A DNA stretch of 59,134 nt from the NCBI RefSeq assembly GCF_002224245.2, contig NZ_NKHK02000010.1, positions 1 through 59,134 on the forward strand, in the 5' to 3' direction. The position numbers and the translations under genes were made by a program. Position 1 is the stretch's first letter. Every line of letters starts with the position of its first letter. The notes under the pieces were generated by a model, which was not told the origin of the DNA, ran no database searches, and was given only the letters and a program-made list of their open reading frames with translations. The stretch is from Moraxella sp. VT-16-12. GTDB lineage: Bacteria; Pseudomonadota; Gammaproteobacteria; Pseudomonadales; Moraxellaceae. Of the stretch, positions 1-59,134 are shown piece after piece.

Positions 1-122
1 GAGTGGTGGGTATTATACCTGATAAAATAGGATTGTAAAGGGGGTTTTGGAGATATTTTGTAAGTGGTTGGTTTTTAGAGGGAAATTACCACGTTATCTC
101 CATTATGTCAAAAAACCCCAAC

Positions 123-629
123 TTAGCACATAATTACTGTATTATACAATCCAATATAAGCTTCTTTTTTATGAATACCTGTATACTCTAAGCTAGCATC
201 TTCATAGCGTTTAAACTTATATACTGCATCATTCATCACGCCTTCATCAAAGACATTTAGCGACACAAGCAAAGAAAAATCTGCTTGCGATAGTCCTGTT
301 ACCTTGGTAAATAGCTCAGGTTCCAACTCTTGAATAACATCTTTTAGGCTGTGTTCACGATAATCGCTTAGATACATAAAAACCGGAATGCGTGTGGCAA
401 ATTTGATGAGCTTTTCTTGGATTTGTTTACGCAAGGATTTTTCTTTCTTTTCTTCTTCACTCTTATCTATTAAATATTTTTGACGATAAATACTTGGCAT
501 AAGTTGATAACAAGCATTAGAATGTCCATGAAAAAATCGTGATTTCTCCTTATTACACTCCCCCAACTCTGATAAAGCGTTGACAAAATCTGAAATACTC
601 TCAATTCTAATTATTTCACTCATCATCAT
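123..629 (-). pseudogene. Chimeric remnant: FRG-like N-terminus joined to restriction-helicase C-terminus
   Basis: 168 codons. Residues about 25-50 (RFFHGHSNACYQLMPSIYR) resemble the start of FRG domains, whose signature is FRGQ-x-N-x-x-x-x-L-x-P-S-x-x-R; here the RG is HG. From about residue 70 the text changes to what I recognise as the C-terminus of large DEAD/DEAH restriction helicases (KLIKFATRIPVFMYLSDYRE, then MNDAVYKFKRYEDASL and YTGI). Those tails belong to proteins of many hundred residues, and no helicase motor is present here. The ATG overlaps the stop of the upstream methyltransferase gene, so it sits in the R-M operon. I infer an internal deletion that fused an FRG-type gene in frame to the end of the restriction subunit. 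The product is unlikely to restrict DNA. A short genuine protein is the alternative. Confidence 0.6.
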
Positions 630-2277
630 TCTCCAATGCTAATTTATCTTGTTTTGATTTTTTGGTGTGTGATTTTTTGGATTTATCGCTGTCGCCATCC
701 ATTGGGCGTATCATAGTTTCAATAAATTCAATCTCATCTTTGGTTAAGCCATATTTTTGATACAATTTTTCATCTGTCCAAGATTGGGTAAAGTCTTGCA
801 TAGGTACAAATTGATAAGCTCCCCTTGTAGCATGCTGTGTATTTTTCTTTAAGGTTAGCATAAAATGTAAAAATTTAGTGTTGATATAGCCCATCACATT
901 ATTACAAATTTCTTCATTTTCAAAAGGTCCAATGACCAAATAAGTTTCTGTACAAGCTGTATTTATCCCCGCATAAATTGGATTAACCCTATCTGTTTTT
1001 CCATCTCCTGTTCCTATGGCATAAGGTACAATCACCTTATGTCTTAAAATCCATTCTGTTTTTTTAAGGATATCTGCTCTACTAATGTAGCCTATTCCGC
1101 CATTTTGATAAAGCATAACATTATCTGATTTATTTTTATAAGGCTTGCTATTGCCTTTAAAGTAAGTTCTTAAACCAAACGGCTTTGCACCACTAATAAT
1201 CTCATTAAAACTTGGTTCATTAAATTTCCTAACTTTATTCAAAATCTTAATAGCTTGGTTATAGCGAATTAGAACATTTAAACCTTGCTCTTTTAATGGT
1301 CTTTTTAGTTGTGAAACACAGTTTCCATTTTCATAAGTAAATACCTCACAATCATCATTATGTTTGGCATCCCATAAAAAATAATTTACCCCGCCTTTAA
1401 TTTCTACATTATCAAAACAATCTTTGGAATTAGGAAAATCGTGAATTTGAGCAATACGTTTATCATTTAGCATATTATCCCGAAATTTATCAAGCCCTTT
1501 ACCACCAGTAAACCATCGGCTTGGCGTAATCATAATCAGATAATTGGGGTTTAATTTTTTGGCTTGTTCTATAAACAAATGATAAATGGGTTTGGCACTT
1601 GCCCCTGCCCCACCGTCATCTAATTGATAAGGCGGATTACCAATAATGACATCAAATTTCACTTTTTCTAACTCCGTAAATATCTTGTCTTTATTGGTAT
1701 GGATAAAGGCGTAGGCATGATTTTCTAAGCCATCTCTATAACCAAAAACCTCTTGGCTAGCACCGCATTCTGTGCATTTGCCGTCTTTAAATTGATGATG
1801 AACTTGTCCAAAAATGATATTTCCCATCTCATTATCAAATTCATCACAGATAGAAAACGGCGAATTAGCAACTTTGGCACAATAGACACTACGGCGAGAC
1901 AATAAAGCGGTGAGCTGCGTGATGGCAATGCCAAACACTTGATTTTTTAGAATGTGATTAATGCGAGTTTGTTTATCAGGGATTTGATTTTCTAAGCCTT
2001 TATCCAATCGTTTGACAATTTCACGCAAGAATACACCTGATTTTGACACAGGATCCAAGAATGTCGCCTTTGGATTTGACCAAATATCATTTGGCAATAA
2101 ATCCAGCATTAAATTGGCAAGTTTTGGCGAGGTAAATACTTCATCGTTGGATAGACTGGATAAACAGTCCAATACATCAGGATTATAACTCTGCTCAAAT
2201 AGCGATAATTGACCTTGATTTAATTTATCTAAGTCTTTGGTGATATTACTATTTATCTGAAATTTGGCGCTGTCCAT
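616..2277 (-). CDS. Eco57I-like N6-adenine DNA methyltransferase
   Basis: 553 aa. SAM-binding motif I is seen as FLDPVSKSGVFLREI near residue 90. The catalytic adenine-methylase motif NPPY lies near residue 215, within FDVIIGNPPYQLDDGG. The family-typical PSRWFTGGKGL follows, then a target-recognition-like C-terminal half and a Lys/Ser-rich tail. A CTECG cysteine pair near residue 170 may belong to a small zinc site. The start ATG abuts the stop of the upstream methyltransferase-like gene (2278) and the stop overlaps the next gene by 14 bases, so the three genes are one operon. It would methylate adenine in an unknown sequence to protect it. With no intact restriction subunit here it may now be an orphan methylase. 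Confidence 0.85.
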   Translation of the reverse strand: MDSAKFQINSNITKDLDKLNQGQLSLFEQSYNPDVLDCLSSLSNDEVFTSPKLANLMLDLLPNDIWSNPKATFLDPVSKSGVFLREIVKRLDKGLENQIPDKQTRINHILKNQVFGIAITQLTALLSRRSVYCAKVANSPFSICDEFDNEMGNIIFGQVHHQFKDGKCTECGASQEVFGYRDGLENHAYAFIHTNKDKIFTELEKVKFDVIIGNPPYQLDDGGAGASAKPIYHLFIEQAKKLNPNYLIMITPSRWFTGGKGLDKFRDNMLNDKRIAQIHDFPNSKDCFDNVEIKGGVNYFLWDAKHNDDCEVFTYENGNCVSQLKRPLKEQGLNVLIRYNQAIKILNKVRKFNEPSFNEIISGAKPFGLRTYFKGNSKPYKNKSDNVMLYQNGGIGYISRADILKKTEWILRHKVIVPYAIGTGDGKTDRVNPIYAGINTACTETYLVIGPFENEEICNNVMGYINTKFLHFMLTLKKNTQHATRGAYQFVPMQDFTQSWTDEKLYQKYGLTKDEIEFIETMIRPMDGDSDKSKKSHTKKSKQDKLALENDDE

Positions 2278-2958
2278 TTATTGCTCGCTTAATTTTAGAT
2301 AATGAATGGGTGGGTAATCTTGGATATTTTTTGGAATAAATCCTTGGTTGTCGCTTAATTGATTGTCGGTTTTTTCTACCAAATTCTCATAAATATAATC
2401 ACGCCTTTGAATGAGTGTGTCGCTGATAAATTTCCATTCACTAAATAGAATTGGTTTGTCATTTAAATCTTTTAGGGTTAAGGCATTGCCATTGACGATA
2501 TTTTTTGATAACAAAAATTGAGCGGTTTTTATTACCAATGGGTTAATTTGCTTAAAATAACTTTGATAATGCGCTTGAAATAAATCTAACAATCGACTGC
2601 GACATTCAGCACAATTATCCGCCAACAGCTCAATGCCATAAATACTAGAAATGGCGTGAATGGCATTTTTTTCGTAATAAAATTGGGCATATTTGGGGGA
2701 TTTTTGGCTTTTATTGATTTGAGATTTCGCTAAGGCGGTTGTAAGTTTTCGGCTTAAAATTTCCACCAAAAAATTGCCATTGCCACAAGCAGGTTCCAAA
2801 AAGGTACTGGCAATTTGTTCAGATTGAAATTTAACCAAATCTAGCATGGCATTGACTTCACGCTCAGCAGTAAATACCTCGCCATGCTCAGCAATGCGTT
2901 TTTTAGATTTAGTTTGTTTTGTGGTGGTTTTTTGCAGGGGTTGGGTAGTGTCAGTCAT
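2278..2958 (-). CDS. SAM-dependent DNA methyltransferase subunit (motif I only)
   Basis: 226 aa from the ATG at 2958, chosen because AAGGGTGG precedes it; an upstream in-frame start would add 15 residues without support. HGEVFTAEREVNAMLDLV followed by FLEPACGNGNFLVEIL is the SAM-binding motif I region of N6-adenine methylases, and YGIELLADNCAECRSRLL is typical of the family. There is no NPPY catalytic motif; the protein ends where that would be expected, so it probably works with the following methyltransferase, with which it is translationally coupled (stop directly abuts the next ATG). Role inferred: first part of a split modification enzyme of an R-M locus. Confidence 0.75.
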   Translation of the reverse strand: MTDTTQPLQKTTTKQTKSKKRIAEHGEVFTAEREVNAMLDLVKFQSEQIASTFLEPACGNGNFLVEILSRKLTTALAKSQINKSQKSPKYAQFYYEKNAIHAISSIYGIELLADNCAECRSRLLDLFQAHYQSYFKQINPLVIKTAQFLLSKNIVNGNALTLKDLNDKPILFSEWKFISDTLIQRRDYIYENLVEKTDNQLSDNQGFIPKNIQDYPPIHYLKLSEQ

Positions 2959-3225
2959 TTTTACCACCCTTAGAATAAATTTTGGACAACAAAAAAAGCC
3001 CATACACAGACGGACTTTTATTAAAGAAACATGAAGCTAAACCATTAACATACTGATTTTTAATGGCATTTAAGGATAAATTTGGCTGAACGCTGAAATT
3101 ATAAAGTACATATTAAAAAATGCAAGCCTTTTATTATAAAAATATGATTATCATTTGATGATTTATTTTAGCAGATGTCTTAAAAAAACGCTATAATACA
3201 CAAGATTTTTGCATAGGGCACACAT

Positions 3226-3858
3226 ATGAACATCACCGTCATCAACCACCCCTTAGTTCGCCACAAACTCTCACTCATGCGTGAAAAAGATTGTAGCACT
3301 TATAAATTTCGCACACTCACCAAAGAGCTTGGGCGACTCATGGCGTATGAAGCCAGTCGTGATTTTGAGATTGAAACCTTTAAAATGGCTGGCTGGTGCG
3401 GACAGATTGATGGTGAGCAGATTAAGGGTAAAACAGTTACCCTAGTGCCAATTTTGCGTGCAGGGCTTGGCATGCTTGATGGCGTGCTTGACCTGCTACC
3501 AACCGCCAAAATTTCTGTGGTGGGCTTACAGCGAGATGAGACCACACTTGAACCTGTGCCATTTTTTGAAAAGTTCGTCAAAGACATTGATAAACGTCCT
3601 GCCCTTATCCTAGACCCAATGCTAGCCACAGGTGGTAGCATGGTCGCCACCATTGACATGCTCAAAAAACATGGTTGTCAAAACATCAAAGCTCTTGTGC
3701 TGGTTGCTGCCCCAGAAGGTGTCAAGCTGGTCAATGATGCCCACCCTGATGTACATATTTTTACCGCTGCTTTGGATAGCTATCTTAATGAGCAAGGCTA
3801 TATCATTCCTGGGCTTGGCGATGCTGGTGATAAGATTTTTGGCACCAAACAGCTCTAA
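3226..3858 (+). CDS. upp: Uracil phosphoribosyltransferase
   Basis: 210 aa, the normal length for Upp. It converts uracil and PRPP to UMP in pyrimidine salvage, in the cytoplasm. The PRPP-binding loop is visible as [11 protein letters not shown] near residue 128, and the uracil-binding end as [19 protein letters not shown] box lies at 3192-3197, 28 bases before the start, without a convincing -35. It is a single gene facing away from the R-M operon, and the next gene converges on it. Confidence 0.96.
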
Positions 3859-3897
3859 ACATACCTTATCTATCTTACAAGCCCATCTTTAAATTCA

Positions 3898-4146
3898 CTA
3901 CTGACCGCTTGTGGGTGCACCGCTTGCGGTATCGGTAGTAGAAGCTGCCTCAGCCGCTTCTGATTCTGCTTCCAAGACCACAGGTTCAGCATTCATCACG
4001 CCAGTTGGCTCGGCTGGCTCAGCAGACATAGGCACCTCGGGTTCAGGCTGTGCTTGGGTTTTGACATCTTGGGTGTTTTTGTTGTCGCAAGCTGACAAAC
4101 CAAGTGCTGCCAAAATAATGGCTGTTGTTATGATTTTGTAGTTCAT
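3898..4146 (-). CDS. Small putative lipoprotein
   Basis: 82 aa. An N-terminal signal (Lys, then ITTAIILAALG) ends in a lipobox LSAC with the cysteine at residue 20, so it should be lipidated and exported. The rest is low complexity, rich in Glu, Pro, Ala and Thr (EPEVPMSAEPAEPTG and similar), with no recognised domain. It lies 20 bases downstream of secA on the same strand and could be cotranscribed. The function is unknown. Confidence 0.7.
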   Translation of the reverse strand: MNYKIITTAIILAALGLSACDNKNTQDVKTQAQPEPEVPMSAEPAEPTGVMNAEPVVLEAESEAAEAASTTDTASGAPTSGQ

Positions 4147-4166
4147 AAATTACCTTAAAAAAATTA

Positions 4167-6965
4167 TTAGAGCTTGCCGTGGCACTGCTTATATTTTAGA
4201 CCGCTGCCACAAGGACATGGGGCATTACGACTGATATTGGCAGGAATGACCAAATCTTCATCATTTGTAGTGGCGGTTTGATTGCCTGATGGACTTGCTC
4301 CCAAACTGATACTCATTGCCACTGATGGCGTGTGAGCTGCTGGCTTTTGGCTTATGGCTTGGTCATCAAGCTCGCCTTCAAGCCCCATCTGATGATGTTC
4401 AAAACGCATTTGCATCTGCTCAGCTTGTAATCGGCGTTCTTCTGCCAAAGCTGCCATCTCTTCTGGGGTCGGGATATGCACGCGTGCCAAATCCTGCACC
4501 ACGTCTGACTTAATCGCCCCAAGCATGGCACGAAACAGCTCAAAAGATTCGCGTTTGTATTCTTGTTCGGGATTTTTTTGGGCATAACTACGCAAATGAA
4601 TACCTTTACGCAACTGGTCCATTTGCGTCAAATGCTCTTTCCAGTGGCGGTCAAGATTACGAAGCATAAAATCACGCTCCAAGCGAGCAGCGTTTTGCTC
4701 GCCCATTTGTGTGCGTTTATTGTCATAATGAGCGATGGCGGTGTCCACAATTTTTTTACGCAGTCCATCTTCGTCCAAACGGCGGTCAGCATCTAGCCAG
4801 TCATTGATGGGCATATAAAAACGAAACGCTTCTTCAATCTCATCTTCTAAGCCATCAATATTCCATTGGTCATCCACCGAACCTGGTGGCACAAATTGGT
4901 CAATCAAGGCATTGTACACTTCATGGTGCATGGCTTTAATGTCGTCTTGTAAATCTGCTTGACCAAGCAAATCATCACGCTGAGCATAAATGACTTTACG
5001 CTGTTCGTTGGCGACATCGTCATATTTAAGCAGCTGTTTACGGGCATCAAAATCTCGTGCTTCTACTTTGCCTTGGGCGTTTTCAATGGATTTGGAGACC
5101 ATTTTATGTTCAATGGCTTCATCTTCTTTAAGACCCATGGTACGCATCATCGCCACCACACGGTCGCCTGCAAAAATACGCATCAAATCATCTTCTAGCG
5201 ACAAGAAAAAGCGTGAATAACCTGGGTCGCCTTGTCGCCCTGCTCGCCCACGTAGCTGGTTGTCAATACGGCGTGATTCATGACGCTCTGAGCCAATGAT
5301 GTGCAGACCACCTGCTTGTTTGACTTGTTCGTTTTTGATGAGCCAATCTGCTTCTAGTGCCTTTTTTTGTTCGTCCGTAAGCTCATCTAAATTAGGGACT
5401 TGGGCTTGCCAGTTACCCCCCAAAATAATATCCGTACCACGTCCTGCCATGTTGGTGGCAATCGTTACCGCTTTGGGGCGACCTGCCTGAGCGATGATTT
5501 CTGCTTCTCGTTCGTGCTGTTTGGCGTTTAGGACATTGTGGGCGATGTTTTCTTGGTCAAGCAAATAAGACAGCTCCTCACTGGCTTCAATGGTCGCCGT
5601 TCCCACCAGCACAGGTGCTCCTTTGGCGGTGATTTCACGAATCTCACGGATAATGCCTTGGTATTTGCCTAATTTGGTCAAAAAAATCTGGTCGTTTAAA
5701 TCAGTACGAGCAATCGGACGGTGTGTTGGAATAATCACCACATCAAGGTCGTAGGTGGACTTAAACTCTGCCGCTTCGGTGTCAGCAGTACCAGTCATGC
5801 CAGAGAGTTTGTCATATAAACGAAAATAGTTTTGGAAAGTGGTGGTCGCCATCGTTTGGTTTTCAGCTTGGATTTCCACGCCTTCTTTGGCTTCTACCGC
5901 TTGGTGCAAGCCATCACTCCAACGCCGACCTGGCATGGTACGCCCTGTGTTTTCATCAACAATCACCACCTCGCCCTCAGAGACGATGTAATGAATGTTT
6001 TTGACAAAAATATGATGGGCTCGGATGGCTGCTTGTACATGAGCCAATAAAGGCAACCGAGCAGGGCTGTACAAACTTTCTTTTTCGCCCAGCTCGCCCA
6101 CTTCTATCAAAAACTTTTCTATTTTTTCATAGCCTTTTTCGCTGATTTCAATGGCTCGGTTTTTTTCGTCAATCCAAAAATCACCTTCTTTGTTTTCTTT
6201 GTTAAGCTCCTCATCTTTTGAGCGTATCAAGCGGGGAATGATGGTGTTAATCAAGGCGTATAAATGTGCCGAATCCTCCGCTGCCCCAGAGATGATAAGC
6301 GGCGTGCGAGCCTCATCAATCAAAATACTGTCAATCTCATCAATAATACAGTAGTTGAGCGGACGCTGTTTTTTTTCATCCATGCTAAACACCATATTAT
6401 CACGCAGATAATCAAAGCCATACTCGTTGTTGGTGCCATAAGTGATGTCGGCACGATAAGCGTCAAACTTTTCATAAGATGGCTGCTGACTATAAATCAC
6501 CCCAACCGTCAGCCCCAAAAAGCTAAACAAAGGACGGTTTAACTCAGCATCACGGGTAGCCAAGTAGTCATTGACCGTAACCACATGAACGCCTTTGCCA
6601 CTGATGGCATTAAGATAAATGGCAAGGGTCGCCATCAAAGTTTTACCCTCACCCGTTTTCATCTCGGCGATTTTGCCCTCGTGGAGTGTGATACCACCGA
6701 TAAGCTGCACGTCATAATGACGCATGCCATTGACACGCTTGGACGCTTCACGACACACCGCAAAGGTCTCAGGCAGCAGTTTGTCTAGGCTTTCGCCTGC
6801 TTGGTAGCGGTTTTTAAATTCGGTGGTTTTTTGGTGCAATTCATCATCGGTCAGTGCCGAAATGGTGGGTTCGTAGGCATTGATTTTGTCTACGATTTTT
6901 CTCATGCGTTTTAATTCACGCTCATTTTTGGTGCCAATAACGCCACCGATGATTTTTGCTAACAT
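4167..6965 (-). CDS. secA: Protein translocase ATPase SecA
   Basis: 932 aa from the ATG at 6965 (MLAKIIGG, the family-typical start); an upstream in-frame ATG would add 11 residues. SecA drives preproteins through SecYEG using ATP. Visible are Walker A TGEGKT at 104-109, a Walker B region with [13 protein letters not shown], the PMAGRGTDI-type helicase motif ([13 protein letters not shown]), the [11 protein letters not shown] motif, and a C-terminal SEC-C zinc/SecB-binding tail with Cys917, Cys919, Cys928 and His929. The full expected domain order is present. Confidence 0.98.
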
Positions 6966-7084
6966 AATATATCCACCATCAATTATCAGCACGCCCAATG
7001 CTAGGCATGCTGTGTGCCAACCAAATCAGCCGGCAATCATTAAACTTGCATTTATATGGTTATTCTCAAAAAAATAACAAGGGT

Positions 7085-8377
7085 TTATGTGCCTGACAGC
7101 TCGCCAAAGACTTCATCTGCTGCCAAAAGCGTCTTTTGAATGTCTTCATCAGAATGCATGATGGACATAAATGCCGCCTCAAACGCAGAAGGCGCCAAAT
7201 AAATGCCACGGTCAAGCATGCCATGAAAAAATTTGGCAAATTTTTGGCTGTCAGCTTGGCTAACTTCACCAAAATTTTGGGGCAAAGTTTTGGCAAAAAA
7301 CAGCCCAAACATACCGCCAAGATGACAGGTTGCAAAATCTACACCATGTTTGTCAGCCAATGCTTGCAAGCCTTGTACCAGTTTGGCGGTTTTGGCACTT
7401 AGTGCCTCATAAAAGCCCTCTACCGTCAGCTCATCAAACATCGCCTTACCTGCTCGCATTGCCAAGGGGTTACCTGAGAGTGTGCCCGCTTGATAAACGC
7501 CACCAAGCGGTGCGATGCATTCCATAATCTCACGCTTACCCCCAAACGCCCCAACAGGCAAGCCTGCACCGATGATTTTACCAAAGGTAGTCAAATCTGG
7601 CGTGATGTTAAAATAAGCCTGAGCCCCACCAAGTCCCACCCGAAAACCTGTCATCACTTCATCAAAAATCAGCACCGCACCATTGTCTGTGCATAACTGA
7701 CGGAGTGTGTCATGAAAATGCTGGCTAGGAATAATCATATTCATATTGCCTGCGATTGGCTCAACAATCACGCAAGCAATTTCACTGCCAAATTTTTCAA
7801 ACGCCGCCTGTAAAGCTGACACATCATTATAAGGCAAGGTCAGCGTGTGTTTGGCAAAATCGGCTGGCACACCTTGACTGGTTGGCTCACCAATGTCTAG
7901 CATGCCTGAGCCTGCTTTGACCAACAAACTGTCCGAATGCCCATGATAACAGCCTTCAAATTTAACAATCTTATCACGTCCTGTATAGCCACGAGCCAGA
8001 CGAATGGCACTCATGGTCGCCTCTGTGCCAGAGCTGGTCATACGCAAAAGCTCCACACTTGGCACAATGTCAGCGATGATGTCTGCCATCGTCGTCTCAC
8101 TGGGTGTGGGAGCTCCAAAGGACAATCCATCATCGGCAGCAGCTTTGACCGCCGCAATGACTTTTGGGTGAGTATGCCCCAAAATCATCGGACCCCACGA
8201 ACCAACATAATCAATATACGCACGCCCTGTCGTGTCATACATCTTTGAGCCAGCAGCACGGCTGATAAATACAGGCGTACCACCCACACCAGCAAAAGCA
8301 CGCACTGGTGAATTTACCCCACCTGCAATATGGCGTTTGGCTTTTTCAAAAAGAACTTGGTCAGCAGTCAAAGTCAT
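7085..8377 (-). CDS. hemL: Glutamate-1-semialdehyde 2,1-aminomutase
   Basis: 430 aa, normal length. It makes 5-aminolevulinate from glutamate-1-semialdehyde in the C5 route to haem. Visible are the N-terminal [12 protein letters not shown], the PLP-phosphate region [18 protein letters not shown], the PLP-binding Asp in [13 protein letters not shown], and the Schiff-base lysine in [17 protein letters not shown] near residue 267. It stands alone between secA and the divergent Roadblock locus. Haem is also needed downstream by NarI. Confidence 0.97.
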
Positions 8378-8804
8378 GATTGATTCCTAGTATAAAAATA
8401 ACTATTTTAGCATTTTTCATCTTGGGCTACCATGCATTAAATCAGGACAGATTAATTTTTAGCAAAAATCGCTCTCATCGCACCTTTTCACACCAAAAAA
8501 CTGTCAATCACTCAACGGACAAAACAAAATTGATACAATTTCAACAATCGCACATCAAAGACATCAACAAATGTTTAAAGGTATAATGATAAAAATTAAT
8601 TTTAACCCCAAAACACCCCCTTTTATCCTAAATTACCCACAAATCACACGCTTTAAAAAAAATTCGGCACAAAACTTGCTTTATCCAGTATGATTGACAG
8701 ATGGACTTTGTGCCCAACCCATCAATCATGGAGGTCAGAAACATTGTCCATCTGACTGGCTATCTGACCAAATAGGTTTTTACACTAACACAAAAAGGTG
8801 AATT
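8378..8804 (+). promoter_or_regulatory. 427-base leader of the Roadblock/GTPase locus
   Basis: No gene is seen. It holds a TATAAT at 8582-8587 (no clear -35) and a perfect 9-bp inverted repeat, CAGATGGAC at 8698-8706 and GTCCATCTG at 8746-8754, which could form a hairpin 50 bases before the ribosome site (AAGGTG) of the Roadblock gene. The region must also contain the hemL promoter on the other strand, which I could not assign. Confidence 0.4.
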
Positions 8805-9167
8805 ATGCGTACCGATATGTTCCAACAAATCCTAGAAGACCTAAACAGCTCATCTGCTGACGTTGAAGCTTCTGCCCTTATCTCAACAGACGGTTTGATG
8901 ATTGCTTCTGCCTTGCCTACTGGTATTGACGAAGACCGTGTGGGTGCGATGAGTGCCGCCCTATTATCTTTGGGGGACCGTGCTGGTAGCGAGCTTGGTC
9001 GTGGTAGCACTGACCGTGTTTTGGTACAAGGTGAAAAAGGCTATGTCATCATGACATCGGCAGGCTCTGAGGCGGTATTGACTGTACTTGCCAAATCTAA
9101 CGCCAAACTAGGTCTGATTTTCCTAGACATCAAACGTGCTTCTGAGGCATTGTCTAAACTGCTTTAA
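8805..9167 (+). CDS. Roadblock/LC7 domain protein
   Basis: 120 aa, one Roadblock/LC7 domain over nearly the whole length. The typical pattern is present: SSSADVEASALISTDGLMIA (strand, turn, strand), then EDRVGAMSAALLSLGDRAG (helix), then VLVQGEKGYVIMTSAG and AVLTVLAKSNAKLG. Such proteins regulate small Ras-like GTPases (MglB acting on MglA, CvnB with CvnD). A GTPase gene of the right kind lies 4 kb downstream in the same orientation, so a regulatory pairing is inferred. The ATG has a clear AAGGTG ribosome site. It is the first gene of the locus. Confidence 0.9.
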   Translation: MRTDMFQQILEDLNSSSADVEASALISTDGLMIASALPTGIDEDRVGAMSAALLSLGDRAGSELGRGSTDRVLVQGEKGYVIMTSAGSEAVLTVLAKSNAKLGLIFLDIKRASEALSKLL

Positions 9168-9245
9168 TCTTGGTTGCCAAAATCATCTTAGTTGGTGGTT
9201 TTGGCATCATCAGACCTAACATTTACAAGAATAGGAAATTCGTTC

Positions 9246-9711
9246 ATGACACAATTATCCGACATGCAAAAACCCAGTGGCGATAGCGTTGAACACCAAC
9301 TGAGCTATCATGATGGCACAACACGCACCGTCTATGATACTGGCGTTGAACACCCTTATCCAGATGGCAAACTCATCGTATCTAGCACCGACCTAAACGG
9401 CATTTTGACACACGTTAATGATGCTTTTGTTGCCAGAGCTTTTGGGCAAACCCCATCACATTTTACGCCACCCTGATATGCCAAGCGAAGCCTTTGCTGA
9501 CCTTTGGGCAACTGTCAAAGCTGGCAACAAATGGCATGGTTATGTCAAAAACTTGTGCAAAGATGGTGGACACTACTGGGTCTATGCCACCGTTGTGCCA
9601 AATATCCGCCGTGGAGAAGTTGTGGGCTACACTTCGGTTCGTCGCAAACCATCACGTAGTAAAATTGAAGAAGCCAGCAAACAATATGCTGCCCTAAAAG
9701 GAGCAAACTAA
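9246..9711 (+). pseudogene. PAS-domain gene with internal deletion and frameshift
   Basis: Starts at ATG 9246 after AGGAA. The first frame encodes a PAS start (KLIVSSTDLNGILTHVNDAFVA) and then runs out of frame to a stop at 9474-9476. The other half continues in another frame from about 9439 (ELLGKPHHILRHPDMPSEAF, then WHGYVKNLCKDGGHYWVYA and SVRRKPSR). Intact relatives have about seven residues, of the type ISGYSEE, between the VNDAFV and ELLGKPHH parts. They are missing here, which fits a deletion of about 20 bp near 9438. These single-PAS proteins resemble the sensory domain of Aer-type receptors. Probably inactive; a split product is the weaker alternative, since the second half has no ribosome site. 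Confidence 0.75.
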
Positions 9712-9713
9712 TC

Positions 9714-10460
9714 ATGTCTCATCGTTTTGTCATCGCCCCTGATTTTCCACCAAATCTATTTAGTGGTTGGTACACCCTAAACACCCTACTACAAAAACGC
9801 TCAAATTTAGCAGTTCACCTAGAAACCCCCGCTTCATCTCAGGAACAAACCAAAATGATTGATGGTGGCGACATCGCTTTGGTTTATGCCAACCCTTTTG
9901 ATGCTGCCAAACTGATTCGTGAAAAAGGCTACAAAGCCATTGCTCGTCCTGTGGGCAAATCTGATGAAATGGTCATCGTATCATCGTCCAAAGGCGACAT
10001 TAAAACCCTAGATGACCTAAAAGCTGGGGCAACCATTGCCATGGCAGATAACCGTGATGTCAAACTGATTGGTTTGCGTCTGCTAGAAGCGGTTGATTTG
10101 ACCGAAAATGATGTCAAATTTGAGATTACTGAAACTTATCAGGCTGCCGCCAAATTGGTTGCCCAAGGTCAAGCAGATGCTGCGTTTTTTATTGCTGAGA
10201 TTTATCACTCACTGTCTAATCTGACCAAAATGCAGCTTAATGTCCTGATTGAAAGCGACCTTGCTGACATCACTCATGTACTACTTGCCAAAGATGATTT
10301 GAGCGATGCCAACACCATTTGTGATGTGCTGTTGTCATTAAAAAATGATGCCGATGGTCAAGCGGTACTAAGTGAACTTGGTATGCCAAATGGTTTTGAA
10401 GCAGTCAGCGAAGAAGAAGCTGAGTTTATGATTGACCTGATGGAAACTTTGCTAGACTAA
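9714..10460 (+). CDS. PhnD-like substrate-binding protein without signal peptide
   Basis: 248 aa. The fold is that of phosphate/phosphonate-type periplasmic binding proteins: GGDIALVYANPFDAAKLIREKGY, then RPVGKSDEMVIVSS, then DDLKAGATIAMAD and AAAKLVAQGQADAAFFIAEIYH. There is no signal peptide and no lipobox, and no ABC permease or ATPase gene lies nearby, so it should be cytoplasmic. It starts 2 bases after the PAS gene stop, after AAGGAG. I infer that it serves as an intracellular ligand-sensing or partner protein of the Roadblock/GTPase locus rather than in transport. The ligand is unknown. Confidence 0.75.
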   Translation: MSHRFVIAPDFPPNLFSGWYTLNTLLQKRSNLAVHLETPASSQEQTKMIDGGDIALVYANPFDAAKLIREKGYKAIARPVGKSDEMVIVSSSKGDIKTLDDLKAGATIAMADNRDVKLIGLRLLEAVDLTENDVKFEITETYQAAAKLVAQGQADAAFFIAEIYHSLSNLTKMQLNVLIESDLADITHVLLAKDDLSDANTICDVLLSLKNDADGQAVLSELGMPNGFEAVSEEEAEFMIDLMETLLD

Positions 10461-10840
10461 GTACACATTGACACATTTTGTCAGTTTGGTATATGTCTAT
10501 TCATCAAAACACAGTGGATAGACGTTGTGTGTTGAGCTTTGAATTTGCACCCAAAGAACAATTTAACAAGATATGGGAATTTTGGGGCGAAACTTTTTAT
10601 TTGCAAACACTGCCAATTGCAAATCACGCCATAAAGCTCAACACACGCCAATCCGCATACAAACACCATATTTTATGTCAAACGCCATTTTGATAAAAAT
10701 ATCTTATTAAATTTCAATGAGTTAATTTTGGGTAACTGATAAAATCTTGACATGGCTTTTGTTTCATTAAACAAAACCATCACGCCCAATCACCACGGTC
10801 AAACAAGCACATCTGGTTTATCACCACATCAAGGAACACC
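10461..10840. repeat. 380-base intergenic with 14-bp foldback repeat
   Basis: No credible gene. Perfect inverted repeat: GTGTGTTGAGCTTT at 10527-10540 and AAAGCTCAACACAC at 10633-10646, with an inner pair ATTTGCA (10543-10549) and TGCAAAT (10618-10624). The outer arm is nearly the same as that of a second foldback at 14317-14468. A small TGACA/TGTCA hairpin also follows the stop of the binding-protein gene. It could end or attenuate transcription inside the locus, or be a small repeat element. Confidence 0.55.
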
Positions 10841-11437
10841 ATGTCTGAGTTACAGCGAACACCCACTATGGTGCGTGAACAGTACCGCCGTATGTCTCGG
10901 CGTATCTTAGGCTCGCCCACTATCATCACTTATCACAAAGAACGCATTCGCACGGCAATGAATTTTTTTGAAAGCGAGCCACTACAAGGAGCGTTGGCGG
11001 ATTATTTTTTTGGTTGTTGGTACGACGCTCCCTATCAAGGGCAACAAATCCTAGATGAAGCCAAAGAGCGACTGTCTGCACCAATTTATCAAGCATTTTT
11101 AAACTGCGTTCACAAACAAGATTATGTTTGGGACATCAGCCCCTTAGCAACTCGTTGGAGCGTTTTGGTAACACCATCTTTGGACGTACCTGCCCACAAA
11201 TTACGCACCAGTAGCGACCATGCGTGGCACATGGCAGACAGCATCATCGCCAACTTACTTAAAACCAAAACTGAAAACAGCTCCTTATTGACCCAAATGG
11301 AAGATGATTTTTTGGAGCATTGTATCGCTTGTGCTGACCGCATGGCATTTATGGTGGTGTGGTTTCGCTTAAATAAAGAAGGTTGGGTTTTTGATGAACG
11401 TTGGACACAGTGTCGTAAACTTTTAGAAAGCCTTTGA
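10841..11437 (+). CDS. Conserved-looking protein of unknown function
   Basis: 198 aa; not recognised. The composition suggests a soluble, mostly helical protein rich in aromatic residues (ALADYFFGCWYD, VVWFRLNKEGWVF). No signal peptide, membrane segment or catalytic motif is seen. The ATG follows AAGGAACACC. It sits inside the Roadblock/GTPase locus, all genes in the same direction, which argues for a shared role. Confidence 0.75.
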   Translation: MSELQRTPTMVREQYRRMSRRILGSPTIITYHKERIRTAMNFFESEPLQGALADYFFGCWYDAPYQGQQILDEAKERLSAPIYQAFLNCVHKQDYVWDISPLATRWSVLVTPSLDVPAHKLRTSSDHAWHMADSIIANLLKTKTENSSLLTQMEDDFLEHCIACADRMAFMVVWFRLNKEGWVFDERWTQCRKLLESL

Positions 11438-11768
11438 TGGGCAAATCCAAACCACCCAAACAACCATTTAGGTCATCTGGTCAATACAGCAAATTTATCA
11501 GCAGTTCATGGCAAATAAATGACCCAATATCATCAAATTAAACAAAAAATTTTAGCACAAAATGCACAATTTGAATGTTTGGGCAAATGGCAAAAGTGAT
11601 GACTGTTCTAGGAAAAATCAGCAGATAAGATTAAAATACACGCACTCTGCCACAACCCAATTTATCATCACCTAACTTTGTGATGACATGATTTGATATC
11701 TCTTGACTGTTTATCATAACTCAATGATTGACGCTGTTTAGTCGTCATGATGATGGAGACTTTTTTAA
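11438..11768. other. Intergenic stretch, nothing recognised
   Basis: 331 bases between two genes of the Roadblock/GTPase locus. I see no ORF, tRNA or strong terminator. It ends in GGAGA as the ribosome site of the next gene. An internal promoter is possible but not identified. Confidence 0.3.
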
Positions 11769-13037
11769 ATGAAACTTTTATTTGTTGGTTTTTCAGAACA
11801 AAACGCCAATTTGTTAAGCTTTTTGATTGAGCAACATTTTACAAACATTCAATGTGTTTATATCGAACGTGATTTGACTTCCGATTTGCGTTTTGCCCTG
11901 CCAAATATTCCAAGCCAACACCAAGACGCACAAGGGTTGATTATCAATCTGGGAGGCATTGGCATGCTGTCCTATCAACACCAACACAAAGCAGCCCTAC
12001 TCAATTTTACCCAAAACCGCCCCACCCTGCTGACAACACGCACACCAATTGATGTGTGGCAAGAAGCTTTGACAGAATTTGGTCATTATATATACATTCA
12101 GTCTCCGTACAGCAAAGACACCATCTTACCCGTGTTGCAACAACTGATAGATAAAGGCGAGCTGTTTAGCCCCCTAGCAGACACGATACAACACTCAAAC
12201 GACGAGATTTTAGATGACATTTCGGTCGCTACTACCCCAGCACCTATCCCAACCCCCAAACCCAAAGAGACAGACCGTAAACAACCCTTGTCAGATAATA
12301 CTTTATTACAAAAACCCAACAATAAAGAACAAAGTATCTTAGATGCTGTTTTGGGTGAACATTTTAAAGACATTTATTATTTACCCATGGTCAGACAACT
12401 GTGCCAACTTTTTTGGCAAGATGAACCATTTTTGCTAAAAACCAGTCGTTATGAAGCACTGATTGACCCCACTCGCAACTTGTTAATCAGCACCAATGTG
12501 GCTCGTATTATTGACTACTTGACCATTGCCAAAAGTCATGATGAATTTGCCAATTCTATCACCGTTGAACCGCTAGATACTGCCACTTATCAAGAACACA
12601 CAGACAGACTGCAAGAGCATGATGCCAAAAAATACGCCCTAAATACACTCATTTGGCAAATGTATCAAGCAATTTTACCCGAAGAAATTAACACTACGGC
12701 ACATAACTTGCAAATAAAATTAAAGTTTATGCCAAACCTTAACGACATTGAGGATTTGCCAAGTTACACCCAAGCAGTCATGGCATCGTGTTTGTCCACT
12801 CCCAAGACACTAAGCGACATATATACCTTATTTAGTGAAGCTCATACAGGCAAACTCAACCGCTTATGCTTGCTTGCCATCATCTCAAAAACGGTGGATT
12901 TAGACAGCTTACAGCTTGTCAGCCCCCAACACGTAAGCGGCTTTATCCCAGAAACAGCCCCAAAGAAAAATGATGGTGTGGCAAAAGCAACCAAAACAGG
13001 CTTTTTTAAGCGACTGCTCAGAAAGTTGGCTTTTTAG
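11769..13037 (+). CDS. Unknown protein with receiver-like N-terminal domain
   Basis: 422 aa. Residues 1-135 have an alternating strand/helix pattern similar to a CheY-type receiver (MKLLFVGFSEQNANLL, LIINLGG, RPTLLTTRTP, and HYIYIQSPYSKDTILPVLQQ where receivers have a KPY/KPF end). I cannot find the usual acidic pocket and phosphoacceptor Asp, so it would be a pseudo-receiver. A Pro/Thr/Lys-rich linker covers about 150-175. The remaining 230 residues are a helical domain that I do not recognise, ending in a basic tail (KRLLRKLAF). It directly precedes the GTPase gene. The fold assignment is inference. Confidence 0.6.
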   Translation: MKLLFVGFSEQNANLLSFLIEQHFTNIQCVYIERDLTSDLRFALPNIPSQHQDAQGLIINLGGIGMLSYQHQHKAALLNFTQNRPTLLTTRTPIDVWQEALTEFGHYIYIQSPYSKDTILPVLQQLIDKGELFSPLADTIQHSNDEILDDISVATTPAPIPTPKPKETDRKQPLSDNTLLQKPNNKEQSILDAVLGEHFKDIYYLPMVRQLCQLFWQDEPFLLKTSRYEALIDPTRNLLISTNVARIIDYLTIAKSHDEFANSITVEPLDTATYQEHTDRLQEHDAKKYALNTLIWQMYQAILPEEINTTAHNLQIKLKFMPNLNDIEDLPSYTQAVMASCLSTPKTLSDIYTLFSEAHTGKLNRLCLLAIISKTVDLDSLQLVSPQHVSGFIPETAPKKNDGVAKATKTGFFKRLLRKLAF

Positions 13038-13117
13038 AGAAATTGAACAATTTTTGTCAGGTATTTGGCACAATTTAGTAATCATCATCTCGTACATTCA
13101 CATCAATTGGAGTCATT

Positions 13118-13663
13118 ATGTTAGACCAAGAAATCGGTGCAGGCACCTATAAAATCATCATCGCAGGCCCTGTGGGTGCAGGTAAAACCGAAGCCATTCG
13201 CTCTTTATCTGATAAAGGCGTGGTTACCACCGAAGAGATTGCGTCTGATGGTGTCGCCAAAATGAAAAAAACCACCACCGTGGCGATGGATTATGGAGTG
13301 ATGATTTTAGAAAGTGGCGAGCAGGTGCGACTGTATGGCACACCCGGGCAACGCCGTTTTGATTTTATGTGGGATATTTTAAGCGAAAATGCTTTGGGGC
13401 TTTTGCTGTTATTAAACGCCGAAGAGTCCGACCCTGTGGGCGACCTTGCTTATTATTTAGAAAGCTTTCAGCCACTCATCAAAGGCAGTGCTTTGGTGGT
13501 TGGAGTAACACATTGTGAAAATGCACCTTGGGATTTACATCAACGCCTGTCCGACTATCTGGTCAATCATAATGTCGCTGCCAATGTTAGCTTGGTGGAC
13601 GCTCGCAAACGTGAACAAATGCAAAACTTAGTGCGTTCTTTGGTATATATGATTTCTGCTTAA
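13118..13663 (+). CDS. Small GTPase of the COG2229 / MglA-like type
   Basis: 181 aa. P-loop GPVGAGKT at 17-24, a switch I-like TTT at 52-54, and the family hallmark TPGQRRF at 75-81, where the DxxG of classical GTPases is replaced by LYGTPGQ. The G4 motif NKxD is degenerate (THCE at 131-134) and the G5 SAK is DAR, so guanine specificity is not certain. Proteins of this family pair with Roadblock proteins as polarity or signalling switches, and a Roadblock gene opens this locus. The ATG follows GGAG. It is cytoplasmic, with no lipid signal. Confidence 0.85.
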   Translation: MLDQEIGAGTYKIIIAGPVGAGKTEAIRSLSDKGVVTTEEIASDGVAKMKKTTTVAMDYGVMILESGEQVRLYGTPGQRRFDFMWDILSENALGLLLLLNAEESDPVGDLAYYLESFQPLIKGSALVVGVTHCENAPWDLHQRLSDYLVNHNVAANVSLVDARKREQMQNLVRSLVYMISA

Positions 13664-13679
13664 CTATTTTGGTCTCATC

Positions 13680-14300
13680 ATGCACGCACATTTTACTGAC
13701 GACTCGTACATCATTTTAACGCCTGCAGGGGTTTTTGAAGCCTTTACAGGCACCAAACCCAATGAACAACAGCAAGCCCTACAAGAGATTATCTCAGCCA
13801 AAAGCTGTCCACAGGTGTCCACTTGGGCAAATAAATACTATCGTGAATGGCTAGAAGACTTCTCTGGTAATGGTTGGATTGAGTTTTTGGACAACTCTTT
13901 ATCTGCACCAAACCTGCCTTTGGATAAATTTTTGCCCTACGTGGTTGCCAGTTTGTCGGGTACACGTCGTGCCGCCATTGGTTCAAACGAAGGATTTTGT
14001 TTGGCTCGTGTTGGCTACACCCAAGAAGAAGCAGACACACTAAGTGTGGCGGCGGCAGACTTTTTTGATTTTTTAAATCGCCAGCAGCAACGTGGCTGGA
14101 TTATTAAAGACCAAGCTGTCTCATTTTTTGAGCAGGTGGACTTGCTGATGCCAAAGACCAGTTTTGTGTTTTTGTGGATTGATGGTTCAGGCTATGTGTT
14201 AATCCTAGATGGCGAACCTTTGACCAATAACCGTGCTTTTGTGGAACTGATTTGGGCAATTAAAACATCTGGTTTGCGTTTTGAGACCAGCGAAGAATAA
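13680..14300 (+). CDS. Unknown protein, C-terminal half Roadblock-like
   Basis: 206 aa, last gene of the locus, 16 bases after the GTPase stop. Residues 1-90 are not recognised. From about residue 90 the order resembles a Roadblock/LC7 domain: AAIGSNEGFCLARVGY (hairpin), then EADTLSVAAADFFDFLNRQ (helix), then TSFVFLWIDGSGYVLILDGE (two strands) and a closing helix. If correct, the locus encodes two Roadblock folds, one short and one with an N-terminal extension, which is how regulators of small GTPases often assemble. This is an inference from pattern only. Confidence 0.6.
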   Translation: MHAHFTDDSYIILTPAGVFEAFTGTKPNEQQQALQEIISAKSCPQVSTWANKYYREWLEDFSGNGWIEFLDNSLSAPNLPLDKFLPYVVASLSGTRRAAIGSNEGFCLARVGYTQEEADTLSVAAADFFDFLNRQQQRGWIIKDQAVSFFEQVDLLMPKTSFVFLWIDGSGYVLILDGEPLTNNRAFVELIWAIKTSGLRFETSEE

Positions 14301-14316
14301 AAACAAACCCAATAAA

Positions 14317-14468
14317 TGTGCGTTGAGCCAATCATAAGTTTAGCACTCAGCCACATTGGCAGTCATTGATTATCTCATTTGGTTTTTATTTTGTTTAAAG
14401 CAAAACCAACTGCCAATGCCAGTTTTATGTTTAACAAATCATAAGACCCAACGCCAACTCAACGCACA
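14317..14468. repeat. Nested foldback repeat at the end of the Roadblock/GTPase locus
   Basis: Three nested inverted repeats share one centre: TGTGCGTTGAG (14317-14327) with CTCAACGCACA (14458-14468), CATTGGCAGT (14354-14363) with ACTGCCAATG (14409-14418), and GGTTTT (14381-14386) with AAAACC (14402-14407). The outer arm resembles that at 10527. It overlaps the last codons of the converging dsbC gene and may serve as a bidirectional terminator or be a small mobile repeat. Confidence 0.6.
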
Positions 14469-15418
14469 CCCAAAAACGCCAATAGCTCACCATTTTGAAA
14501 ATCCCCTTCAAACAACACACCATCAGCACGATAAATGGCAGGTGTTGCTATCAGTGCAAGAGCTTGGGCCATCTTTTGGTTTTTTGTCAAAGCATTTGTT
14601 TGAGTTTGGCAGGTGTTTTTTGGGTGAACCCCCGTCATTGCCAATGATAACAGTTTGGCACGCTTGGTATTATCCGCCTCACACCAAATCTGTCGCATGG
14701 GCTCATGTGCTTCATCATACACAGGATAACCGATGACTTTCACGGTAATGCCCTGAGCATTTAAACGACTGATTTGTTTATGAAACAAACGACAATAAGG
14801 ACATTGGGTGTCTGTGGCGACGTATATCACCGCTTTTTGAGGGTTGGCAGGGTAAATGGTCAGCGTTTTTTCATCAAGTGATGATAAAACATGGCGGTTC
14901 TTTGTCCATTCAAAATCCGTATCCAAACCTGCAAACTGCCCATTTTCAATGACAGAAATCTCGCCATTGATAAAATAACGACCATCGCCACTAACCAAAA
15001 ATGGCACACCACCCACTCCTGATACACCCCATAACAGATCCTTGATGTTAGTATAAAAAAAGGCAGTATCTGCATTTAGGTTTTTAAGCGATGTCATATT
15101 GGCAAGCAGTGCTTGATGATACTCATCTGATACAGGCTTACCTGCTTTATCAGTTGATGTTATTAATGATGAACTGATGGCAACTTTTGGGCTAGGATTA
15201 GGCTCAGGCGTTCCTTGTAGCACATAACGCCCATCTTGACTGATAAATAATGGCTCTGCTTCATCCAAATGCACTTGCCAAAGCCCTTCTATCATAGATG
15301 AGCGGATGTCTTTAATGGGCATGGTTAGCCCTGCATTTACCAATATCTCTTTAATATTTGATGTTGCACCAGCACTAACAGATAGTGCCAATCCCAAACA
15401 CAATAGCCACTTTTTCAT
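14459..15418 (-). CDS. dsbC: Thiol:disulfide interchange protein DsbC
   Basis: 319 aa, longer than the usual 235-240, with extra sequence in the N-terminal half. A signal peptide (MKKWLLCLGLALSVSAGA) sends it to the periplasm. The thioredoxin-fold active site CPYC is in ATDTQCPYCRLFHK, a second cysteine pair follows (IWCEAD and KNTCQT), and the cis-Pro is in TPAIY. It isomerises wrong disulfides in exported proteins and is recharged by DsbD. The start overlaps the stop of the RDD gene (ATGA), so the two are translationally coupled. Confidence 0.9.
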   Translation of the reverse strand: MKKWLLCLGLALSVSAGATSNIKEILVNAGLTMPIKDIRSSMIEGLWQVHLDEAEPLFISQDGRYVLQGTPEPNPSPKVAISSSLITSTDKAGKPVSDEYHQALLANMTSLKNLNADTAFFYTNIKDLLWGVSGVGGVPFLVSGDGRYFINGEISVIENGQFAGLDTDFEWTKNRHVLSSLDEKTLTIYPANPQKAVIYVATDTQCPYCRLFHKQISRLNAQGITVKVIGYPVYDEAHEPMRQIWCEADNTKRAKLLSLAMTGVHPKNTCQTQTNALTKNQKMAQALALIATPAIYRADGVLFEGDFQNGELLAFLGVR

Positions 15419-16035
15419 GGGGTTTTTGCCTTATTGGATTTTGATTTTTTAAGTTTTGAAAAAATACTTTCGTGTTGATATTTGGGAATTTTTAGGGTTA
15501 AAGAGTTTGATAATATGTCATGCACCGCCAAACCTTTCACATTCACCCAACAAAATAGATAGTTAAACAAAAACCCAACAAAGGCACTTACCAATAATGA
15601 TAAACGTGAGCCGTACAAAGCACCACCAACAATCGCACAAAGAATCGGTAATAGACAGGCACTAAAAATCCGCCGACAACTTTGTCCCCAAGTTAATAAT
15701 TTGCCATCTATCGCAACTGTTTTTAGTCGCCATGTCTGCATGCCCAGCGTTTGACCAGATTTTCGCCAAAATAACCCATAAAATCCCACTAAGGTCAAAA
15801 TAAAAGCTGGTGTCATGATGCCATTTTGGTACCAAATGGGCAGTTTTTGAGCTTGCTCAGACGTTGTTCCCACATCCATAAACATCAGTGTACCAATGAC
15901 TGCCAATAATGTTCCCACCAAAAATAAACTTGCCAAAATCAACATGCCATCATAAACAATGGCAAACAGACGCACCATTGGACGAGCAATAACAGCACTT
16001 TCTTCGGGGGGAGATGTGGGAGCTTGATTTGACAT
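15415..16035 (-). CDS. RDD family membrane protein
   Basis: 206 aa. RPMVRLFAIVYDGMLI carries the Arg and Asp that name the RDD family. Four hydrophobic segments lie near 30-52, 78-94, 127-150 and 150-165, with GQTLGMQTWRLKTV between them. The tail is Lys/Ser rich. The function is unknown, some members being linked to ion exchange. It is coupled to dsbC by an ATGA overlap. The tRNA genes lie upstream. Confidence 0.85.
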   Translation of the reverse strand: MSNQAPTSPPEESAVIARPMVRLFAIVYDGMLILASLFLVGTLLAVIGTLMFMDVGTTSEQAQKLPIWYQNGIMTPAFILTLVGFYGLFWRKSGQTLGMQTWRLKTVAIDGKLLTWGQSCRRIFSACLLPILCAIVGGALYGSRLSLLVSAFVGFLFNYLFCWVNVKGLAVHDILSNSLTLKIPKYQHESIFSKLKKSKSNKAKTP

Positions 16036-16156
16036 GATGATGTTGGTTTTATCATAAAAGCGGGTATTTTAGCACAAAACACCTGTGAACAAAAAGACAA
16101 GTTGATTGACATAAAATAAAAAAACCAAAACATAACGTTTTGGTTTTTCTTTAAAA

Positions 16157-16233
16157 TGGCACACCCGGAGAGATTCGAACTCCCGACCCCTTAGTTCGTA
16201 GCCAAGTGCTCTATCCAACTGAGCTACGGGTGC
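16157..16233 (-). tRNA. tRNA-Arg (ACG)
   Basis: 77 nt with encoded CCA. Acceptor GCACCCG pairs with CGGGTGT, the anticodon loop is CTACGAA with anticodon ACG, and the T-loop is GTTCGAATC. The ACG anticodon is normally edited to ICG by TadA to read CGU/CGC/CGA. Confidence 0.97.
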
Positions 16234-16290
16234 GTATGGTCGGCTATTATAGCAGATAATTTATCTATGTCAAGCCTTTTTTAAATTTAA

Positions 16291-16380
16291 TGGCGGTGAA
16301 GGAGGGATTCGAACCCTCGATACAGTTTCCCGTATGCGTCCTTAGCAGGGACGTGGTTTCAGCCACTCACCCACTTCACC
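16291..16380 (-). tRNA. tRNA-Ser (GCT)
   Basis: 90 nt, class II with a long variable arm and encoded CCA. Acceptor GGTGAAG pairs with CTTCACC. The anticodon stem-loop contains CTGCTAA with anticodon GCT, reading AGC/AGU. It lies 57 bases from the tRNA-Arg gene on the same strand. Confidence 0.97.
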
Positions 16381-16498
16381 GAGTCAGTAAATCTACTGTG
16401 GGCGGTATTATAGCAAATAATCCACAAAATGCAAGTACTTTTTAAAAAAATCTTGGCGATTATCTAAAAAAATTGCTATGATAAGGTTTTTTATTTAA

Positions 16499-17305
<807 letters not shown>

Positions 17306-17306
17306 T

Positions 17307-17340
17307 AAAAAACCGCCAATGAATGCTTGGCGGTTTTTTT
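17307..17340. terminator. Bidirectional terminator thiD/guaA
   Basis: Stem AACCGCCAA (17311-17319) and TTGGCGGTT (17327-17335), with A-run before and T-run after, between the converging thiD and guaA genes. Confidence 0.9.
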
Positions 17341-17342
17341 CA

Positions 17343-18929
17343 TCACTCCCACTCAATCGTGGCAGGCGGCTTACTTGACACATCATAAACCACACGTGAT
17401 ACGTCTTTAATTTCGTTCATGATACGTGTTGAAATTTTATCCACCAATTCATAAGGCAAATAAGCAAAACGAGCCGTCATAAAATCCACCGTCTCCACCG
17501 CTCTGAGCGAAATCACCCACGCATAACGCCGTGCATCACCCACCACGCCAACCGATTTGACAGGGCAAAACACCGCAAAGGCTTGGGCGGTTTTATCATA
17601 CCAACCGCTTGCACGTAACTCCTGCATAAAAATGTCGTCCGCCACTCTTAAAATGTCAGCATATTCTTTTCTAATCTCGCCCAAAATCCGCACGCCTAAA
17701 CCCGGTCCTGGGAACGGATGGCGGTAAATCATCTCATGGGGCAAACCAAGTGCCACACCCAATTTACGCACTTCATCTTTAAACAAATCACGCAACGGCT
17801 CAACCAACTCAAAATGCAAATCATCAGGCAAGCCACCGACATTATGGTGCGATTTAATCACATGGGCTTTGCCATTTTTGGTTTTGGCCGACTCAATCAC
17901 ATCAGGATAAATCGTACCTTGTGCCAAAAATTTTACGCCATCTAGTTTGCGAGCTTCTTCGCTAAATACTTCAATGAACTTATATCCAATGATTTTACGC
18001 TTAGCTTCTGGGTCAGTAACGCCTGCCAATGCACTCAAAAAGTCATTTTCAGCATCAGCACGAATGACATGAATGCCCATATTTTTGGCAAACATTTGCA
18101 TGACCTGCTCACCTTCATTTAGACGTAACAAACCATTATCCACAAAAACACACGTCAGTTGGTCGCCAATGGCTTTATGTAAAAGAGCTGCCACCACCGA
18201 GCTGTCCACACCCCCTGACAGACCAAGCAACACTTTTTCATCACCGATTTGTTTACGCAACTGAGCAACACGCATCTCAATGATGTTTTCGCTATTCCAC
18301 AAACTATCACAACCACAAATGCCATGCACAAAATTAGAAATGAGCTGCACGCCTTTGGCGGTATGGGTAACTTCTGGATGAAATTGCACGCCATAAAAAC
18401 CACGAGTTTCATCACTGGCGGACGCAAACGCACAGCTTGGCGTGCTTGATGTTGCACCAAACCCTTCTGGCAGATTTGCCACCTTATCACCATGACTCAT
18501 CCACACATTTAACACATCACAAACAGACTCATCATCAGCATTGTCTTTTAAATTGCCAATCAATCTATCTCGATGGTTGATTTGCACTTGTGCATGACCA
18601 AACTCATGCACCTTACCTGCCACCACCGAACCGCCAAGCTGAGCCGACATGGTTTGAAAGCCATAGCAAATACCCAAAACAGGTACGCCCAGCTCAAAAA
18701 CAATCTGGGGAGCTTTGGGGGAGTTCTCCAAATACACGCTCTCAGGGCCTCCTGACAGGATAATGCCCTTAGGGTTAAAGGCTTTGATGGCGTTGCTGTC
18801 CATGTCAAAAGGGTGCATTTCAGAGTACACGCCTGCTTCACGCACACGCCGAGCGATGAGCTGACTGTACTGCGAACCAAAATCCAAGATAAGAATGCGG
18901 TCGGTGGTGATTTGAGATAAGGCGGTCAT
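17343..18929 (-). CDS. guaA: GMP synthase (glutamine-hydrolysing)
   Basis: 528 aa from ATG 18929, chosen for AAGGAA upstream and the family start [20 protein letters not shown]; a longer frame adds 28 unlikely residues. It converts XMP to GMP. The glutaminase triad Cys is in [10 protein letters not shown] with the His/Glu in [10 protein letters not shown]. The ATP pyrophosphatase P-loop is [10 protein letters not shown]. The C-terminal dimerisation domain ends in KPPATIEWE, the conserved family end. Confidence 0.98.
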
Positions 18930-19151
18930 AGTATTCCTTGGAATAAACATAAAGTAAATAAAATAGTTGGGTATTATAGCATTTTTGGGTGGATTTTGGG
19001 TAAAATACACCAAACCATAAAGCCAAAACCACGCTTGACACCATCATACAAGATGGCACAAAAATTGCACAAACCTCATCATAGCCAAACTCTTCTCATT
19101 TGCCCAAGAATGATGTATGATTTTGGATAATCTTAACTCCTAGGAGAACTC

Positions 19152-19436
19152 ATGAGCAGTCTTACTTCCGACCAAGTCGCCCTACAACTTGATGCCCTAG
19201 ATGGCTGGAACTTAGAAGGCAACAGCATCAGCAAAACCTTTGTGTTTACAGATTTTGCCTCCGCCATCGCATTTATGACCAAAGTGGCGTTTTATTGTGT
19301 GGAGCTAGAACACTATCCCAACTGGTCAAATCACCAAAACATCGTCAGTGTCAAGATTGGCGAATTTGACCAATCGGCAGTACAAGGGCGAGACATTCAG
19401 CTTGCCAAACGCATGGAAGGGTGCTATACCGCCTAA
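19152..19436 (+). CDS. phhB: Pterin-4a-carbinolamine dehydratase
   Basis: 94 aa, normal for the family. The active-site signature is present as ELEHYPNWSNHQNIVSVKI (conserved [E/H]-x-H-x-P-x-W). It dehydrates 4a-hydroxytetrahydrobiopterin and has a proposed role in pterin recycling. No phenylalanine hydroxylase gene lies nearby, so its partner is elsewhere or its role differs. Ribosome site AGGAG. Confidence 0.92.
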   Translation: MSSLTSDQVALQLDALDGWNLEGNSISKTFVFTDFASAIAFMTKVAFYCVELEHYPNWSNHQNIVSVKIGEFDQSAVQGRDIQLAKRMEGCYTA

Positions 19437-19490
19437 ACCAACATGGGGACAGTTATGATAAAATAAGCAAAAATTTTATCCTAACACATC

Positions 19491-20780
19491 ATGTCTGCAC
19501 TCTTAACTTGCTTATCTCATCTGTCTGACCACTCACGATTATTTTTGGCGTGCAGTGGCGGACGGGATTCTTTGTCTTTGGCGTGGGCGTGCCACCTGCT
19601 TTATCAAGATGGCAAACTGACCACCAAACCCATCTTGTTACACGTTCACCACGGCATGCAAGACGCCAATGATGACTGGGCAAAATTGGTCAAATCTTGG
19701 GCTGATAAACATGATTTTATTTGTCATGTTCTACCAATTTGCCTAAACAAAAAAAGCGAAACCACCGCCCGCCACGCTCGCTATCAAGCAATGGCAGACA
19801 TCATGAGTGATGGCGATGTCCTGCTTTTGGCTCATCATCAAGGCGACCAAGCCGAAACTGTACTCATGCGACTTATCAATGGCACAGGCATTCATGGCTT
19901 ATCAGGCATCAGAGCATGGCAAACCAAAACCTTAGATGACAAAACCATACATCTACACCGTCCGTGGCTGTCAGTCAGTCGTCAAGACATCAGCGATTTT
20001 GCTCATACCCACGCCCTGCCCTATGTGGATGACCCCACCAACACCACCACAGACAACGCTCGCAGTTTTATCCGCAATGACATTTTGCCACGCCTTGCCA
20101 ACTTAAATCCCCAAGTCATCGCCAACATCGCTCGCAGTGCCACACTCATCACTCAAAGCACGGACATTTTACGCCCCATCATCAGCTCATCATTGGGTAA
20201 ATGTCTGTGCCACAACCAAAGCGATACCCCCTACCAAAGCGTATTAGACATCAACGCCTTAACAACCTTTGACGACTCTCATCAATCTGCCATCTTGCAC
20301 GCTTGGCTAAGCACTAACGAAACCACGCCACCACCTAGCCAAATCATCAAAGACATCTTGACACTTGTTCACCGTAGCAACCCTGACCAGCGCACCAAGC
20401 TGTTTTGGCAAGGCTCTTATGGTTATGTCATCTGTCGCTATCGCCATCATCTGTATCGCTTTTGGGATAAAGCATGGGATTATCTAAATGGGCAAAGTAC
20501 AGACAACGCCATCGCACTTGCCCTACCACCTGACCATACAGCCCGCCTGCTTGACCGCACCGATAAAATCAGCATCACCATTCATGGCAAACTACGCCAC
20601 TTACATGGTAAAAAACTCTATCAAACCTTAGGGATTGCTCCATTTTTTAGAGAACATTTATACCTTATCACTGATAAAAAACACTCATGGCTCATCGCCC
20701 CTTATCAATCATGGCAACTGTCAGGCACACCTTGTCATATCATCGGCATGCGTTGGCAAAGAAAGATAATTTTGCCATGA
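19491..20780 (+). CDS. tilS: tRNA(Ile)-lysidine synthetase
   Basis: 429 aa. It changes C34 of the tRNA-Ile CAU anticodon to lysidine so that AUA is read as Ile; essential in nearly all bacteria. The P-loop SGGRDSLSLAW lies near residue 23, followed by HVHHGMQ and LLAHHQGDQAETVLMRL, which are family markers. The TilS_C domain is at the end (HGKKLYQTLGIAPFFREHLYLI). It stands between phhB and proC in the same direction. Confidence 0.95.
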   Translation: MSALLTCLSHLSDHSRLFLACSGGRDSLSLAWACHLLYQDGKLTTKPILLHVHHGMQDANDDWAKLVKSWADKHDFICHVLPICLNKKSETTARHARYQAMADIMSDGDVLLLAHHQGDQAETVLMRLINGTGIHGLSGIRAWQTKTLDDKTIHLHRPWLSVSRQDISDFAHTHALPYVDDPTNTTTDNARSFIRNDILPRLANLNPQVIANIARSATLITQSTDILRPIISSSLGKCLCHNQSDTPYQSVLDINALTTFDDSHQSAILHAWLSTNETTPPPSQIIKDILTLVHRSNPDQRTKLFWQGSYGYVICRYRHHLYRFWDKAWDYLNGQSTDNAIALALPPDHTARLLDRTDKISITIHGKLRHLHGKKLYQTLGIAPFFREHLYLITDKKHSWLIAPYQSWQLSGTPCHIIGMRWQRKIILP

Positions 20781-20832
20781 TGGGGGCGATGGTGTACAAT
20801 GGCAATTTAAAAAGACCAACCACATACATTAG

Positions 20833-21681
20833 ATGATTATGGATAATTTCAACCCACTTGCCTTATACCACAAAAACATTGTCTTTATCGGTGGGGGCAA
20901 CATGGCAAGTGCTATTATTGATGGCTTGTTATCTGCCAATCAACAGCACCAACTTGGTTTAAGCTTGGGTGTGTCCGATAAAAATCCCCCCAAACTTGCC
21001 AGCTTTGCACAAAAAGGCATATCAACCGCCACACCTGATGACGTACATACACTCACCAAAAATGCCGATGTCATCGTCTTGGCGGTCAAACCACAAGTCA
21101 TACAAGAAGTCGCCCCCACGCTTTGTGATTTGGTGCAGGACAAACTCATCTTATCTGTCATGGCAGGTATCGCCACCGAACGTTTATCGCTGTGGCTTGG
21201 CACATCTCGGATTGTCAGATGTATGCCAAATCTGCCTGCATCTATCGGACGTGGGGCAACAGGACTGTTTGCTCCCCCAAACATCAGTCAAGCTGACAAA
21301 GATACTGCTTTTGCCATCATGAGTTGTGTGGGCCTTACAGCGTGGATTGCCAGCGAAGAGCATTTACACGCCATTACTGCCGTGGCAGGCTCATCTCCTG
21401 CTTACTTTTTTTATGCCCTAGAAGCGATGATAGACCAAGCGGTAAAAATGGGGCTAGACCGCACCACCGCCAAACAAATGGCATGTATGAGCCTAATTGG
21501 AGCAGGTGAACTTGCCTTATCTAGCGATGACATTGGCAAACTTCGTACCCAAGTAACTTCCAAAGGTGGCACCACCCAAGAAGCCCTAAACACCCTACAA
21601 CAGCACGATTTTCAGCACGCCCTAAGCAACGCCATGATGGCGTGTGCCAAACGAAGCGATGAACTTGGCAAGTTATTTTGA
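20833..21681 (+). CDS. proC: Pyrroline-5-carboxylate reductase
   Basis: 282 aa. Last step of proline synthesis, using NAD(P)H. The Rossmann motif IVFIGGGNMASAIIDGLL is near the start. The proline-site signature AGSSPAYFFYALEAM and the C-terminal LRTQVTSKGGTTQEAL are conserved. An alternative ATG two codons later (20839) is possible. YggT-family genes commonly follow proC, as here. Confidence 0.97.
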   Translation: MIMDNFNPLALYHKNIVFIGGGNMASAIIDGLLSANQQHQLGLSLGVSDKNPPKLASFAQKGISTATPDDVHTLTKNADVIVLAVKPQVIQEVAPTLCDLVQDKLILSVMAGIATERLSLWLGTSRIVRCMPNLPASIGRGATGLFAPPNISQADKDTAFAIMSCVGLTAWIASEEHLHAITAVAGSSPAYFFYALEAMIDQAVKMGLDRTTAKQMACMSLIGAGELALSSDDIGKLRTQVTSKGGTTQEALNTLQQHDFQHALSNAMMACAKRSDELGKLF

Positions 21682-21716
21682 CATTAACATTTAAACATTG
21701 AATCTTATCAAACACC

Positions 21717-22286
21717 ATGAATGACCCATTGACCATTATTTTTAATATTGTTGTAAATTTTGCCTTGCTTGTGATTTTTTTGCGGTTTATGTTTCAATTT
21801 GCCGAAATTGACAAAAACCACCCCTATGCCAAAGCCACCTATAATATCTCGGCGGTGGTGTCGGTTTTTGGGCGGATATTTCCTGATTTGGACAAAGGAC
21901 GCATCAGTCTGTCGGCGGTGGTGCTGATGTTGCTTTTGACTTATATTAAGATTGCAGGTATGGCAAGCATTCTGGGCAAACCCTTAGATGCTTTAACCTT
22001 GTTTTTTGCAGGGACACTTGGGGGAATACTAAGTTTTGTAAGTATGCTCAAATACATCGTGCTAGGCTCGGTGATTTTTAGCTGGGTGATACTGCTTGCC
22101 AATAAAATGCACCCTGTGATGGATTTGGTCATGCAAATGGCAGAACCCATCATCGCCCCATTTCGCCGCATTACCCCAAATTTGGGTATGTTTGACTTTT
22201 CTACTTTGGTGGCAATTATGGCGTTGGCTTTGATCGAGCTGTCTATTGAGATTATTGGTGCAAATATCTTGGAGCGGTTAAGCTAG
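21717..22286 (+). CDS. YggT family membrane protein
   Basis: 189 aa with two YggT repeats, each with a long hydrophobic helix pair and the end pattern PIIAPFRRITPNLGMFDFS (second repeat). Inner membrane. The role is not settled; the family is linked to osmotic tolerance and to cell division or proline genes. It follows proC by 35 bases and is probably in its operon. Confidence 0.88.
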   Translation: MNDPLTIIFNIVVNFALLVIFLRFMFQFAEIDKNHPYAKATYNISAVVSVFGRIFPDLDKGRISLSAVVLMLLLTYIKIAGMASILGKPLDALTLFFAGTLGGILSFVSMLKYIVLGSVIFSWVILLANKMHPVMDLVMQMAEPIIAPFRRITPNLGMFDFSTLVAIMALALIELSIEIIGANILERLS

Positions 22287-22301
22287 TATCAAGCTGTACA
22301 T

Positions 22302-23267
22302 TTATTCTTGGAATTTACCCAGTTTTTTAAGTCGGCTCATGATACCGCCATGATTGCGTCCATGCTTTGCCATCAGCTCATCAATACTAGCACCATTATC
22401 AAAGGCATGGATAAGTCTCAACTCTTCTTCTGCACTCCATTTTGCTCCGCTATTAGGGTAAAGCTGTTTATCGGGGCTGACATACGGCACGTCAATACTC
22501 ACACGCACCTCATCACCCATATTATCGCTTTGATGGATACGCAAAGTCTCAAACTTCACCTGTCCGCGTGTGATGACTTCTTTTAGCACCTGTTGGCGTT
22601 TGTTGAGTTTGGCTTGACCTGTTTTTACTTCCAAAAACACCACACTGACCTCATCAAGACTTGCTTGCCCATCCACACAATCATGCAAACGATGAAACAC
22701 CACATAATCTATCGGCTCACCCATAAAGCGACAATCAGCAGGGCTATACTCAAAGCCTGCCATAAACGGCACAAACTTTTCAGAAATCTGCCCCTTAATT
22801 ACATGACGCTGGGCGTTATTGGAGCGGGTTTGAGCGTCTTTTATCGCTTTATCTAGCGATAATTTAAACGCCGTCTCTTGCTCCATCAGACGCTGATTTA
22901 GCTCACTGATAGTGTGTTGTTTTTGCTCCAAAAGGTGCTGATGCTCGGTCAAAGTCGCCAGTTGTTTTGTGCCAAATTCTTCCTTTAATGCGGTGATTTG
23001 CTGTTGCAGTGCCTTTATTTCGTCTAAATGCTCAGCTTGTTTGGCAGTCATTTGGTTGTGATGATGTTGAATCTCAGCTTGGTGCTGCTGTTCACGTTGA
23101 TTTACGCTCTCATGGTGGCTTTGTTGTAGTGTGGTCAGTTCATGACGAAGGTGGGTAAGCTCTTGGGCGTATGCATGACGCTCCTTGGTGTGCTGACGAT
23201 GTAAATACCACAAAATCAGTAAAAACACCGCCCCAATGACCACCAGTCCTATGATTATCTCAGACAT
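22302..23267 (-). CDS. Membrane-anchored Holliday-junction-resolvase-like protein
   Basis: 321 aa. An N-terminal transmembrane segment (residues 4-20) is followed by a long coiled coil (about 25-150, Gln/His/Glu-rich). Then comes a domain like archaeal-type Holliday junction endonucleases (GEPIDYVVFHRL, then VVFLEVKTGQAKLNKRQQ with the EVK nuclease motif). The C-terminus has a SANT/HTH-like segment (WSAEEELRLIHAFDNGASIDEL). Nuclease activity is inferred from the motif only. It is downstream of no obvious partner. Confidence 0.75.
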   Translation of the reverse strand: MSEIIIGLVVIGAVFLLILWYLHRQHTKERHAYAQELTHLRHELTTLQQSHHESVNQREQQHQAEIQHHHNQMTAKQAEHLDEIKALQQQITALKEEFGTKQLATLTEHQHLLEQKQHTISELNQRLMEQETAFKLSLDKAIKDAQTRSNNAQRHVIKGQISEKFVPFMAGFEYSPADCRFMGEPIDYVVFHRLHDCVDGQASLDEVSVVFLEVKTGQAKLNKRQQVLKEVITRGQVKFETLRIHQSDNMGDEVRVSIDVPYVSPDKQLYPNSGAKWSAEEELRLIHAFDNGASIDELMAKHGRNHGGIMSRLKKLGKFQE

Positions 23268-23281
23268 TCTCTTCCCTTGTG

Positions 23282-23683
23282 TTACTCATCTCTTGTTTTG
23301 ACATCAATCAGCTCAATCTCAAAGATTAAATCACTATTGGGCAAAATTTTACCCACCGCTCGCTCACCATATGCCAAAAACGCAGGTACATAAAGCCGTC
23401 TTTTACCGCCAACTTGCATGGGTGGAAAATTTGGCAAATCCAATTCAATTCCCCATTTATCAAGCAGTTTTACCCCAGTTTCACTGCCAAGTACGCCCAA
23501 ATCCCAACCCTTAATTACTCGCCCTGTGCCAATCACGCATTCAAAAACTTGTCCACGGCGGTGTGAGCTGTCAAATTCTGCACCATCAGTGAGCGTGCCT
23601 GTGTAGTGAGCGGTGATTAATGAGCCACGCTCGGCTGCTTTGCCTGTACCAACCACCAAATCAATGATTTGAAAATCTGTCAT
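23282..23683 (-). CDS. FKBP-type peptidyl-prolyl isomerase
   Basis: 133 aa. Single FKBP domain: HYTGTLTDGAEFDSSHRRGQ, then VIKGWDLGVLG, and at the end GKILPNSDLIFEIELIDV. It has an insertion of about 15 residues before PPMQVGGKRRLYVPAFLAYGE. No signal peptide, so cytoplasmic. The start overlaps the stop of the DUF1653 gene by 4 bases, so the two are coupled. Confidence 0.9.
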   Translation of the reverse strand: MTDFQIIDLVVGTGKAAERGSLITAHYTGTLTDGAEFDSSHRRGQVFECVIGTGRVIKGWDLGVLGSETGVKLLDKWGIELDLPNFPPMQVGGKRRLYVPAFLAYGERAVGKILPNSDLIFEIELIDVKTRDE

Positions 23684-23904
23684 ATTATCTCCTTGATTAG
23701 TTTAAACCTAGGCACACTTTGCCCATCAAACTGCACCATTTCACAAAACATCGCCACAGGTCGCACCCACACTCCATACTCGCCATATAAGGCACGATAG
23801 ACGACCACCCACTCGCCCGTCTCACTGTGGCACGCAGTGTACAGAACCTGATACAGATTGCCTTTATAATGGCGATAAATGCCTGTGGTTATTTTATTCA
23901 TCAA
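23680..23904 (-). CDS. DUF1653 protein
   Basis: 74 aa, the whole protein being a DUF1653 domain: GIYRHYKGNLYQVLYTACHS, then WVVVYRALYGEYGVWVRP and MFCEMVQFDG. A small cytoplasmic protein of unknown function. It is coupled to the FKBP gene downstream and follows the YczE-like gene closely. Confidence 0.85.
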   Translation of the reverse strand: MMNKITTGIYRHYKGNLYQVLYTACHSETGEWVVVYRALYGEYGVWVRPVAMFCEMVQFDGQSVPRFKLIKEII

Positions 23905-23916
23905 TCTCTCACTTAA

Positions 23917-24561
23917 TCATGGACGTTGTGGGTAAAGTTTAAACAGCACATCTAGCGACACCTGCACCACTACCCCCACCCCAAAAGCAAACAGCAAAGT
24001 CGCCAAGCCCACCACACCACCAAGTAGCCAACCTATCAGGCACACCAAGCCTTCCAAAAAGGTGCGAATGATGCCCACTTTTAGACCTGTCAGCTGCGTC
24101 AAGCCCACCATCAAGCCATCTCGTGGACCTGCACCCATGTGCGATGTCAAATATAAAGCAGACGCCACACCCACAATCACCACACCAAGCACAGCAAAGA
24201 TGATTTGCCATACCAAAGCATCCATCACAGGCAGCCACCCATCAAACAGCCCCAAGCTTATGGCGATGATACAGATATTTAACACCGTTCCCAAGCCAAA
24301 CTTTTGGTTGAGTGGCAACCACAATGCCAACACACCACAACTGACGATAAAGGTCAAAAGCCCAATATTTAAGCCTGTTTGCACGGCAAGTCCCTGAGCA
24401 AATACTGTCCACGGTGCCGAGCCAAGTTGTGATTTGAGTAGCAAGGCTTCACCAAAACCAAACAAAACAAGCGACACACACAACATAGCAAGGGGTTTAA
24501 ACTTTAATGCCCAATGCGATGTATTGCTCCATGGGGTGATGGGTAAGACACGTTTACTCAT
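23917..24561 (-). CDS. YczE/YitT-type membrane protein
   Basis: 214 aa with about five hydrophobic helices. LGSAPWTVFAQGLAVQTGLNIG and LTSHMGAGPRDGLMVGLTQ are typical of the YczE/YyaS family. The function is unknown. It is the first gene of a short minus-strand operon with the DUF1653 and FKBP genes. Confidence 0.85.
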   Translation of the reverse strand: MSKRVLPITPWSNTSHWALKFKPLAMLCVSLVLFGFGEALLLKSQLGSAPWTVFAQGLAVQTGLNIGLLTFIVSCGVLALWLPLNQKFGLGTVLNICIIAISLGLFDGWLPVMDALVWQIIFAVLGVVIVGVASALYLTSHMGAGPRDGLMVGLTQLTGLKVGIIRTFLEGLVCLIGWLLGGVVGLATLLFAFGVGVVVQVSLDVLFKLYPQRP

Positions 24562-24694
24562 AAGATTACTTCTATTTAGTCATACAAAACTGATACACTT
24601 GACATCAGATGATTATAGATTTTTTGCTTTGAATGTGCCTATAATCATCTTAACAACAGCCAAAATAATCAAACAAATGTGATTAAGGTGTGTT

Positions 24695-25084
24695 ATGAAA
24701 AAGCTCCTAACAATTTTTACCTTGGTAATGGGCATTCAATGTGCCAATGCCCAAGATGTTGCCCATCTTGGTGAGCCTGCGGTTTTGACAGGAAAAATCA
24801 TGATGATAAAAAGTCTGATTGATGAACCTCCTTATAATGAAAGTAATTATCCTGCCATCACACTGGATAAAACGCTAACTGTTACAGGTTATGATGATTT
24901 TGATGAGTACAAGCATATCAATACCAAGCTCATTCAGTTGGCTGATAATAATTCAGGCATTCAATACAGCAGGTCAAATGGTAAACGTATTCGTGTAAAA
25001 TGCAGTGAACTTTTTGGCGAGCATAGTGCTTGGCACAACACCAAAGTGCTGTGCTTGGTAGATAATGCCAAAATCATTCGTTGA
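24695..25084 (+). CDS. Exported DUF4431-like protein
   Basis: 129 aa. Signal peptide MKKLLTIFTLVMGIQCANA, then a domain that looks like DUF4431: AVLTGKIMM, YPAITLDKTLTV, RIRVKCSELFGEHSAWHNTKVLCLV. Periplasmic by inference; two cysteines may form a disulfide. The stop codon touches that of the converging tyrS with no spacer. Confidence 0.75.
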   Translation: MKKLLTIFTLVMGIQCANAQDVAHLGEPAVLTGKIMMIKSLIDEPPYNESNYPAITLDKTLTVTGYDDFDEYKHINTKLIQLADNNSGIQYSRSNGKRIRVKCSELFGEHSAWHNTKVLCLVDNAKIIR

Positions 25085-26293
25085 TTATGCCACCGTTATC
25101 CGAGCATACGCCTTTTTCCCTGCTTGGATAACCACTGTTTGTCCAAATTCTAAGGCAAAGCCACTATCCACCACTTGTCCATCCACTTTGACCGCCCCAC
25201 GAGATAGCATATCTTTGGCTTGGGCAGAATTTTTGGCAAGGTTTGCCCCATTTAAAATTTGCGTAATAAACAGCTTATCCGCCCCATTTAAAGGCAATGA
25301 CACTTCTGGCAAATCCACAGGCAACTCACCATCCGCCAAGCGATTACCTGCTGATTTGTGGGCATTTTCGGCAGATTCTTTATCATGAAAACGCTCAATG
25401 AGTTCTAGGGCTAAGATACGCTTAATCTCTTGGGGGTTGCGTCCGTTTGCCATCTCATCTAACAAAACATTGATTTGGCTCATCGGCTTAAAGCTAAGTA
25501 ACTCAAAGTAACGAGCAATGAGCGTGTCAGGCATGGACAAGATTTTTTGGTACATCACACCGGCAGGGTCGCTGATGCCAATATAGTTGCCTAGCGATTT
25601 ACTCATTTTTTGTACACCGTCCAAACCTTCCAAAATCGGCATGGTGATACACACTTGGGCTTCTTGGTTGTATCGCCCTTGTAGCGTTCGCCCCATCAAA
25701 ATATTAAAGGTTTGGTCAGTACCACCAAGCTCCACATCCGCCTGCATGGCAATGCTGTCATAGCCTTGGACAAGTGGATACAAAAACTCATGAATGGCAA
25801 TGGGTGTTTGGCTATCATAGCGTTTGGCAAAATCATCACGTTCAAGCATACGAGAGACAGTTACCTGACTGGCTAGGGCAATCATATCGCCTGCACTCAT
25901 TTTACCAAACCAATCTGAGTTAAACATGATGGTGGTTTTGTCTTTATCCAAAATCTTAAACACTTGCTTGGCATAAGTTTGGGCATTGCGTTTGACATCT
26001 TCTTCGGACAGGGGCGGACGTGTGGTGTTTTTGCCTGTTGGGTCGCCAATACGGGCGGTATAATCACCAATCAAAAACAGCACCTCATGCCCCAAATCCT
26101 GAAAATGACGCAGTTTATTTAAAACCACTGTATGCCCAAAATGTAAATCAGGGGCGGTAGGGTCCATGCCAAGTTTGATACGCAAAGGGCGGTTTTGTTT
26201 GAGTTTAGTGATTAAATCTTCCTCAGAATAAATGGCTGAAACGCCACGCTTAATCAAAGCAAGTTGCTCTTCAATGGGTAAAAAATCTGACAT
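25085..26293 (-). CDS. tyrS: Tyrosyl-tRNA synthetase
   Basis: 402 aa from ATG 26293 ([17 protein letters not shown]); an upstream frame adds 10 unlikely residues. Class I signature HFGH in [14 protein letters not shown] and the KMSKS loop in [13 protein letters not shown]. The C-terminal S4 RNA-binding domain ([18 protein letters not shown]) is complete. The arrangement is that of the shorter TyrZ-like form found in many proteobacteria. Confidence 0.97.
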
Positions 26294-26348
26294 AACACAC
26301 CTTTTATATGCTGATAAAACCACTTAGTATAACAAATTTTTAGATACG

Positions 26349-26377
26349 AAAAAACCGCCCCATCAAGAGCGGTTTTT
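26349..26377 (-). terminator. Terminator after the ACP-like gene
   Basis: AACCGC (26353-26358) and GCGGTT (26369-26374) with an A-run before and T-run after, just past the stop of the ACP-like gene on the minus strand. Confidence 0.8.
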
Positions 26378-26390
26378 AAACAAGTAGCTA

Positions 26391-26801
26391 TTATCTTTTG
26401 CCAGTATGACAATCTTTGTACAAGATTTCACTAGATGGGCTAAATATCATAAAATTGGTTTTACGATAGTTACGGCTGTTTAGCTCTGTGTGTGCGGTCA
26501 ATGAAAAGTTATTTTCATCACCAAACACTGTGTTGTTATCGCCAGAACGATTTAGGTTAATGGGCATAAAGCGTGATTTGCCATTTAGGGTTGCTTGGGC
26601 ATAAGTTGGCAAACCTTGCTTGTTAAAGCCATAGGTAACTTTAATTTTTTTGCCTGATTGGCAAGTATAGTTGGCTGCTTTTTTGCTGACGGTTTGAGCA
26701 TGCACAGTAGCTGCATCTTCTTGTGCTGCCACATTTGCATTGGCATTCATGCCAACCATTGCCAAACCCAAAGCGGTCATATAAATCAGTGATTTTTTCA
26801 T
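26391..26801 (-). CDS. ACP-like exported lysozyme inhibitor / adhesin
   Basis: 136 aa from ATG 26801 (GGAAAAG upstream). Signal peptide MKKSLIYMTALGLAMVGMNANA. The mature part matches what I know of Neisseria adhesin complex protein: YTCQSGKKIKVTYGFNKQGL, then YAQATLNGK and PSSEILYKDC, with two cysteines positioned to form a disulfide. ACP proteins of Neisseria and Moraxella inhibit host lysozyme and act in adhesion; surface or periplasmic location inferred. It has its own terminator. A plausible host-interaction factor and vaccine-type antigen. Confidence 0.85.
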   Translation of the reverse strand: MKKSLIYMTALGLAMVGMNANANVAAQEDAATVHAQTVSKKAANYTCQSGKKIKVTYGFNKQGLPTYAQATLNGKSRFMPINLNRSGDNNTVFGDENNFSLTAHTELNSRNYRKTNFMIFSPSSEILYKDCHTGKR

Positions 26802-27056
26802 AGTAGTCTTTTCCACTAAAAGTTAATAACAACACAAGTTATTGACTGCCTAACTTGCCATGCCGTATATCATAGAGATTTTAATGTAAATTATCTGTGC
26901 TGCTTGTGTATGATATTGTTACAAATTATTATGCCCACTTCCCAAAACCAGAACAACTTTGCAATCGTTACCAAAAATGTAATCCATGTAACACAATCTG
27001 CTCTTATCTATCTATTTTACTTGGAGTATAATGTATGCTTTATATAAGGAACAACA

Positions 27057-28232
27057 ATGACACAATTAACACAAGCACCAACAGATTACTTTGGTGAGCT
27101 ATCAAATGACTCAGAGTATTATATTGGCATGATGAGCGGCACCAGTCTTGATGCCCTAGATGCGGTGTTGTGTCAGTTTGATGAACACGGCAAACCAACC
27201 ATCATCGCCACACACAGCACGCCTTTTGCTGATGAGCTTCGTCAGATATTGCTCGCGCTTTGTACACCAAACGTCGTGCAGAAACTGACACAAGAAGAAT
27301 TTAGTAAGTTTAGTGAGCTAGATTTTTGGGGGCTAGCAAGTCGGCTCTATGGCGAGCTGGCAAGCGATGTGGTGCTTGAACTGCTAAACAAAACAAAGCT
27401 AACTGCTGATGACATTACCGCCATTGGCTGCCATGGACAAACGGTACGTCATCGCCCAAATTGGCGGTTTAGCTTACAGCTGATTGACCCCAATATCATC
27501 GCTGAGCGAACAGGCATTGCCGTGGTAAGTGATTTTCGCCGTCGTGATATGGCGGTTGGTGGTCAAGGAGCTCCCTTAGTGCCTGCATTTCATCAAGCGA
27601 TATTTGGGCGTGGCGTGGTTGTTTTAAATTTGGGTGGTATTGCCAACATCACCGTTTTAGATGACAAAGCAGACCAAGTCATCGGCTATGACACAGGCGT
27701 TGCCAACTTATTGATGGACGGCTGGGCAAATCGTCATTTGGGCATGCCATTTGACAAAAATGGCGACTGGGCAAAATCTGGTACTGTTAATCAAACCTTG
27801 CTTGATGCACTGATGACTCACCCATTTTTGGCAAAATCCGCTCCCAAATCCACAGGGCGAGAAGAATTTAATTTGACATGGCTTGATGAGATCTTGACAG
27901 ATTTTACAATCACCGCCCAAGACGTACAAGCAACCTTATGTGAGTTTACCGCCTTATCAGCCAGCCAACAAATCCAAAAATTTAGCCATATCAAAAAGCT
28001 GTATGTCTGCGGTGGTGGTGCATACAACCAACATCTGCTTGAACGTTTGGGGCATTACTTACCAACATTTGACATTCAAACAACCGACACCCAAGGCATT
28101 AGCCCTACATGGGTAGAAGCACTTGCCTTTGCGTGGCTGGCTCGCCAAAGTATGCTCATGCAAACAGGCAACCTACCTGCGGTAACGGGTGCACAAAAAG
28201 GCGTGGTGCTTGGGGTGGTGTGCTTTGGTTAA
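27057..28232 (+). CDS. anmK: Anhydro-N-acetylmuramic acid kinase
   Basis: 391 aa. It opens and phosphorylates anhMurNAc from recycled cell wall to give MurNAc-6-P. ATP-site motif IGMMSGTSLDALDAVL near the start, GCHGQTVRHRP, LNLGGIANIT and GYDTGVANLLMDGW are all family markers. A TATAAT box lies at 27027-27032, ribosome site AAGGA. Often next to tyrS in this bacterial group, as here. Confidence 0.96.
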   Translation: MTQLTQAPTDYFGELSNDSEYYIGMMSGTSLDALDAVLCQFDEHGKPTIIATHSTPFADELRQILLALCTPNVVQKLTQEEFSKFSELDFWGLASRLYGELASDVVLELLNKTKLTADDITAIGCHGQTVRHRPNWRFSLQLIDPNIIAERTGIAVVSDFRRRDMAVGGQGAPLVPAFHQAIFGRGVVVLNLGGIANITVLDDKADQVIGYDTGVANLLMDGWANRHLGMPFDKNGDWAKSGTVNQTLLDALMTHPFLAKSAPKSTGREEFNLTWLDEILTDFTITAQDVQATLCEFTALSASQQIQKFSHIKKLYVCGGGAYNQHLLERLGHYLPTFDIQTTDTQGISPTWVEALAFAWLARQSMLMQTGNLPAVTGAQKGVVLGVVCFG

Positions 28233-28302
28233 TTTAAGTCATTGATTTTTAAAATAATCATCAAAAAGATAAAAAATTTTAAAATTTTTTTGAAAAAAGT
28301 GC

Positions 28303-28330
28303 TTGACTTAACGTTAAAATTCTATATAAT
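28303..28330 (+). promoter_or_regulatory. tRNA-Gly promoter
   Basis: TTGACT at 28303-28308 and TATAAT at 28325-28330 with a 16-base spacer, ending 26 bases before the tRNA. A strong sigma-70 match. Confidence 0.85.
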
Positions 28331-28356
28331 ACGCACTCATAAAGCAGTGCTGATTA

Positions 28357-28432
28357 GCGGGAATAGCTCAGTTGGTAGAGCACAACCTTGCCAAGGTTGG
28401 GGTCGCGAGTTCGAATCTCGTTTCCCGCTCCA
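28357..28432 (+). tRNA. tRNA-Gly (GCC)
   Basis: 76 nt with encoded CCA. Acceptor GCGGGAA pairs with TTCCCGC, the anticodon loop contains TTGCCAA with GCC, and the T-loop is GTTCGAATC. It is the likely integration site of the element that follows, since integrase genes of this type often sit next to a tRNA. Confidence 0.98.
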
Positions 28433-28437
28433 GATTT

Positions 28438-28471
28438 TAAAAAGCTCAAATTGAAAGATTTGGGCTTTTTT
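28438..28471 (+). terminator. tRNA-Gly terminator
   Basis: Stem AAAGCTCAAAT (28441-28451) with ATTTGGGCTTT (28458-28468), one G-U pair, followed by T-run. Confidence 0.8.
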
Positions 28472-28736
28472 GTTGTTTAAAATCAAGGGTTTGTGTGGCT
28501 GCTTATCTTTATTGTTGTGTGATCACTTTTCTTTACTTGGTCACCACTGATTTTGATGGTGACCAAAAGGTGTCCACTTTGGTGACCAAAGGTGCTTTGT
28601 GGTGCACTGTGCAAATTACCAATTTGACCCCGGCTCGTTTTTGTACCATTTTTTGTAATCTTAAGTACAAATAATCAATTTGCCAGCAATAAGCATTTTG
28701 CAAATCCTAAAGTACTTATGGTTGGCACTTGCAATC
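28472..28736. promoter_or_regulatory. Gene-free segment with three GGT(C/G)ACC sites
   Basis: No gene. TTGGTCACCA (28537-28546), TGGTGACCAA (28557-28566) and TGGTGACCAA (28580-28589) recur at roughly 20-base steps; each is nearly its own reverse complement. Lying between the tRNA and the integrase module, they could be integrase or excisionase arm sites, or operators. No copy of the tRNA end was found as a right attachment site. Confidence 0.4.
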
Positions 28737-28955
28737 CTATTTGGTTAAATCTGAATTTGGCACATACTCAAAAATCTCTCCAACCTGCACATCTAGTGCT
28801 TCACAAATTTTATCAATCGTCTCAAAATCAATCCGTGTTGTTTGATCATTGTAAATCTTATGCACTGTGGATTTGCTAATCCCTGTCATGCGAATCAGAT
28901 CTGCAACTTTCAATCGCCTTTGTGCCAATAATACCGGCAAATTGCTTTTAATCAT
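28737..28955 (-). CDS. Xre/Cro-type repressor
   Basis: 72 aa from ATG 28955 (GGAG upstream). Single helix-turn-helix of the Xre family: RLKVADLIRMTGISKSTVHKIYNDQTTRIDFETIDKICEALDVQVGEIF. Small single-domain forms like this are typical phage or island regulators. It is divergent from the AlpA-like/integrase genes, with a palindromic operator between them, so it probably represses them and itself. Confidence 0.88.
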   Translation of the reverse strand: MIKSNLPVLLAQRRLKVADLIRMTGISKSTVHKIYNDQTTRIDFETIDKICEALDVQVGEIFEYVPNSDLTK

Positions 28956-28998
28956 AAAAAACTCCAATTTTTTCTAAAAAAGTACTTGCATCAAATAA

Positions 28999-29051
28999 TA
29001 TAATACGCTAATATACTTCTATAGAAGTATTAAATAATTCAAAAGAAGTAT
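28999..29051. promoter_or_regulatory. Divergent promoter and palindromic operator
   Basis: TATAAT at 28999-29004, then the perfect 18-bp palindrome ATACTTCTATAGAAGTAT at 29013-29030 and a further half-site GAAGTAT at 29045-29051, 21 bases (two helical turns) after the first. Probable binding sites of the Xre-type repressor encoded beside it. Confidence 0.65.
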
Positions 29052-29096
29052 TTATAATTTCGATATTTATATTTTCGACTTCAAATGGAGAATATT

Positions 29097-29312
29097 ATGA
29101 CACAAACCTATCTCACCACTCAAGAGCTTTCGCAGATGATTAAATATGATGAGCGTACTATTCGCAATCAGTTGAAGGATTCTGTATTGATTGAAGGCAT
29201 TCATTACTTCAGACCATTTGGTGGTCGCAAGATCTTGTATATTTGGGAACAAATTGAAAAAGACATGCGTACCAGCATTATGGGTAGTATTAATGGTATG
29301 GCACTACAATAG
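29097..29312 (+). CDS. AlpA/excisionase-like DNA-binding protein
   Basis: 71 aa from ATG 29097 (GGAG upstream). YLTTQELSQMIKYDERTIRNQLKDSVLIEGIHYFRPFGGRKILY is a MerR-like winged helix of the kind found in excisionases and AlpA regulators. It is directly before the integrase (9 bases), so a role as directionality factor or activator of the integrase is inferred. Confidence 0.7.
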   Translation: MTQTYLTTQELSQMIKYDERTIRNQLKDSVLIEGIHYFRPFGGRKILYIWEQIEKDMRTSIMGSINGMALQ

Positions 29313-29321
29313 GAGAATAAT

Positions 29322-30509
29322 ATGGCAACAATTACTAAGCGATATAACAAACTGATCGTCGATTTTCGTTATATGGGCAAACGCTGCCGAGAAACAACCA
29401 ATCTTACTGACACACCAGCAAATCGTAAAAAGCTTGCTAAGGTGCTTGAGAAGATGGAAGCGGAGATTTTATTGGGCAGTTTTCGTTATGAGCAGTATTT
29501 CCCAAAGAGTGATAAAGCTGCCTATTTTGATGCACTCAATGATCGACGATTGAGCTTACAAAGTGATACGCCGTTATTTAAAGAGTTTGTAGAACTTTGG
29601 TTTGAAGAAAGGCAGATTGAATGGCGTAAAACTTATCAGGAGAAAATTACGATTATCTTAAACAAGTATTTATTGCCTAAGTTTGCAAATCGGGCTTTAT
29701 TTATGATTGAAAAGTCGGATGTCTTGGCATTTCGTAGTTCCCTCGCCAAAGTGACCTACAACAATACCAAAAACACCCTGTCTGCAGCCAGAATCAACGC
29801 GATTATGACCACATTGACTATGATACTAAAAGAAGCGTCAAAACGCTATAACTTTGACAATCCTTGTGAAGATATTAAGCAATTAAAGACGCCAAAATCA
29901 CAGATTGAGCCGTTTAGCATTGATGAAGTGTGGCAATTCATCCATGGTGTGCGAGATGATTATAAAAACTACTATATCGTACGATTCTTTACAGGTATGC
30001 GTACCAGCGAAATTGATGGATTAACTTGGGAGCATGTGGATTTTGAACGCAAAGAAATCCGTGTCAGACAAGCCTTAGTTAATGGTGTGATGAGTGAGCC
30101 TAAGACAATAGAATCCAATCGTGAGATTATCATGTCACCTTTTGTCTATGAAGCGCTAAAAGCACAGTATCAGGTCACCTATGGCAAATCCAAGTTTGTC
30201 TTTTGTGCGCACACTGGAGAGCCACTCGATTATCACAATGTCAATCATCGTATTTGGCACCCAACCCTAAAAAATCTTGGATTAAAGCCAAGAAGTGCCT
30301 ATCAAACCAGGCATACGGCTGCGACATTGTGGCTATCGGCAGGAGAAGCACCTGAATGGATTGCACGGCAAATGGGTCATGTTAATACCATGATGCTATT
30401 TAAAGTATATAGCCGTTATGTACCGAACGCCACCCGCCGTGATGGCAGTGCTTTTGAGGCCATGCTTTTTAACACCCAATCTGAATATGATCATCAAACT
30501 CACTTTTAA
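29322..30509 (+). CDS. Tyrosine recombinase (integrase)
   Basis: 395 aa. An arm-binding N-terminal domain of the DUF3596 type (YNKLIVDFRYMGKRCRETTNL) precedes a core-binding domain and a catalytic domain. Catalytic residues: Arg227 in FTGMRTSE, Arg330-His331 in YQTRHTAATLWL, a GH in QMGHVNTMM, and Tyr363 in VYSRYV. The usual first His of HxxR is Tyr327. It probably integrates at the adjacent tRNA-Gly. Looks intact. Confidence 0.93.
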   Translation: MATITKRYNKLIVDFRYMGKRCRETTNLTDTPANRKKLAKVLEKMEAEILLGSFRYEQYFPKSDKAAYFDALNDRRLSLQSDTPLFKEFVELWFEERQIEWRKTYQEKITIILNKYLLPKFANRALFMIEKSDVLAFRSSLAKVTYNNTKNTLSAARINAIMTTLTMILKEASKRYNFDNPCEDIKQLKTPKSQIEPFSIDEVWQFIHGVRDDYKNYYIVRFFTGMRTSEIDGLTWEHVDFERKEIRVRQALVNGVMSEPKTIESNREIIMSPFVYEALKAQYQVTYGKSKFVFCAHTGEPLDYHNVNHRIWHPTLKNLGLKPRSAYQTRHTAATLWLSAGEAPEWIARQMGHVNTMMLFKVYSRYVPNATRRDGSAFEAMLFNTQSEYDHQTHF

Positions 30510-30519
30510 GGAAAACAAA

Positions 30520-30813
30520 ATGCAAACAGTATTCGCTTGTGATAGCCAAGACTTATCTTCAATGAGTGATATGCAACTGGCAAATAGACTGACCAAAGAA
30601 TTAATTGTCGATTTAAACATTCAAGAAGGGCATGGATTATGTTACTTTTTAAACGTAAGTCCTTGCTATTATAACTATCTGGCAGTTTGGAGATGGGTGA
30701 TGGCATGGGTGGAGAGCGATAATGCTCAAGCATTCAGTGCTGGCAGCTATGACGATGTGTATGATGAGATACGTGCTGATTTTATTAAACAATTCCCAGC
30801 AGGGTCACTTTAA
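30520..30813 (+). CDS. Small unknown protein of the integrated element
   Basis: 97 aa from ATG 30520 (AAGGAAA upstream), 10 bases after the integrase stop. Rich in aromatic and acidic residues (GLCYFLNVSPCYYNYLAVWRW, SYDDVYDEIRADFIKQFP). No domain recognised. A strong terminator follows, so it closes the integrase operon. Confidence 0.65.
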   Translation: MQTVFACDSQDLSSMSDMQLANRLTKELIVDLNIQEGHGLCYFLNVSPCYYNYLAVWRWVMAWVESDNAQAFSAGSYDDVYDEIRADFIKQFPAGSL

Positions 30814-30842
30814 GACCTATCATTGATGGCTTTAGTTAAAAC

Positions 30843-30877
30843 AAATACCGTTTGCAAAGATGCAAGCGGTATTTTTA
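30843..30877 (+). terminator. Terminator of the integrase operon
   Basis: Near-perfect 12-bp stem ATACCGTTTGCA (30845-30856) with TGCAAGCGGTAT (30861-30872), then T-run. Confidence 0.85.
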
Positions 30878-30945
30878 TAAAGAGGACTTTACAAAGCCTA
30901 TTAAATACAGTAAAATCTTGAAATGTTACTTTTTCAGGATGCGAC

Positions 30946-31560
30946 ATGAGTAATTATGGCGGCAAGCGTCCAAACAGTGGGCGCAAGCCACACCCAATGG
31001 GTGAAACTGTGGTCAAGCGTGTACCCAAAGGATTGATACCGATTGTCGATACGCTCATAAAAACCCACCAAAAACCGTTTAATGGCGTCATCAAAACCCT
31101 TGCTTGCATGCCTTTGGATGCTCAGCATATCGATCCTAAAGCGGATGTGATCCAAATACCCCTTACCTTAGAGTACATTCCGGCAGGTTTTGCTTCACCG
31201 GCTGAAGGCTATGCTGAAGATTATATTGATCTTAATGAGTACTTAGTACGCAATCGTTCAGCAACCATTATCGTGCGCTGTGGTGGCGACTCCATGCTTG
31301 ATGCTGGCATTGTCAAAGGCGATCTGCTGGTGATTGATCGCAGTGTGACCCCCAGTCACCGTGATATCGTCATGGCAGACTTAGGTGCCCAATATACCAT
31401 CAAGCGATTACATTTTTTAAAGCAAGGTGGAGTGAAGTTGCATTCAGAAAATAGCAGCAGCCAAGCAAACTATCCAAATTACACCTTTGGCGAGGGGGAT
31501 GAGCTTGCCATTGTAGGTGTGGTGATGCATGTTTTAAAAGACATGAGAGTCAAGCACTGA
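30946..31560 (+). CDS. umuD: UmuD-like SOS mutagenesis protein
   Basis: 204 aa, longer than E. coli UmuD (139) by an N-terminal extension of about 65 residues with a basic start ([13 protein letters not shown]). The S24/LexA-type core has the cleavage pair Ala80-Gly81 (EYIPAGF), catalytic Ser116 (GGDSMLDAG) and Lys153 (YTIKRLHF). On DNA damage it would be cut and join UmuC to form Pol V. The stop overlaps the umuC start (TGATG). The extension resembles that of Acinetobacter UmuD forms, a point of family knowledge rather than proof. Confidence 0.88.
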
Positions 31561-32814
31561 TGTATGCGTTGATTGATGGCAATAGCTTTTATTGCTCTTG
31601 TGAGCGTGCATTCAAGCCCATGCTTAAAAACAAAGCTGTTGTGGTGTTATCTAATAACGACGGCTGTGTGGTGGCACGCACCGCAGAAGCTAAAGCCCTT
31701 GGCATTAAGATGGGTGTGCCATATTTTCAAATCAAAGAGTTGGTGCATCGTGGCAAGTCATCGCCTTTTCAAGTAATTATGAGCTGTATGGCGACATCTC
31801 AAAGCGCATGATGACAACTATCAAAAGCTTGGTGTCTGCCACTGAGATTTACTCCATTGATAAATGTTTTGCCGATTTAATAGGCATCAGCCAAGCCAAG
31901 TTACACACTTTGGGCAAAGAGATTAAAAACTGGGTTTGGCAATGGGTAGGCATTCCAACCTGTGTTGGCATCGCACCAACCAAAACATTGGCAAAGTTTT
32001 GTAATCATTTGGCCAAAAAACATCCGCAATTTGCTGGAGTGATGGTTTGGACGGATTGGTCAAAGGACGTTCAAACCAGGGCGTTAGCCAGTGAGCCAGT
32101 GTCGCAAATATGGGGCATTGGTCAGCAAACCGCCAAAAAATTACAAGCCTTAGGAGTGATCACGGCGTTAGACTTTGCCAATCTTGACCTGCAGACACTC
32201 AAACATCATTTTAATGTCGTCACTCAAAGAACATGGCAAGAAATCAATAGCAAGCCTTGTGCAGCTCTTGAGATTGAAGAAGCCAAAAAGCACATCATCA
32301 GAAGCCGAAGCTTTACCAAAACCATCACGGATTTGATTCCCTTGCAAGTCGCCATCAGCCATCATATCAGTGCTGGCGCCAAAAAGCTGCGTGAGCAAAA
32401 CACCAAAGCCCATCTACTGAGTGTATTCATTAAAACCAGCCCCTTTGATCAAAACCGTCACTATAACGGCTTTAAATGTGTGACCCTTTCACAGGGCAGC
32501 TGTGATGATTTGGTGCTCAACAAACTGGCGCAGCATCTACTCAAACAGATTTATCAGCCAGGATTTGGATATAAAAATGTGGCATCGAGCTTGGTGGCAT
32601 TGAGCCGATCAGCCGCCATCAGTTTGATCTGTTTGGTGCATCAGATGACCATAACCCCCAACTGATGCAAGCGCTAGACTGCATCAACCACACTTACGGC
32701 AAAGGCACACTCAAACTTGCGACCGAAACCCTGCCTGATGACTGGCAGATGAGCCGCACAATGATGAGTCAGCGATTTACCACCAGATTGGATGAGGCGC
32801 TCACGGTGATTTGA
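31560..32814 (+). pseudogene. umuC: umuC, Pol V subunit, with two frameshifts
   Basis: Y-family polymerase gene in three frames. Part 1 (31560 on) has [15 protein letters not shown] and [15 protein letters not shown]. Near 31755-31758 one base is lost, after which [15 protein letters not shown] continues in the next frame and joins SATEIYSIDKCFADL. Near 32580-32583 one base is lost again; the frame then reads IELGGIEPISRHQFDLFG to the stop at 32812-32814. Adding two bases gives 419 codons, the normal UmuC length. Both losses can be explained as one G missing from a short G-run. Either a true pseudogene or, less likely, two assembly errors. Confidence 0.88.
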
Positions 32815-32905
32815 GCGATAAATATTGATGGTGAATAAAATCTTTACCAAAAGCTGATCACCTGGCAGATATACGGTAATTTTGTATAATAATTGTCCAA
32901 ATACC

Positions 32906-33142
32906 ATGCAATGGGATATTAAACAATTACGTGATGAGCAAACTTTGCTACAGCCAATTCATGAAAAGTATCTATCCGATGCAAATTTATTTAGATGGTT
33001 TTCCAACCAAATGACGGATAGTGAAAATCGTAAATACACAGGAAAGCTTATCAAAGAAGAGCAAACCCAATCTGGTGGAATAGATATATTGGATAAAAGT
33101 TCAGGAATTAGATATGGTTGCAAACTTCTAGGCTATACCTAG
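32906..33142 (+). CDS. Small ORF of unknown origin, possibly truncated
   Basis: 78 aa if started at ATG 32906 (a TTG start at 32882 is possible). A TATAAT lies at 32885-32890. No domain recognised (FRWFSNQMTDSENRKYTGKL). An 11-bp tandem duplication at 33128-33149 creates the stop; without it the frame would run some seven residues further. Weak evidence for a real gene. Confidence 0.3.
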   Translation: MQWDIKQLRDEQTLLQPIHEKYLSDANLFRWFSNQMTDSENRKYTGKLIKEEQTQSGGIDILDKSSGIRYGCKLLGYT

Positions 33143-33170
33143 GCTATACTGAACAACAGGGGTGCAAGCC

Positions 33171-33563
33171 ATGAGAAGAAAAAATTATTTTTACATTCTT
33201 TTGGGGATTATAGCAGGGTTTTCGATTTGTTACTCAATTTGTATTATTCCATTTTTTTACTTAATGTATCCAAAATTTTTTGATAATTTTGGTACGGAAT
33301 TTATTTTAAATTTAAAAGGATTGATGGCTTTTCTAATTATAATGCCGATATTTTCATTTCCAATTTTTATTTTGCTTGCACTAGTCAGATTGGCAATAAA
33401 TAATAAAATAAGTTATCTTATTAATTTTATATTATTTGAGATTTATGGTTATTTTTTATTCGGTTATCCAGATGCCAATTACTTCAATGAATCATTATTA
33501 TATGTATTACAGACACAGTATTTTATATGGGACTATACTAGATTAGCAATAATGCTATACTAG
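33171..33563 (+). pseudogene. Membrane ORF cut by IS1016 insertion
   Basis: 130 aa if started at ATG 33171. Very hydrophobic with three or four predicted helices (YILLGIIAGFSICYSICIIP, FLIIMPIFSFPIFILLALV, ISYLINFILFEIYGYFLF). Not recognised. The last codons (from WDYTR on) lie inside the left terminal repeat of the IS1016-type element at 33529, so the natural C-terminus is missing. Very AT-rich compared with neighbours. Confidence 0.6.
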
Positions 33564-34261
33564 TTTTATGAAGATAACCCGTTGTAAATTAAGTAAAAAA
33601 GTTCAAGTTAAACTGCTTGAATTCTTTGTGCTTGAAGTCACCGCAAGATCAGCTGCTGATTTGTTAGAGATACATCATAATTTAGCCGCTTTGTTTTATC
33701 ATAAAATTCGCTTGGTGATTGAGTATCACTGAAACCTTGAAGCCTGTGAATTATTTGATGGTGAAGTAGAATGAGACGAAAGCTATTTCGGTGGCATTCG
33801 TAAAGGCAAGCGTGGGCGTGGCGCTGCTGGCAAAGTTGCTGTATTTGGTCTTTTAAAACGCAATGGTAAGGTTTATACTGCTTGCGTTAAAGATACCAAA
33901 GCTAAGACATTACTACCTATTATTGCCAGTAAAATCAAACCTGATAGCGTGGTTTATACAGATAGCTATCGAAGTTATCATGCTTTAGATGTGAGTGATT
34001 TTAAACACTTTAGAATTAATCATTCCAAATAGAATTAATCATTCCAAAGAATTTGCAAACAATCATAATCACATTAATGGCATTGAAAACTTTTGATCGC
34101 AATCCAAGCGCATTCTAAGAAAATATAACGGTATTGACAAAAAGCATTTCCATTTATTTATCAAAGAATGCGAGTTTAGATTTAACTATGGCACACCATC
34201 CAATCCATTAAGATTGTTAAGAAAATGGTGTGGGATTTAGGGGTTTATCTAGTACAGTCCC
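33529..34261 (+). mobile_element. Decayed IS1016-type (IS1595 family) insertion sequence
   Basis: Left end GGGACTATACTAGAT (33529-33543), right end ATCTAGTACAGTCCC (34247-34261), inverted repeats with one mismatch. About 733 bp, close to the known IS1016 size. It carries a broken transposase. No clear 8-bp target duplication remains (AT-rich flanks differ), so it is an old insertion or one end was rearranged. Confidence 0.9.
33568..34240 (+). pseudogene. IS1016 transposase, inactivated
   Basis: Recognisable throughout: LSKKVQVKLLEFFVLEVTAR, DESYFGGIRKGKRGRG (DDE region), VYTDSYRSYHALDV, and NHINGIENF to KECEFRFNYGTP. Broken by TGA codons at about 33731, 33772 and 34096 (the last where relatives have Trp), and by a 19-bp tandem duplication (34011-34029 and 34030-34048) that shifts the frame. 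Cannot make an active enzyme. Confidence 0.92.
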
Positions 34262-34580
34262 TAATTTTTTATCAGTTATTTACCAATATTCTAATAAGTT
34301 ATATTTATTAAATATAATATTAAATCAAATTGTCTAAATGTATGTCATCAACTTTAGTGTACTATCCAATTCATTAACGGGTTTTTAAAGCAAATTATTC
34401 AAATTGTTTTTTTGCAATCTAACATCATGTCTGTAGTTCGCTACACAAAATAATCCCTCTAAAATATATTATGAAATCATTTGTCTAAAACTCACAACAA
34501 TATCATTTACCCAAAAGTTGTATTGACCTAACACGATAATCTGGGCAAACTGTATTTCTTGATAATTCGATACATATCCT
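34262..34580. other. Intergenic before moeB, nothing firm
   Basis: 319 AT-rich bases between the IS end and moeB. No gene, RNA or clear FNR box seen. It must hold the moeB promoter and possibly the lost right boundary of the integrated element. Confidence 0.3.
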
Positions 34581-35375
34581 ATGATGAATACCGATACCAA
34601 ACCCCACCCCAAAACCGTATTATGTGATGCAGAACTGATGCGTTATAGTCGTCAAATTTTATTAGACGGATGGGATATTGAAGCACAACTTAAAATTAAG
34701 CAATCATCCGTTTCACTAATTGGAATGGGCGGTCTAGGTTGTATGGTTGCTCCGATTTTAGTGAGGGCGGGTGTGGGTGAAGTGCATTTATTTGATTTTG
34801 ATACGATAGATGACAGTAATTTACAAAGACAGCTGTTGTACACTCAAGCAGATATTGGGTTACCAAAAGCACAAATAGCCAAACAAGCACTTATAGAACA
34901 GAACTCTTGGGCTGCAGTCCATAGTCATAATATTGCGCTCAATGATGGTACTATAAAAGAAAACTTAATATCTATTAAATCAGACTTATGGATTGATTGC
35001 AGTGATAATTTCGATATTCGCCAAACGCTTAACCGCCATTCGATCATAACCAGTACAGCTCTACTTTCATTGTCCGCCATTGGCGAAACTGGGCAAGTTG
35101 CACTTTTTGAGCCAAGAAAAACAGGCTGCTATGCATGTTTATTTGGCACTTCAATGAGCGCAGCCCAAAACTGTGCAAATTCTAGTATCTTAGCAAGCAC
35201 GGTGGCGGTGATCGGTGCACTCGGTGCTGACATCGCCTTACATTTTCTCGGTAAAGATCAAAATACCTTAAAAGATACGCTGATGGTATGGCAAGGTTCT
35301 CGTGCCAATTTTCAAAAAATGAAGTTTACCAAAAACCCCTCCTGCCCTATTTGTCAAAAATCTATCGCGCTATAA
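34581..35375 (+). CDS. moeB: Molybdopterin-synthase adenylyltransferase (MoeB/ThiF family)
   Basis: 264 aa. It adenylates the C-terminal Gly-Gly of MoaD before sulfur transfer. SLIGMGGLGCMVAPILVRAGVG is the nucleotide loop, DFDTIDDSNLQRQLLY and DCSDNFDIRQTLN are family signatures, and the zinc cysteine pairs are CYAC and CPIC. A second ATG directly follows the first. MoaD ending in Gly-Gly is encoded in the same cluster, which supports MoeB over ThiF. Confidence 0.9.
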   Translation: MMNTDTKPHPKTVLCDAELMRYSRQILLDGWDIEAQLKIKQSSVSLIGMGGLGCMVAPILVRAGVGEVHLFDFDTIDDSNLQRQLLYTQADIGLPKAQIAKQALIEQNSWAAVHSHNIALNDGTIKENLISIKSDLWIDCSDNFDIRQTLNRHSIITSTALLSLSAIGETGQVALFEPRKTGCYACLFGTSMSAAQNCANSSILASTVAVIGALGADIALHFLGKDQNTLKDTLMVWQGSRANFQKMKFTKNPSCPICQKSIAL

Positions 35376-35397
35376 TAATTTAATATGAAGAAATAAT

Positions 35398-35430
35398 AAA
35401 AAACGGCTTTTATCAATAAGCCGTTTTTTA
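35398..35430. terminator. Bidirectional terminator moeB/narK2
   Basis: Stem AAACGGCTT (35401-35409) with AAGCCGTTT (35418-35426), A-run before and T-run after, between converging moeB and narK2. Confidence 0.9.
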
Positions 35431-35437
35431 TTTAATA

Positions 35438-36784
35438 CTAACAAGGATATGGGGCATTTCTGCGTGAATAATACCACCATGTCAAAGCGATACATATAAT
35501 ATAAAATGCAATTAGTACAAGGAAGGTGCCATTTACCCCCAGACCTGAACCGAACATTTTTGGGATAAAAAAACCACCATATGCCGCAAATCCCGCCGAA
35601 AAACCTACAACTGCGGCGGATTCTTTGCGTGCTTGTGTAATAGCATCGGAGGAATGTAAACGCTCATGCAGGGTTCGAAAGATCACAGGAATCATACGAA
35701 ACGTTGAGCCGTTACCAATCCCAGTGGTGATAAATAGCAACATAAACCCAGCAAAATAGCCTGTAAAATTACCATTTTTAAGGAAAAACATAACTGCGAT
35801 GACAGCAATTGTCATAATAATGTAATTCCAGAATGTGACGCGCGCACCGCCAACCTTATCAGACAACCAACCACCTACAGGACGAAATAGAGCGCCAACC
35901 AAAGGGCCTAGAAAGGCAACTTTTAGGGGATCGATCTCAGGAAACGACTGCTTAATAACCATAGGGAACGCCGCACTAAAGCCGATAAAAGATCCAAAAG
36001 TTGCCAAGTAAAGAATGCACATGATCCAATTATGTTGTCTTCGAAAAATGATCGACTGTTCTTTAAATGACGCTTTGGCGTTGCTTAAATCATTCATGCC
36101 AAACCATGCAAGTACAGTCATAATAGCAATTGGAATAACCCAAACAAAAGCGGCATTTTGTAAATATAAAACTTTACCAGATTCAGTAACCTGGCCATCT
36201 CCCGCCAATGCACCAAATAAAGAAAATCCAATAACCACAGGCACAACAAACTGCAGTACAGATACCCCTAAATTGCCCAAACCTGCGTTTAAGCCTAACG
36301 CCATACCTTGTTTAGATTTAGGGTAAAAAAATGAGATATTAGACATACTAGATGAAAAATTGGCACCGCCGAAACCGCATAATAGCGCGATGATTGCAAA
36401 TGTGGTGAAAGAAGTTTCAGGGTTTTGTATAGCCAAACCCAACCAAATTGTAGGTATAAGCAAAGATGCTGTTGACAGTGTCGTCCAGCGGCGACCGCCA
36501 AAAACAGGTACTAAAAACGCATAAAATAAACGCATGGTTGCCCCAGATAAGGCAGGTAGTGCCAAAAGCCAAGACAGCTGCGCTTTATCAAATTGAAATC
36601 CAACTTCAGGCATACGAACTACAATCACGCTCCAGATAACCCAGACCGAAAATGCAAGCAATAGTGCAGGAATTGAGATAAAAAGATTTCGAGTAGCGAC
36701 ACGGCTGCCGCCATTTTGCCAAAATGTTTCATCTTCAGGACGCCAGTCATTGATACAACGACCACCTTTGAGTTGATTATTCAT
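35438..36784 (-). CDS. narK2: Nitrate/nitrite transporter NarK2 (MFS)
   Basis: 448 aa, about 12 membrane segments. The N-terminal extension DWRPEDETFWQNGG and the nitrate signature GLGNLGVSVLQF / GIGNGSTFRMIPVIF place it with NarK nitrate/nitrite porters; the type II form is thought to exchange nitrate for nitrite. It follows narK1 by 20 bases in the same direction, the NarK1-NarK2 pair known in Pseudomonas and Moraxella. The assignment to type II rather than I is from similarity only. Confidence 0.9.
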   Translation of the reverse strand: MNNQLKGGRCINDWRPEDETFWQNGGSRVATRNLFISIPALLLAFSVWVIWSVIVVRMPEVGFQFDKAQLSWLLALPALSGATMRLFYAFLVPVFGGRRWTTLSTASLLIPTIWLGLAIQNPETSFTTFAIIALLCGFGGANFSSSMSNISFFYPKSKQGMALGLNAGLGNLGVSVLQFVVPVVIGFSLFGALAGDGQVTESGKVLYLQNAAFVWVIPIAIMTVLAWFGMNDLSNAKASFKEQSIIFRRQHNWIMCILYLATFGSFIGFSAAFPMVIKQSFPEIDPLKVAFLGPLVGALFRPVGGWLSDKVGGARVTFWNYIIMTIAVIAVMFFLKNGNFTGYFAGFMLLFITTGIGNGSTFRMIPVIFRTLHERLHSSDAITQARKESAAVVGFSAGFAAYGGFFIPKMFGSGLGVNGTFLVLIAFYIICIALTWWYYSRRNAPYPC

Positions 36785-36804
36785 TTAGGTCTCCAAAATA
36801 TTAG

Positions 36805-38076
36805 CTATAATTTTAGGGTTTTTGATTGATGGTCTTGTTCCATTTTTGGCTTGACCTCTGATAAATAAATCCAAATCAAACTCACCCACACCACACCAAA
36901 CATGATCATAAATGCCGATGAACGAATGCCTGTGATATCTACAGCGGCACCAAACATAATCGGTAGAATAAAGCCACCAAGACCCCCTGCCAAGCCCACA
37001 ACACCTGATACTGCACCCATATTATCCTTGTATTCATCAGACAAATATTTAAATACCGATGCCTTACCAATAGCAAAGGCAATACCTAGCAAGAAAATCA
37101 ATACAGTAAAGACGGTGGCATTTAAGCCAATATAAAAGCTTTTTTCCCCCTCAACTGTCTGAACGGTCAAGAATGTTTGAGGATAGGATAAGGCAAATAG
37201 CAGCAAAAACGATGACCAAAGTACCCACCAAGTGACTGTGTGTGCCGAATACTTATCTGACAGCCACCCACCCAGTGCACGCAATACCCCACCAGGCAAA
37301 CTAAAACACGCTGCCAAAAATGCTGCTGTTTGTAGGCTAAAACCATATTCTCCGACATAATACTTGGTCATCCAAAGCGCCAGTGCCACATAGCCGCCAA
37401 AAACGATCGAATAGTATTGGCTATAACGCCAAACATTTTTATCCTTTAAAACAGCCAGTTGACTGGCAAGAGTGGCATTACTGGCAGTACGATGTGTTTT
37501 ATTATCATAACTAAAAAACCAAAAACCAATGGCAGTAATCAGCATAATACCTGCATAAACTTTAGGTAAAAAACGCCAGCCTTCTGCAGCACTGACCGCT
37601 GTGGAAGCCCCTACAGCAATAATGGCAGGGCCAATCATCTTGGTAATCGCTGAACCTGCATTACCTGCGCCAAATACACCCATGGCAAAGCCTTGCTTGT
37701 CTGTCTCAAACCACTTGGCTACATAGGCGATACCTACTGAAAAGGATCCACCTGCCAAACCAACAAACAAGCCTAATAACAAAAATTGCCAATATTGATC
37801 AGCATACCCCATTAAAAAGATAGGTAATACTGTCGCTAACATTAAGACGAAAAATACAATGCGCCCGCCATACTTATCCGTCATGATACCCAGCGGTAAA
37901 CGAACCAGTGAACCTGTCAAAACAGGCGTGGCGGCAAGTAGTCCAAATTGAGTTTCATTTAAATCAAGTGCCTGCTGAATAGGAATGCCCAAAACAGCAA
38001 ACATCATCCAAATCATAAAACATACCGTAAATGCGACGGTCGATGAGATGAGTACAATGGTAGATTTTGTTGTCAT
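36805..38076 (-). CDS. narK1: Nitrate transporter NarK1 (MFS)
   Basis: 423 aa, about 12 membrane segments. Signatures: RLPLGIMTDKYGGR after helix 2, GVFGAGNAGSAITKM (nitrate signature), ALGGWLSDKYSAH and GAVSGVVGLAGGLGGFILP. The type I form is believed to bring nitrate in with protons at the start of respiration. The promoter has a perfect FNR box about -41.5 from the likely start of transcription. Confidence 0.9.
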   Translation of the reverse strand: MTTKSTIVLISSTVAFTVCFMIWMMFAVLGIPIQQALDLNETQFGLLAATPVLTGSLVRLPLGIMTDKYGGRIVFFVLMLATVLPIFLMGYADQYWQFLLLGLFVGLAGGSFSVGIAYVAKWFETDKQGFAMGVFGAGNAGSAITKMIGPAIIAVGASTAVSAAEGWRFLPKVYAGIMLITAIGFWFFSYDNKTHRTASNATLASQLAVLKDKNVWRYSQYYSIVFGGYVALALWMTKYYVGEYGFSLQTAAFLAACFSLPGGVLRALGGWLSDKYSAHTVTWWVLWSSFLLLFALSYPQTFLTVQTVEGEKSFYIGLNATVFTVLIFLLGIAFAIGKASVFKYLSDEYKDNMGAVSGVVGLAGGLGGFILPIMFGAAVDITGIRSSAFMIMFGVVWVSLIWIYLSEVKPKMEQDHQSKTLKL

Positions 38077-38167
38077 GATAGGCTCTTTTTACAAGATGCT
38101 AAAAACAGCTTTTATTTGGATCTCAAAATCTCTCCAAATAAATCAGCTTTAGAAAAGTACACAAGCT

Positions 38168-38209
38168 ATAATAAATTGAAATTTTTTTGAATTAGTTGAT
38201 TTAAATCAA
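38168..38209 (-). promoter_or_regulatory. FNR-dependent narK1 promoter
   Basis: Perfect FNR consensus TTGATTTAAATCAA at 38196-38209. A TATTAT -10 lies on the minus strand at 38168-38173, with the FNR centre 32 bases from the -10 centre, which puts FNR at about -41.5 (class II activation). Predicts oxygen-limited expression of narK1-narK2. Confidence 0.85.
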
Positions 38210-38247
38210 TCATAAATCGATACTCTTATGTCTAAAATATGGATTAC

Positions 38248-38263
38248 TACTACTTAAGAAGTA
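38248..38263. promoter_or_regulatory. 7-2-7 NarL-type site between narK1 and narX
   Basis: TACTACT, 2 bases (TA), AGAAGTA fits the NarL heptamer rule TACYNMT with 7-2-7 inverted spacing. It also lies in a perfect 7-bp inverted repeat (ACTACTT at 38249-38255, AAGTAGT at 38259-38265). About -94 from narK1 and about -43 from a narX TATAAT-based start, so it could serve both directions. Confidence 0.65.
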
Positions 38264-38286
38264 GTCGTTCTTCATAAGGATTAGCG

Positions 38287-38292
38287 TATAAT
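38287..38292 (+). promoter_or_regulatory. narX -10 box
   Basis: TATAAT 93 bases before the narX ATG; the -35 position (GTCGTT) is poor, consistent with an activator-dependent promoter and the NarL-type site just upstream. Confidence 0.5.
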
Positions 38293-38384
38293 TGCCTGAT
38301 TTTTCAAGAACTTGTTTTTAAACATCTGATTATAATCAATCATTTTTTACTCAAACAGCAGATCTTGGCTTTTTGGGGGTATGT

Positions 38385-40355
38385 ATGTTAAATAACCGAC
38401 TTAGTGGCTTTTTGCCCAGATCGCTTTCAGTGCGTGCTTGGCTAGCAGTTGGCGTTATTGTATTTTTTGCTACAGTCACAGCTAGCACTTCAGCAATATT
38501 AGCCTGGGTATCAAAATCTGATGCTCAAGCGCTCAACTCTGTCGGATCAATTCGGATGGCAACTTATCGCATTAATTATTTATTAACAACCAATACCACT
38601 TTACCAATTGATGATCATTTAAAACTTGATCCAACCTTATCGATCAATCAGCAATTGATTGATGATATGCAAGCACGTTTGAATGTTCTGTATGCATATC
38701 AGAATATGCCTGGCAATAAGGACACCGAGATAGATAGCCAAACTAAAACAATTCAACACCATTGGTTAAAGATGCTAAAACCTGCTCTAGTTAATAATGA
38801 TAATGCTGCGGTATTAATGGCATCTGGTAAATACATTAAAGAAGTTAACGAGCTAACTAAAAAAATTCAGGTTCGCAGTGAAACCCGTCAGCACTGGCAA
38901 CAAGTATTACAAATGTCTGCGCTTGGTATCATCTTATTAACCCTATTATTAGGTATGTACGAGCTTCGGCGTAATGTACTAAGACCCATTCACTCTCTCA
39001 TAGACAGTACGCAGCATTTCAGACGCGGTCATCATGTGCCTGCACTGGTAACTGGCTATCAAGAATTTCAAACTCTTAGCAACTCATTCAATGATATGGC
39101 AGATACCATTAGCGAACATCAAGCCAGGCTCAATCAAGAAGTGTTAAACAAAACTCGCCATCTTACTCAAGCCAACCAATTGCTTAAATTATTGTATGAT
39201 TTTTCTAATCAGCTCAATCAAGAGCCCGTTACATTATCTAAGCTACATCATTTACTTGAGAATTTTTCAAAAATAAATCCAAGTTTTGGGTTTACATTAT
39301 GCTTGCATGATCACCTAAAATTAAGTGAATCTAGCACTTCAGGACCTCTCTTGAAAAATGACACTGTACTTGTGTCATCTAAAGATAGCATTAGTATTCA
39401 CAGTCACTCTGTTGAAGAATTGCAAACAGGCAAAACCGATCTTTTGTCGAGTAAAATTTGTTCTACAGGCAACTGCGATCAATGCGCTCTTAAAGCCAGA
39501 TCTACGACAAGAATTTATCCAATCAGCACCCAAAACAGCTACTGGGGCGAGCTGATGGTTCATCAGCAGTCTGAAGAAGATGATGTCACCATTACCAAAG
39601 AACTTGTACAAACGTTGGCAAGTTTAGTAAGCCTAGTATTCACCATCCAAAAGCAACGTCAGCAAGAGCATCAATTAATACTTTTAGAAGAGCGGAACAC
39701 CATTGCCCGCGAACTACATGACTCATTGGCACAGTCATTGTCATATCTAAAAATTCAGCTTTCTATGCTAGGTACGCACGCGCGCCAACTTTCTGACGCA
39801 GCTCAACAAAACCAAAATGATACGCTCATGGATCATACTGAAGCCATGCTTCAAGTTTTAGGGCAAGCACGTTCAGGGCTTGATGCTGCCTACATTCAGC
39901 TGCGCGAGTTACTCGTGACCTTTCGCTTAAAAATAGAATCGGGCAGTTTTGATAATGCCATCGAACAAGCTTGTGATGAATTTTCTGCGAAAGGCGGTTT
40001 TAATATTACATTAGATAATCGGATTTTAAGCCAAAATCTAAGCGCTAATGAGCAAATTGACTTATTACAAATTATTCGTGAAGCATTATCCAATATTCAG
40101 CGCCATGCATACGCCAAAGAGGTAACTGTCAGCCTTTATCAAAAAACACATTTAGACACTGAACAGCGTATTTATCTGGAAATTGGTGATGACGGCGTGG
40201 GTTTACCAAAGCATATTGATGGACAACAGCATCATGGATTAAAAATTATGCAAGAGCGCACGCACAGTTTGGGTGGCGAGTTTGATATCAGTCAAAACAC
40301 CCCGAAGGGCACTTTGGTGCGTATTTGGTTTTTACCTAAATTTTATGAGAACTAG
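38385..40355 (+). CDS. narX: Nitrate/nitrite sensor histidine kinase NarX
   Basis: 656 aa from ATG 38385 (GGGGGT upstream); a TTG start 12 bases earlier is possible. TM1 about 18-41, then the periplasmic P-box (NSVGSIRMATYRINYLL) that binds nitrate, TM2, HAMP, a central region with cysteines (ICSTGNCDQCALKA) and a HisKA_3 domain with His445 in RELHDSLAQSL, followed by an HATPase (DDGVGL, HHGLKIMQERT). It phosphorylates NarL, encoded 7 bases downstream. Confidence 0.95.
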   Translation: MLNNRLSGFLPRSLSVRAWLAVGVIVFFATVTASTSAILAWVSKSDAQALNSVGSIRMATYRINYLLTTNTTLPIDDHLKLDPTLSINQQLIDDMQARLNVLYAYQNMPGNKDTEIDSQTKTIQHHWLKMLKPALVNNDNAAVLMASGKYIKEVNELTKKIQVRSETRQHWQQVLQMSALGIILLTLLLGMYELRRNVLRPIHSLIDSTQHFRRGHHVPALVTGYQEFQTLSNSFNDMADTISEHQARLNQEVLNKTRHLTQANQLLKLLYDFSNQLNQEPVTLSKLHHLLENFSKINPSFGFTLCLHDHLKLSESSTSGPLLKNDTVLVSSKDSISIHSHSVEELQTGKTDLLSSKICSTGNCDQCALKARSTTRIYPISTQNSYWGELMVHQQSEEDDVTITKELVQTLASLVSLVFTIQKQRQQEHQLILLEERNTIARELHDSLAQSLSYLKIQLSMLGTHARQLSDAAQQNQNDTLMDHTEAMLQVLGQARSGLDAAYIQLRELLVTFRLKIESGSFDNAIEQACDEFSAKGGFNITLDNRILSQNLSANEQIDLLQIIREALSNIQRHAYAKEVTVSLYQKTHLDTEQRIYLEIGDDGVGLPKHIDGQQHHGLKIMQERTHSLGGEFDISQNTPKGTLVRIWFLPKFYEN

Positions 40356-40362
40356 GAATAAC

Positions 40363-41019
40363 ATGGTTTTAAAGATTTTTACCGCAGCCAATCCTGCACA
40401 CCTTCTTCTTGTCGATGATCATCCGATGCTACGTCGTGGTTTGGCAGATTTATTAAGTCTAGAAAAGGATGTTCAAGTCATTGCTGAAGCCAACCATGGG
40501 ATGGAAGCTCTGGATATTCTAAATCAAGAAATTGTAGATCTTGTGATTTTAGATCACACCATGCCTATCTTAAATGGCATTGAAACGCTCAAAAAAATAC
40601 GGGAGTTGGGTATTCAAACCAAAGTTCTATTATTTACCGTATCAGACAATAGCAAAGATGTTCAAGATGCGCTTCATTTAGGCGTTGATGGCTATCTACT
40701 CAAGGATATGGAGCCAGAGCAAATCATTACTGATATACGTAAGATTTTGCGCGGTGAATTAGTCATCAGTCCAAGTCTTGCACCGATTTTAGCACAAGCT
40801 ATGCGCAAACCTGTTAAAACTGACAGCAGTCACGAGCTGACAGAGCGCGAGATCCAAGTTGCTAAAATGATTGCTCAAGGGATGAGTAATAAGATGATTG
40901 GTAACAAGCTTGGTATTGCTGAATCCACAGTTAAAGTTCATGTCAAACACATTCTTGGTAAGATTGGCCTGCGTACGCGCGTTGAGATTGCCGTTTGGGC
41001 GGTTGGTCATTATCAGTGA
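40363..41019 (+). CDS. narL: Nitrate/nitrite response regulator NarL
   Basis: 218 aa from ATG 40363 (TAGGAA upstream). Receiver domain with acid pocket LLVDDHPML and phosphoacceptor Asp64 (VILDHTMP). LuxR-type helix-turn-helix at the C-terminus (ELTEREIQVAKMIAQGMSNKMIG to STVKVHVKHILGKI). It forms an operon with narX and probably acts on the 7-2-7 site upstream of narX/narK1. Confidence 0.95.
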   Translation: MVLKIFTAANPAHLLLVDDHPMLRRGLADLLSLEKDVQVIAEANHGMEALDILNQEIVDLVILDHTMPILNGIETLKKIRELGIQTKVLLFTVSDNSKDVQDALHLGVDGYLLKDMEPEQIITDIRKILRGELVISPSLAPILAQAMRKPVKTDSSHELTEREIQVAKMIAQGMSNKMIGNKLGIAESTVKVHVKHILGKIGLRTRVEIAVWAVGHYQ

Positions 41020-41171
41020 TAAGCGAAATAATCAAGCATTGTAGTGACACATACATCCAAAGTAGTAGAGAATGTCAAAAAATTTTAACCATGTGGCTAT
41101 AGGGAGCTTGGGTATTTTTTGTTATAGTTGTAATACATTCATCACCGAGGCAACGCCCATAAGTTATTGTC

Positions 41172-42257
41172 ATGAAAAACTCTTTATTATTCCAACCGGC
41201 GCAGCCAGCCCACCAAGCGACGGATTGTTTTGACACGGTATTTTATGGCAATGAGTTTACCCTAGCAACATCCAACTCAACAGAAAAATTGACTGATAAC
41301 TTTCAGCGTAAACTAACCTATCTTAGACTTTCCATCACTGATTTTTGTAATTTTCGTTGTAATTATTGTCTACCTAATGGCTATCAAGGCAAACGTCCTA
41401 ATAACGAGCTGACACAACAAGAAATTGCTACTTTATTGGCAGGATTTGCTGCTCTTGGCACCACCAAAGTTCGTCTGACAGGGGGTGAGCCATCTATACG
41501 CCATGATTTGCCTGACTTGATCAGACTCATCAAAAATACAGAGGGTATCAAGACCGCGTGTATCAGCTCCAATGGCTATAAATTAGGCAAACATCTATCC
41601 GCTTGGCATGATGCAGGCTTGGATAAATTAAATCTAAGTATTGACAGTTTTAACCCCACAACATTTCATAAAATTACAGGATATGATGGCTTGCCTGCTC
41701 TACTTCGTGATATTGATAAACTCTTATACTCAACTAGCATCACCCTAAAACTCAACGGTATTTTGATGGCACATACCGCCTATGACAATCTTATGGCAGC
41801 ACTGGACTTTGTCAAAGATCGCCCCATTACTTACCGTTTCATTGAATTTATGCAAACATCAGATAATAGCCAACTGTTTTTTGCCGAACATACTAGCAGT
41901 CAGTATATCAAAACCTATTTAATCAAGCACGGTTGGAGAGCTCAAATGCGTGCAACGGATGGTGGACCTGCAACTGAATACAGCCACCCTGATTATGTCG
42001 GTAAAATTGGTCTGATTGAACCTTATTCACCCAAATTTTGTGATCATTGCAATCGCCTGCGTGTTAGTAGTCAAGGTCAAGTGCATCTTTGCTTGTTTGA
42101 TAGCCAAAATTACGACATTCGTCCTTATCTGACACAAGGTGACACCCAAGGGCTCATTCAAGCTTTACAAGCCTTAATGCCTATCAAACCTGAACATCAT
42201 CACCTGCACTCTGCCGACAGCGGCATGATGCATAATTTATCCTTGGTAGGCGGCTAA
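41172..42257 (+). CDS. moaA: GTP 3',8-cyclase MoaA
   Basis: 361 aa, some 30 residues longer than usual at the N-terminus. Radical SAM cluster CNFRCNYC, SAM-binding LTGGEP, and the second 4Fe-4S site CDHCNRLRVSSQGQVHLCLF. It ends in the conserved Gly-Gly. It makes the first step of molybdopterin synthesis from GTP. The first gene of the long Moco run moaA-MOSC-moaB-mobA-moaCDE-modABC. Confidence 0.96.
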   Translation: MKNSLLFQPAQPAHQATDCFDTVFYGNEFTLATSNSTEKLTDNFQRKLTYLRLSITDFCNFRCNYCLPNGYQGKRPNNELTQQEIATLLAGFAALGTTKVRLTGGEPSIRHDLPDLIRLIKNTEGIKTACISSNGYKLGKHLSAWHDAGLDKLNLSIDSFNPTTFHKITGYDGLPALLRDIDKLLYSTSITLKLNGILMAHTAYDNLMAALDFVKDRPITYRFIEFMQTSDNSQLFFAEHTSSQYIKTYLIKHGWRAQMRATDGGPATEYSHPDYVGKIGLIEPYSPKFCDHCNRLRVSSQGQVHLCLFDSQNYDIRPYLTQGDTQGLIQALQALMPIKPEHHHLHSADSGMMHNLSLVGG

Positions 42258-42318
42258 AGTGTGATTGATCGGTTATTTCACTGATTGCTGAAACCATCAG
42301 TACATAATGAGGCAGGAA

Positions 42319-42996
42319 ATGAATACTCTACCTAAATTTATTGGCACTCTGACCACCGTACGTACAGGTAAAATTGAGCCGTTTGTGCGTGGCGTGAGTG
42401 CTATTAATAAAATTCCCATTGATGGCAGCATGAAAGTTGATTTACTGGGTCTAGATGCAGACGAACAAGCTGAGCATAAATTTCACGGTGGACCACTCAA
42501 AGCAGTGCATCAAATGCCAATCACTACCTATGATGTCATCAATCAGGCGTTTGGTTTGAACGTCCCTGTTGGCTCACTCGGAGAAAATTTAACCTTCATT
42601 ACCGATAAGATACCGATGGACGAACGCTCGGTATGCATTGGCGATATCTATCAATTCGGTGATGCAGATGATTGCGTACAGCTTCAGCTGGTGCAGCCTC
42701 GCCGTCCTTGTTATAAGATCAATGATCGATTAAACACTCCAAACATATCTTCTTTTGTTAGTCATCAAGGCATTGCTGGGTGGTATTATCAAGTGGTCAA
42801 AACAGGCATCATTAAGCCTGACTTATCCGTCTACCTCATCGAACGCCCTTTTGAATACGCCACTTTGCACACTCTTTGGCAAATAGTGAATCAAAAAAGC
42901 AAAATCGATGCCGCTACTGCCAATCAGTGGCTGAACATTGATTGCCTTGAGAGCAGCTGGAAACAAAAAATTTTTAATAAAACCCTAAGACCTTAA
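42319..42996 (+). CDS. MOSC domain protein (YiiM-like)
   Basis: 225 aa from ATG 42319, preferred because GAGG lies six bases before it; ATG 42307 is an alternative. MOSC core with EHKFHGGPLKAVHQ and LVQPRRPCYKINDRL, whose Cys is the expected sulfur/Mo-binding residue. YiiM-type proteins use Moco to reduce N-hydroxylated compounds. Its place inside the Moco cluster fits that link. Confidence 0.85.
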   Translation: MNTLPKFIGTLTTVRTGKIEPFVRGVSAINKIPIDGSMKVDLLGLDADEQAEHKFHGGPLKAVHQMPITTYDVINQAFGLNVPVGSLGENLTFITDKIPMDERSVCIGDIYQFGDADDCVQLQLVQPRRPCYKINDRLNTPNISSFVSHQGIAGWYYQVVKTGIIKPDLSVYLIERPFEYATLHTLWQIVNQKSKIDAATANQWLNIDCLESSWKQKIFNKTLRP

Positions 42997-43034
42997 CTTT
43001 GATTTGATACTTTAATTAACCCACAGGACATCTT

Positions 43035-43604
43035 ATGTGTAACTTATGTAATGACCCTAATCATCAACCACAAGCCAAAAAATCCGATAAACCATTTACT
43101 CCCTTAAACATCGCTGTACTAACGGTATCTGATACGCGCACACTGGACGAAGATGCTTCAGGAAAATTCTTGGTAGATAGCCTAGTGGAGGCAGGTCATG
43201 TATTGGTTGACCGCAAGCTGACCAAAGATGATATTTATCAAATCCGTGCAGTGATTAGTGCATGGATCGCTGATGAACGCATTCATGCCGTTATTACCAC
43301 AGGGGGTACAGGTTTTTATCATCGTGATAACATGCCAGAAGCAGTCGGCGTGCTATTTGATAAAGAAGTGCAAGGCTTTGGTGAAATGTTTAGATACTTA
43401 TCTCATAGCGAAATCGGAATGTCAACCCTACAATCTAGAGCAGTGGCAGGCATGGCAAACAACACAGTAATTTTTTGCTTACCAGGATCAACAGGAGCAT
43501 GTCGAACAGGCTGGGAGGGTATTATCAAACAGCAGCTGGATAACCGAACTCGTCCTTGTAACTTTGTACCACATTTAATGCGTCAAAATCCATCGCATGG
43601 CTAA
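43035..43604 (+). CDS. moaB: Molybdopterin adenylyltransferase (MoaB)
   Basis: 189 aa. MoCF-type fold: ISVLTVSDTR-like NIAVLTVSDTRTLDED, ITTGGTGFYHRDNMPEAV, and FCLPGSTGACRTGWEGII. An N-terminal stretch carries two cysteines (MCNLCND). It adenylates molybdopterin before Mo insertion by MoeA, which is encoded 4 kb away on the other strand. Confidence 0.93.
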   Translation: MCNLCNDPNHQPQAKKSDKPFTPLNIAVLTVSDTRTLDEDASGKFLVDSLVEAGHVLVDRKLTKDDIYQIRAVISAWIADERIHAVITTGGTGFYHRDNMPEAVGVLFDKEVQGFGEMFRYLSHSEIGMSTLQSRAVAGMANNTVIFCLPGSTGACRTGWEGIIKQQLDNRTRPCNFVPHLMRQNPSHG

Positions 43605-43671
43605 TAGTGGCAGATTTGGATTCTCGGTTTAATGGTAACTATAATATGATGCTTAACATCGGAATTAAGCC

Positions 43672-44259
43672 ATGAATTTATGCGCTGTCTTAATTTTAGC
43701 AGGGGGAGAGTCAACTCGAATGGGACAACCCAAAGCACAGCTTGCCCTACCTAACAAAAGTACGGTACTTGATTTTCATATCGCTTGTGCCAAAAAATTA
43801 AACTTACCCATTTTTTTGGCAGATAATGGTAAAAATTGTGTGCATGATCCACTCATTACGCCACTTAAAGATTATTTGCCTTGCAATGATTCAGGGAAAG
43901 GTGCAGGTCCTTTATCCGGCATCGCTGCTGGCTTACAGGCGGTAGAAAGCAAAGGTTATATTTTGACTGTTAGCTGCGATCATTTGCTAGCCATTGATAA
44001 AATTGCTGATATATTAAAGTTTACCAGTGCTCAAGTTGGCTATCTATACGCAAAAAAAGACTGTCCCTTATTAGGGGTTTACCACACCAGTATTCTACCA
44101 ATATTACTTGATTTTCTGGCTCAGGGTGGTCGCTCAGTCATGCAATTTTTAGACCTTGTTGACCGCCAAACTTTTGATCTTAATGATGATTTACACTCTT
44201 TGACCAACTTTAATACACCTAGTGAATTTGCCTTAGCTTTGGAAAATTTTTATGACTGA
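43672..44259 (+). CDS. mobA: Molybdenum cofactor guanylyltransferase MobA
   Basis: 195 aa. The nucleotide-binding LAGGESTRMGQPKAQL is near the start, KGAGPLSGIAAGLQ and SCDHLLAID follow. It adds GMP to Moco to make the MGD cofactor that NarG needs. Its end overlaps moaC by 8 bases, so the two are coupled. Confidence 0.92.
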   Translation: MNLCAVLILAGGESTRMGQPKAQLALPNKSTVLDFHIACAKKLNLPIFLADNGKNCVHDPLITPLKDYLPCNDSGKGAGPLSGIAAGLQAVESKGYILTVSCDHLLAIDKIADILKFTSAQVGYLYAKKDCPLLGVYHTSILPILLDFLAQGGRSVMQFLDLVDRQTFDLNDDLHSLTNFNTPSEFALALENFYD

Positions 44260-44743
44260 TTTAGATCACCGCACCCTAACTCATCTAGACGCCAATGGTG
44301 ATATTAGCATGGTTGATGTTTCAACCAAAATAGCAACCCAGCGCAGTGCCACCGCAAGCGCTCAGGTAATTTTTCCTTCAAACATCTATTTAGCCATCAA
44401 AAACACTGATGGCATGACAAAAAAAGGGTCAATTACCCAAACAGCTCACATTGCAGGCATTATGGGCGCCAAGAAGACCAGCGATTTAATCCCTTTATGC
44501 CATCAGTTACCCCTTGATAGTGTCAAGCTAAGCTTTGAATATAATGATGCAAAATGTGCCATCGTTGTGACAGCAGCTGTCAAGGTTACTCACAAAACTG
44601 GTGTAGAAATGGAAGCCTTAACAGCAGTATCAGTAGCTTGTCTGACCATCTATGACATGACCAAAGCAATGAGCCAAGACATTATCATTACCGATGTTTG
44701 TCTATTAAATAAAACTGGAGGGAAATCTGATTATGCCAAATAA
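44252..44743 (+). CDS. moaC: Cyclic pyranopterin monophosphate synthase MoaC
   Basis: 163 aa. Conserved MVDVSTKIATQRSATASA, IAGIMGAKKTSDLIPLCHQL and THKTGVEMEALTAVSVACLTIYDM. It converts the MoaA product to cPMP. It overlaps mobA before and moaD after (11 bases). Confidence 0.97.
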   Translation: MTDLDHRTLTHLDANGDISMVDVSTKIATQRSATASAQVIFPSNIYLAIKNTDGMTKKGSITQTAHIAGIMGAKKTSDLIPLCHQLPLDSVKLSFEYNDAKCAIVVTAAVKVTHKTGVEMEALTAVSVACLTIYDMTKAMSQDIIITDVCLLNKTGGKSDYAK

Positions 44744-44984
44744 CTTAACTGTTACTGTATTATATTTTGCCAGTCTTGCCGAACAGGCAGGTATAGATGA
44801 AGAAATTTTAACGACCTCGCATCACTGCCTTAATAAGATTTATTCTGATTTATCAAGTAAATACGATTTTAAATTAACACAAGATGAATTGGCGGTTGCT
44901 GTCAATCATCAGATTGCCAGTTGGCAGACTAAAGTTAGCAATGGTGATATCATTGCCTTCATTCCACCTGTCGCTGGAGGCTAA
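44733..44984 (+). CDS. moaD: Molybdopterin synthase small subunit MoaD
   Basis: 83 aa ubiquitin-like protein ending in FIPPVAGG, the Gly-Gly that is adenylated by MoeB and then thiocarboxylated. It overlaps moaC, and moaE starts one base after its stop. Confidence 0.95.
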   Translation: MPNNLTVTVLYFASLAEQAGIDEEILTTSHHCLNKIYSDLSSKYDFKLTQDELAVAVNHQIASWQTKVSNGDIIAFIPPVAGG

Positions 44985-44985
44985 T

Positions 44986-45480
44986 ATGGCTCAAAAACTA
45001 CATCAAAGCTCATCAAAAATCACCTTAAGCCATGAGGCTGCCTATCATGCAGCAATCACTGATGGATTCGCCCTATTGGACATCGCTATCGATGACAAGA
45101 AACTAAAAAAAGGTCTGCTTGATGACCGCTGTGGAGCTTTAGTGACCTTTGAAGGTTGGGTGAGAAACCATAACAACAGCCGCCCGGTAGAGAAGCTCAC
45201 CTATTATGGTTATGAGGCATTGGCACTTAATCAAGGAAAGCTATTGATCAGTGAAGCCTGTCAACGTTTTAAAATTGAAAATGCCATCGCCATGCATCGC
45301 ATCGGTGATCTGAACATAGGCGATATGGCGGTGTGGATAGGCGTTAGCGCTCATCATCGCTATCCTGCCTTCGAAGCTTGTCAGTGGTTGCTCGACGCCA
45401 TCAAGGCACAGATTCCTATCTGGAAACAGGAGTTTTATACGGATAGTCAGGAAAGCTTATGGCTTTCTAATAACGGTTAG
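44986..45480 (+). CDS. moaE: Molybdopterin synthase large subunit MoaE
   Basis: 164 aa from ATG 44986, one base after moaD. RCGALVTFEGWVRNHN, LTYYGYEALA, AMHRIGDLNIGDMAVWIGVSA and the active-site lysines in IKAQIPIWKQEF are all present. Together with MoaD it makes molybdopterin from cPMP. Confidence 0.96.
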   Translation: MAQKLHQSSSKITLSHEAAYHAAITDGFALLDIAIDDKKLKKGLLDDRCGALVTFEGWVRNHNNSRPVEKLTYYGYEALALNQGKLLISEACQRFKIENAIAMHRIGDLNIGDMAVWIGVSAHHRYPAFEACQWLLDAIKAQIPIWKQEFYTDSQESLWLSNNG

Positions 45481-45491
45481 GTCAAAAAATT

Positions 45492-46277
45492 ATGCAAAAA
45501 TTCTTTTTTAGCATATTAATATTGTTAGTTTTATCAAGTTTAGGTGCATGCAGTCAGGATCCTTCAACCAAAGCGCAGACTGTGACCGTTTATGCTGCGG
45601 TCAGCCTATCAAATGCCCTAGATGAGATTAATGCATTATATCAGCAACAGTATGATACTGTCGTACATACCTCGTACGCCTCTTCAGGTACACTTGCTAA
45701 ACAAATACAAAGTCGTGCGCCTGCTGAAGTATTTTTATCGGCAGATACCACTTGGATGGATAATCTGGCAAACAAAAATTATTTGGTCGAGGGTAGCCAA
45801 AAAAATTTATTGACCAATCGTTTGGTACTTATTACTCCAAAAGATAAGCCAGTTCCACTGAATGTTGCAGAAAATGGATTGTTTGACCCTCATCTTTTTC
45901 AAGGCAAACTTTGTATCGGCAATCCCCAAAGCGTGCCTGTTGGCAAATACGCCAAAGAAGCTTTTACCTATTTGGGTATATGGGATGGTCTTTTAGATAA
46001 ATTGGTGGAAACCCAAGATGTACGCTCTGCTTTAAACTTTGTTCATAGAGGTGAGTGTCAGCTTGGTGTGGTCTATCTAAGTGATGCCACCATAGCAAAC
46101 ACTGTTCAGATTGTCGCCATATTTCCCAAAGATAGTCATCGTCCAATTACCTATCCCTTAGCGATGATTAAAAATGATCATCAGAATAATCTCAATATCA
46201 AGTCATATTATGATTTTATTCAGAGTGCTGACGCAATAACCATTTATAAAAAATACGGTTTTGAAGTATTGCCATGA
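45492..46277 (+). CDS. modA: Molybdate-binding lipoprotein ModA
   Basis: 261 aa. Signal with lipobox LGAC (Cys at residue 20), so a membrane-anchored binding protein. Family markers: VYAAVSLSNALDEI, SSGTLAKQIQSRAPAEVFLSAD and GNPQSVPVGKYAKEA. It delivers molybdate to ModB. The stop overlaps the modB start (ATGA). Confidence 0.95.
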   Translation: MQKFFFSILILLVLSSLGACSQDPSTKAQTVTVYAAVSLSNALDEINALYQQQYDTVVHTSYASSGTLAKQIQSRAPAEVFLSADTTWMDNLANKNYLVEGSQKNLLTNRLVLITPKDKPVPLNVAENGLFDPHLFQGKLCIGNPQSVPVGKYAKEAFTYLGIWDGLLDKLVETQDVRSALNFVHRGECQLGVVYLSDATIANTVQIVAIFPKDSHRPITYPLAMIKNDHQNNLNIKSYYDFIQSADAITIYKKYGFEVLP

Positions 46278-46963
46278 TTAGCCTAACCCACGATGAGTGG
46301 CAAGTTGTTTATCTATCCTGTAAAATCGCTTTATTTAGCTTAAGCATTACTTTGGTACCTGCAATAGGAGTGGGATACTGGTTAGCTCGCAAGCAATTTT
46401 GGGGAAAATCTTTAGTAGAAACTTTAGTGTTTTTGCCATTGGTACTCCCCCCTGTCGTACCAGGCTATTTGTTACTTATCAGTTTTGGTAATCAAGGTGT
46501 TATCGGTCGTCATTTATCTGCTTTAGGGTTTGAGGTTGCCTTTAACTGGAAAGGTGCGGTTCTAGCAAGCAGCGTTATGGGCTTTCCGCTCATGGTGCAG
46601 TCAGTGCGTTTAGCGATCGAGCTGGTGGACAGACGGCTTGAGATCGCCGCCATGACCTTGGGTGCAAGTCGACTTAAGATATTTTTTGGGATTACTTTAC
46701 CTTTATCAAAAAATGGTATTTTGATCGGTGCAATGCTTGCTTTTTGTCGTAGCTTAGGAGAGTTTGGCGCGACCATTACTTTTGTAGGAAATATTGCAGG
46801 ACAAACTCGCACCTTACCTTTGGCCATTTATAGCCTATTACAACAACCAAACAGCGATGATAAGATAATGCGCTTAATGATAATTAGTATCAGCGTAGCA
46901 TTTATAGCAATGTGGACTGCTCAATGGTATAATCGAACTCAAAGAAACAGGCTGATCCAATGA
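46274..46963 (+). CDS. modB: Molybdate ABC permease ModB
   Basis: 229 aa, five to six membrane helices. The permease EAA loop is in MTLGASRLKIFFGITLPLS, followed by CRSLGEFGATITFVGNIAG, the ModB signature. Overlaps by 4 bases both modA and modC. Confidence 0.95.
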   Translation: MISLTHDEWQVVYLSCKIALFSLSITLVPAIGVGYWLARKQFWGKSLVETLVFLPLVLPPVVPGYLLLISFGNQGVIGRHLSALGFEVAFNWKGAVLASSVMGFPLMVQSVRLAIELVDRRLEIAAMTLGASRLKIFFGITLPLSKNGILIGAMLAFCRSLGEFGATITFVGNIAGQTRTLPLAIYSLLQQPNSDDKIMRLMIISISVAFIAMWTAQWYNRTQRNRLIQ

Positions 46964-47583
46964 GTATGTTTGAATGTGATTTCCATCTGACTTTGGGAAA
47001 GTTTAATCTTGATGTCAATTTATACTCAAATGCACAAGTGGTGGGTTTGTTTGGAGCATCAGGCTCAGGTAAAAGCAGCATACTTCATGCTGTTGCAGGC
47101 ATTCAAACCCCCCAAGTAGGCAAAATCATCATCAACAAACAAACTTGGTTTGATAGCAATACCCATATTAATTTTAGCATTCAAAATCGCCGTGTTGGAA
47201 TGGTTTTTCAAGACGCTCAACTTTTTCCGCACAAAACTGTCATAGAAAATTTAACCTATGGTTATCAAAATATTCATCCAAATGAAAGACGGTTTCATCC
47301 TGATGAGATTATTGAGCTACTTAAAGTTGGTCATTTAATCCACCGTCTGCCAAACAAACTGTCTGGTGGTGAAAAGCAGCGAGTAGCTTTGGGGCGTGCT
47401 TTGTTATACTCCCCTAAACTGCTACTTTTGGATGAACCTTTATCGGCACTTGATAGCATGCACAAACAAGAAATTTTGCCGTTTTTTCAAGAAATTATCG
47501 CCAGCACTCACATTCCTATGATTTATGTCAGCCACGACAAGGACGAAATCAAACAACTCACCGATGAGATTTATCACCTTTAG
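46960..47583 (+). CDS. modC: Molybdate ABC ATPase ModC, short form
   Basis: 207 aa against about 350 for E. coli ModC. Walker A GASGSGKSS, signature LSGGEKQRVALGRAL, Walker B LLLLDEPLSALD and the switch His in YVSHDKDEI are intact. The C-terminal TOBE/Mop domain that binds molybdate and limits uptake is absent. The gene ends cleanly before a terminator, so this may be a natural short form. Confidence 0.92.
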   Translation: MSMFECDFHLTLGKFNLDVNLYSNAQVVGLFGASGSGKSSILHAVAGIQTPQVGKIIINKQTWFDSNTHINFSIQNRRVGMVFQDAQLFPHKTVIENLTYGYQNIHPNERRFHPDEIIELLKVGHLIHRLPNKLSGGEKQRVALGRALLYSPKLLLLDEPLSALDSMHKQEILPFFQEIIASTHIPMIYVSHDKDEIKQLTDEIYHL

Positions 47584-47600
47584 CATACACCAAAACCATA

Positions 47601-47640
47601 AAAACACCCAAAAGCCAAGCTTAGCTATTGGGTGTTTTGG
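47601..47640. terminator. Terminator modC/moeA
   Basis: AAAACACCCAA (47601-47611) with TTGGGTGTTTT (47628-47638), an 11-bp stem between the converging modC and moeA genes. Confidence 0.8.
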
Positions 47641-47674
47641 GCTTATCCAAGTTTATTTAGGCTTTTCTTTAACC

Positions 47675-48961
47675 TTATCCAAATGTCCAATCAAATGGTT
47701 CAATCACCACTTCACTACCGACCGCCACACCTGTGTTATTCTCATCAAGAACGATTAGGCAGTTGGCATACGCTAGCTGTTTGATACGGTGCGAGTCTTG
47801 GGCGACAGCAGGCGTTACCACCAGCTCGCCATCGGCTTTTTGTTCAAAAAACCCCCGCTGATATTCTTTTCTACCTGCATTTTTGTGAATGGTGTGCGTG
47901 GTTTTGGCGTTTAGGCGTAGCGTGGTCGGTACATCCGCCCCCACCATCTGCCATAGGGCAGGACGGACAAAGTTAAGACAGCCCACCACCGTGGACAAAG
48001 GATTACCTGGTAGCCCAAAATACAGCACCACTTGCCCATCAGTACGTTTAAATTCCCCAAAAACAAAGGGTTTACCAGGTTTCATGGCGACTTTGTAATG
48101 ATTAATTTTGCCAAGCTTATCAACAGCTTGTGTCAAAAAATCATAATCGCCCACCGACACGCCTGCACTAGAGATGATGACATCGCACTCATCAATCGCC
48201 CGTTTGATACCATCAGTCGTCGCCTGTAAGTCATCTTTGATAATACCATAATCATGCAGTACAATGGGCAATCTTGCCAATAATGCCTTGAGCGTAGGGG
48301 TATTAGAATTATAAATTTGAGCCAAATGTGCCAAAGGCTCACCTATCGCCACCAACTCATCGCCTGTGGCAATCAGCCCCACCACCAGTGGCTTGAATAC
48401 CTTGATTTGCTCCACGCCCATGCTCGCAAGCAAGCTAATATCGCTAGGGGTTAGGCGTTTGTTGGGGCTAAGCAGTAATTCATCTTGCTGGATTTCTTCG
48501 CCTTGATGACGGATATTTGCCCCAATTTTGGCAGGTTTGGTCAAAGTAATGTGATAAGCTTGGTGCTTATCTAGCGTGCGCTTGATAGTCTCAAAATCGG
48601 TATTTTCTTGCATAACCACCGTATCACAGCCATCTGGCACGACCGCCCCCGTAAAAATCCGCACCCCCTGATTGGGCAAAATCTGCCCAACAAAAGGCAC
48701 GCCTGCACACGACTCCCCGATAATCTCTAGGCGAGCATTATTATCAAGACGGCTCCTCACCCCAAAGGCAAAACCGTCCATCGCCGATAGGTTTTGGCGG
48801 GGGACATCAAAACTTGCTACCACCTGACTAGCCAAGACATGACCCACCGCCTTATCAAGGCCTATACTGATCACTGTACGAGTAGCCATAGGGTTGTCAT
48901 GATTGACATAGTCTTGGATACGTTTGGCTATTTGGTTTTTTAGTTCATCTACCCCAATCAT
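47675..48961 (-). CDS. moeA: Molybdopterin molybdotransferase MoeA
   Basis: 428 aa from ATG 48961 (GGGGG upstream). Conserved SAMDGFAFG, GAVVPDGCDTVVMQEN, SSAGVSVGDYDFL and FGLPGNPLSTVVGCLNFVRP. It inserts molybdate into adenylated molybdopterin. Last gene of the minus-strand narG-H-J-I-ppi-moeA run; the start lies one base after the stop of the isomerase gene. Confidence 0.96.
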   Translation of the reverse strand: MIGVDELKNQIAKRIQDYVNHDNPMATRTVISIGLDKAVGHVLASQVVASFDVPRQNLSAMDGFAFGVRSRLDNNARLEIIGESCAGVPFVGQILPNQGVRIFTGAVVPDGCDTVVMQENTDFETIKRTLDKHQAYHITLTKPAKIGANIRHQGEEIQQDELLLSPNKRLTPSDISLLASMGVEQIKVFKPLVVGLIATGDELVAIGEPLAHLAQIYNSNTPTLKALLARLPIVLHDYGIIKDDLQATTDGIKRAIDECDVIISSAGVSVGDYDFLTQAVDKLGKINHYKVAMKPGKPFVFGEFKRTDGQVVLYFGLPGNPLSTVVGCLNFVRPALWQMVGADVPTTLRLNAKTTHTIHKNAGRKEYQRGFFEQKADGELVVTPAVAQDSHRIKQLAYANCLIVLDENNTGVAVGSEVVIEPFDWTFG

Positions 48962-48962
48962 A

Positions 48963-50054
48963 CTACCCCCGATAGACATTTTCTTCATTCATTTGTAATT
49001 GGATGCCGACAATATCGGCTTTTTGGCTTAATTCAAACAAATAATCACACAAGCCATGATGAAAAGATTGTTGCTTGAGCTGGTTTTCTATCATCGGCAA
49101 GGCCTCATCAAGGCTAAGCTGTTTGCCATCTTGCTTGGATAGCACTTCTACGATATGCACGCCATAGCGAGTTTCTATGGGGTTGACGCCCACGCCGACA
49201 TCAAGAGCAAAGACCACTTTTTCAAATTCAGGTACGGTTTGCCCTTTGTACAAAATTCCCAACTCACCGCCATTGTCTTTGGATGGGCAAGATGAATATT
49301 GGCGAGCCAATTCAATAAAATCAGCATCACGGTTAGTGCTATTTTGTAGCTTAGCGATCAGTTGACTGGCTTGTTTTTTGAGTTCTAGACGCTCATCGCC
49401 TTCTTCTGGCGGTACTGCCATCAAAATATGACGTACTGACATGACAGGCGTACTGACAAATTTGGTCAAATTGTTGTGATAATACTGCTCACAGGCGGAT
49501 TGTTGAGGGGTTTTGACATCCACTTGCCATTGTAATAGCTTGGCGATTGCTTTTTCTTCATCGTCCGCCCATGCCTGTTTACCAAGATTGGGGTGAGCCA
49601 ACACCGCCTGATGTAACAGCTCACGCACCACCAAGGCTTGAGCCGCCAAATACAAAGCCTCTTCTTGGCTATCGGTAGGGTGATATTGGGCTTCGCTGGC
49701 GATGGCTTTTGGGTCGATGGCGACCCCATTGATACTGATATTGGGCAGACTTTGGCGACTAGATGCAATCAAATTACTGTGATTGCTATTTTCTTCCGCC
49801 AAGGCTTTTTTGATAAATTCAGCGTCCGATGACGGCTTGGTCAAATCATCGCTAGTAGGCATGATACGAATACCATCATCATCTTCAATCAATCCAAGCG
49901 GTGTAAATTCTTGAATTTCTTGAGTAATTTTATCATGACCATCTGCTTTGGCAGGCTCACCGCTACAAGTACAATGACCACCGCCACAGCCATGTGACGC
50001 TTCTTTTGGCGATGGCGTTTGGCTTGAATTAGGATTAAAGGTGCTGACAGTCAT
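48963..50054 (-). CDS. PpiC-type (parvulin) peptidyl-prolyl isomerase of the nar cluster
   Basis: 363 aa from ATG 50054 (AAGGTGAT upstream). A parvulin domain spans about 210-320 (VMSVRHILMAVPPEE, FIELARQYSSCPSKDNGGELG, YKGQTVPEFEKVVF, TRYGVHIVEVL). No signal peptide, so cytoplasmic. The N-terminus has a Cys/Gly/His cluster (HGCGGGHCTCSG, residues about 21-32) that could bind metal. A similar isomerase gene follows narGHJI in Pseudomonas aeruginosa, so it probably helps to fold or mature nitrate reductase. Confidence 0.9.
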   Translation of the reverse strand: MTVSTFNPNSSQTPSPKEASHGCGGGHCTCSGEPAKADGHDKITQEIQEFTPLGLIEDDDGIRIMPTSDDLTKPSSDAEFIKKALAEENSNHSNLIASSRQSLPNISINGVAIDPKAIASEAQYHPTDSQEEALYLAAQALVVRELLHQAVLAHPNLGKQAWADDEEKAIAKLLQWQVDVKTPQQSACEQYYHNNLTKFVSTPVMSVRHILMAVPPEEGDERLELKKQASQLIAKLQNSTNRDADFIELARQYSSCPSKDNGGELGILYKGQTVPEFEKVVFALDVGVGVNPIETRYGVHIVEVLSKQDGKQLSLDEALPMIENQLKQQSFHHGLCDYLFELSQKADIVGIQLQMNEENVYRG

Positions 50055-50284
50055 AAGATCACCTTGACACAAATTTTAAAATTTAAGTTCGAAACAAGAC
50101 AGCAATGTATTGCTTTAAAATCAGATAGCAATATTATCAAGGATAACTTTTATCTTTGCCATACTTCTTTGGGCGGATAAGCGACCAAAATCCGCTCAAA
50201 TCAATGCGTATAAAAAACCACAAAGGCTTGGCTGGGGTCATCTTTGTGGCAAAACTCGTTAAGTTATTGTTTTATTTATTGTTA

Positions 50285-51016
50285 TTATTGTGATATTTTT
50301 TGGCGGACGATTTGATAATTACGACCTAGATACCAGATTGGAGCAGAAATGATATGCACCAAGCGAGTAAATGGGAAAATCAAAATAATCGTAATCCCCA
50401 AGGCGATATGTAGCTGATAAATTAAGCTAATATCTTGCATATTTGCCAATGCCTGCATGGGGCGAAACACCGTGATGTTTTGAGCCCAGCTTGACAAGGC
50501 TACCATCACCGAGCCGTCCATGTGCTTGGTAGAAGCAAAAATCGTCCCCAAGCCCAAATTTAGCTGAATAAATAAAATCACCAGCACCAGCTTATCAGCA
50601 AAACTTGACGTATGCGACACTCGTGGGTCGGTAAAACGGCGAACCAACAGCATGGCAAGCCCAATCCAGCACACCACCCCCATCACGCCACCAGCGACCA
50701 TCGCCAGTAGTTGTTTTTGAGATGAGCTAATAAAATGCTCATAGACAGCGTGTGGTGTTAACATACCGACCAAATGCCCGCACAAAATCCCAATGATACC
50801 AATATGAAACATATTGCTAGCGATTCTCATGCCCTTGTCATTGAGCATTTGGCTTGAGCCTGTTTTCCATGAATATTGAGACAAATCAAATCTTGCCCAT
50901 GTGCCAATCAAGCACACCGCCAAAGCAAGATAAGGATAAATCCCAAAAACAAACACTTGCAACCAATTTAGATGAGCAAGGTTGTCAAAGCTTGTGGTTA
51001 TAGCGGTTGAAATCAT
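50285..51016 (-). CDS. narI: Respiratory nitrate reductase gamma subunit NarI
   Basis: 243 aa, five membrane helices. Haem-b ligand histidines are in NMFHIGIIGILCGHLVGM and YQLHIALGITIILIFPFTRLVHIISAP. It takes electrons from quinol to NarH. The start overlaps the narJ stop by 4 bases. Confidence 0.96.
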   Translation of the reverse strand: MISTAITTSFDNLAHLNWLQVFVFGIYPYLALAVCLIGTWARFDLSQYSWKTGSSQMLNDKGMRIASNMFHIGIIGILCGHLVGMLTPHAVYEHFISSSQKQLLAMVAGGVMGVVCWIGLAMLLVRRFTDPRVSHTSSFADKLVLVILFIQLNLGLGTIFASTKHMDGSVMVALSSWAQNITVFRPMQALANMQDISLIYQLHIALGITIILIFPFTRLVHIISAPIWYLGRNYQIVRQKISQ

Positions 51017-51807
51017 GCGAACACCCCCTTAGAGCTTGCACTTGTATTTTGTTTGTCAAATCCAACCCAATGCACAGGAATTTGGGCATTTTGATTGGCT
51101 TGTCTTGCCAATGTTTCGGCGATACGTTGGTCGGTTTGGCTAGATGGGCAACGGTCTTCTTGTTTGGCAGACAAAAAGTCCACCACTTCTTCTTCCCATT
51201 CTTTATCCATCGCTTCAGGCGTACTGTCATCCACAGGCTTGCCTAGCTTGGCAAGCTCATCATCAATCACGCTCAGTGGCTTGCCTGCCACTTGTAGCAA
51301 GGCTTTGAACAAACAGACATAACTGCTGTTTTTGTCCACAAGTCTTGCAGATAGCAAGGTCAAAATATGGCTGACATCGGCAATGTGCATACGAATGTCC
51401 ATATCATCATCAGTCTGGGTCGCTTGATACGCCAAAAATTCTAGATACATCGGCAGATAATCAGGCAATTCTTTGACACCAATTTCAAAGCCCGCCTGCT
51501 CGTATTGACCCATCAAGTCCACCATCGCCTGCCCACGGTCACGACTCTCGCCATGCACGTGTTCAAATAGCCATAGCGACAAGCTACGTCCCCGCTCAAA
51601 CAAGCCATCATAACGTGATTGGGCTTCAATCTCACCTAGGCTTACCAATTCATCAATAAAATCAGCAATTTCTTGGCGGACAGGCGGACTAATCAGCACA
51701 GAGCTAGCCACGATTTGTTTGCATTGCTCTAAGGTATCATCAACGAACAACTCATCGCTTGGGTAGTCGAGCAATAGGCTAATGACCTTCAAAAGACGAA
51801 AATCCAT
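51013..51807 (-). CDS. narJ: Nitrate reductase assembly chaperone NarJ
   Basis: 264 aa. LLKVISLLLDYPSDEL at the start and LSLWLFEHVHGESRDRGQAM are NarJ signatures; PDYLPMYLEFLA is the TorD-like segment. It holds apo-NarG for cofactor loading and is not part of the final complex. The stop overlaps the narI start and the gene follows narH with no gap. Confidence 0.95.
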   Translation of the reverse strand: MDFRLLKVISLLLDYPSDELFVDDTLEQCKQIVASSVLISPPVRQEIADFIDELVSLGEIEAQSRYDGLFERGRSLSLWLFEHVHGESRDRGQAMVDLMGQYEQAGFEIGVKELPDYLPMYLEFLAYQATQTDDDMDIRMHIADVSHILTLLSARLVDKNSSYVCLFKALLQVAGKPLSVIDDELAKLGKPVDDSTPEAMDKEWEEEVVDFLSAKQEDRCPSSQTDQRIAETLARQANQNAQIPVHWVGFDKQNTSASSKGVFA

Positions 51808-53346
51808 CTAGTTCTCCCAAGTTTGTACCGTTGCAATCATCTCACGGCGATTGGCTCTGGTTTGACCAAACATATTGGTATCACTGCCACCGCCACAGCC
51901 CGAGCCAAAGCTAAAGCCACAGCCATTTTTCTCGGCAAAGACATCGCTTAGTGCTTCTTCACGGTGAGCTGTCGGAATGACAAATCTATCTTCATAATTG
52001 GCGATCGCCAAATAGCGATACATTTCATCTACTTGCAATTTGGTCAAGCCCACCGCATCAAGCACTACCTTAGCATCTTGTTTTTCAACCAGTTCAAGGC
52101 GCTTATAGCTACGCATGGCAAGCAGACGCTTTAGGGCAAGGCGGACAGGCTCTTCATCGCCAGCAGTCAGCATATTGGCAAGGTATTTTAGCGGAATACG
52201 CAGGCTATCCACATCAGGAATTAGCCCGTCCATACCCACTTGCCCCGCCTCAGCAGCATTTTGGATGGGTGATAGTGGTGGCACATACCACACCATCGGC
52301 AAAGTGCGATACTCTGGGTGCAATGGCAAGGCAAGTTTCCAGTCCATCGCCAATTTGTACACAGGGGATTTTTGAGCCGCTTCAATCACACTCATCGGCA
52401 CGCCATCTTTGAGAGCCTGCTCGATAACTTTGGGGTCATTAGGGTCTAAGAATACATCAAGCTGTGCTTGATATAAGTCTTTTTCGTTGGGGGTGCTGGC
52501 TGCATCTTTGATTTTGTCAGCATCATAAAGCAGTACGCCAAGATAGCGGATACGCCCCACACACGTCTCAGAACAGATGGTCGGCTGACCGCTTTCAATA
52601 CGTGGATAACAAAAGATACATTTTTCGGATTTGCCTGATTTCCAGTTGTAGTAGATTTTTTTGTAAGGACAACCAGAAATACACATCCGCCATCCACGGC
52701 ATTTTTCTTGGTCAATCAAGACAATACCATCTTCTTCACGCTTATAAATCGCCCCAGATGGGCACGATGCCACACACGTTGGGTTTAAGCAATGCTCGCA
52801 CAGTCTTGGCAGATACATCATAAAGGTGTTTTCGTATTGACCATAAATGTCGGCTTGGACATTGTCAAAATTTTTGTCAATACGGCGTTTTTCAAATTCA
52901 GAGCCTAAAATCTCCTCCCAGTTTGGACCCCATTCAATTTTTTGCATTCTTTTGCCCGTTATTAAAGAACGAGGGCGTGCTATCGGCTGATGCTCACTAA
53001 TTGGGGCGGTGTGTAGATGCTGATAATCAAAATCAAACGGCTCATAATAATCATCTAGCGTTGGCAAATCAGGGTTAGCAAAGATATTCGCCAAAATACG
53101 AAATTTGCCCCCAATTCTAGGATTGATAGAGCCGTCGGCATTTCTTATCCAGCCACCCTTCCATTTTTCTTGATTTTCCCATTCTTTGGGAAAACCGATA
53201 CCAGGTTTGGACTCTACATTATTAAACCATGCGTATTCCATGCCTTCACGACTGGTCCACACATTTTTACAAGTAACAGAACAAGTATGGCAACCAATAC
53301 ATTTGTCAAGGTTTAGCACCATGCCCACTTGAGAACGAATTTTCAT
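51808..53346 (-). CDS. narH: Respiratory nitrate reductase beta subunit NarH
   Basis: 512 aa from ATG 53346; a TTG five codons upstream is less likely. Four ferredoxin-type cysteine groups (CIGCHTCSVTCKNVW, CEHCLNPTCVASCP, CRGWRMCISGCPYKK with the Trp typical of the 3Fe-4S cluster, and CIFCYP with CSETCVG). It passes electrons from NarI to NarG. Confidence 0.98.
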   Translation of the reverse strand: MKIRSQVGMVLNLDKCIGCHTCSVTCKNVWTSREGMEYAWFNNVESKPGIGFPKEWENQEKWKGGWIRNADGSINPRIGGKFRILANIFANPDLPTLDDYYEPFDFDYQHLHTAPISEHQPIARPRSLITGKRMQKIEWGPNWEEILGSEFEKRRIDKNFDNVQADIYGQYENTFMMYLPRLCEHCLNPTCVASCPSGAIYKREEDGIVLIDQEKCRGWRMCISGCPYKKIYYNWKSGKSEKCIFCYPRIESGQPTICSETCVGRIRYLGVLLYDADKIKDAASTPNEKDLYQAQLDVFLDPNDPKVIEQALKDGVPMSVIEAAQKSPVYKLAMDWKLALPLHPEYRTLPMVWYVPPLSPIQNAAEAGQVGMDGLIPDVDSLRIPLKYLANMLTAGDEEPVRLALKRLLAMRSYKRLELVEKQDAKVVLDAVGLTKLQVDEMYRYLAIANYEDRFVIPTAHREEALSDVFAEKNGCGFSFGSGCGGGSDTNMFGQTRANRREMIATVQTWEN

Positions 53347-53445
53347 ATTAATTTTCCTCAACCTAGCAAAAGCTGGGTAAAATGTGTCATTGAGTATAGT
53401 ACCTGCTTTGGCAGAATTTCTTTATTCTGCCAAAGAGCGTGCGCA

Positions 53446-56400
53446 TCAGTCTAAAGTGGTAGGTAATTGCTGTGGCAGGCTGTCGTCTGGCTTGCCTTCT
53501 AGCCAGTCAATATTTGCCATTTTACGCACCACAACAAACTCATCTCGGTTGCACCCCACTGTGCCATAATAGTTAAATCCATAACTTTGTTGTGCATAAC
53601 CGCCAATCATGTGAGTTGGTTTTAAGATTGCTCGAGTGACTGAGTTATGAATACCGCCACGCGTACCTGAATTTTCAGAACCTGGGATATTGACTAGCTT
53701 TTCTTGAGCGTGGTACATCATGGTCATGCCTTCTTTGACACGCTGCGAGACAACCGCTCGGGCAGTAATAGCACCGTTATGGTTGAACACTTCAATCCAG
53801 TCGTTATCCACAATGCCTGCTTTTTTGGCATCGATCTCACTCATCCATACAATAGGGCCGCCACGGCTTAGCGTCAGCATAAGCAAGTTTTCAGAATAAG
53901 TAGAATGAATGCCCCACTTTTGGTGTGGTGTTAAGAAGTTTAGCACCACTTCTTTGTTGCCATTGGGCTTATAGCGTTTGAGCTCATCGGTGGTACGTGT
54001 ATCAATCGGTGGGCGGTATTGTTGCATTTGCTCACCGAAAGCTTGCATCCATGGATGGTCTTGATAAAACTGCTGACGACCTGTAATGGTACGCCAAGGA
54101 ATTAGCTCATGCACGTTGGTATAGCCTGCGTTATAGCTGACTTTTTCAGACTCAAGACCTGACCAAGTAGGGCTTGAAATAATCTTTCTAGGCTGAGCGA
54201 CAATATCACGGAAACGGATTTTTTCATGCTCGCTAGATTTGGCAAGGTGAGTATGGTCTCGTCCTGTGGTTTTTGATAAGTCCGCCCATGCTTTGACCGC
54301 TACGTGTCCGTTGGTTTCAGGAGCCAGCATCAAAATTGTCTCGGCAGCATCAACCGCCGACTCAATGCGTGGACGCCCTTTACTAATGGCATCATCGGTA
54401 ACGGTATAATTCAAATCCGCCAAGTGGCGCACCTCTTCATTGGTATCCCAAGTGATACCTTTTGAGCCATTACCCAGTTTATCCATCAACACCCCAAGAG
54501 ATGTGTATTTAGCATAGGTATTAGGATAATCACGCTCTACTACCTTGATGTGCGGGCAGTTAATCCCTGGAATTGGGCGTTCACCTGCAGTTTTCCAATC
54601 CGTACCACCAAAAGGCTGAGCAAGTTCAGCAGGACTGTCGTGCTGCATTGGCAAAGTGACAATATCGGTCTCGACACCTAAATGACCATGCGTTAGTTCG
54701 GAAAACTTTTTGGCGATGCCTTTATAAATTTCCCAATCAGTCTTGGATTCCCAAGCAGGATCGGTCGCCGCCGTCAAAGGGTGAATGAACGGATGCATAT
54801 CCGAAGTATTCATATCGTCTTTTTCATACCAAGTGGCGGTTGGCAAGACAATATCTGAATACAAGCAGGTGGACGACATACGAAAATCTAGCGTCGTTAC
54901 CAAATCAAGCTTGCCTGTTGGGGCATTTTCTAGCCACTCTACTTCGGTTGGGCGAATGCCGTCATGTACCGTTTCTTCACCTAGGATGCCGTGCTTTGTC
55001 CCTAGCAGATAATGAAGCATATATTCATGCCCTTTACCTGATGAGCCTAGCAAGTTTGACCGCCAAATGAACAAATTACGCGGGAAGTTGGCGGGATTGT
55101 CTGGACTTTCGGCAGCAAAGCGGATTTGACCATTTGCCAAATTATCCACGACATAATTTTCGGCATCACCTGAGGCTTTGGCAGCCTTGCCGATGTGTAG
55201 CGGATTTTGATTAAGCTGGGGAGCAGACGGCAACCACCCCGCACGCTCAGCACGTACGTTGTAGTCTAGCATATGCTCGGGGAATTTGGATTTATCAGCG
55301 TGTGGCGATAAAATCTCGTGGGCTGAGACTTTTTCGTGTCGCCATTGGCTTGAATGATTATAAAAGAAACTTGTGCCATTCATGTGGCGTGGTGGTCTGT
55401 GCCAGTCTAGAGCAAACGCTAGCGGAGCCCAGCCTGTCTGCGGACGCAGTTTTTCTTGACCGACATAATGAGCCCAACCACCGCCAGATTGACCAATACA
55501 GCCACACAGAATTAGCATATTGATGACACCACGGTAATTCATGTCCATGTGATACCAGTGGTTCATCCCCGCCCCGATGATAATCATGGACTTACCATGA
55601 GTTTTGTGGGCATTTTCGGCAAATTCACGGGCGATTTGAATGACCTTCTCACGGCTAACCCCTGTAATGGCTTCTTGCCAAGCAGGTGTACCAGCTACTG
55701 TTGCATCATTATAATCATCAGTAACGTGCTGACCACCGACGCCATTATCTACACCCAGATTGGCAAGCATCAAATCAAATACTGTCACCACTTTGGCAGT
55801 AGTACCATCAGCCAAGGTTAGGCTACGACAAGGAATGGTTTTGTATTGAATATCATCGCCTTTGGCAGACGTAAAGTACGGATGCTCACCACCACCAAAG
55901 TAATCAAGCCCTACTTCTACTGTCTCGCCAGAGCCTTTTTGAGATAGTTGTAGTTTGACTTCACTGTTATGTGTACCTTCTTTAGTTTCCAAATTCCAGC
56001 GACCTTTTTCGCCCCAACGATAACCGATAGAGCCAATCGGTGAGACTAGCTCGCCTGTTTCATTGACGGCAATGGTTTTCCACTCAGGGTTATTGTCCTG
56101 ACCTAGATGACCTACCAAATCAGACGCACGCAAAAAACGCCCAGCACGAGCTGACTTACCTTCGTCTTCAATCATCACAAGCATAGGCAAATCAGTATAA
56201 CGGCGAGCATAATCAAGGAAATAATCGCTAGGTTGTTTTAAATAAAACTCTTTGATAATCACATGGCAAAACGCCTGAGCAAGAGCAGCGTCCGTCCCTT
56301 GTTTTGGATTTAGCCACAAATCGCACAGCTTGGCAATCTCAGCATAGTCAGGGGTGATGGCAACAGTCTTTGTGCCTTTGTAGCGTACTTCGGTAAAAAA

Positions 56401-57198
56401 GTGAGCATCAGGGGTACGAGTTTGTGGCACATTTGAACCCCATGCGATGATATAGTCAGAATTATACCAATCCGCCGCTTCAGGTACGTCCGTTTGCTCT
56501 CCCCAAATCATAGGGCTAGCTGGTGGCAAATCGCAATACCAATCATAAAATGACAAACACACGCCACCAATCAAGGATAAATAGCGACTGCCCGCTGCAT
56601 AACTTACCATACTCATGGCAGGGATAGGCGAAAAGCCGATAATACGGTCAGGCCCAAAGGTTTTGGCGGTATAGACGTTGGCAGCAGCGATGATTTCGTT
56701 AACTTCATTCCAACTTGAACGCACAAAGCCACCCAAGCCACGCTTGGACTTGTACTGCGCAGTCTTATTAGGATCGCTGACAATGCTACCCCACGCTTCA
56801 ACTGGGTCTGTATATTTAGTACGCGCTTCTCGCCAAAGCTTCAGTAAAGGTTTACGCACTTTTGGGTATTTGAGACGATTGGCAGAGTACATATACCAAC
56901 TATAACTGGCACCACGTGGACAGCCGCGCGGTTCGTGATTAGGCAAATCTGGGCGAGTGCGAGGATAATCGGTTTGCTGAGTTTCCCAAGTCACTAAGCC
57001 ATTTTTAACATAGATTTTCCATGAGCATGAGCCAGTACAGTTGACACCATGAGTTGAGCGGACAACTTTGTCATATTGCCAGCGATTACGATAAAAATTC
57101 TCCCAGTCACGGTTTTCATCACGGACTTCACCATGTCCATCGGCATATTCACCCGTTTTTTTCTTAAAGAAACGAAATTGGTCGAGTAAGTGGCTCAT
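53446..57198 (-). CDS. narG: Respiratory nitrate reductase alpha subunit NarG
   Basis: 1250 aa, the normal length. The FS0 cluster start is HGVNCTGSCSWKIYVKNG, with PRGCPRGASYSWYMYS downstream. The Mo-ligand Asp lies in NSDYIIAWGSNVP. The N-terminus lacks a Tat signal, consistent with a cytoplasm-facing catalytic subunit. It reduces nitrate to nitrite with bis-MGD. First gene of narGHJI; 160 bases upstream lies the can gene. Confidence 0.98.
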   Translation of the reverse strand: MSHLLDQFRFFKKKTGEYADGHGEVRDENRDWENFYRNRWQYDKVVRSTHGVNCTGSCSWKIYVKNGLVTWETQQTDYPRTRPDLPNHEPRGCPRGASYSWYMYSANRLKYPKVRKPLLKLWREARTKYTDPVEAWGSIVSDPNKTAQYKSKRGLGGFVRSSWNEVNEIIAAANVYTAKTFGPDRIIGFSPIPAMSMVSYAAGSRYLSLIGGVCLSFYDWYCDLPPASPMIWGEQTDVPEAADWYNSDYIIAWGSNVPQTRTPDAHFFTEVRYKGTKTVAITPDYAEIAKLCDLWLNPKQGTDAALAQAFCHVIIKEFYLKQPSDYFLDYARRYTDLPMLVMIEDEGKSARAGRFLRASDLVGHLGQDNNPEWKTIAVNETGELVSPIGSIGYRWGEKGRWNLETKEGTHNSEVKLQLSQKGSGETVEVGLDYFGGGEHPYFTSAKGDDIQYKTIPCRSLTLADGTTAKVVTVFDLMLANLGVDNGVGGQHVTDDYNDATVAGTPAWQEAITGVSREKVIQIAREFAENAHKTHGKSMIIIGAGMNHWYHMDMNYRGVINMLILCGCIGQSGGGWAHYVGQEKLRPQTGWAPLAFALDWHRPPRHMNGTSFFYNHSSQWRHEKVSAHEILSPHADKSKFPEHMLDYNVRAERAGWLPSAPQLNQNPLHIGKAAKASGDAENYVVDNLANGQIRFAAESPDNPANFPRNLFIWRSNLLGSSGKGHEYMLHYLLGTKHGILGEETVHDGIRPTEVEWLENAPTGKLDLVTTLDFRMSSTCLYSDIVLPTATWYEKDDMNTSDMHPFIHPLTAATDPAWESKTDWEIYKGIAKKFSELTHGHLGVETDIVTLPMQHDSPAELAQPFGGTDWKTAGERPIPGINCPHIKVVERDYPNTYAKYTSLGVLMDKLGNGSKGITWDTNEEVRHLADLNYTVTDDAISKGRPRIESAVDAAETILMLAPETNGHVAVKAWADLSKTTGRDHTHLAKSSEHEKIRFRDIVAQPRKIISSPTWSGLESEKVSYNAGYTNVHELIPWRTITGRQQFYQDHPWMQAFGEQMQQYRPPIDTRTTDELKRYKPNGNKEVVLNFLTPHQKWGIHSTYSENLLMLTLSRGGPIVWMSEIDAKKAGIVDNDWIEVFNHNGAITARAVVSQRVKEGMTMMYHAQEKLVNIPGSENSGTRGGIHNSVTRAILKPTHMIGGYAQQSYGFNYYGTVGCNRDEFVVVRKMANIDWLEGKPDDSLPQQLPTTLD

Positions 57199-57358
57199 TT
57201 TGCTTTCCTCGTTGTTGTAAAAAGAGCTTAGCTGGCTAGCGACAATCGAAACACCAAGCTAACATTGATTATAAAAATTTATTGGTTACCTAACTATTGC
57301 CTAAATGGCTATCATTAGATACTTCTTTGGGCGTAGTTGAATGACTGCTTTAATTTTA

Positions 57359-57991
57359 TTAATGCGAATAGATAAATGCCGATGCCAGCTGTTGTGCATT
57401 ACTAATACTCACGTCCAAGTCCTCAATCAGCCCACTATTCATGTCATAAATCCAGCCATGTACCGAAAGTTGTCTGCCTTGATACCAAGCATTTTGCACT
57501 ATGGTAGTATGGCAAATATTAGTGACCTGACGCTTAACATTGATTTGGCATAATAAATCAAGCTCCTCTTCATCAGTTAAACCCTCAAAAGCCTCACGAT
57601 ATTGGTAACGCATTCCTTTCAACGGTCTAAGCCAGTTATCTATCAGACCATATTCTTGCTGACTAAGCGCCGCTTTAACGCCGCCGCAACCATAGTGACC
57701 ACATACGATAATATGCTCAACCCTAAGTACATCTACCGCAAACTGTAACACCGATAACAAATTCATATCAGTTGAAACTACCATATTTGCGACATTGCGG
57801 TGCACAAAAAGCTCTCCTGGCATGACGCCTACCACTTCATTGGCGGGCACACGACTATCAGAGCAGCCGATCCATAAATATTTGGGTGACTGCGCCTTTG
57901 AGAGTCTTGGAAAATAGTCAGGATCACGCGCTGTCAGTGACTGCGCCCAATATTGGTTGTTATTTAACAAATCACTTAATGTTACATGCAT
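57359..57991 (-). CDS. can: Beta-class carbonic anhydrase
   Basis: 210 aa from ATG 57991 (GGGAG upstream; a GTG two codons earlier also exists). Zinc ligands and dyad in IGCSDSRVPA and CGHYGCGGVKAAL; RNVANMV is conserved. It hydrates CO2 to bicarbonate. The link to the nitrate cluster is position only. Confidence 0.95.
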   Translation of the reverse strand: MHVTLSDLLNNNQYWAQSLTARDPDYFPRLSKAQSPKYLWIGCSDSRVPANEVVGVMPGELFVHRNVANMVVSTDMNLLSVLQFAVDVLRVEHIIVCGHYGCGGVKAALSQQEYGLIDNWLRPLKGMRYQYREAFEGLTDEEELDLLCQINVKRQVTNICHTTIVQNAWYQGRQLSVHGWIYDMNSGLIEDLDVSISNAQQLASAFIYSH

Positions 57992-58128
57992 ACACACTCC
58001 CAGAGTTGATTTGGTTTTAGCATAAATCAGTTATCAATACCTGGCTATGCTCTAAATGGTTAAGGCACTACCCTAAAGTAGTAAGCTTGGCTGGCTGCTT
58101 TCTACCTAAGCATACTATGACTAATATC

Positions 58129-58142
58129 TGTAAATATTTACA
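58129..58142. promoter_or_regulatory. Palindrome before the Crp/Fnr gene
   Basis: Perfect 14-bp palindrome TGTAAATATTTACA, 32 bases before the regulator ATG. It resembles a Crp/Fnr-family operator in symmetry (TGTnA-like ends) and could be an autoregulation site. A second inverted pair, ACTAC/GTAGT, lies near 58068-58083. Confidence 0.4.
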
Positions 58143-58174
58143 ATACTTCAATATAAATTACCCACTCTTTAGCC

Positions 58175-58951
58175 ATGAAAAAACTCTATAATGAAAAAAA
58201 GGTTGTTTATCTTCAGAGCTTGAGCTGCCACCCTATTTTTGCAACAACCAATAAGAAACTTTCAATTTCGGCAGCAACGATTCACTACTACCCCAAAGGC
58301 AGTTTGATTTATTTGCAATATGCTAAAGTGCGTTATTTATATTTTTTATTAGAAGGTGCAATCCATTGCTATCGTCAGCAGCCCAATGGTCAAGAAAGCC
58401 TAATAAACAGATTTGATACAAATAAAACTCATATCCACCAGGTGCAGATGATCAATGACAGCCTGCCTAATTTAAAAGTAGATGAGCATGATGAAAAACA
58501 AGATGAGATGCTTGCGCATAATCAATATAACTTGTTTGGAAAAAATAGCTGCCATCAGTTAACCGCTAAAGCTTCACAAAATAGCTATGTTGCCATTTTA
58601 CCCATTCATGAGATAAAGAAAACATTCAACAACTCATCTTTAGCTACGATATTTACTTGGTATGCAGAGCAGATGTATGAGCAAATCTCGACACAGTTTT
58701 TATTGTATGATTTATTAAGCCTGAAAACTGCACAAGCGAAAGTAGCTTATTATCTATTATGCCATGCTGACAATAACAGCAAAATAGAGATATCCATGAG
58801 TCAAAAAAATCTTGCAAGCCTACTAAGTATCCGTGCTGAAACACTCAGCCGAACTTTGCGATCTTTGATAAATCAGCAAATTATTAGCGTAAATGGTGCA
58901 CAATACACTATTTTAAAATCCGAACACCTAGAACAGATGGTGGAACAATGA
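58175..58951 (+). CDS. Crp/Fnr family transcription regulator
   Basis: 258 aa. A cyclic-nucleotide-binding-like beta barrel (KGSLIYLQYAKVRYLYFLLEGAIHCYRQQPNGQESLINRF) followed by a helix-turn-helix of the Crp type (ISMSQKNLASLLSIRAETLSRTLRSL). It lacks the N-terminal cysteine cluster of FNR, so it is not an oxygen sensor of the Fe-S type. An insertion of some 30 polar residues (about 90-120) interrupts the sensor domain. Its place beside the nitrate cluster suggests control by NO or nitrite, like Dnr/NarR, but this is inference. Confidence 0.85.
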   Translation: MKKLYNEKKVVYLQSLSCHPIFATTNKKLSISAATIHYYPKGSLIYLQYAKVRYLYFLLEGAIHCYRQQPNGQESLINRFDTNKTHIHQVQMINDSLPNLKVDEHDEKQDEMLAHNQYNLFGKNSCHQLTAKASQNSYVAILPIHEIKKTFNNSSLATIFTWYAEQMYEQISTQFLLYDLLSLKTAQAKVAYYLLCHADNNSKIEISMSQKNLASLLSIRAETLSRTLRSLINQQIISVNGAQYTILKSEHLEQMVEQ

Positions 58952-59057
58952 CCACACAAACGCTATTTCATTTTTGATGAGATGATATTTTAAAAAATAG
59001 TGATTTAATCAGCAGATTACTTTTTCGACAATCGTAATAACAATTCAAAGATTCGCC

Positions 59058-59134
59058 ATGCTCATGAACATCCAAAACACTGCCAAACGCCCAACATCGC
59101 CCCACCCCATTTTAAATTTGGGTTTTCGCATATT
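59058..59134 (+). CDS. Start of a gene cut by the window edge, possibly NnrS-like
   Basis: 25 codons visible from ATG 59058 (a second ATG at 59064). The text SPHPILNLGFRI recalls the N-terminus of NnrS proteins, membrane haem-Cu proteins of the NO response, which usually have HP-x-x-x-L-x-FR-x-FF. Too short to be sure, but the context fits. Confidence 0.35.
   Translation, partial: MLMNIQNTAKRPTSPHPILNLGFRI

What the first reader, a model, noticed from the sequence alone, without database searches (positions are those of the whole stretch)
1..59134. GATC is almost absent from the first 28.5 kb but normal in 28.5-47.6 kb
By eye GATC occurs at 2052, 15037, 22232 and 27890 only in the first 28.5 kb, where about 100 would be expected from base composition. 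It occurs about 68 times in 28.5-47.6 kb, about 7 times in 47.6-57.3 kb and 3 times in the last 1.8 kb. MboI, the classic GATC enzyme, comes from Moraxella bovis, so long exposure to GATC restriction explains the desert. The block from the integrase to modC, including the nar regulators and Moco genes, would then be a recent import, with moeA-narG older or from another source.
Basis: partly seen in the sequence, partly recalled or inferred. Interest (0 to 1): 0.85.

Follow-up and report, generated by a model that had tools for sequence, protein, structure and literature searches.

The report
Restriction-scarred Moraxella genome with imported island
This Moraxella genome has almost erased the four-letter word GATC and several other palindromes from its DNA, most likely a lasting scar of DNA-cutting defence enzymes, and a nitrate-respiration gene block in the window still has the normal number, which marks it as imported from a differently scarred relative.

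Summary
In detail: GATC occurs 4, 68, 7 and 4 times in the four segments against Markov expectations of 122, 99, 46 and 7. The desert is genome-wide: 66 against 2260 over 29 other pieces. Relatives share it to varying degrees. GGCC, GCGC, TCGA, CGCG and CCGG are also 5-17 fold depleted, in species-specific sets that act as a barcode. Codon choice escapes GATC by several synonymous routes, so the word itself is selected against. Beside valS, relatives carry interchangeable MboI-, MutH-like- and DpnI-type systems. This genome shows no D12, DpnII or DpnI family gene, and its valS slot holds GATC-normal DNA. The 28.4-47.6 kb block carries the barcode of GATC-tolerant Moraxella, so import is supported. 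Both halves of the nar/moco cluster join the same relative, G012, against core genes, so phylogeny does not split at 47.6 kb; barcode and GC3 do. Restriction-site avoidance, M. catarrhalis included, is in print (PMC4687349). The barcode use and the cassette fossils look new.

The parts
3100..28440 (.). Native GATC desert; also poor in GGCC, GCGC, TCGA, CGCG and CCGG. Holds upp-like, secA, guaA, tyrS, anmK and others
   Evidence: 3 GATC against 110, 3 against 75 by codon shuffle; best fit to own barcode; families
28357..28432 (+). tRNA-Gly (gcc) at the left step
   Evidence: ARAGORN
29322..30509 (+). Tyrosine integrase directly after tRNA-Gly
   Evidence: Pfam PF00589, PF12167
30946..32665 (+). 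S24 peptidase (UmuD/LexA-like) and UmuC-like fragment
   Evidence: Pfam, NCBIfam
34581..47583 (.). moeB, two narK, narX/Q, narL, moaA, MOSC, moaB, mobA, moaC, moaE, modABC-like: GATC-normal imported block
   Evidence: 45 GATC against 44 by codon shuffle; barcode of tolerant genomes; families
47675..57198 (-). moeA, PPIC-type protein, narI, narJ, narH, narG: GATC-poor part of the cluster
   Evidence: 7 GATC against 34 by codon shuffle; families
57359..58951 (.). Carbonic anhydrase (-) and Crp-type regulator (+), GATC-normal
   Evidence: 4 GATC against 6.6; families

Best explanation
The desert is a selection scar of type II restriction. Lineages of this genus gained and lost GATC-specific systems (shown: relatives hold MboI-, MutH-like- and DpnI-type versions that replace one another beside valS). 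Each unmodified GATC carried a small cost, so the word was purged genome-wide through whatever synonymous change was at hand (shown: codon contexts). If at mutation-selection balance, a ratio of 0.02 needs only 2Ns of about 4 per site (inference). Other systems, not identified here, purged GGCC, GCGC, TCGA, CGCG and CCGG, giving each lineage its own barcode. The 28.4-47.6 kb block entered from a Moraxella-like donor whose barcode is low mainly in GGCC, CCGG and ACGT, perhaps with the tRNA-Gly integrase (inferred). It keeps its GATC because it came recently or because no GATC cleavage acts in this cell now (inferred).
For: Genome-wide depletion of six palindromes while AGCT, GTAC, CATG, CTAG and TTAA stay at .85-1.06. 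Asp is GAT in 2% of 630 cases before a C-initial codon against 45-82% otherwise, Ile is ATC in 0.00 of 1401 after G against 44-51% otherwise; tolerant genomes 58% and 32%. The rRNA operon keeps its sites. GATC systems in relatives. The own valS slot has 7 of the 9 GATC of its 20 kb. Block 28.44-47.64 fits tolerant barcodes (-23 to -29) far better than its own (-360). Sister G017 lacks moaA, narG, narX and has dprA after its tRNA-Gly. Mirror case in G001, G010, G013.
Against: No GATC enzyme or relic was found in this genome; that its valS slot once held one is inference. The enzymes behind the other words were not sought. Other Moraxellaceae genera also run low at GATC in short loci (24 loci, ratios 0-.93), so the habit is not confined to Moraxella. 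Own-G012 divergence is saturated at fourfold sites, so 'recent' cannot be dated. No att repeat was found. The right edge is off the contig. The exact donor is not in hand: G012 differs in ACGT and GC.
Confidence: 0.72

Rival explanations
1. Transformation filter. The genus is a population of mutually incompatible GATC restrictors (MboI cuts unmethylated, DpnI cuts methylated GATC). GATC-free alleles are the only ones that pass between all of them, so the desert is kept up by gene exchange even in cells with no GATC enzyme.
For: MboI- and DpnI-type cassettes at the same locus in different genomes. The desert is strong in a genome with no enzyme found. A dprA gene is present and core genes conflict, as expected with much exchange. 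PMC4687349 proposes that GATC avoidance eases exchange (passage).
Against: Explains GATC only; the five other words have no known methyl-dependent counterpart here. Three DpnI genomes (G009, G010, G021) are tolerant (.42-.56).
Confidence: 0.25
2. The GATC-poor state of moeA-narG reflects the donor: the block came in one piece from a GATC-tolerant Moraxella that already carried a GATC-poor narGHJI.
For: Both flanks of the segment are GATC-normal and the segment fits a desert-group barcode best (G005 -22, own -39). Such mosaics exist in G001, G010 and G013.
Against: The segment's genes group with G012, whose copies are GATC-rich (18 in narG), not with desert species. An earlier import followed by purging fits as well: at G012's 18 narG sites own keeps 2 and has one-step neighbours at 12.
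Confidence: 0.35
3. Mutation bias (for example deamination of a methylated C) rather than selection removes GATC.
For: GATT and AATC are slightly enriched (1.21, 1.15).
Against: Other neighbours are enriched as much or more (GATG 1.44, GAGC 1.42), and Asp before C switches to GAC, a T-to-C change that deamination cannot make.
Confidence: 0.04
4. MutH-type mismatch repair nicking of unmethylated GATC drives the loss.
For: Raised in PMC4687349 (passage).
Against: Does not explain the five other depleted palindromes. MutH was not searched for in this genome.
Confidence: 0.05

Closest known systems
Restriction-site avoidance and traces of lost R-M systems (Rusinov et al. 2015, PMC4687349; passages read)
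   Same: Palindromic type II sites depleted genome-wide, with the enzyme in relatives rather than in the genome; GATC avoidance with DpnI-like genes, M. catarrhalis named
   Different: Here at least six words at once, down to 0.02, in sets that differ between species and that trace gene transfer; the passages I saw do not use it that way
Pneumococcal DpnI/DpnII alternative cassettes (from PMC4687349 passage, and the abstract start of PMC3573125)
   Same: DpnII/MboI-type and DpnI-type systems as alternatives in different strains
   Different: Beside valS in Moraxella, dpnI lies between truncated mboA and mboC remnants with the same breakpoints in three genomes, and a MutH-like type and unrelated cassettes use the place too
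tRNA-borne genomic islands with tyrosine integrase
   Same: Integrase next to tRNA-Gly; block absent at that site in the sister genome
   Different: No flanking repeat found; right end not in the contig

Membership tests
Restriction-site avoidance | Genome-wide depletion of the site against a Markov or codon null | tested here: met
Restriction-site avoidance | The word itself is selected against, by several synonymous routes | tested here: met
Restriction-site avoidance | Cognate R-M system in the genome or in close relatives | tested here: met
   In relatives for GATC; own genome none of three families found. Other words not tested
Restriction-site avoidance | Newly arrived DNA lacks the depletion | tested here: met
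   Block 28.4-47.6 kb, own valS slot
MboI/DpnII R-M system in this genome | DpnII-family nuclease and D12 methylase genes | tested here: not met
   0 hits each; own contig C12 is withheld (reads N)
Dpn-type alternative GATC cassette locus (relatives) | DpnII-type and DpnI-type genes alternate at one place | tested here: met
   valS 3' side: G011 mboABC; G009, G010, G021 dpnI between mboA and mboC remnants
Dpn-type alternative GATC cassette locus (relatives) | Cleavage specificity for GATC or GmATC | not testable with these tools
   Assigned from Pfam families PF04556 and PF06044
tRNA-borne genomic island | Integrase next to a tRNA gene; site empty in a relative | tested here: met
tRNA-borne genomic island | Direct repeat of the tRNA end at the far edge | tested here: not met
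   None in the window; the far edge may lie off the contig

The most novel reading that the evidence does not exclude
Moraxella species carry heritable, independently shifting sets of purged palindromes that act as a readable barcode of restriction history, sharp enough to source and orient gene transfers within the genus. GATC-freeness is kept up across the genus by complementary MboI/DpnI/MutH-like cassettes exchanged at one locus, so it persists in cells with no GATC enzyme.
Probability: 0.3. Interest if true: 0.8.

Novelty: new variant of a known kind. Interest (0 to 1): 0.6.

Why it matters
If the barcode reading holds, restriction scars give an independent compass for gene transfer: donor group and direction can be read from which palindromes a segment lacks, as seen here both ways (the 28.4-47.6 kb block inward; nar/moa segments of G001, G010 and G013 outward from desert-type species, where trees agree). 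It also predicts which cutting specificities past members of the genus carried, and the valS locus offers a fossil record of one system overwriting another.

Tried and rejected
Base composition as the cause: rejected by codon shuffles. C-deamination: rejected by codon context. Two phylogenetic origins at 47.6 kb: not supported. Dating by fourfold sites: saturated, dropped. G012 itself as donor of the block: unlikely, since its nar/moa stretches have ACGT 0 of 35, 0 of 34 and 3 of 22 and GC .48.48.43, while the block has ACGT 15 of 32 and GC .397. att repeats: none. Island right edge through dprA: own dprA is on contig C2, so it gave no edge. A known defence family in the own valS slot: PADLOC no hit for the 384-aa ORF (NA37 by Pfam), Pfam no hit for the 409-aa ORF. 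A firm nine-genome desert clade: held by the four-gene tree (95) and by secA (98), but without secA own and G017 move next to G021, pulled by valS. My notebook line '19 of 20 genes nearest G012' was wrong; the count is 17 of 21. Print: searches listed no paper on Moraxella palindrome barcodes or valS cassettes (listings only; the library lacks most subscription papers). PMC6241649 on M. catarrhalis R-M has none of the words GATC, valS, DpnI, MboI, avoid, valyl in its main text.
Full report
OBSERVATION. Markov expectations are 122, 99, 46 and 7. With synonymous codons shuffled inside genes the native part has 3 against 75+/-7, the moeB-modC part 45 against 44+/-5 and moeA-narG 7 against 34+/-5. 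The left step falls at tRNA-Gly(gcc), 28357-28432, before an integrase. The right step falls between the convergent ends of modC (47583) and moeA (47675). A short GATC-normal stretch follows at 57.25-59.1 kb (4 against 6.6). The window is all of contig C1 of a 2.15 Mb, 60-contig genome. It is Moraxella by nearest named relatives (AnmK 76% to a Moraxella MAG and 75% to M. lacunata). Gene names rest on family matches for moeB/ThiF, narK, narX/Q, narL, moaA, moaC and for MOSC, moaB, mobA, moaE, modABC, moeA, narGHJI, secA, guaA, tyrS. The mod, mob and moaB labels go beyond the general families matched and lean on gene order.

GENOME-WIDE, AND IN RELATIVES. Outside the window, 29 own pieces (524,517 bases) hold 66 GATC against 2260. 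Adding the window, the rRNA operon and one GC-rich stretch gives 205 against 2659 over 609,291 bases. The rRNA operon keeps 16 of 22.5. Of the 19 loci counted, the six named Moraxella ones are poor (2 of 45, 14 of 72, 6 of 60, 1 of 11, 3 of 71, 1 of 12), and nine of Acinetobacter or Moraxellaceae lie at .72-1.06. Against a sharp border at the genus: 24 short loci of other genera of the family range from 0 (G027, 0 of 16.9, also without GGCC or GCGC) to .93. In 20 other genus genomes, on stretches of 9-108 kb, the ratio runs from .01 to .63 (G007 is withheld). In a tree of secA, valS, murA and anmK, nine low genomes (.01-.25: own, G017, G008, G016, G005, G002, G011, G018, G019) fall on one side of the midpoint root (support 95), the other eleven being .36-.63 with three low ones (.08.16.23). 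secA alone gives the same nine (98). Without secA, own and G017 move beside tolerant G021, pulled by valS. valS is the gene next to the cassette slot. So exchange is frequent and the deep tree is uncertain. Own and G017 are sisters in both concatenations.

MORE THAN ONE WORD. In 18 own stretches GATC .02, GGCC .06, GCGC .07, TCGA .08, CGCG .13 and CCGG .19 are depleted; TGCA .61 and ACGT .66 are lower than most; AGCT, GTAC, CATG, CTAG and TTAA lie at .85-1.06. Across genomes these vary independently: GCGC .01-.89, TCGA .00-.81, ACGT .02-.69, GATC .01-.63. Own and its sister G017 differ at GCGC (.06 and .70) and CGCG (.12 and .60), though G017 rests on 26 kb. I read each set as a restriction barcode.

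SELECTION ON THE WORD. In 211 long ORFs of own stretches, Asp is GAT in 2% of 630 cases before a C-initial codon and 45-82% otherwise; Ile is ATC in 0.00 of 1401 after G and 44-51% otherwise. In tolerant genomes the figures are 58% and 32%. The escapes include T to C and C to T, and the third base before ATC is almost never G. That is what selection against a DNA word looks like, not what one mutational process makes.

THE ENZYMES. Own genome: D12 methylase 0, DpnII/MboI 0, DpnI 0. Genus: DpnII in 2 of 22 (G003, G011), DpnI in 4 of 22 (G009, G010, G019, G021), D12 over cut-off in 13 of 22. G011 has mboA-mboB-mboC between valS and a deacetylase-like gene (label by eye); G003 has the three genes elsewhere. 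On the 3' side of valS G001 and G008 have an mboA-like methylase (83 and 80%) and two further ORFs, one with sub-cut-off similarity to MvaI/BcnI and MutH. G009, G010 and G021 have dpnI flanked by mboA residues 1-70 and mboC residues 132-273, the same limits in all three, with dpnI 98-100% identical. So an MboI-type system was overwritten by a DpnI gene, and the product has spread. In the own genome the slot between valS and the same deacetylase-like gene (2.5 kb) holds an NA37-family gene and a 409-aa ORF and contains 7 of the 9 GATC of its 20 kb stretch (expected in the slot 9.6). The slot's content is thus itself a late arrival; that it replaced a GATC system is inference. Beside murA, G014 has a Dam-like methylase with an ORF of sub-cut-off PD-(D/E)XK similarity, and G018 a broken remnant. 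Own has a pair that looks like a toxin-antitoxin module by eye.

THE ISLAND. Scored by eight words, 28.44-47.64 kb fits tolerant genomes (G013 -23.2, G010 -23.5, G001 -24.5, G012 core -28.6), not its own (-360.4). 3.1-28.44 kb fits its own best (-19.2; G002 -23.4). 47.64-57.25 kb fits G005 best (-21.9; own -38.8). 57.25-59.1 kb fits tolerant genomes (-10.1; own -31.7). Sister G017 has no hit for moaA, narG or narX, and dprA follows its tRNA-Gly. Own dprA lies on another contig, so the empty site is not a clean one. The run from moeB to the carbonic anhydrase gene has the same order in G012, apart from the MOSC gene, which is missing there. In G018 the run from narK1 to the carbonic anhydrase gene is kept, the second narK lies at the other end, and moeB was not found in the stretches. 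Of 21 genes, 17 are nearest G012 among the genomes compared; mobA is nearest G018, moaC G011 by one point, narJ ties, and MOSC is missing in G012. Trees of moaABCE and narJHG both join own with G012 (98/98 and 100/99). Core genes of the same nine genomes reject that pairing with secA (p-AU 4e-6) and without (1e-6). The halves thus share a phylogenetic neighbour but differ in barcode, in GC3 (.30-.48, mostly under .40, and .42-.48) and in own branch length against G012 (.24 to .087, and .042 to .049). Either the structural half came earlier and was purged, or the donor already had a GATC-poor copy. I cannot decide.

THE MIRROR CASE. In G001, G010 and G013 (ratios .56-.69), six nar and moa segments have 0 GATC (P .011 to 2e-7; the segments were chosen after seeing the empty bins, so these are not corrected). 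In both trees those genes sit on very short branches with G005, G011 and G002 of the desert group. Not all of the cluster is so: moeA of G010 (5) and narI (6 in G001, 7 in G010), narL and narX keep GATC. The barcode says the empty segments moved out of a desert species, and the trees agree. This is the best independent support for reading the window's block as a transfer the other way.

KNOWN AND NEW. Avoidance of type II sites, its persistence after loss of the system, and GATC avoidance in genomes with DpnI-like genes including M. catarrhalis are in PMC4687349 (passages). Searches listed nothing on multi-word barcodes in Moraxella or on the valS fossils. That MboI comes from M. bovis and that MnlI cuts at CCTC is recalled.

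Noticed in passing
L166, L167, L177, L271-L273 (G010, G009, G021), valS 3' side: dpnI sits between an mboA 5' remnant and an mboC 3' remnant with the same limits in three genomes, a fossil of one restriction system overwritten by another.
   Followed up: yes
L140, L282, L145, L281, L142, L285 (G010, G001, G013): GATC-free nar and moa segments inside GATC-tolerant genomes, near-identical in trees to desert-group species: transfer in the opposite direction.
   Followed up: yes
window 616-3003 (-): Two ORFs with Eco57I- and MmeI-type methylase similarity, looking like pieces of a type IIG restriction-modification gene at the contig end.
   Followed up: partly
window 3100-28440, coding strands: CCTC is far rarer than GAGG on coding strands (2 against 34 expected, 22 against 48), a strand-asymmetric avoidance of what I recall as the MnlI site.
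   Followed up: no
L287:697-12051 (own contig C55, about 66.7-78.1 kb): A 3784-aa ORF in a GC .52, GATC-bearing stretch between desert regions, next to galE-, ugd- and pgi-like genes.
   Followed up: no
window 1-91: The contig start is repeated near the starts of own contigs C55 (77 bases, 100%) and C59 (81 bases, 95%).
   Followed up: no
window 4167-6998 and valS (L210) against other genomes: SecA is 98% identical to G017 while AnmK is 70%, and valS groups own with G021: strong gene-tree conflict, a sign of frequent exchange.
   Followed up: partly
L172 (G008): An EcoRV-family nuclease (PF09233, 394 bits) beside a D12 methylase.
   Followed up: no
L302 (G027, another genus of the family): 3.7 kb with 0 of 16.9 GATC, 0 of 19.1 GGCC and 0 of 8.9 GCGC: a similar desert outside Moraxella.
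   Followed up: no
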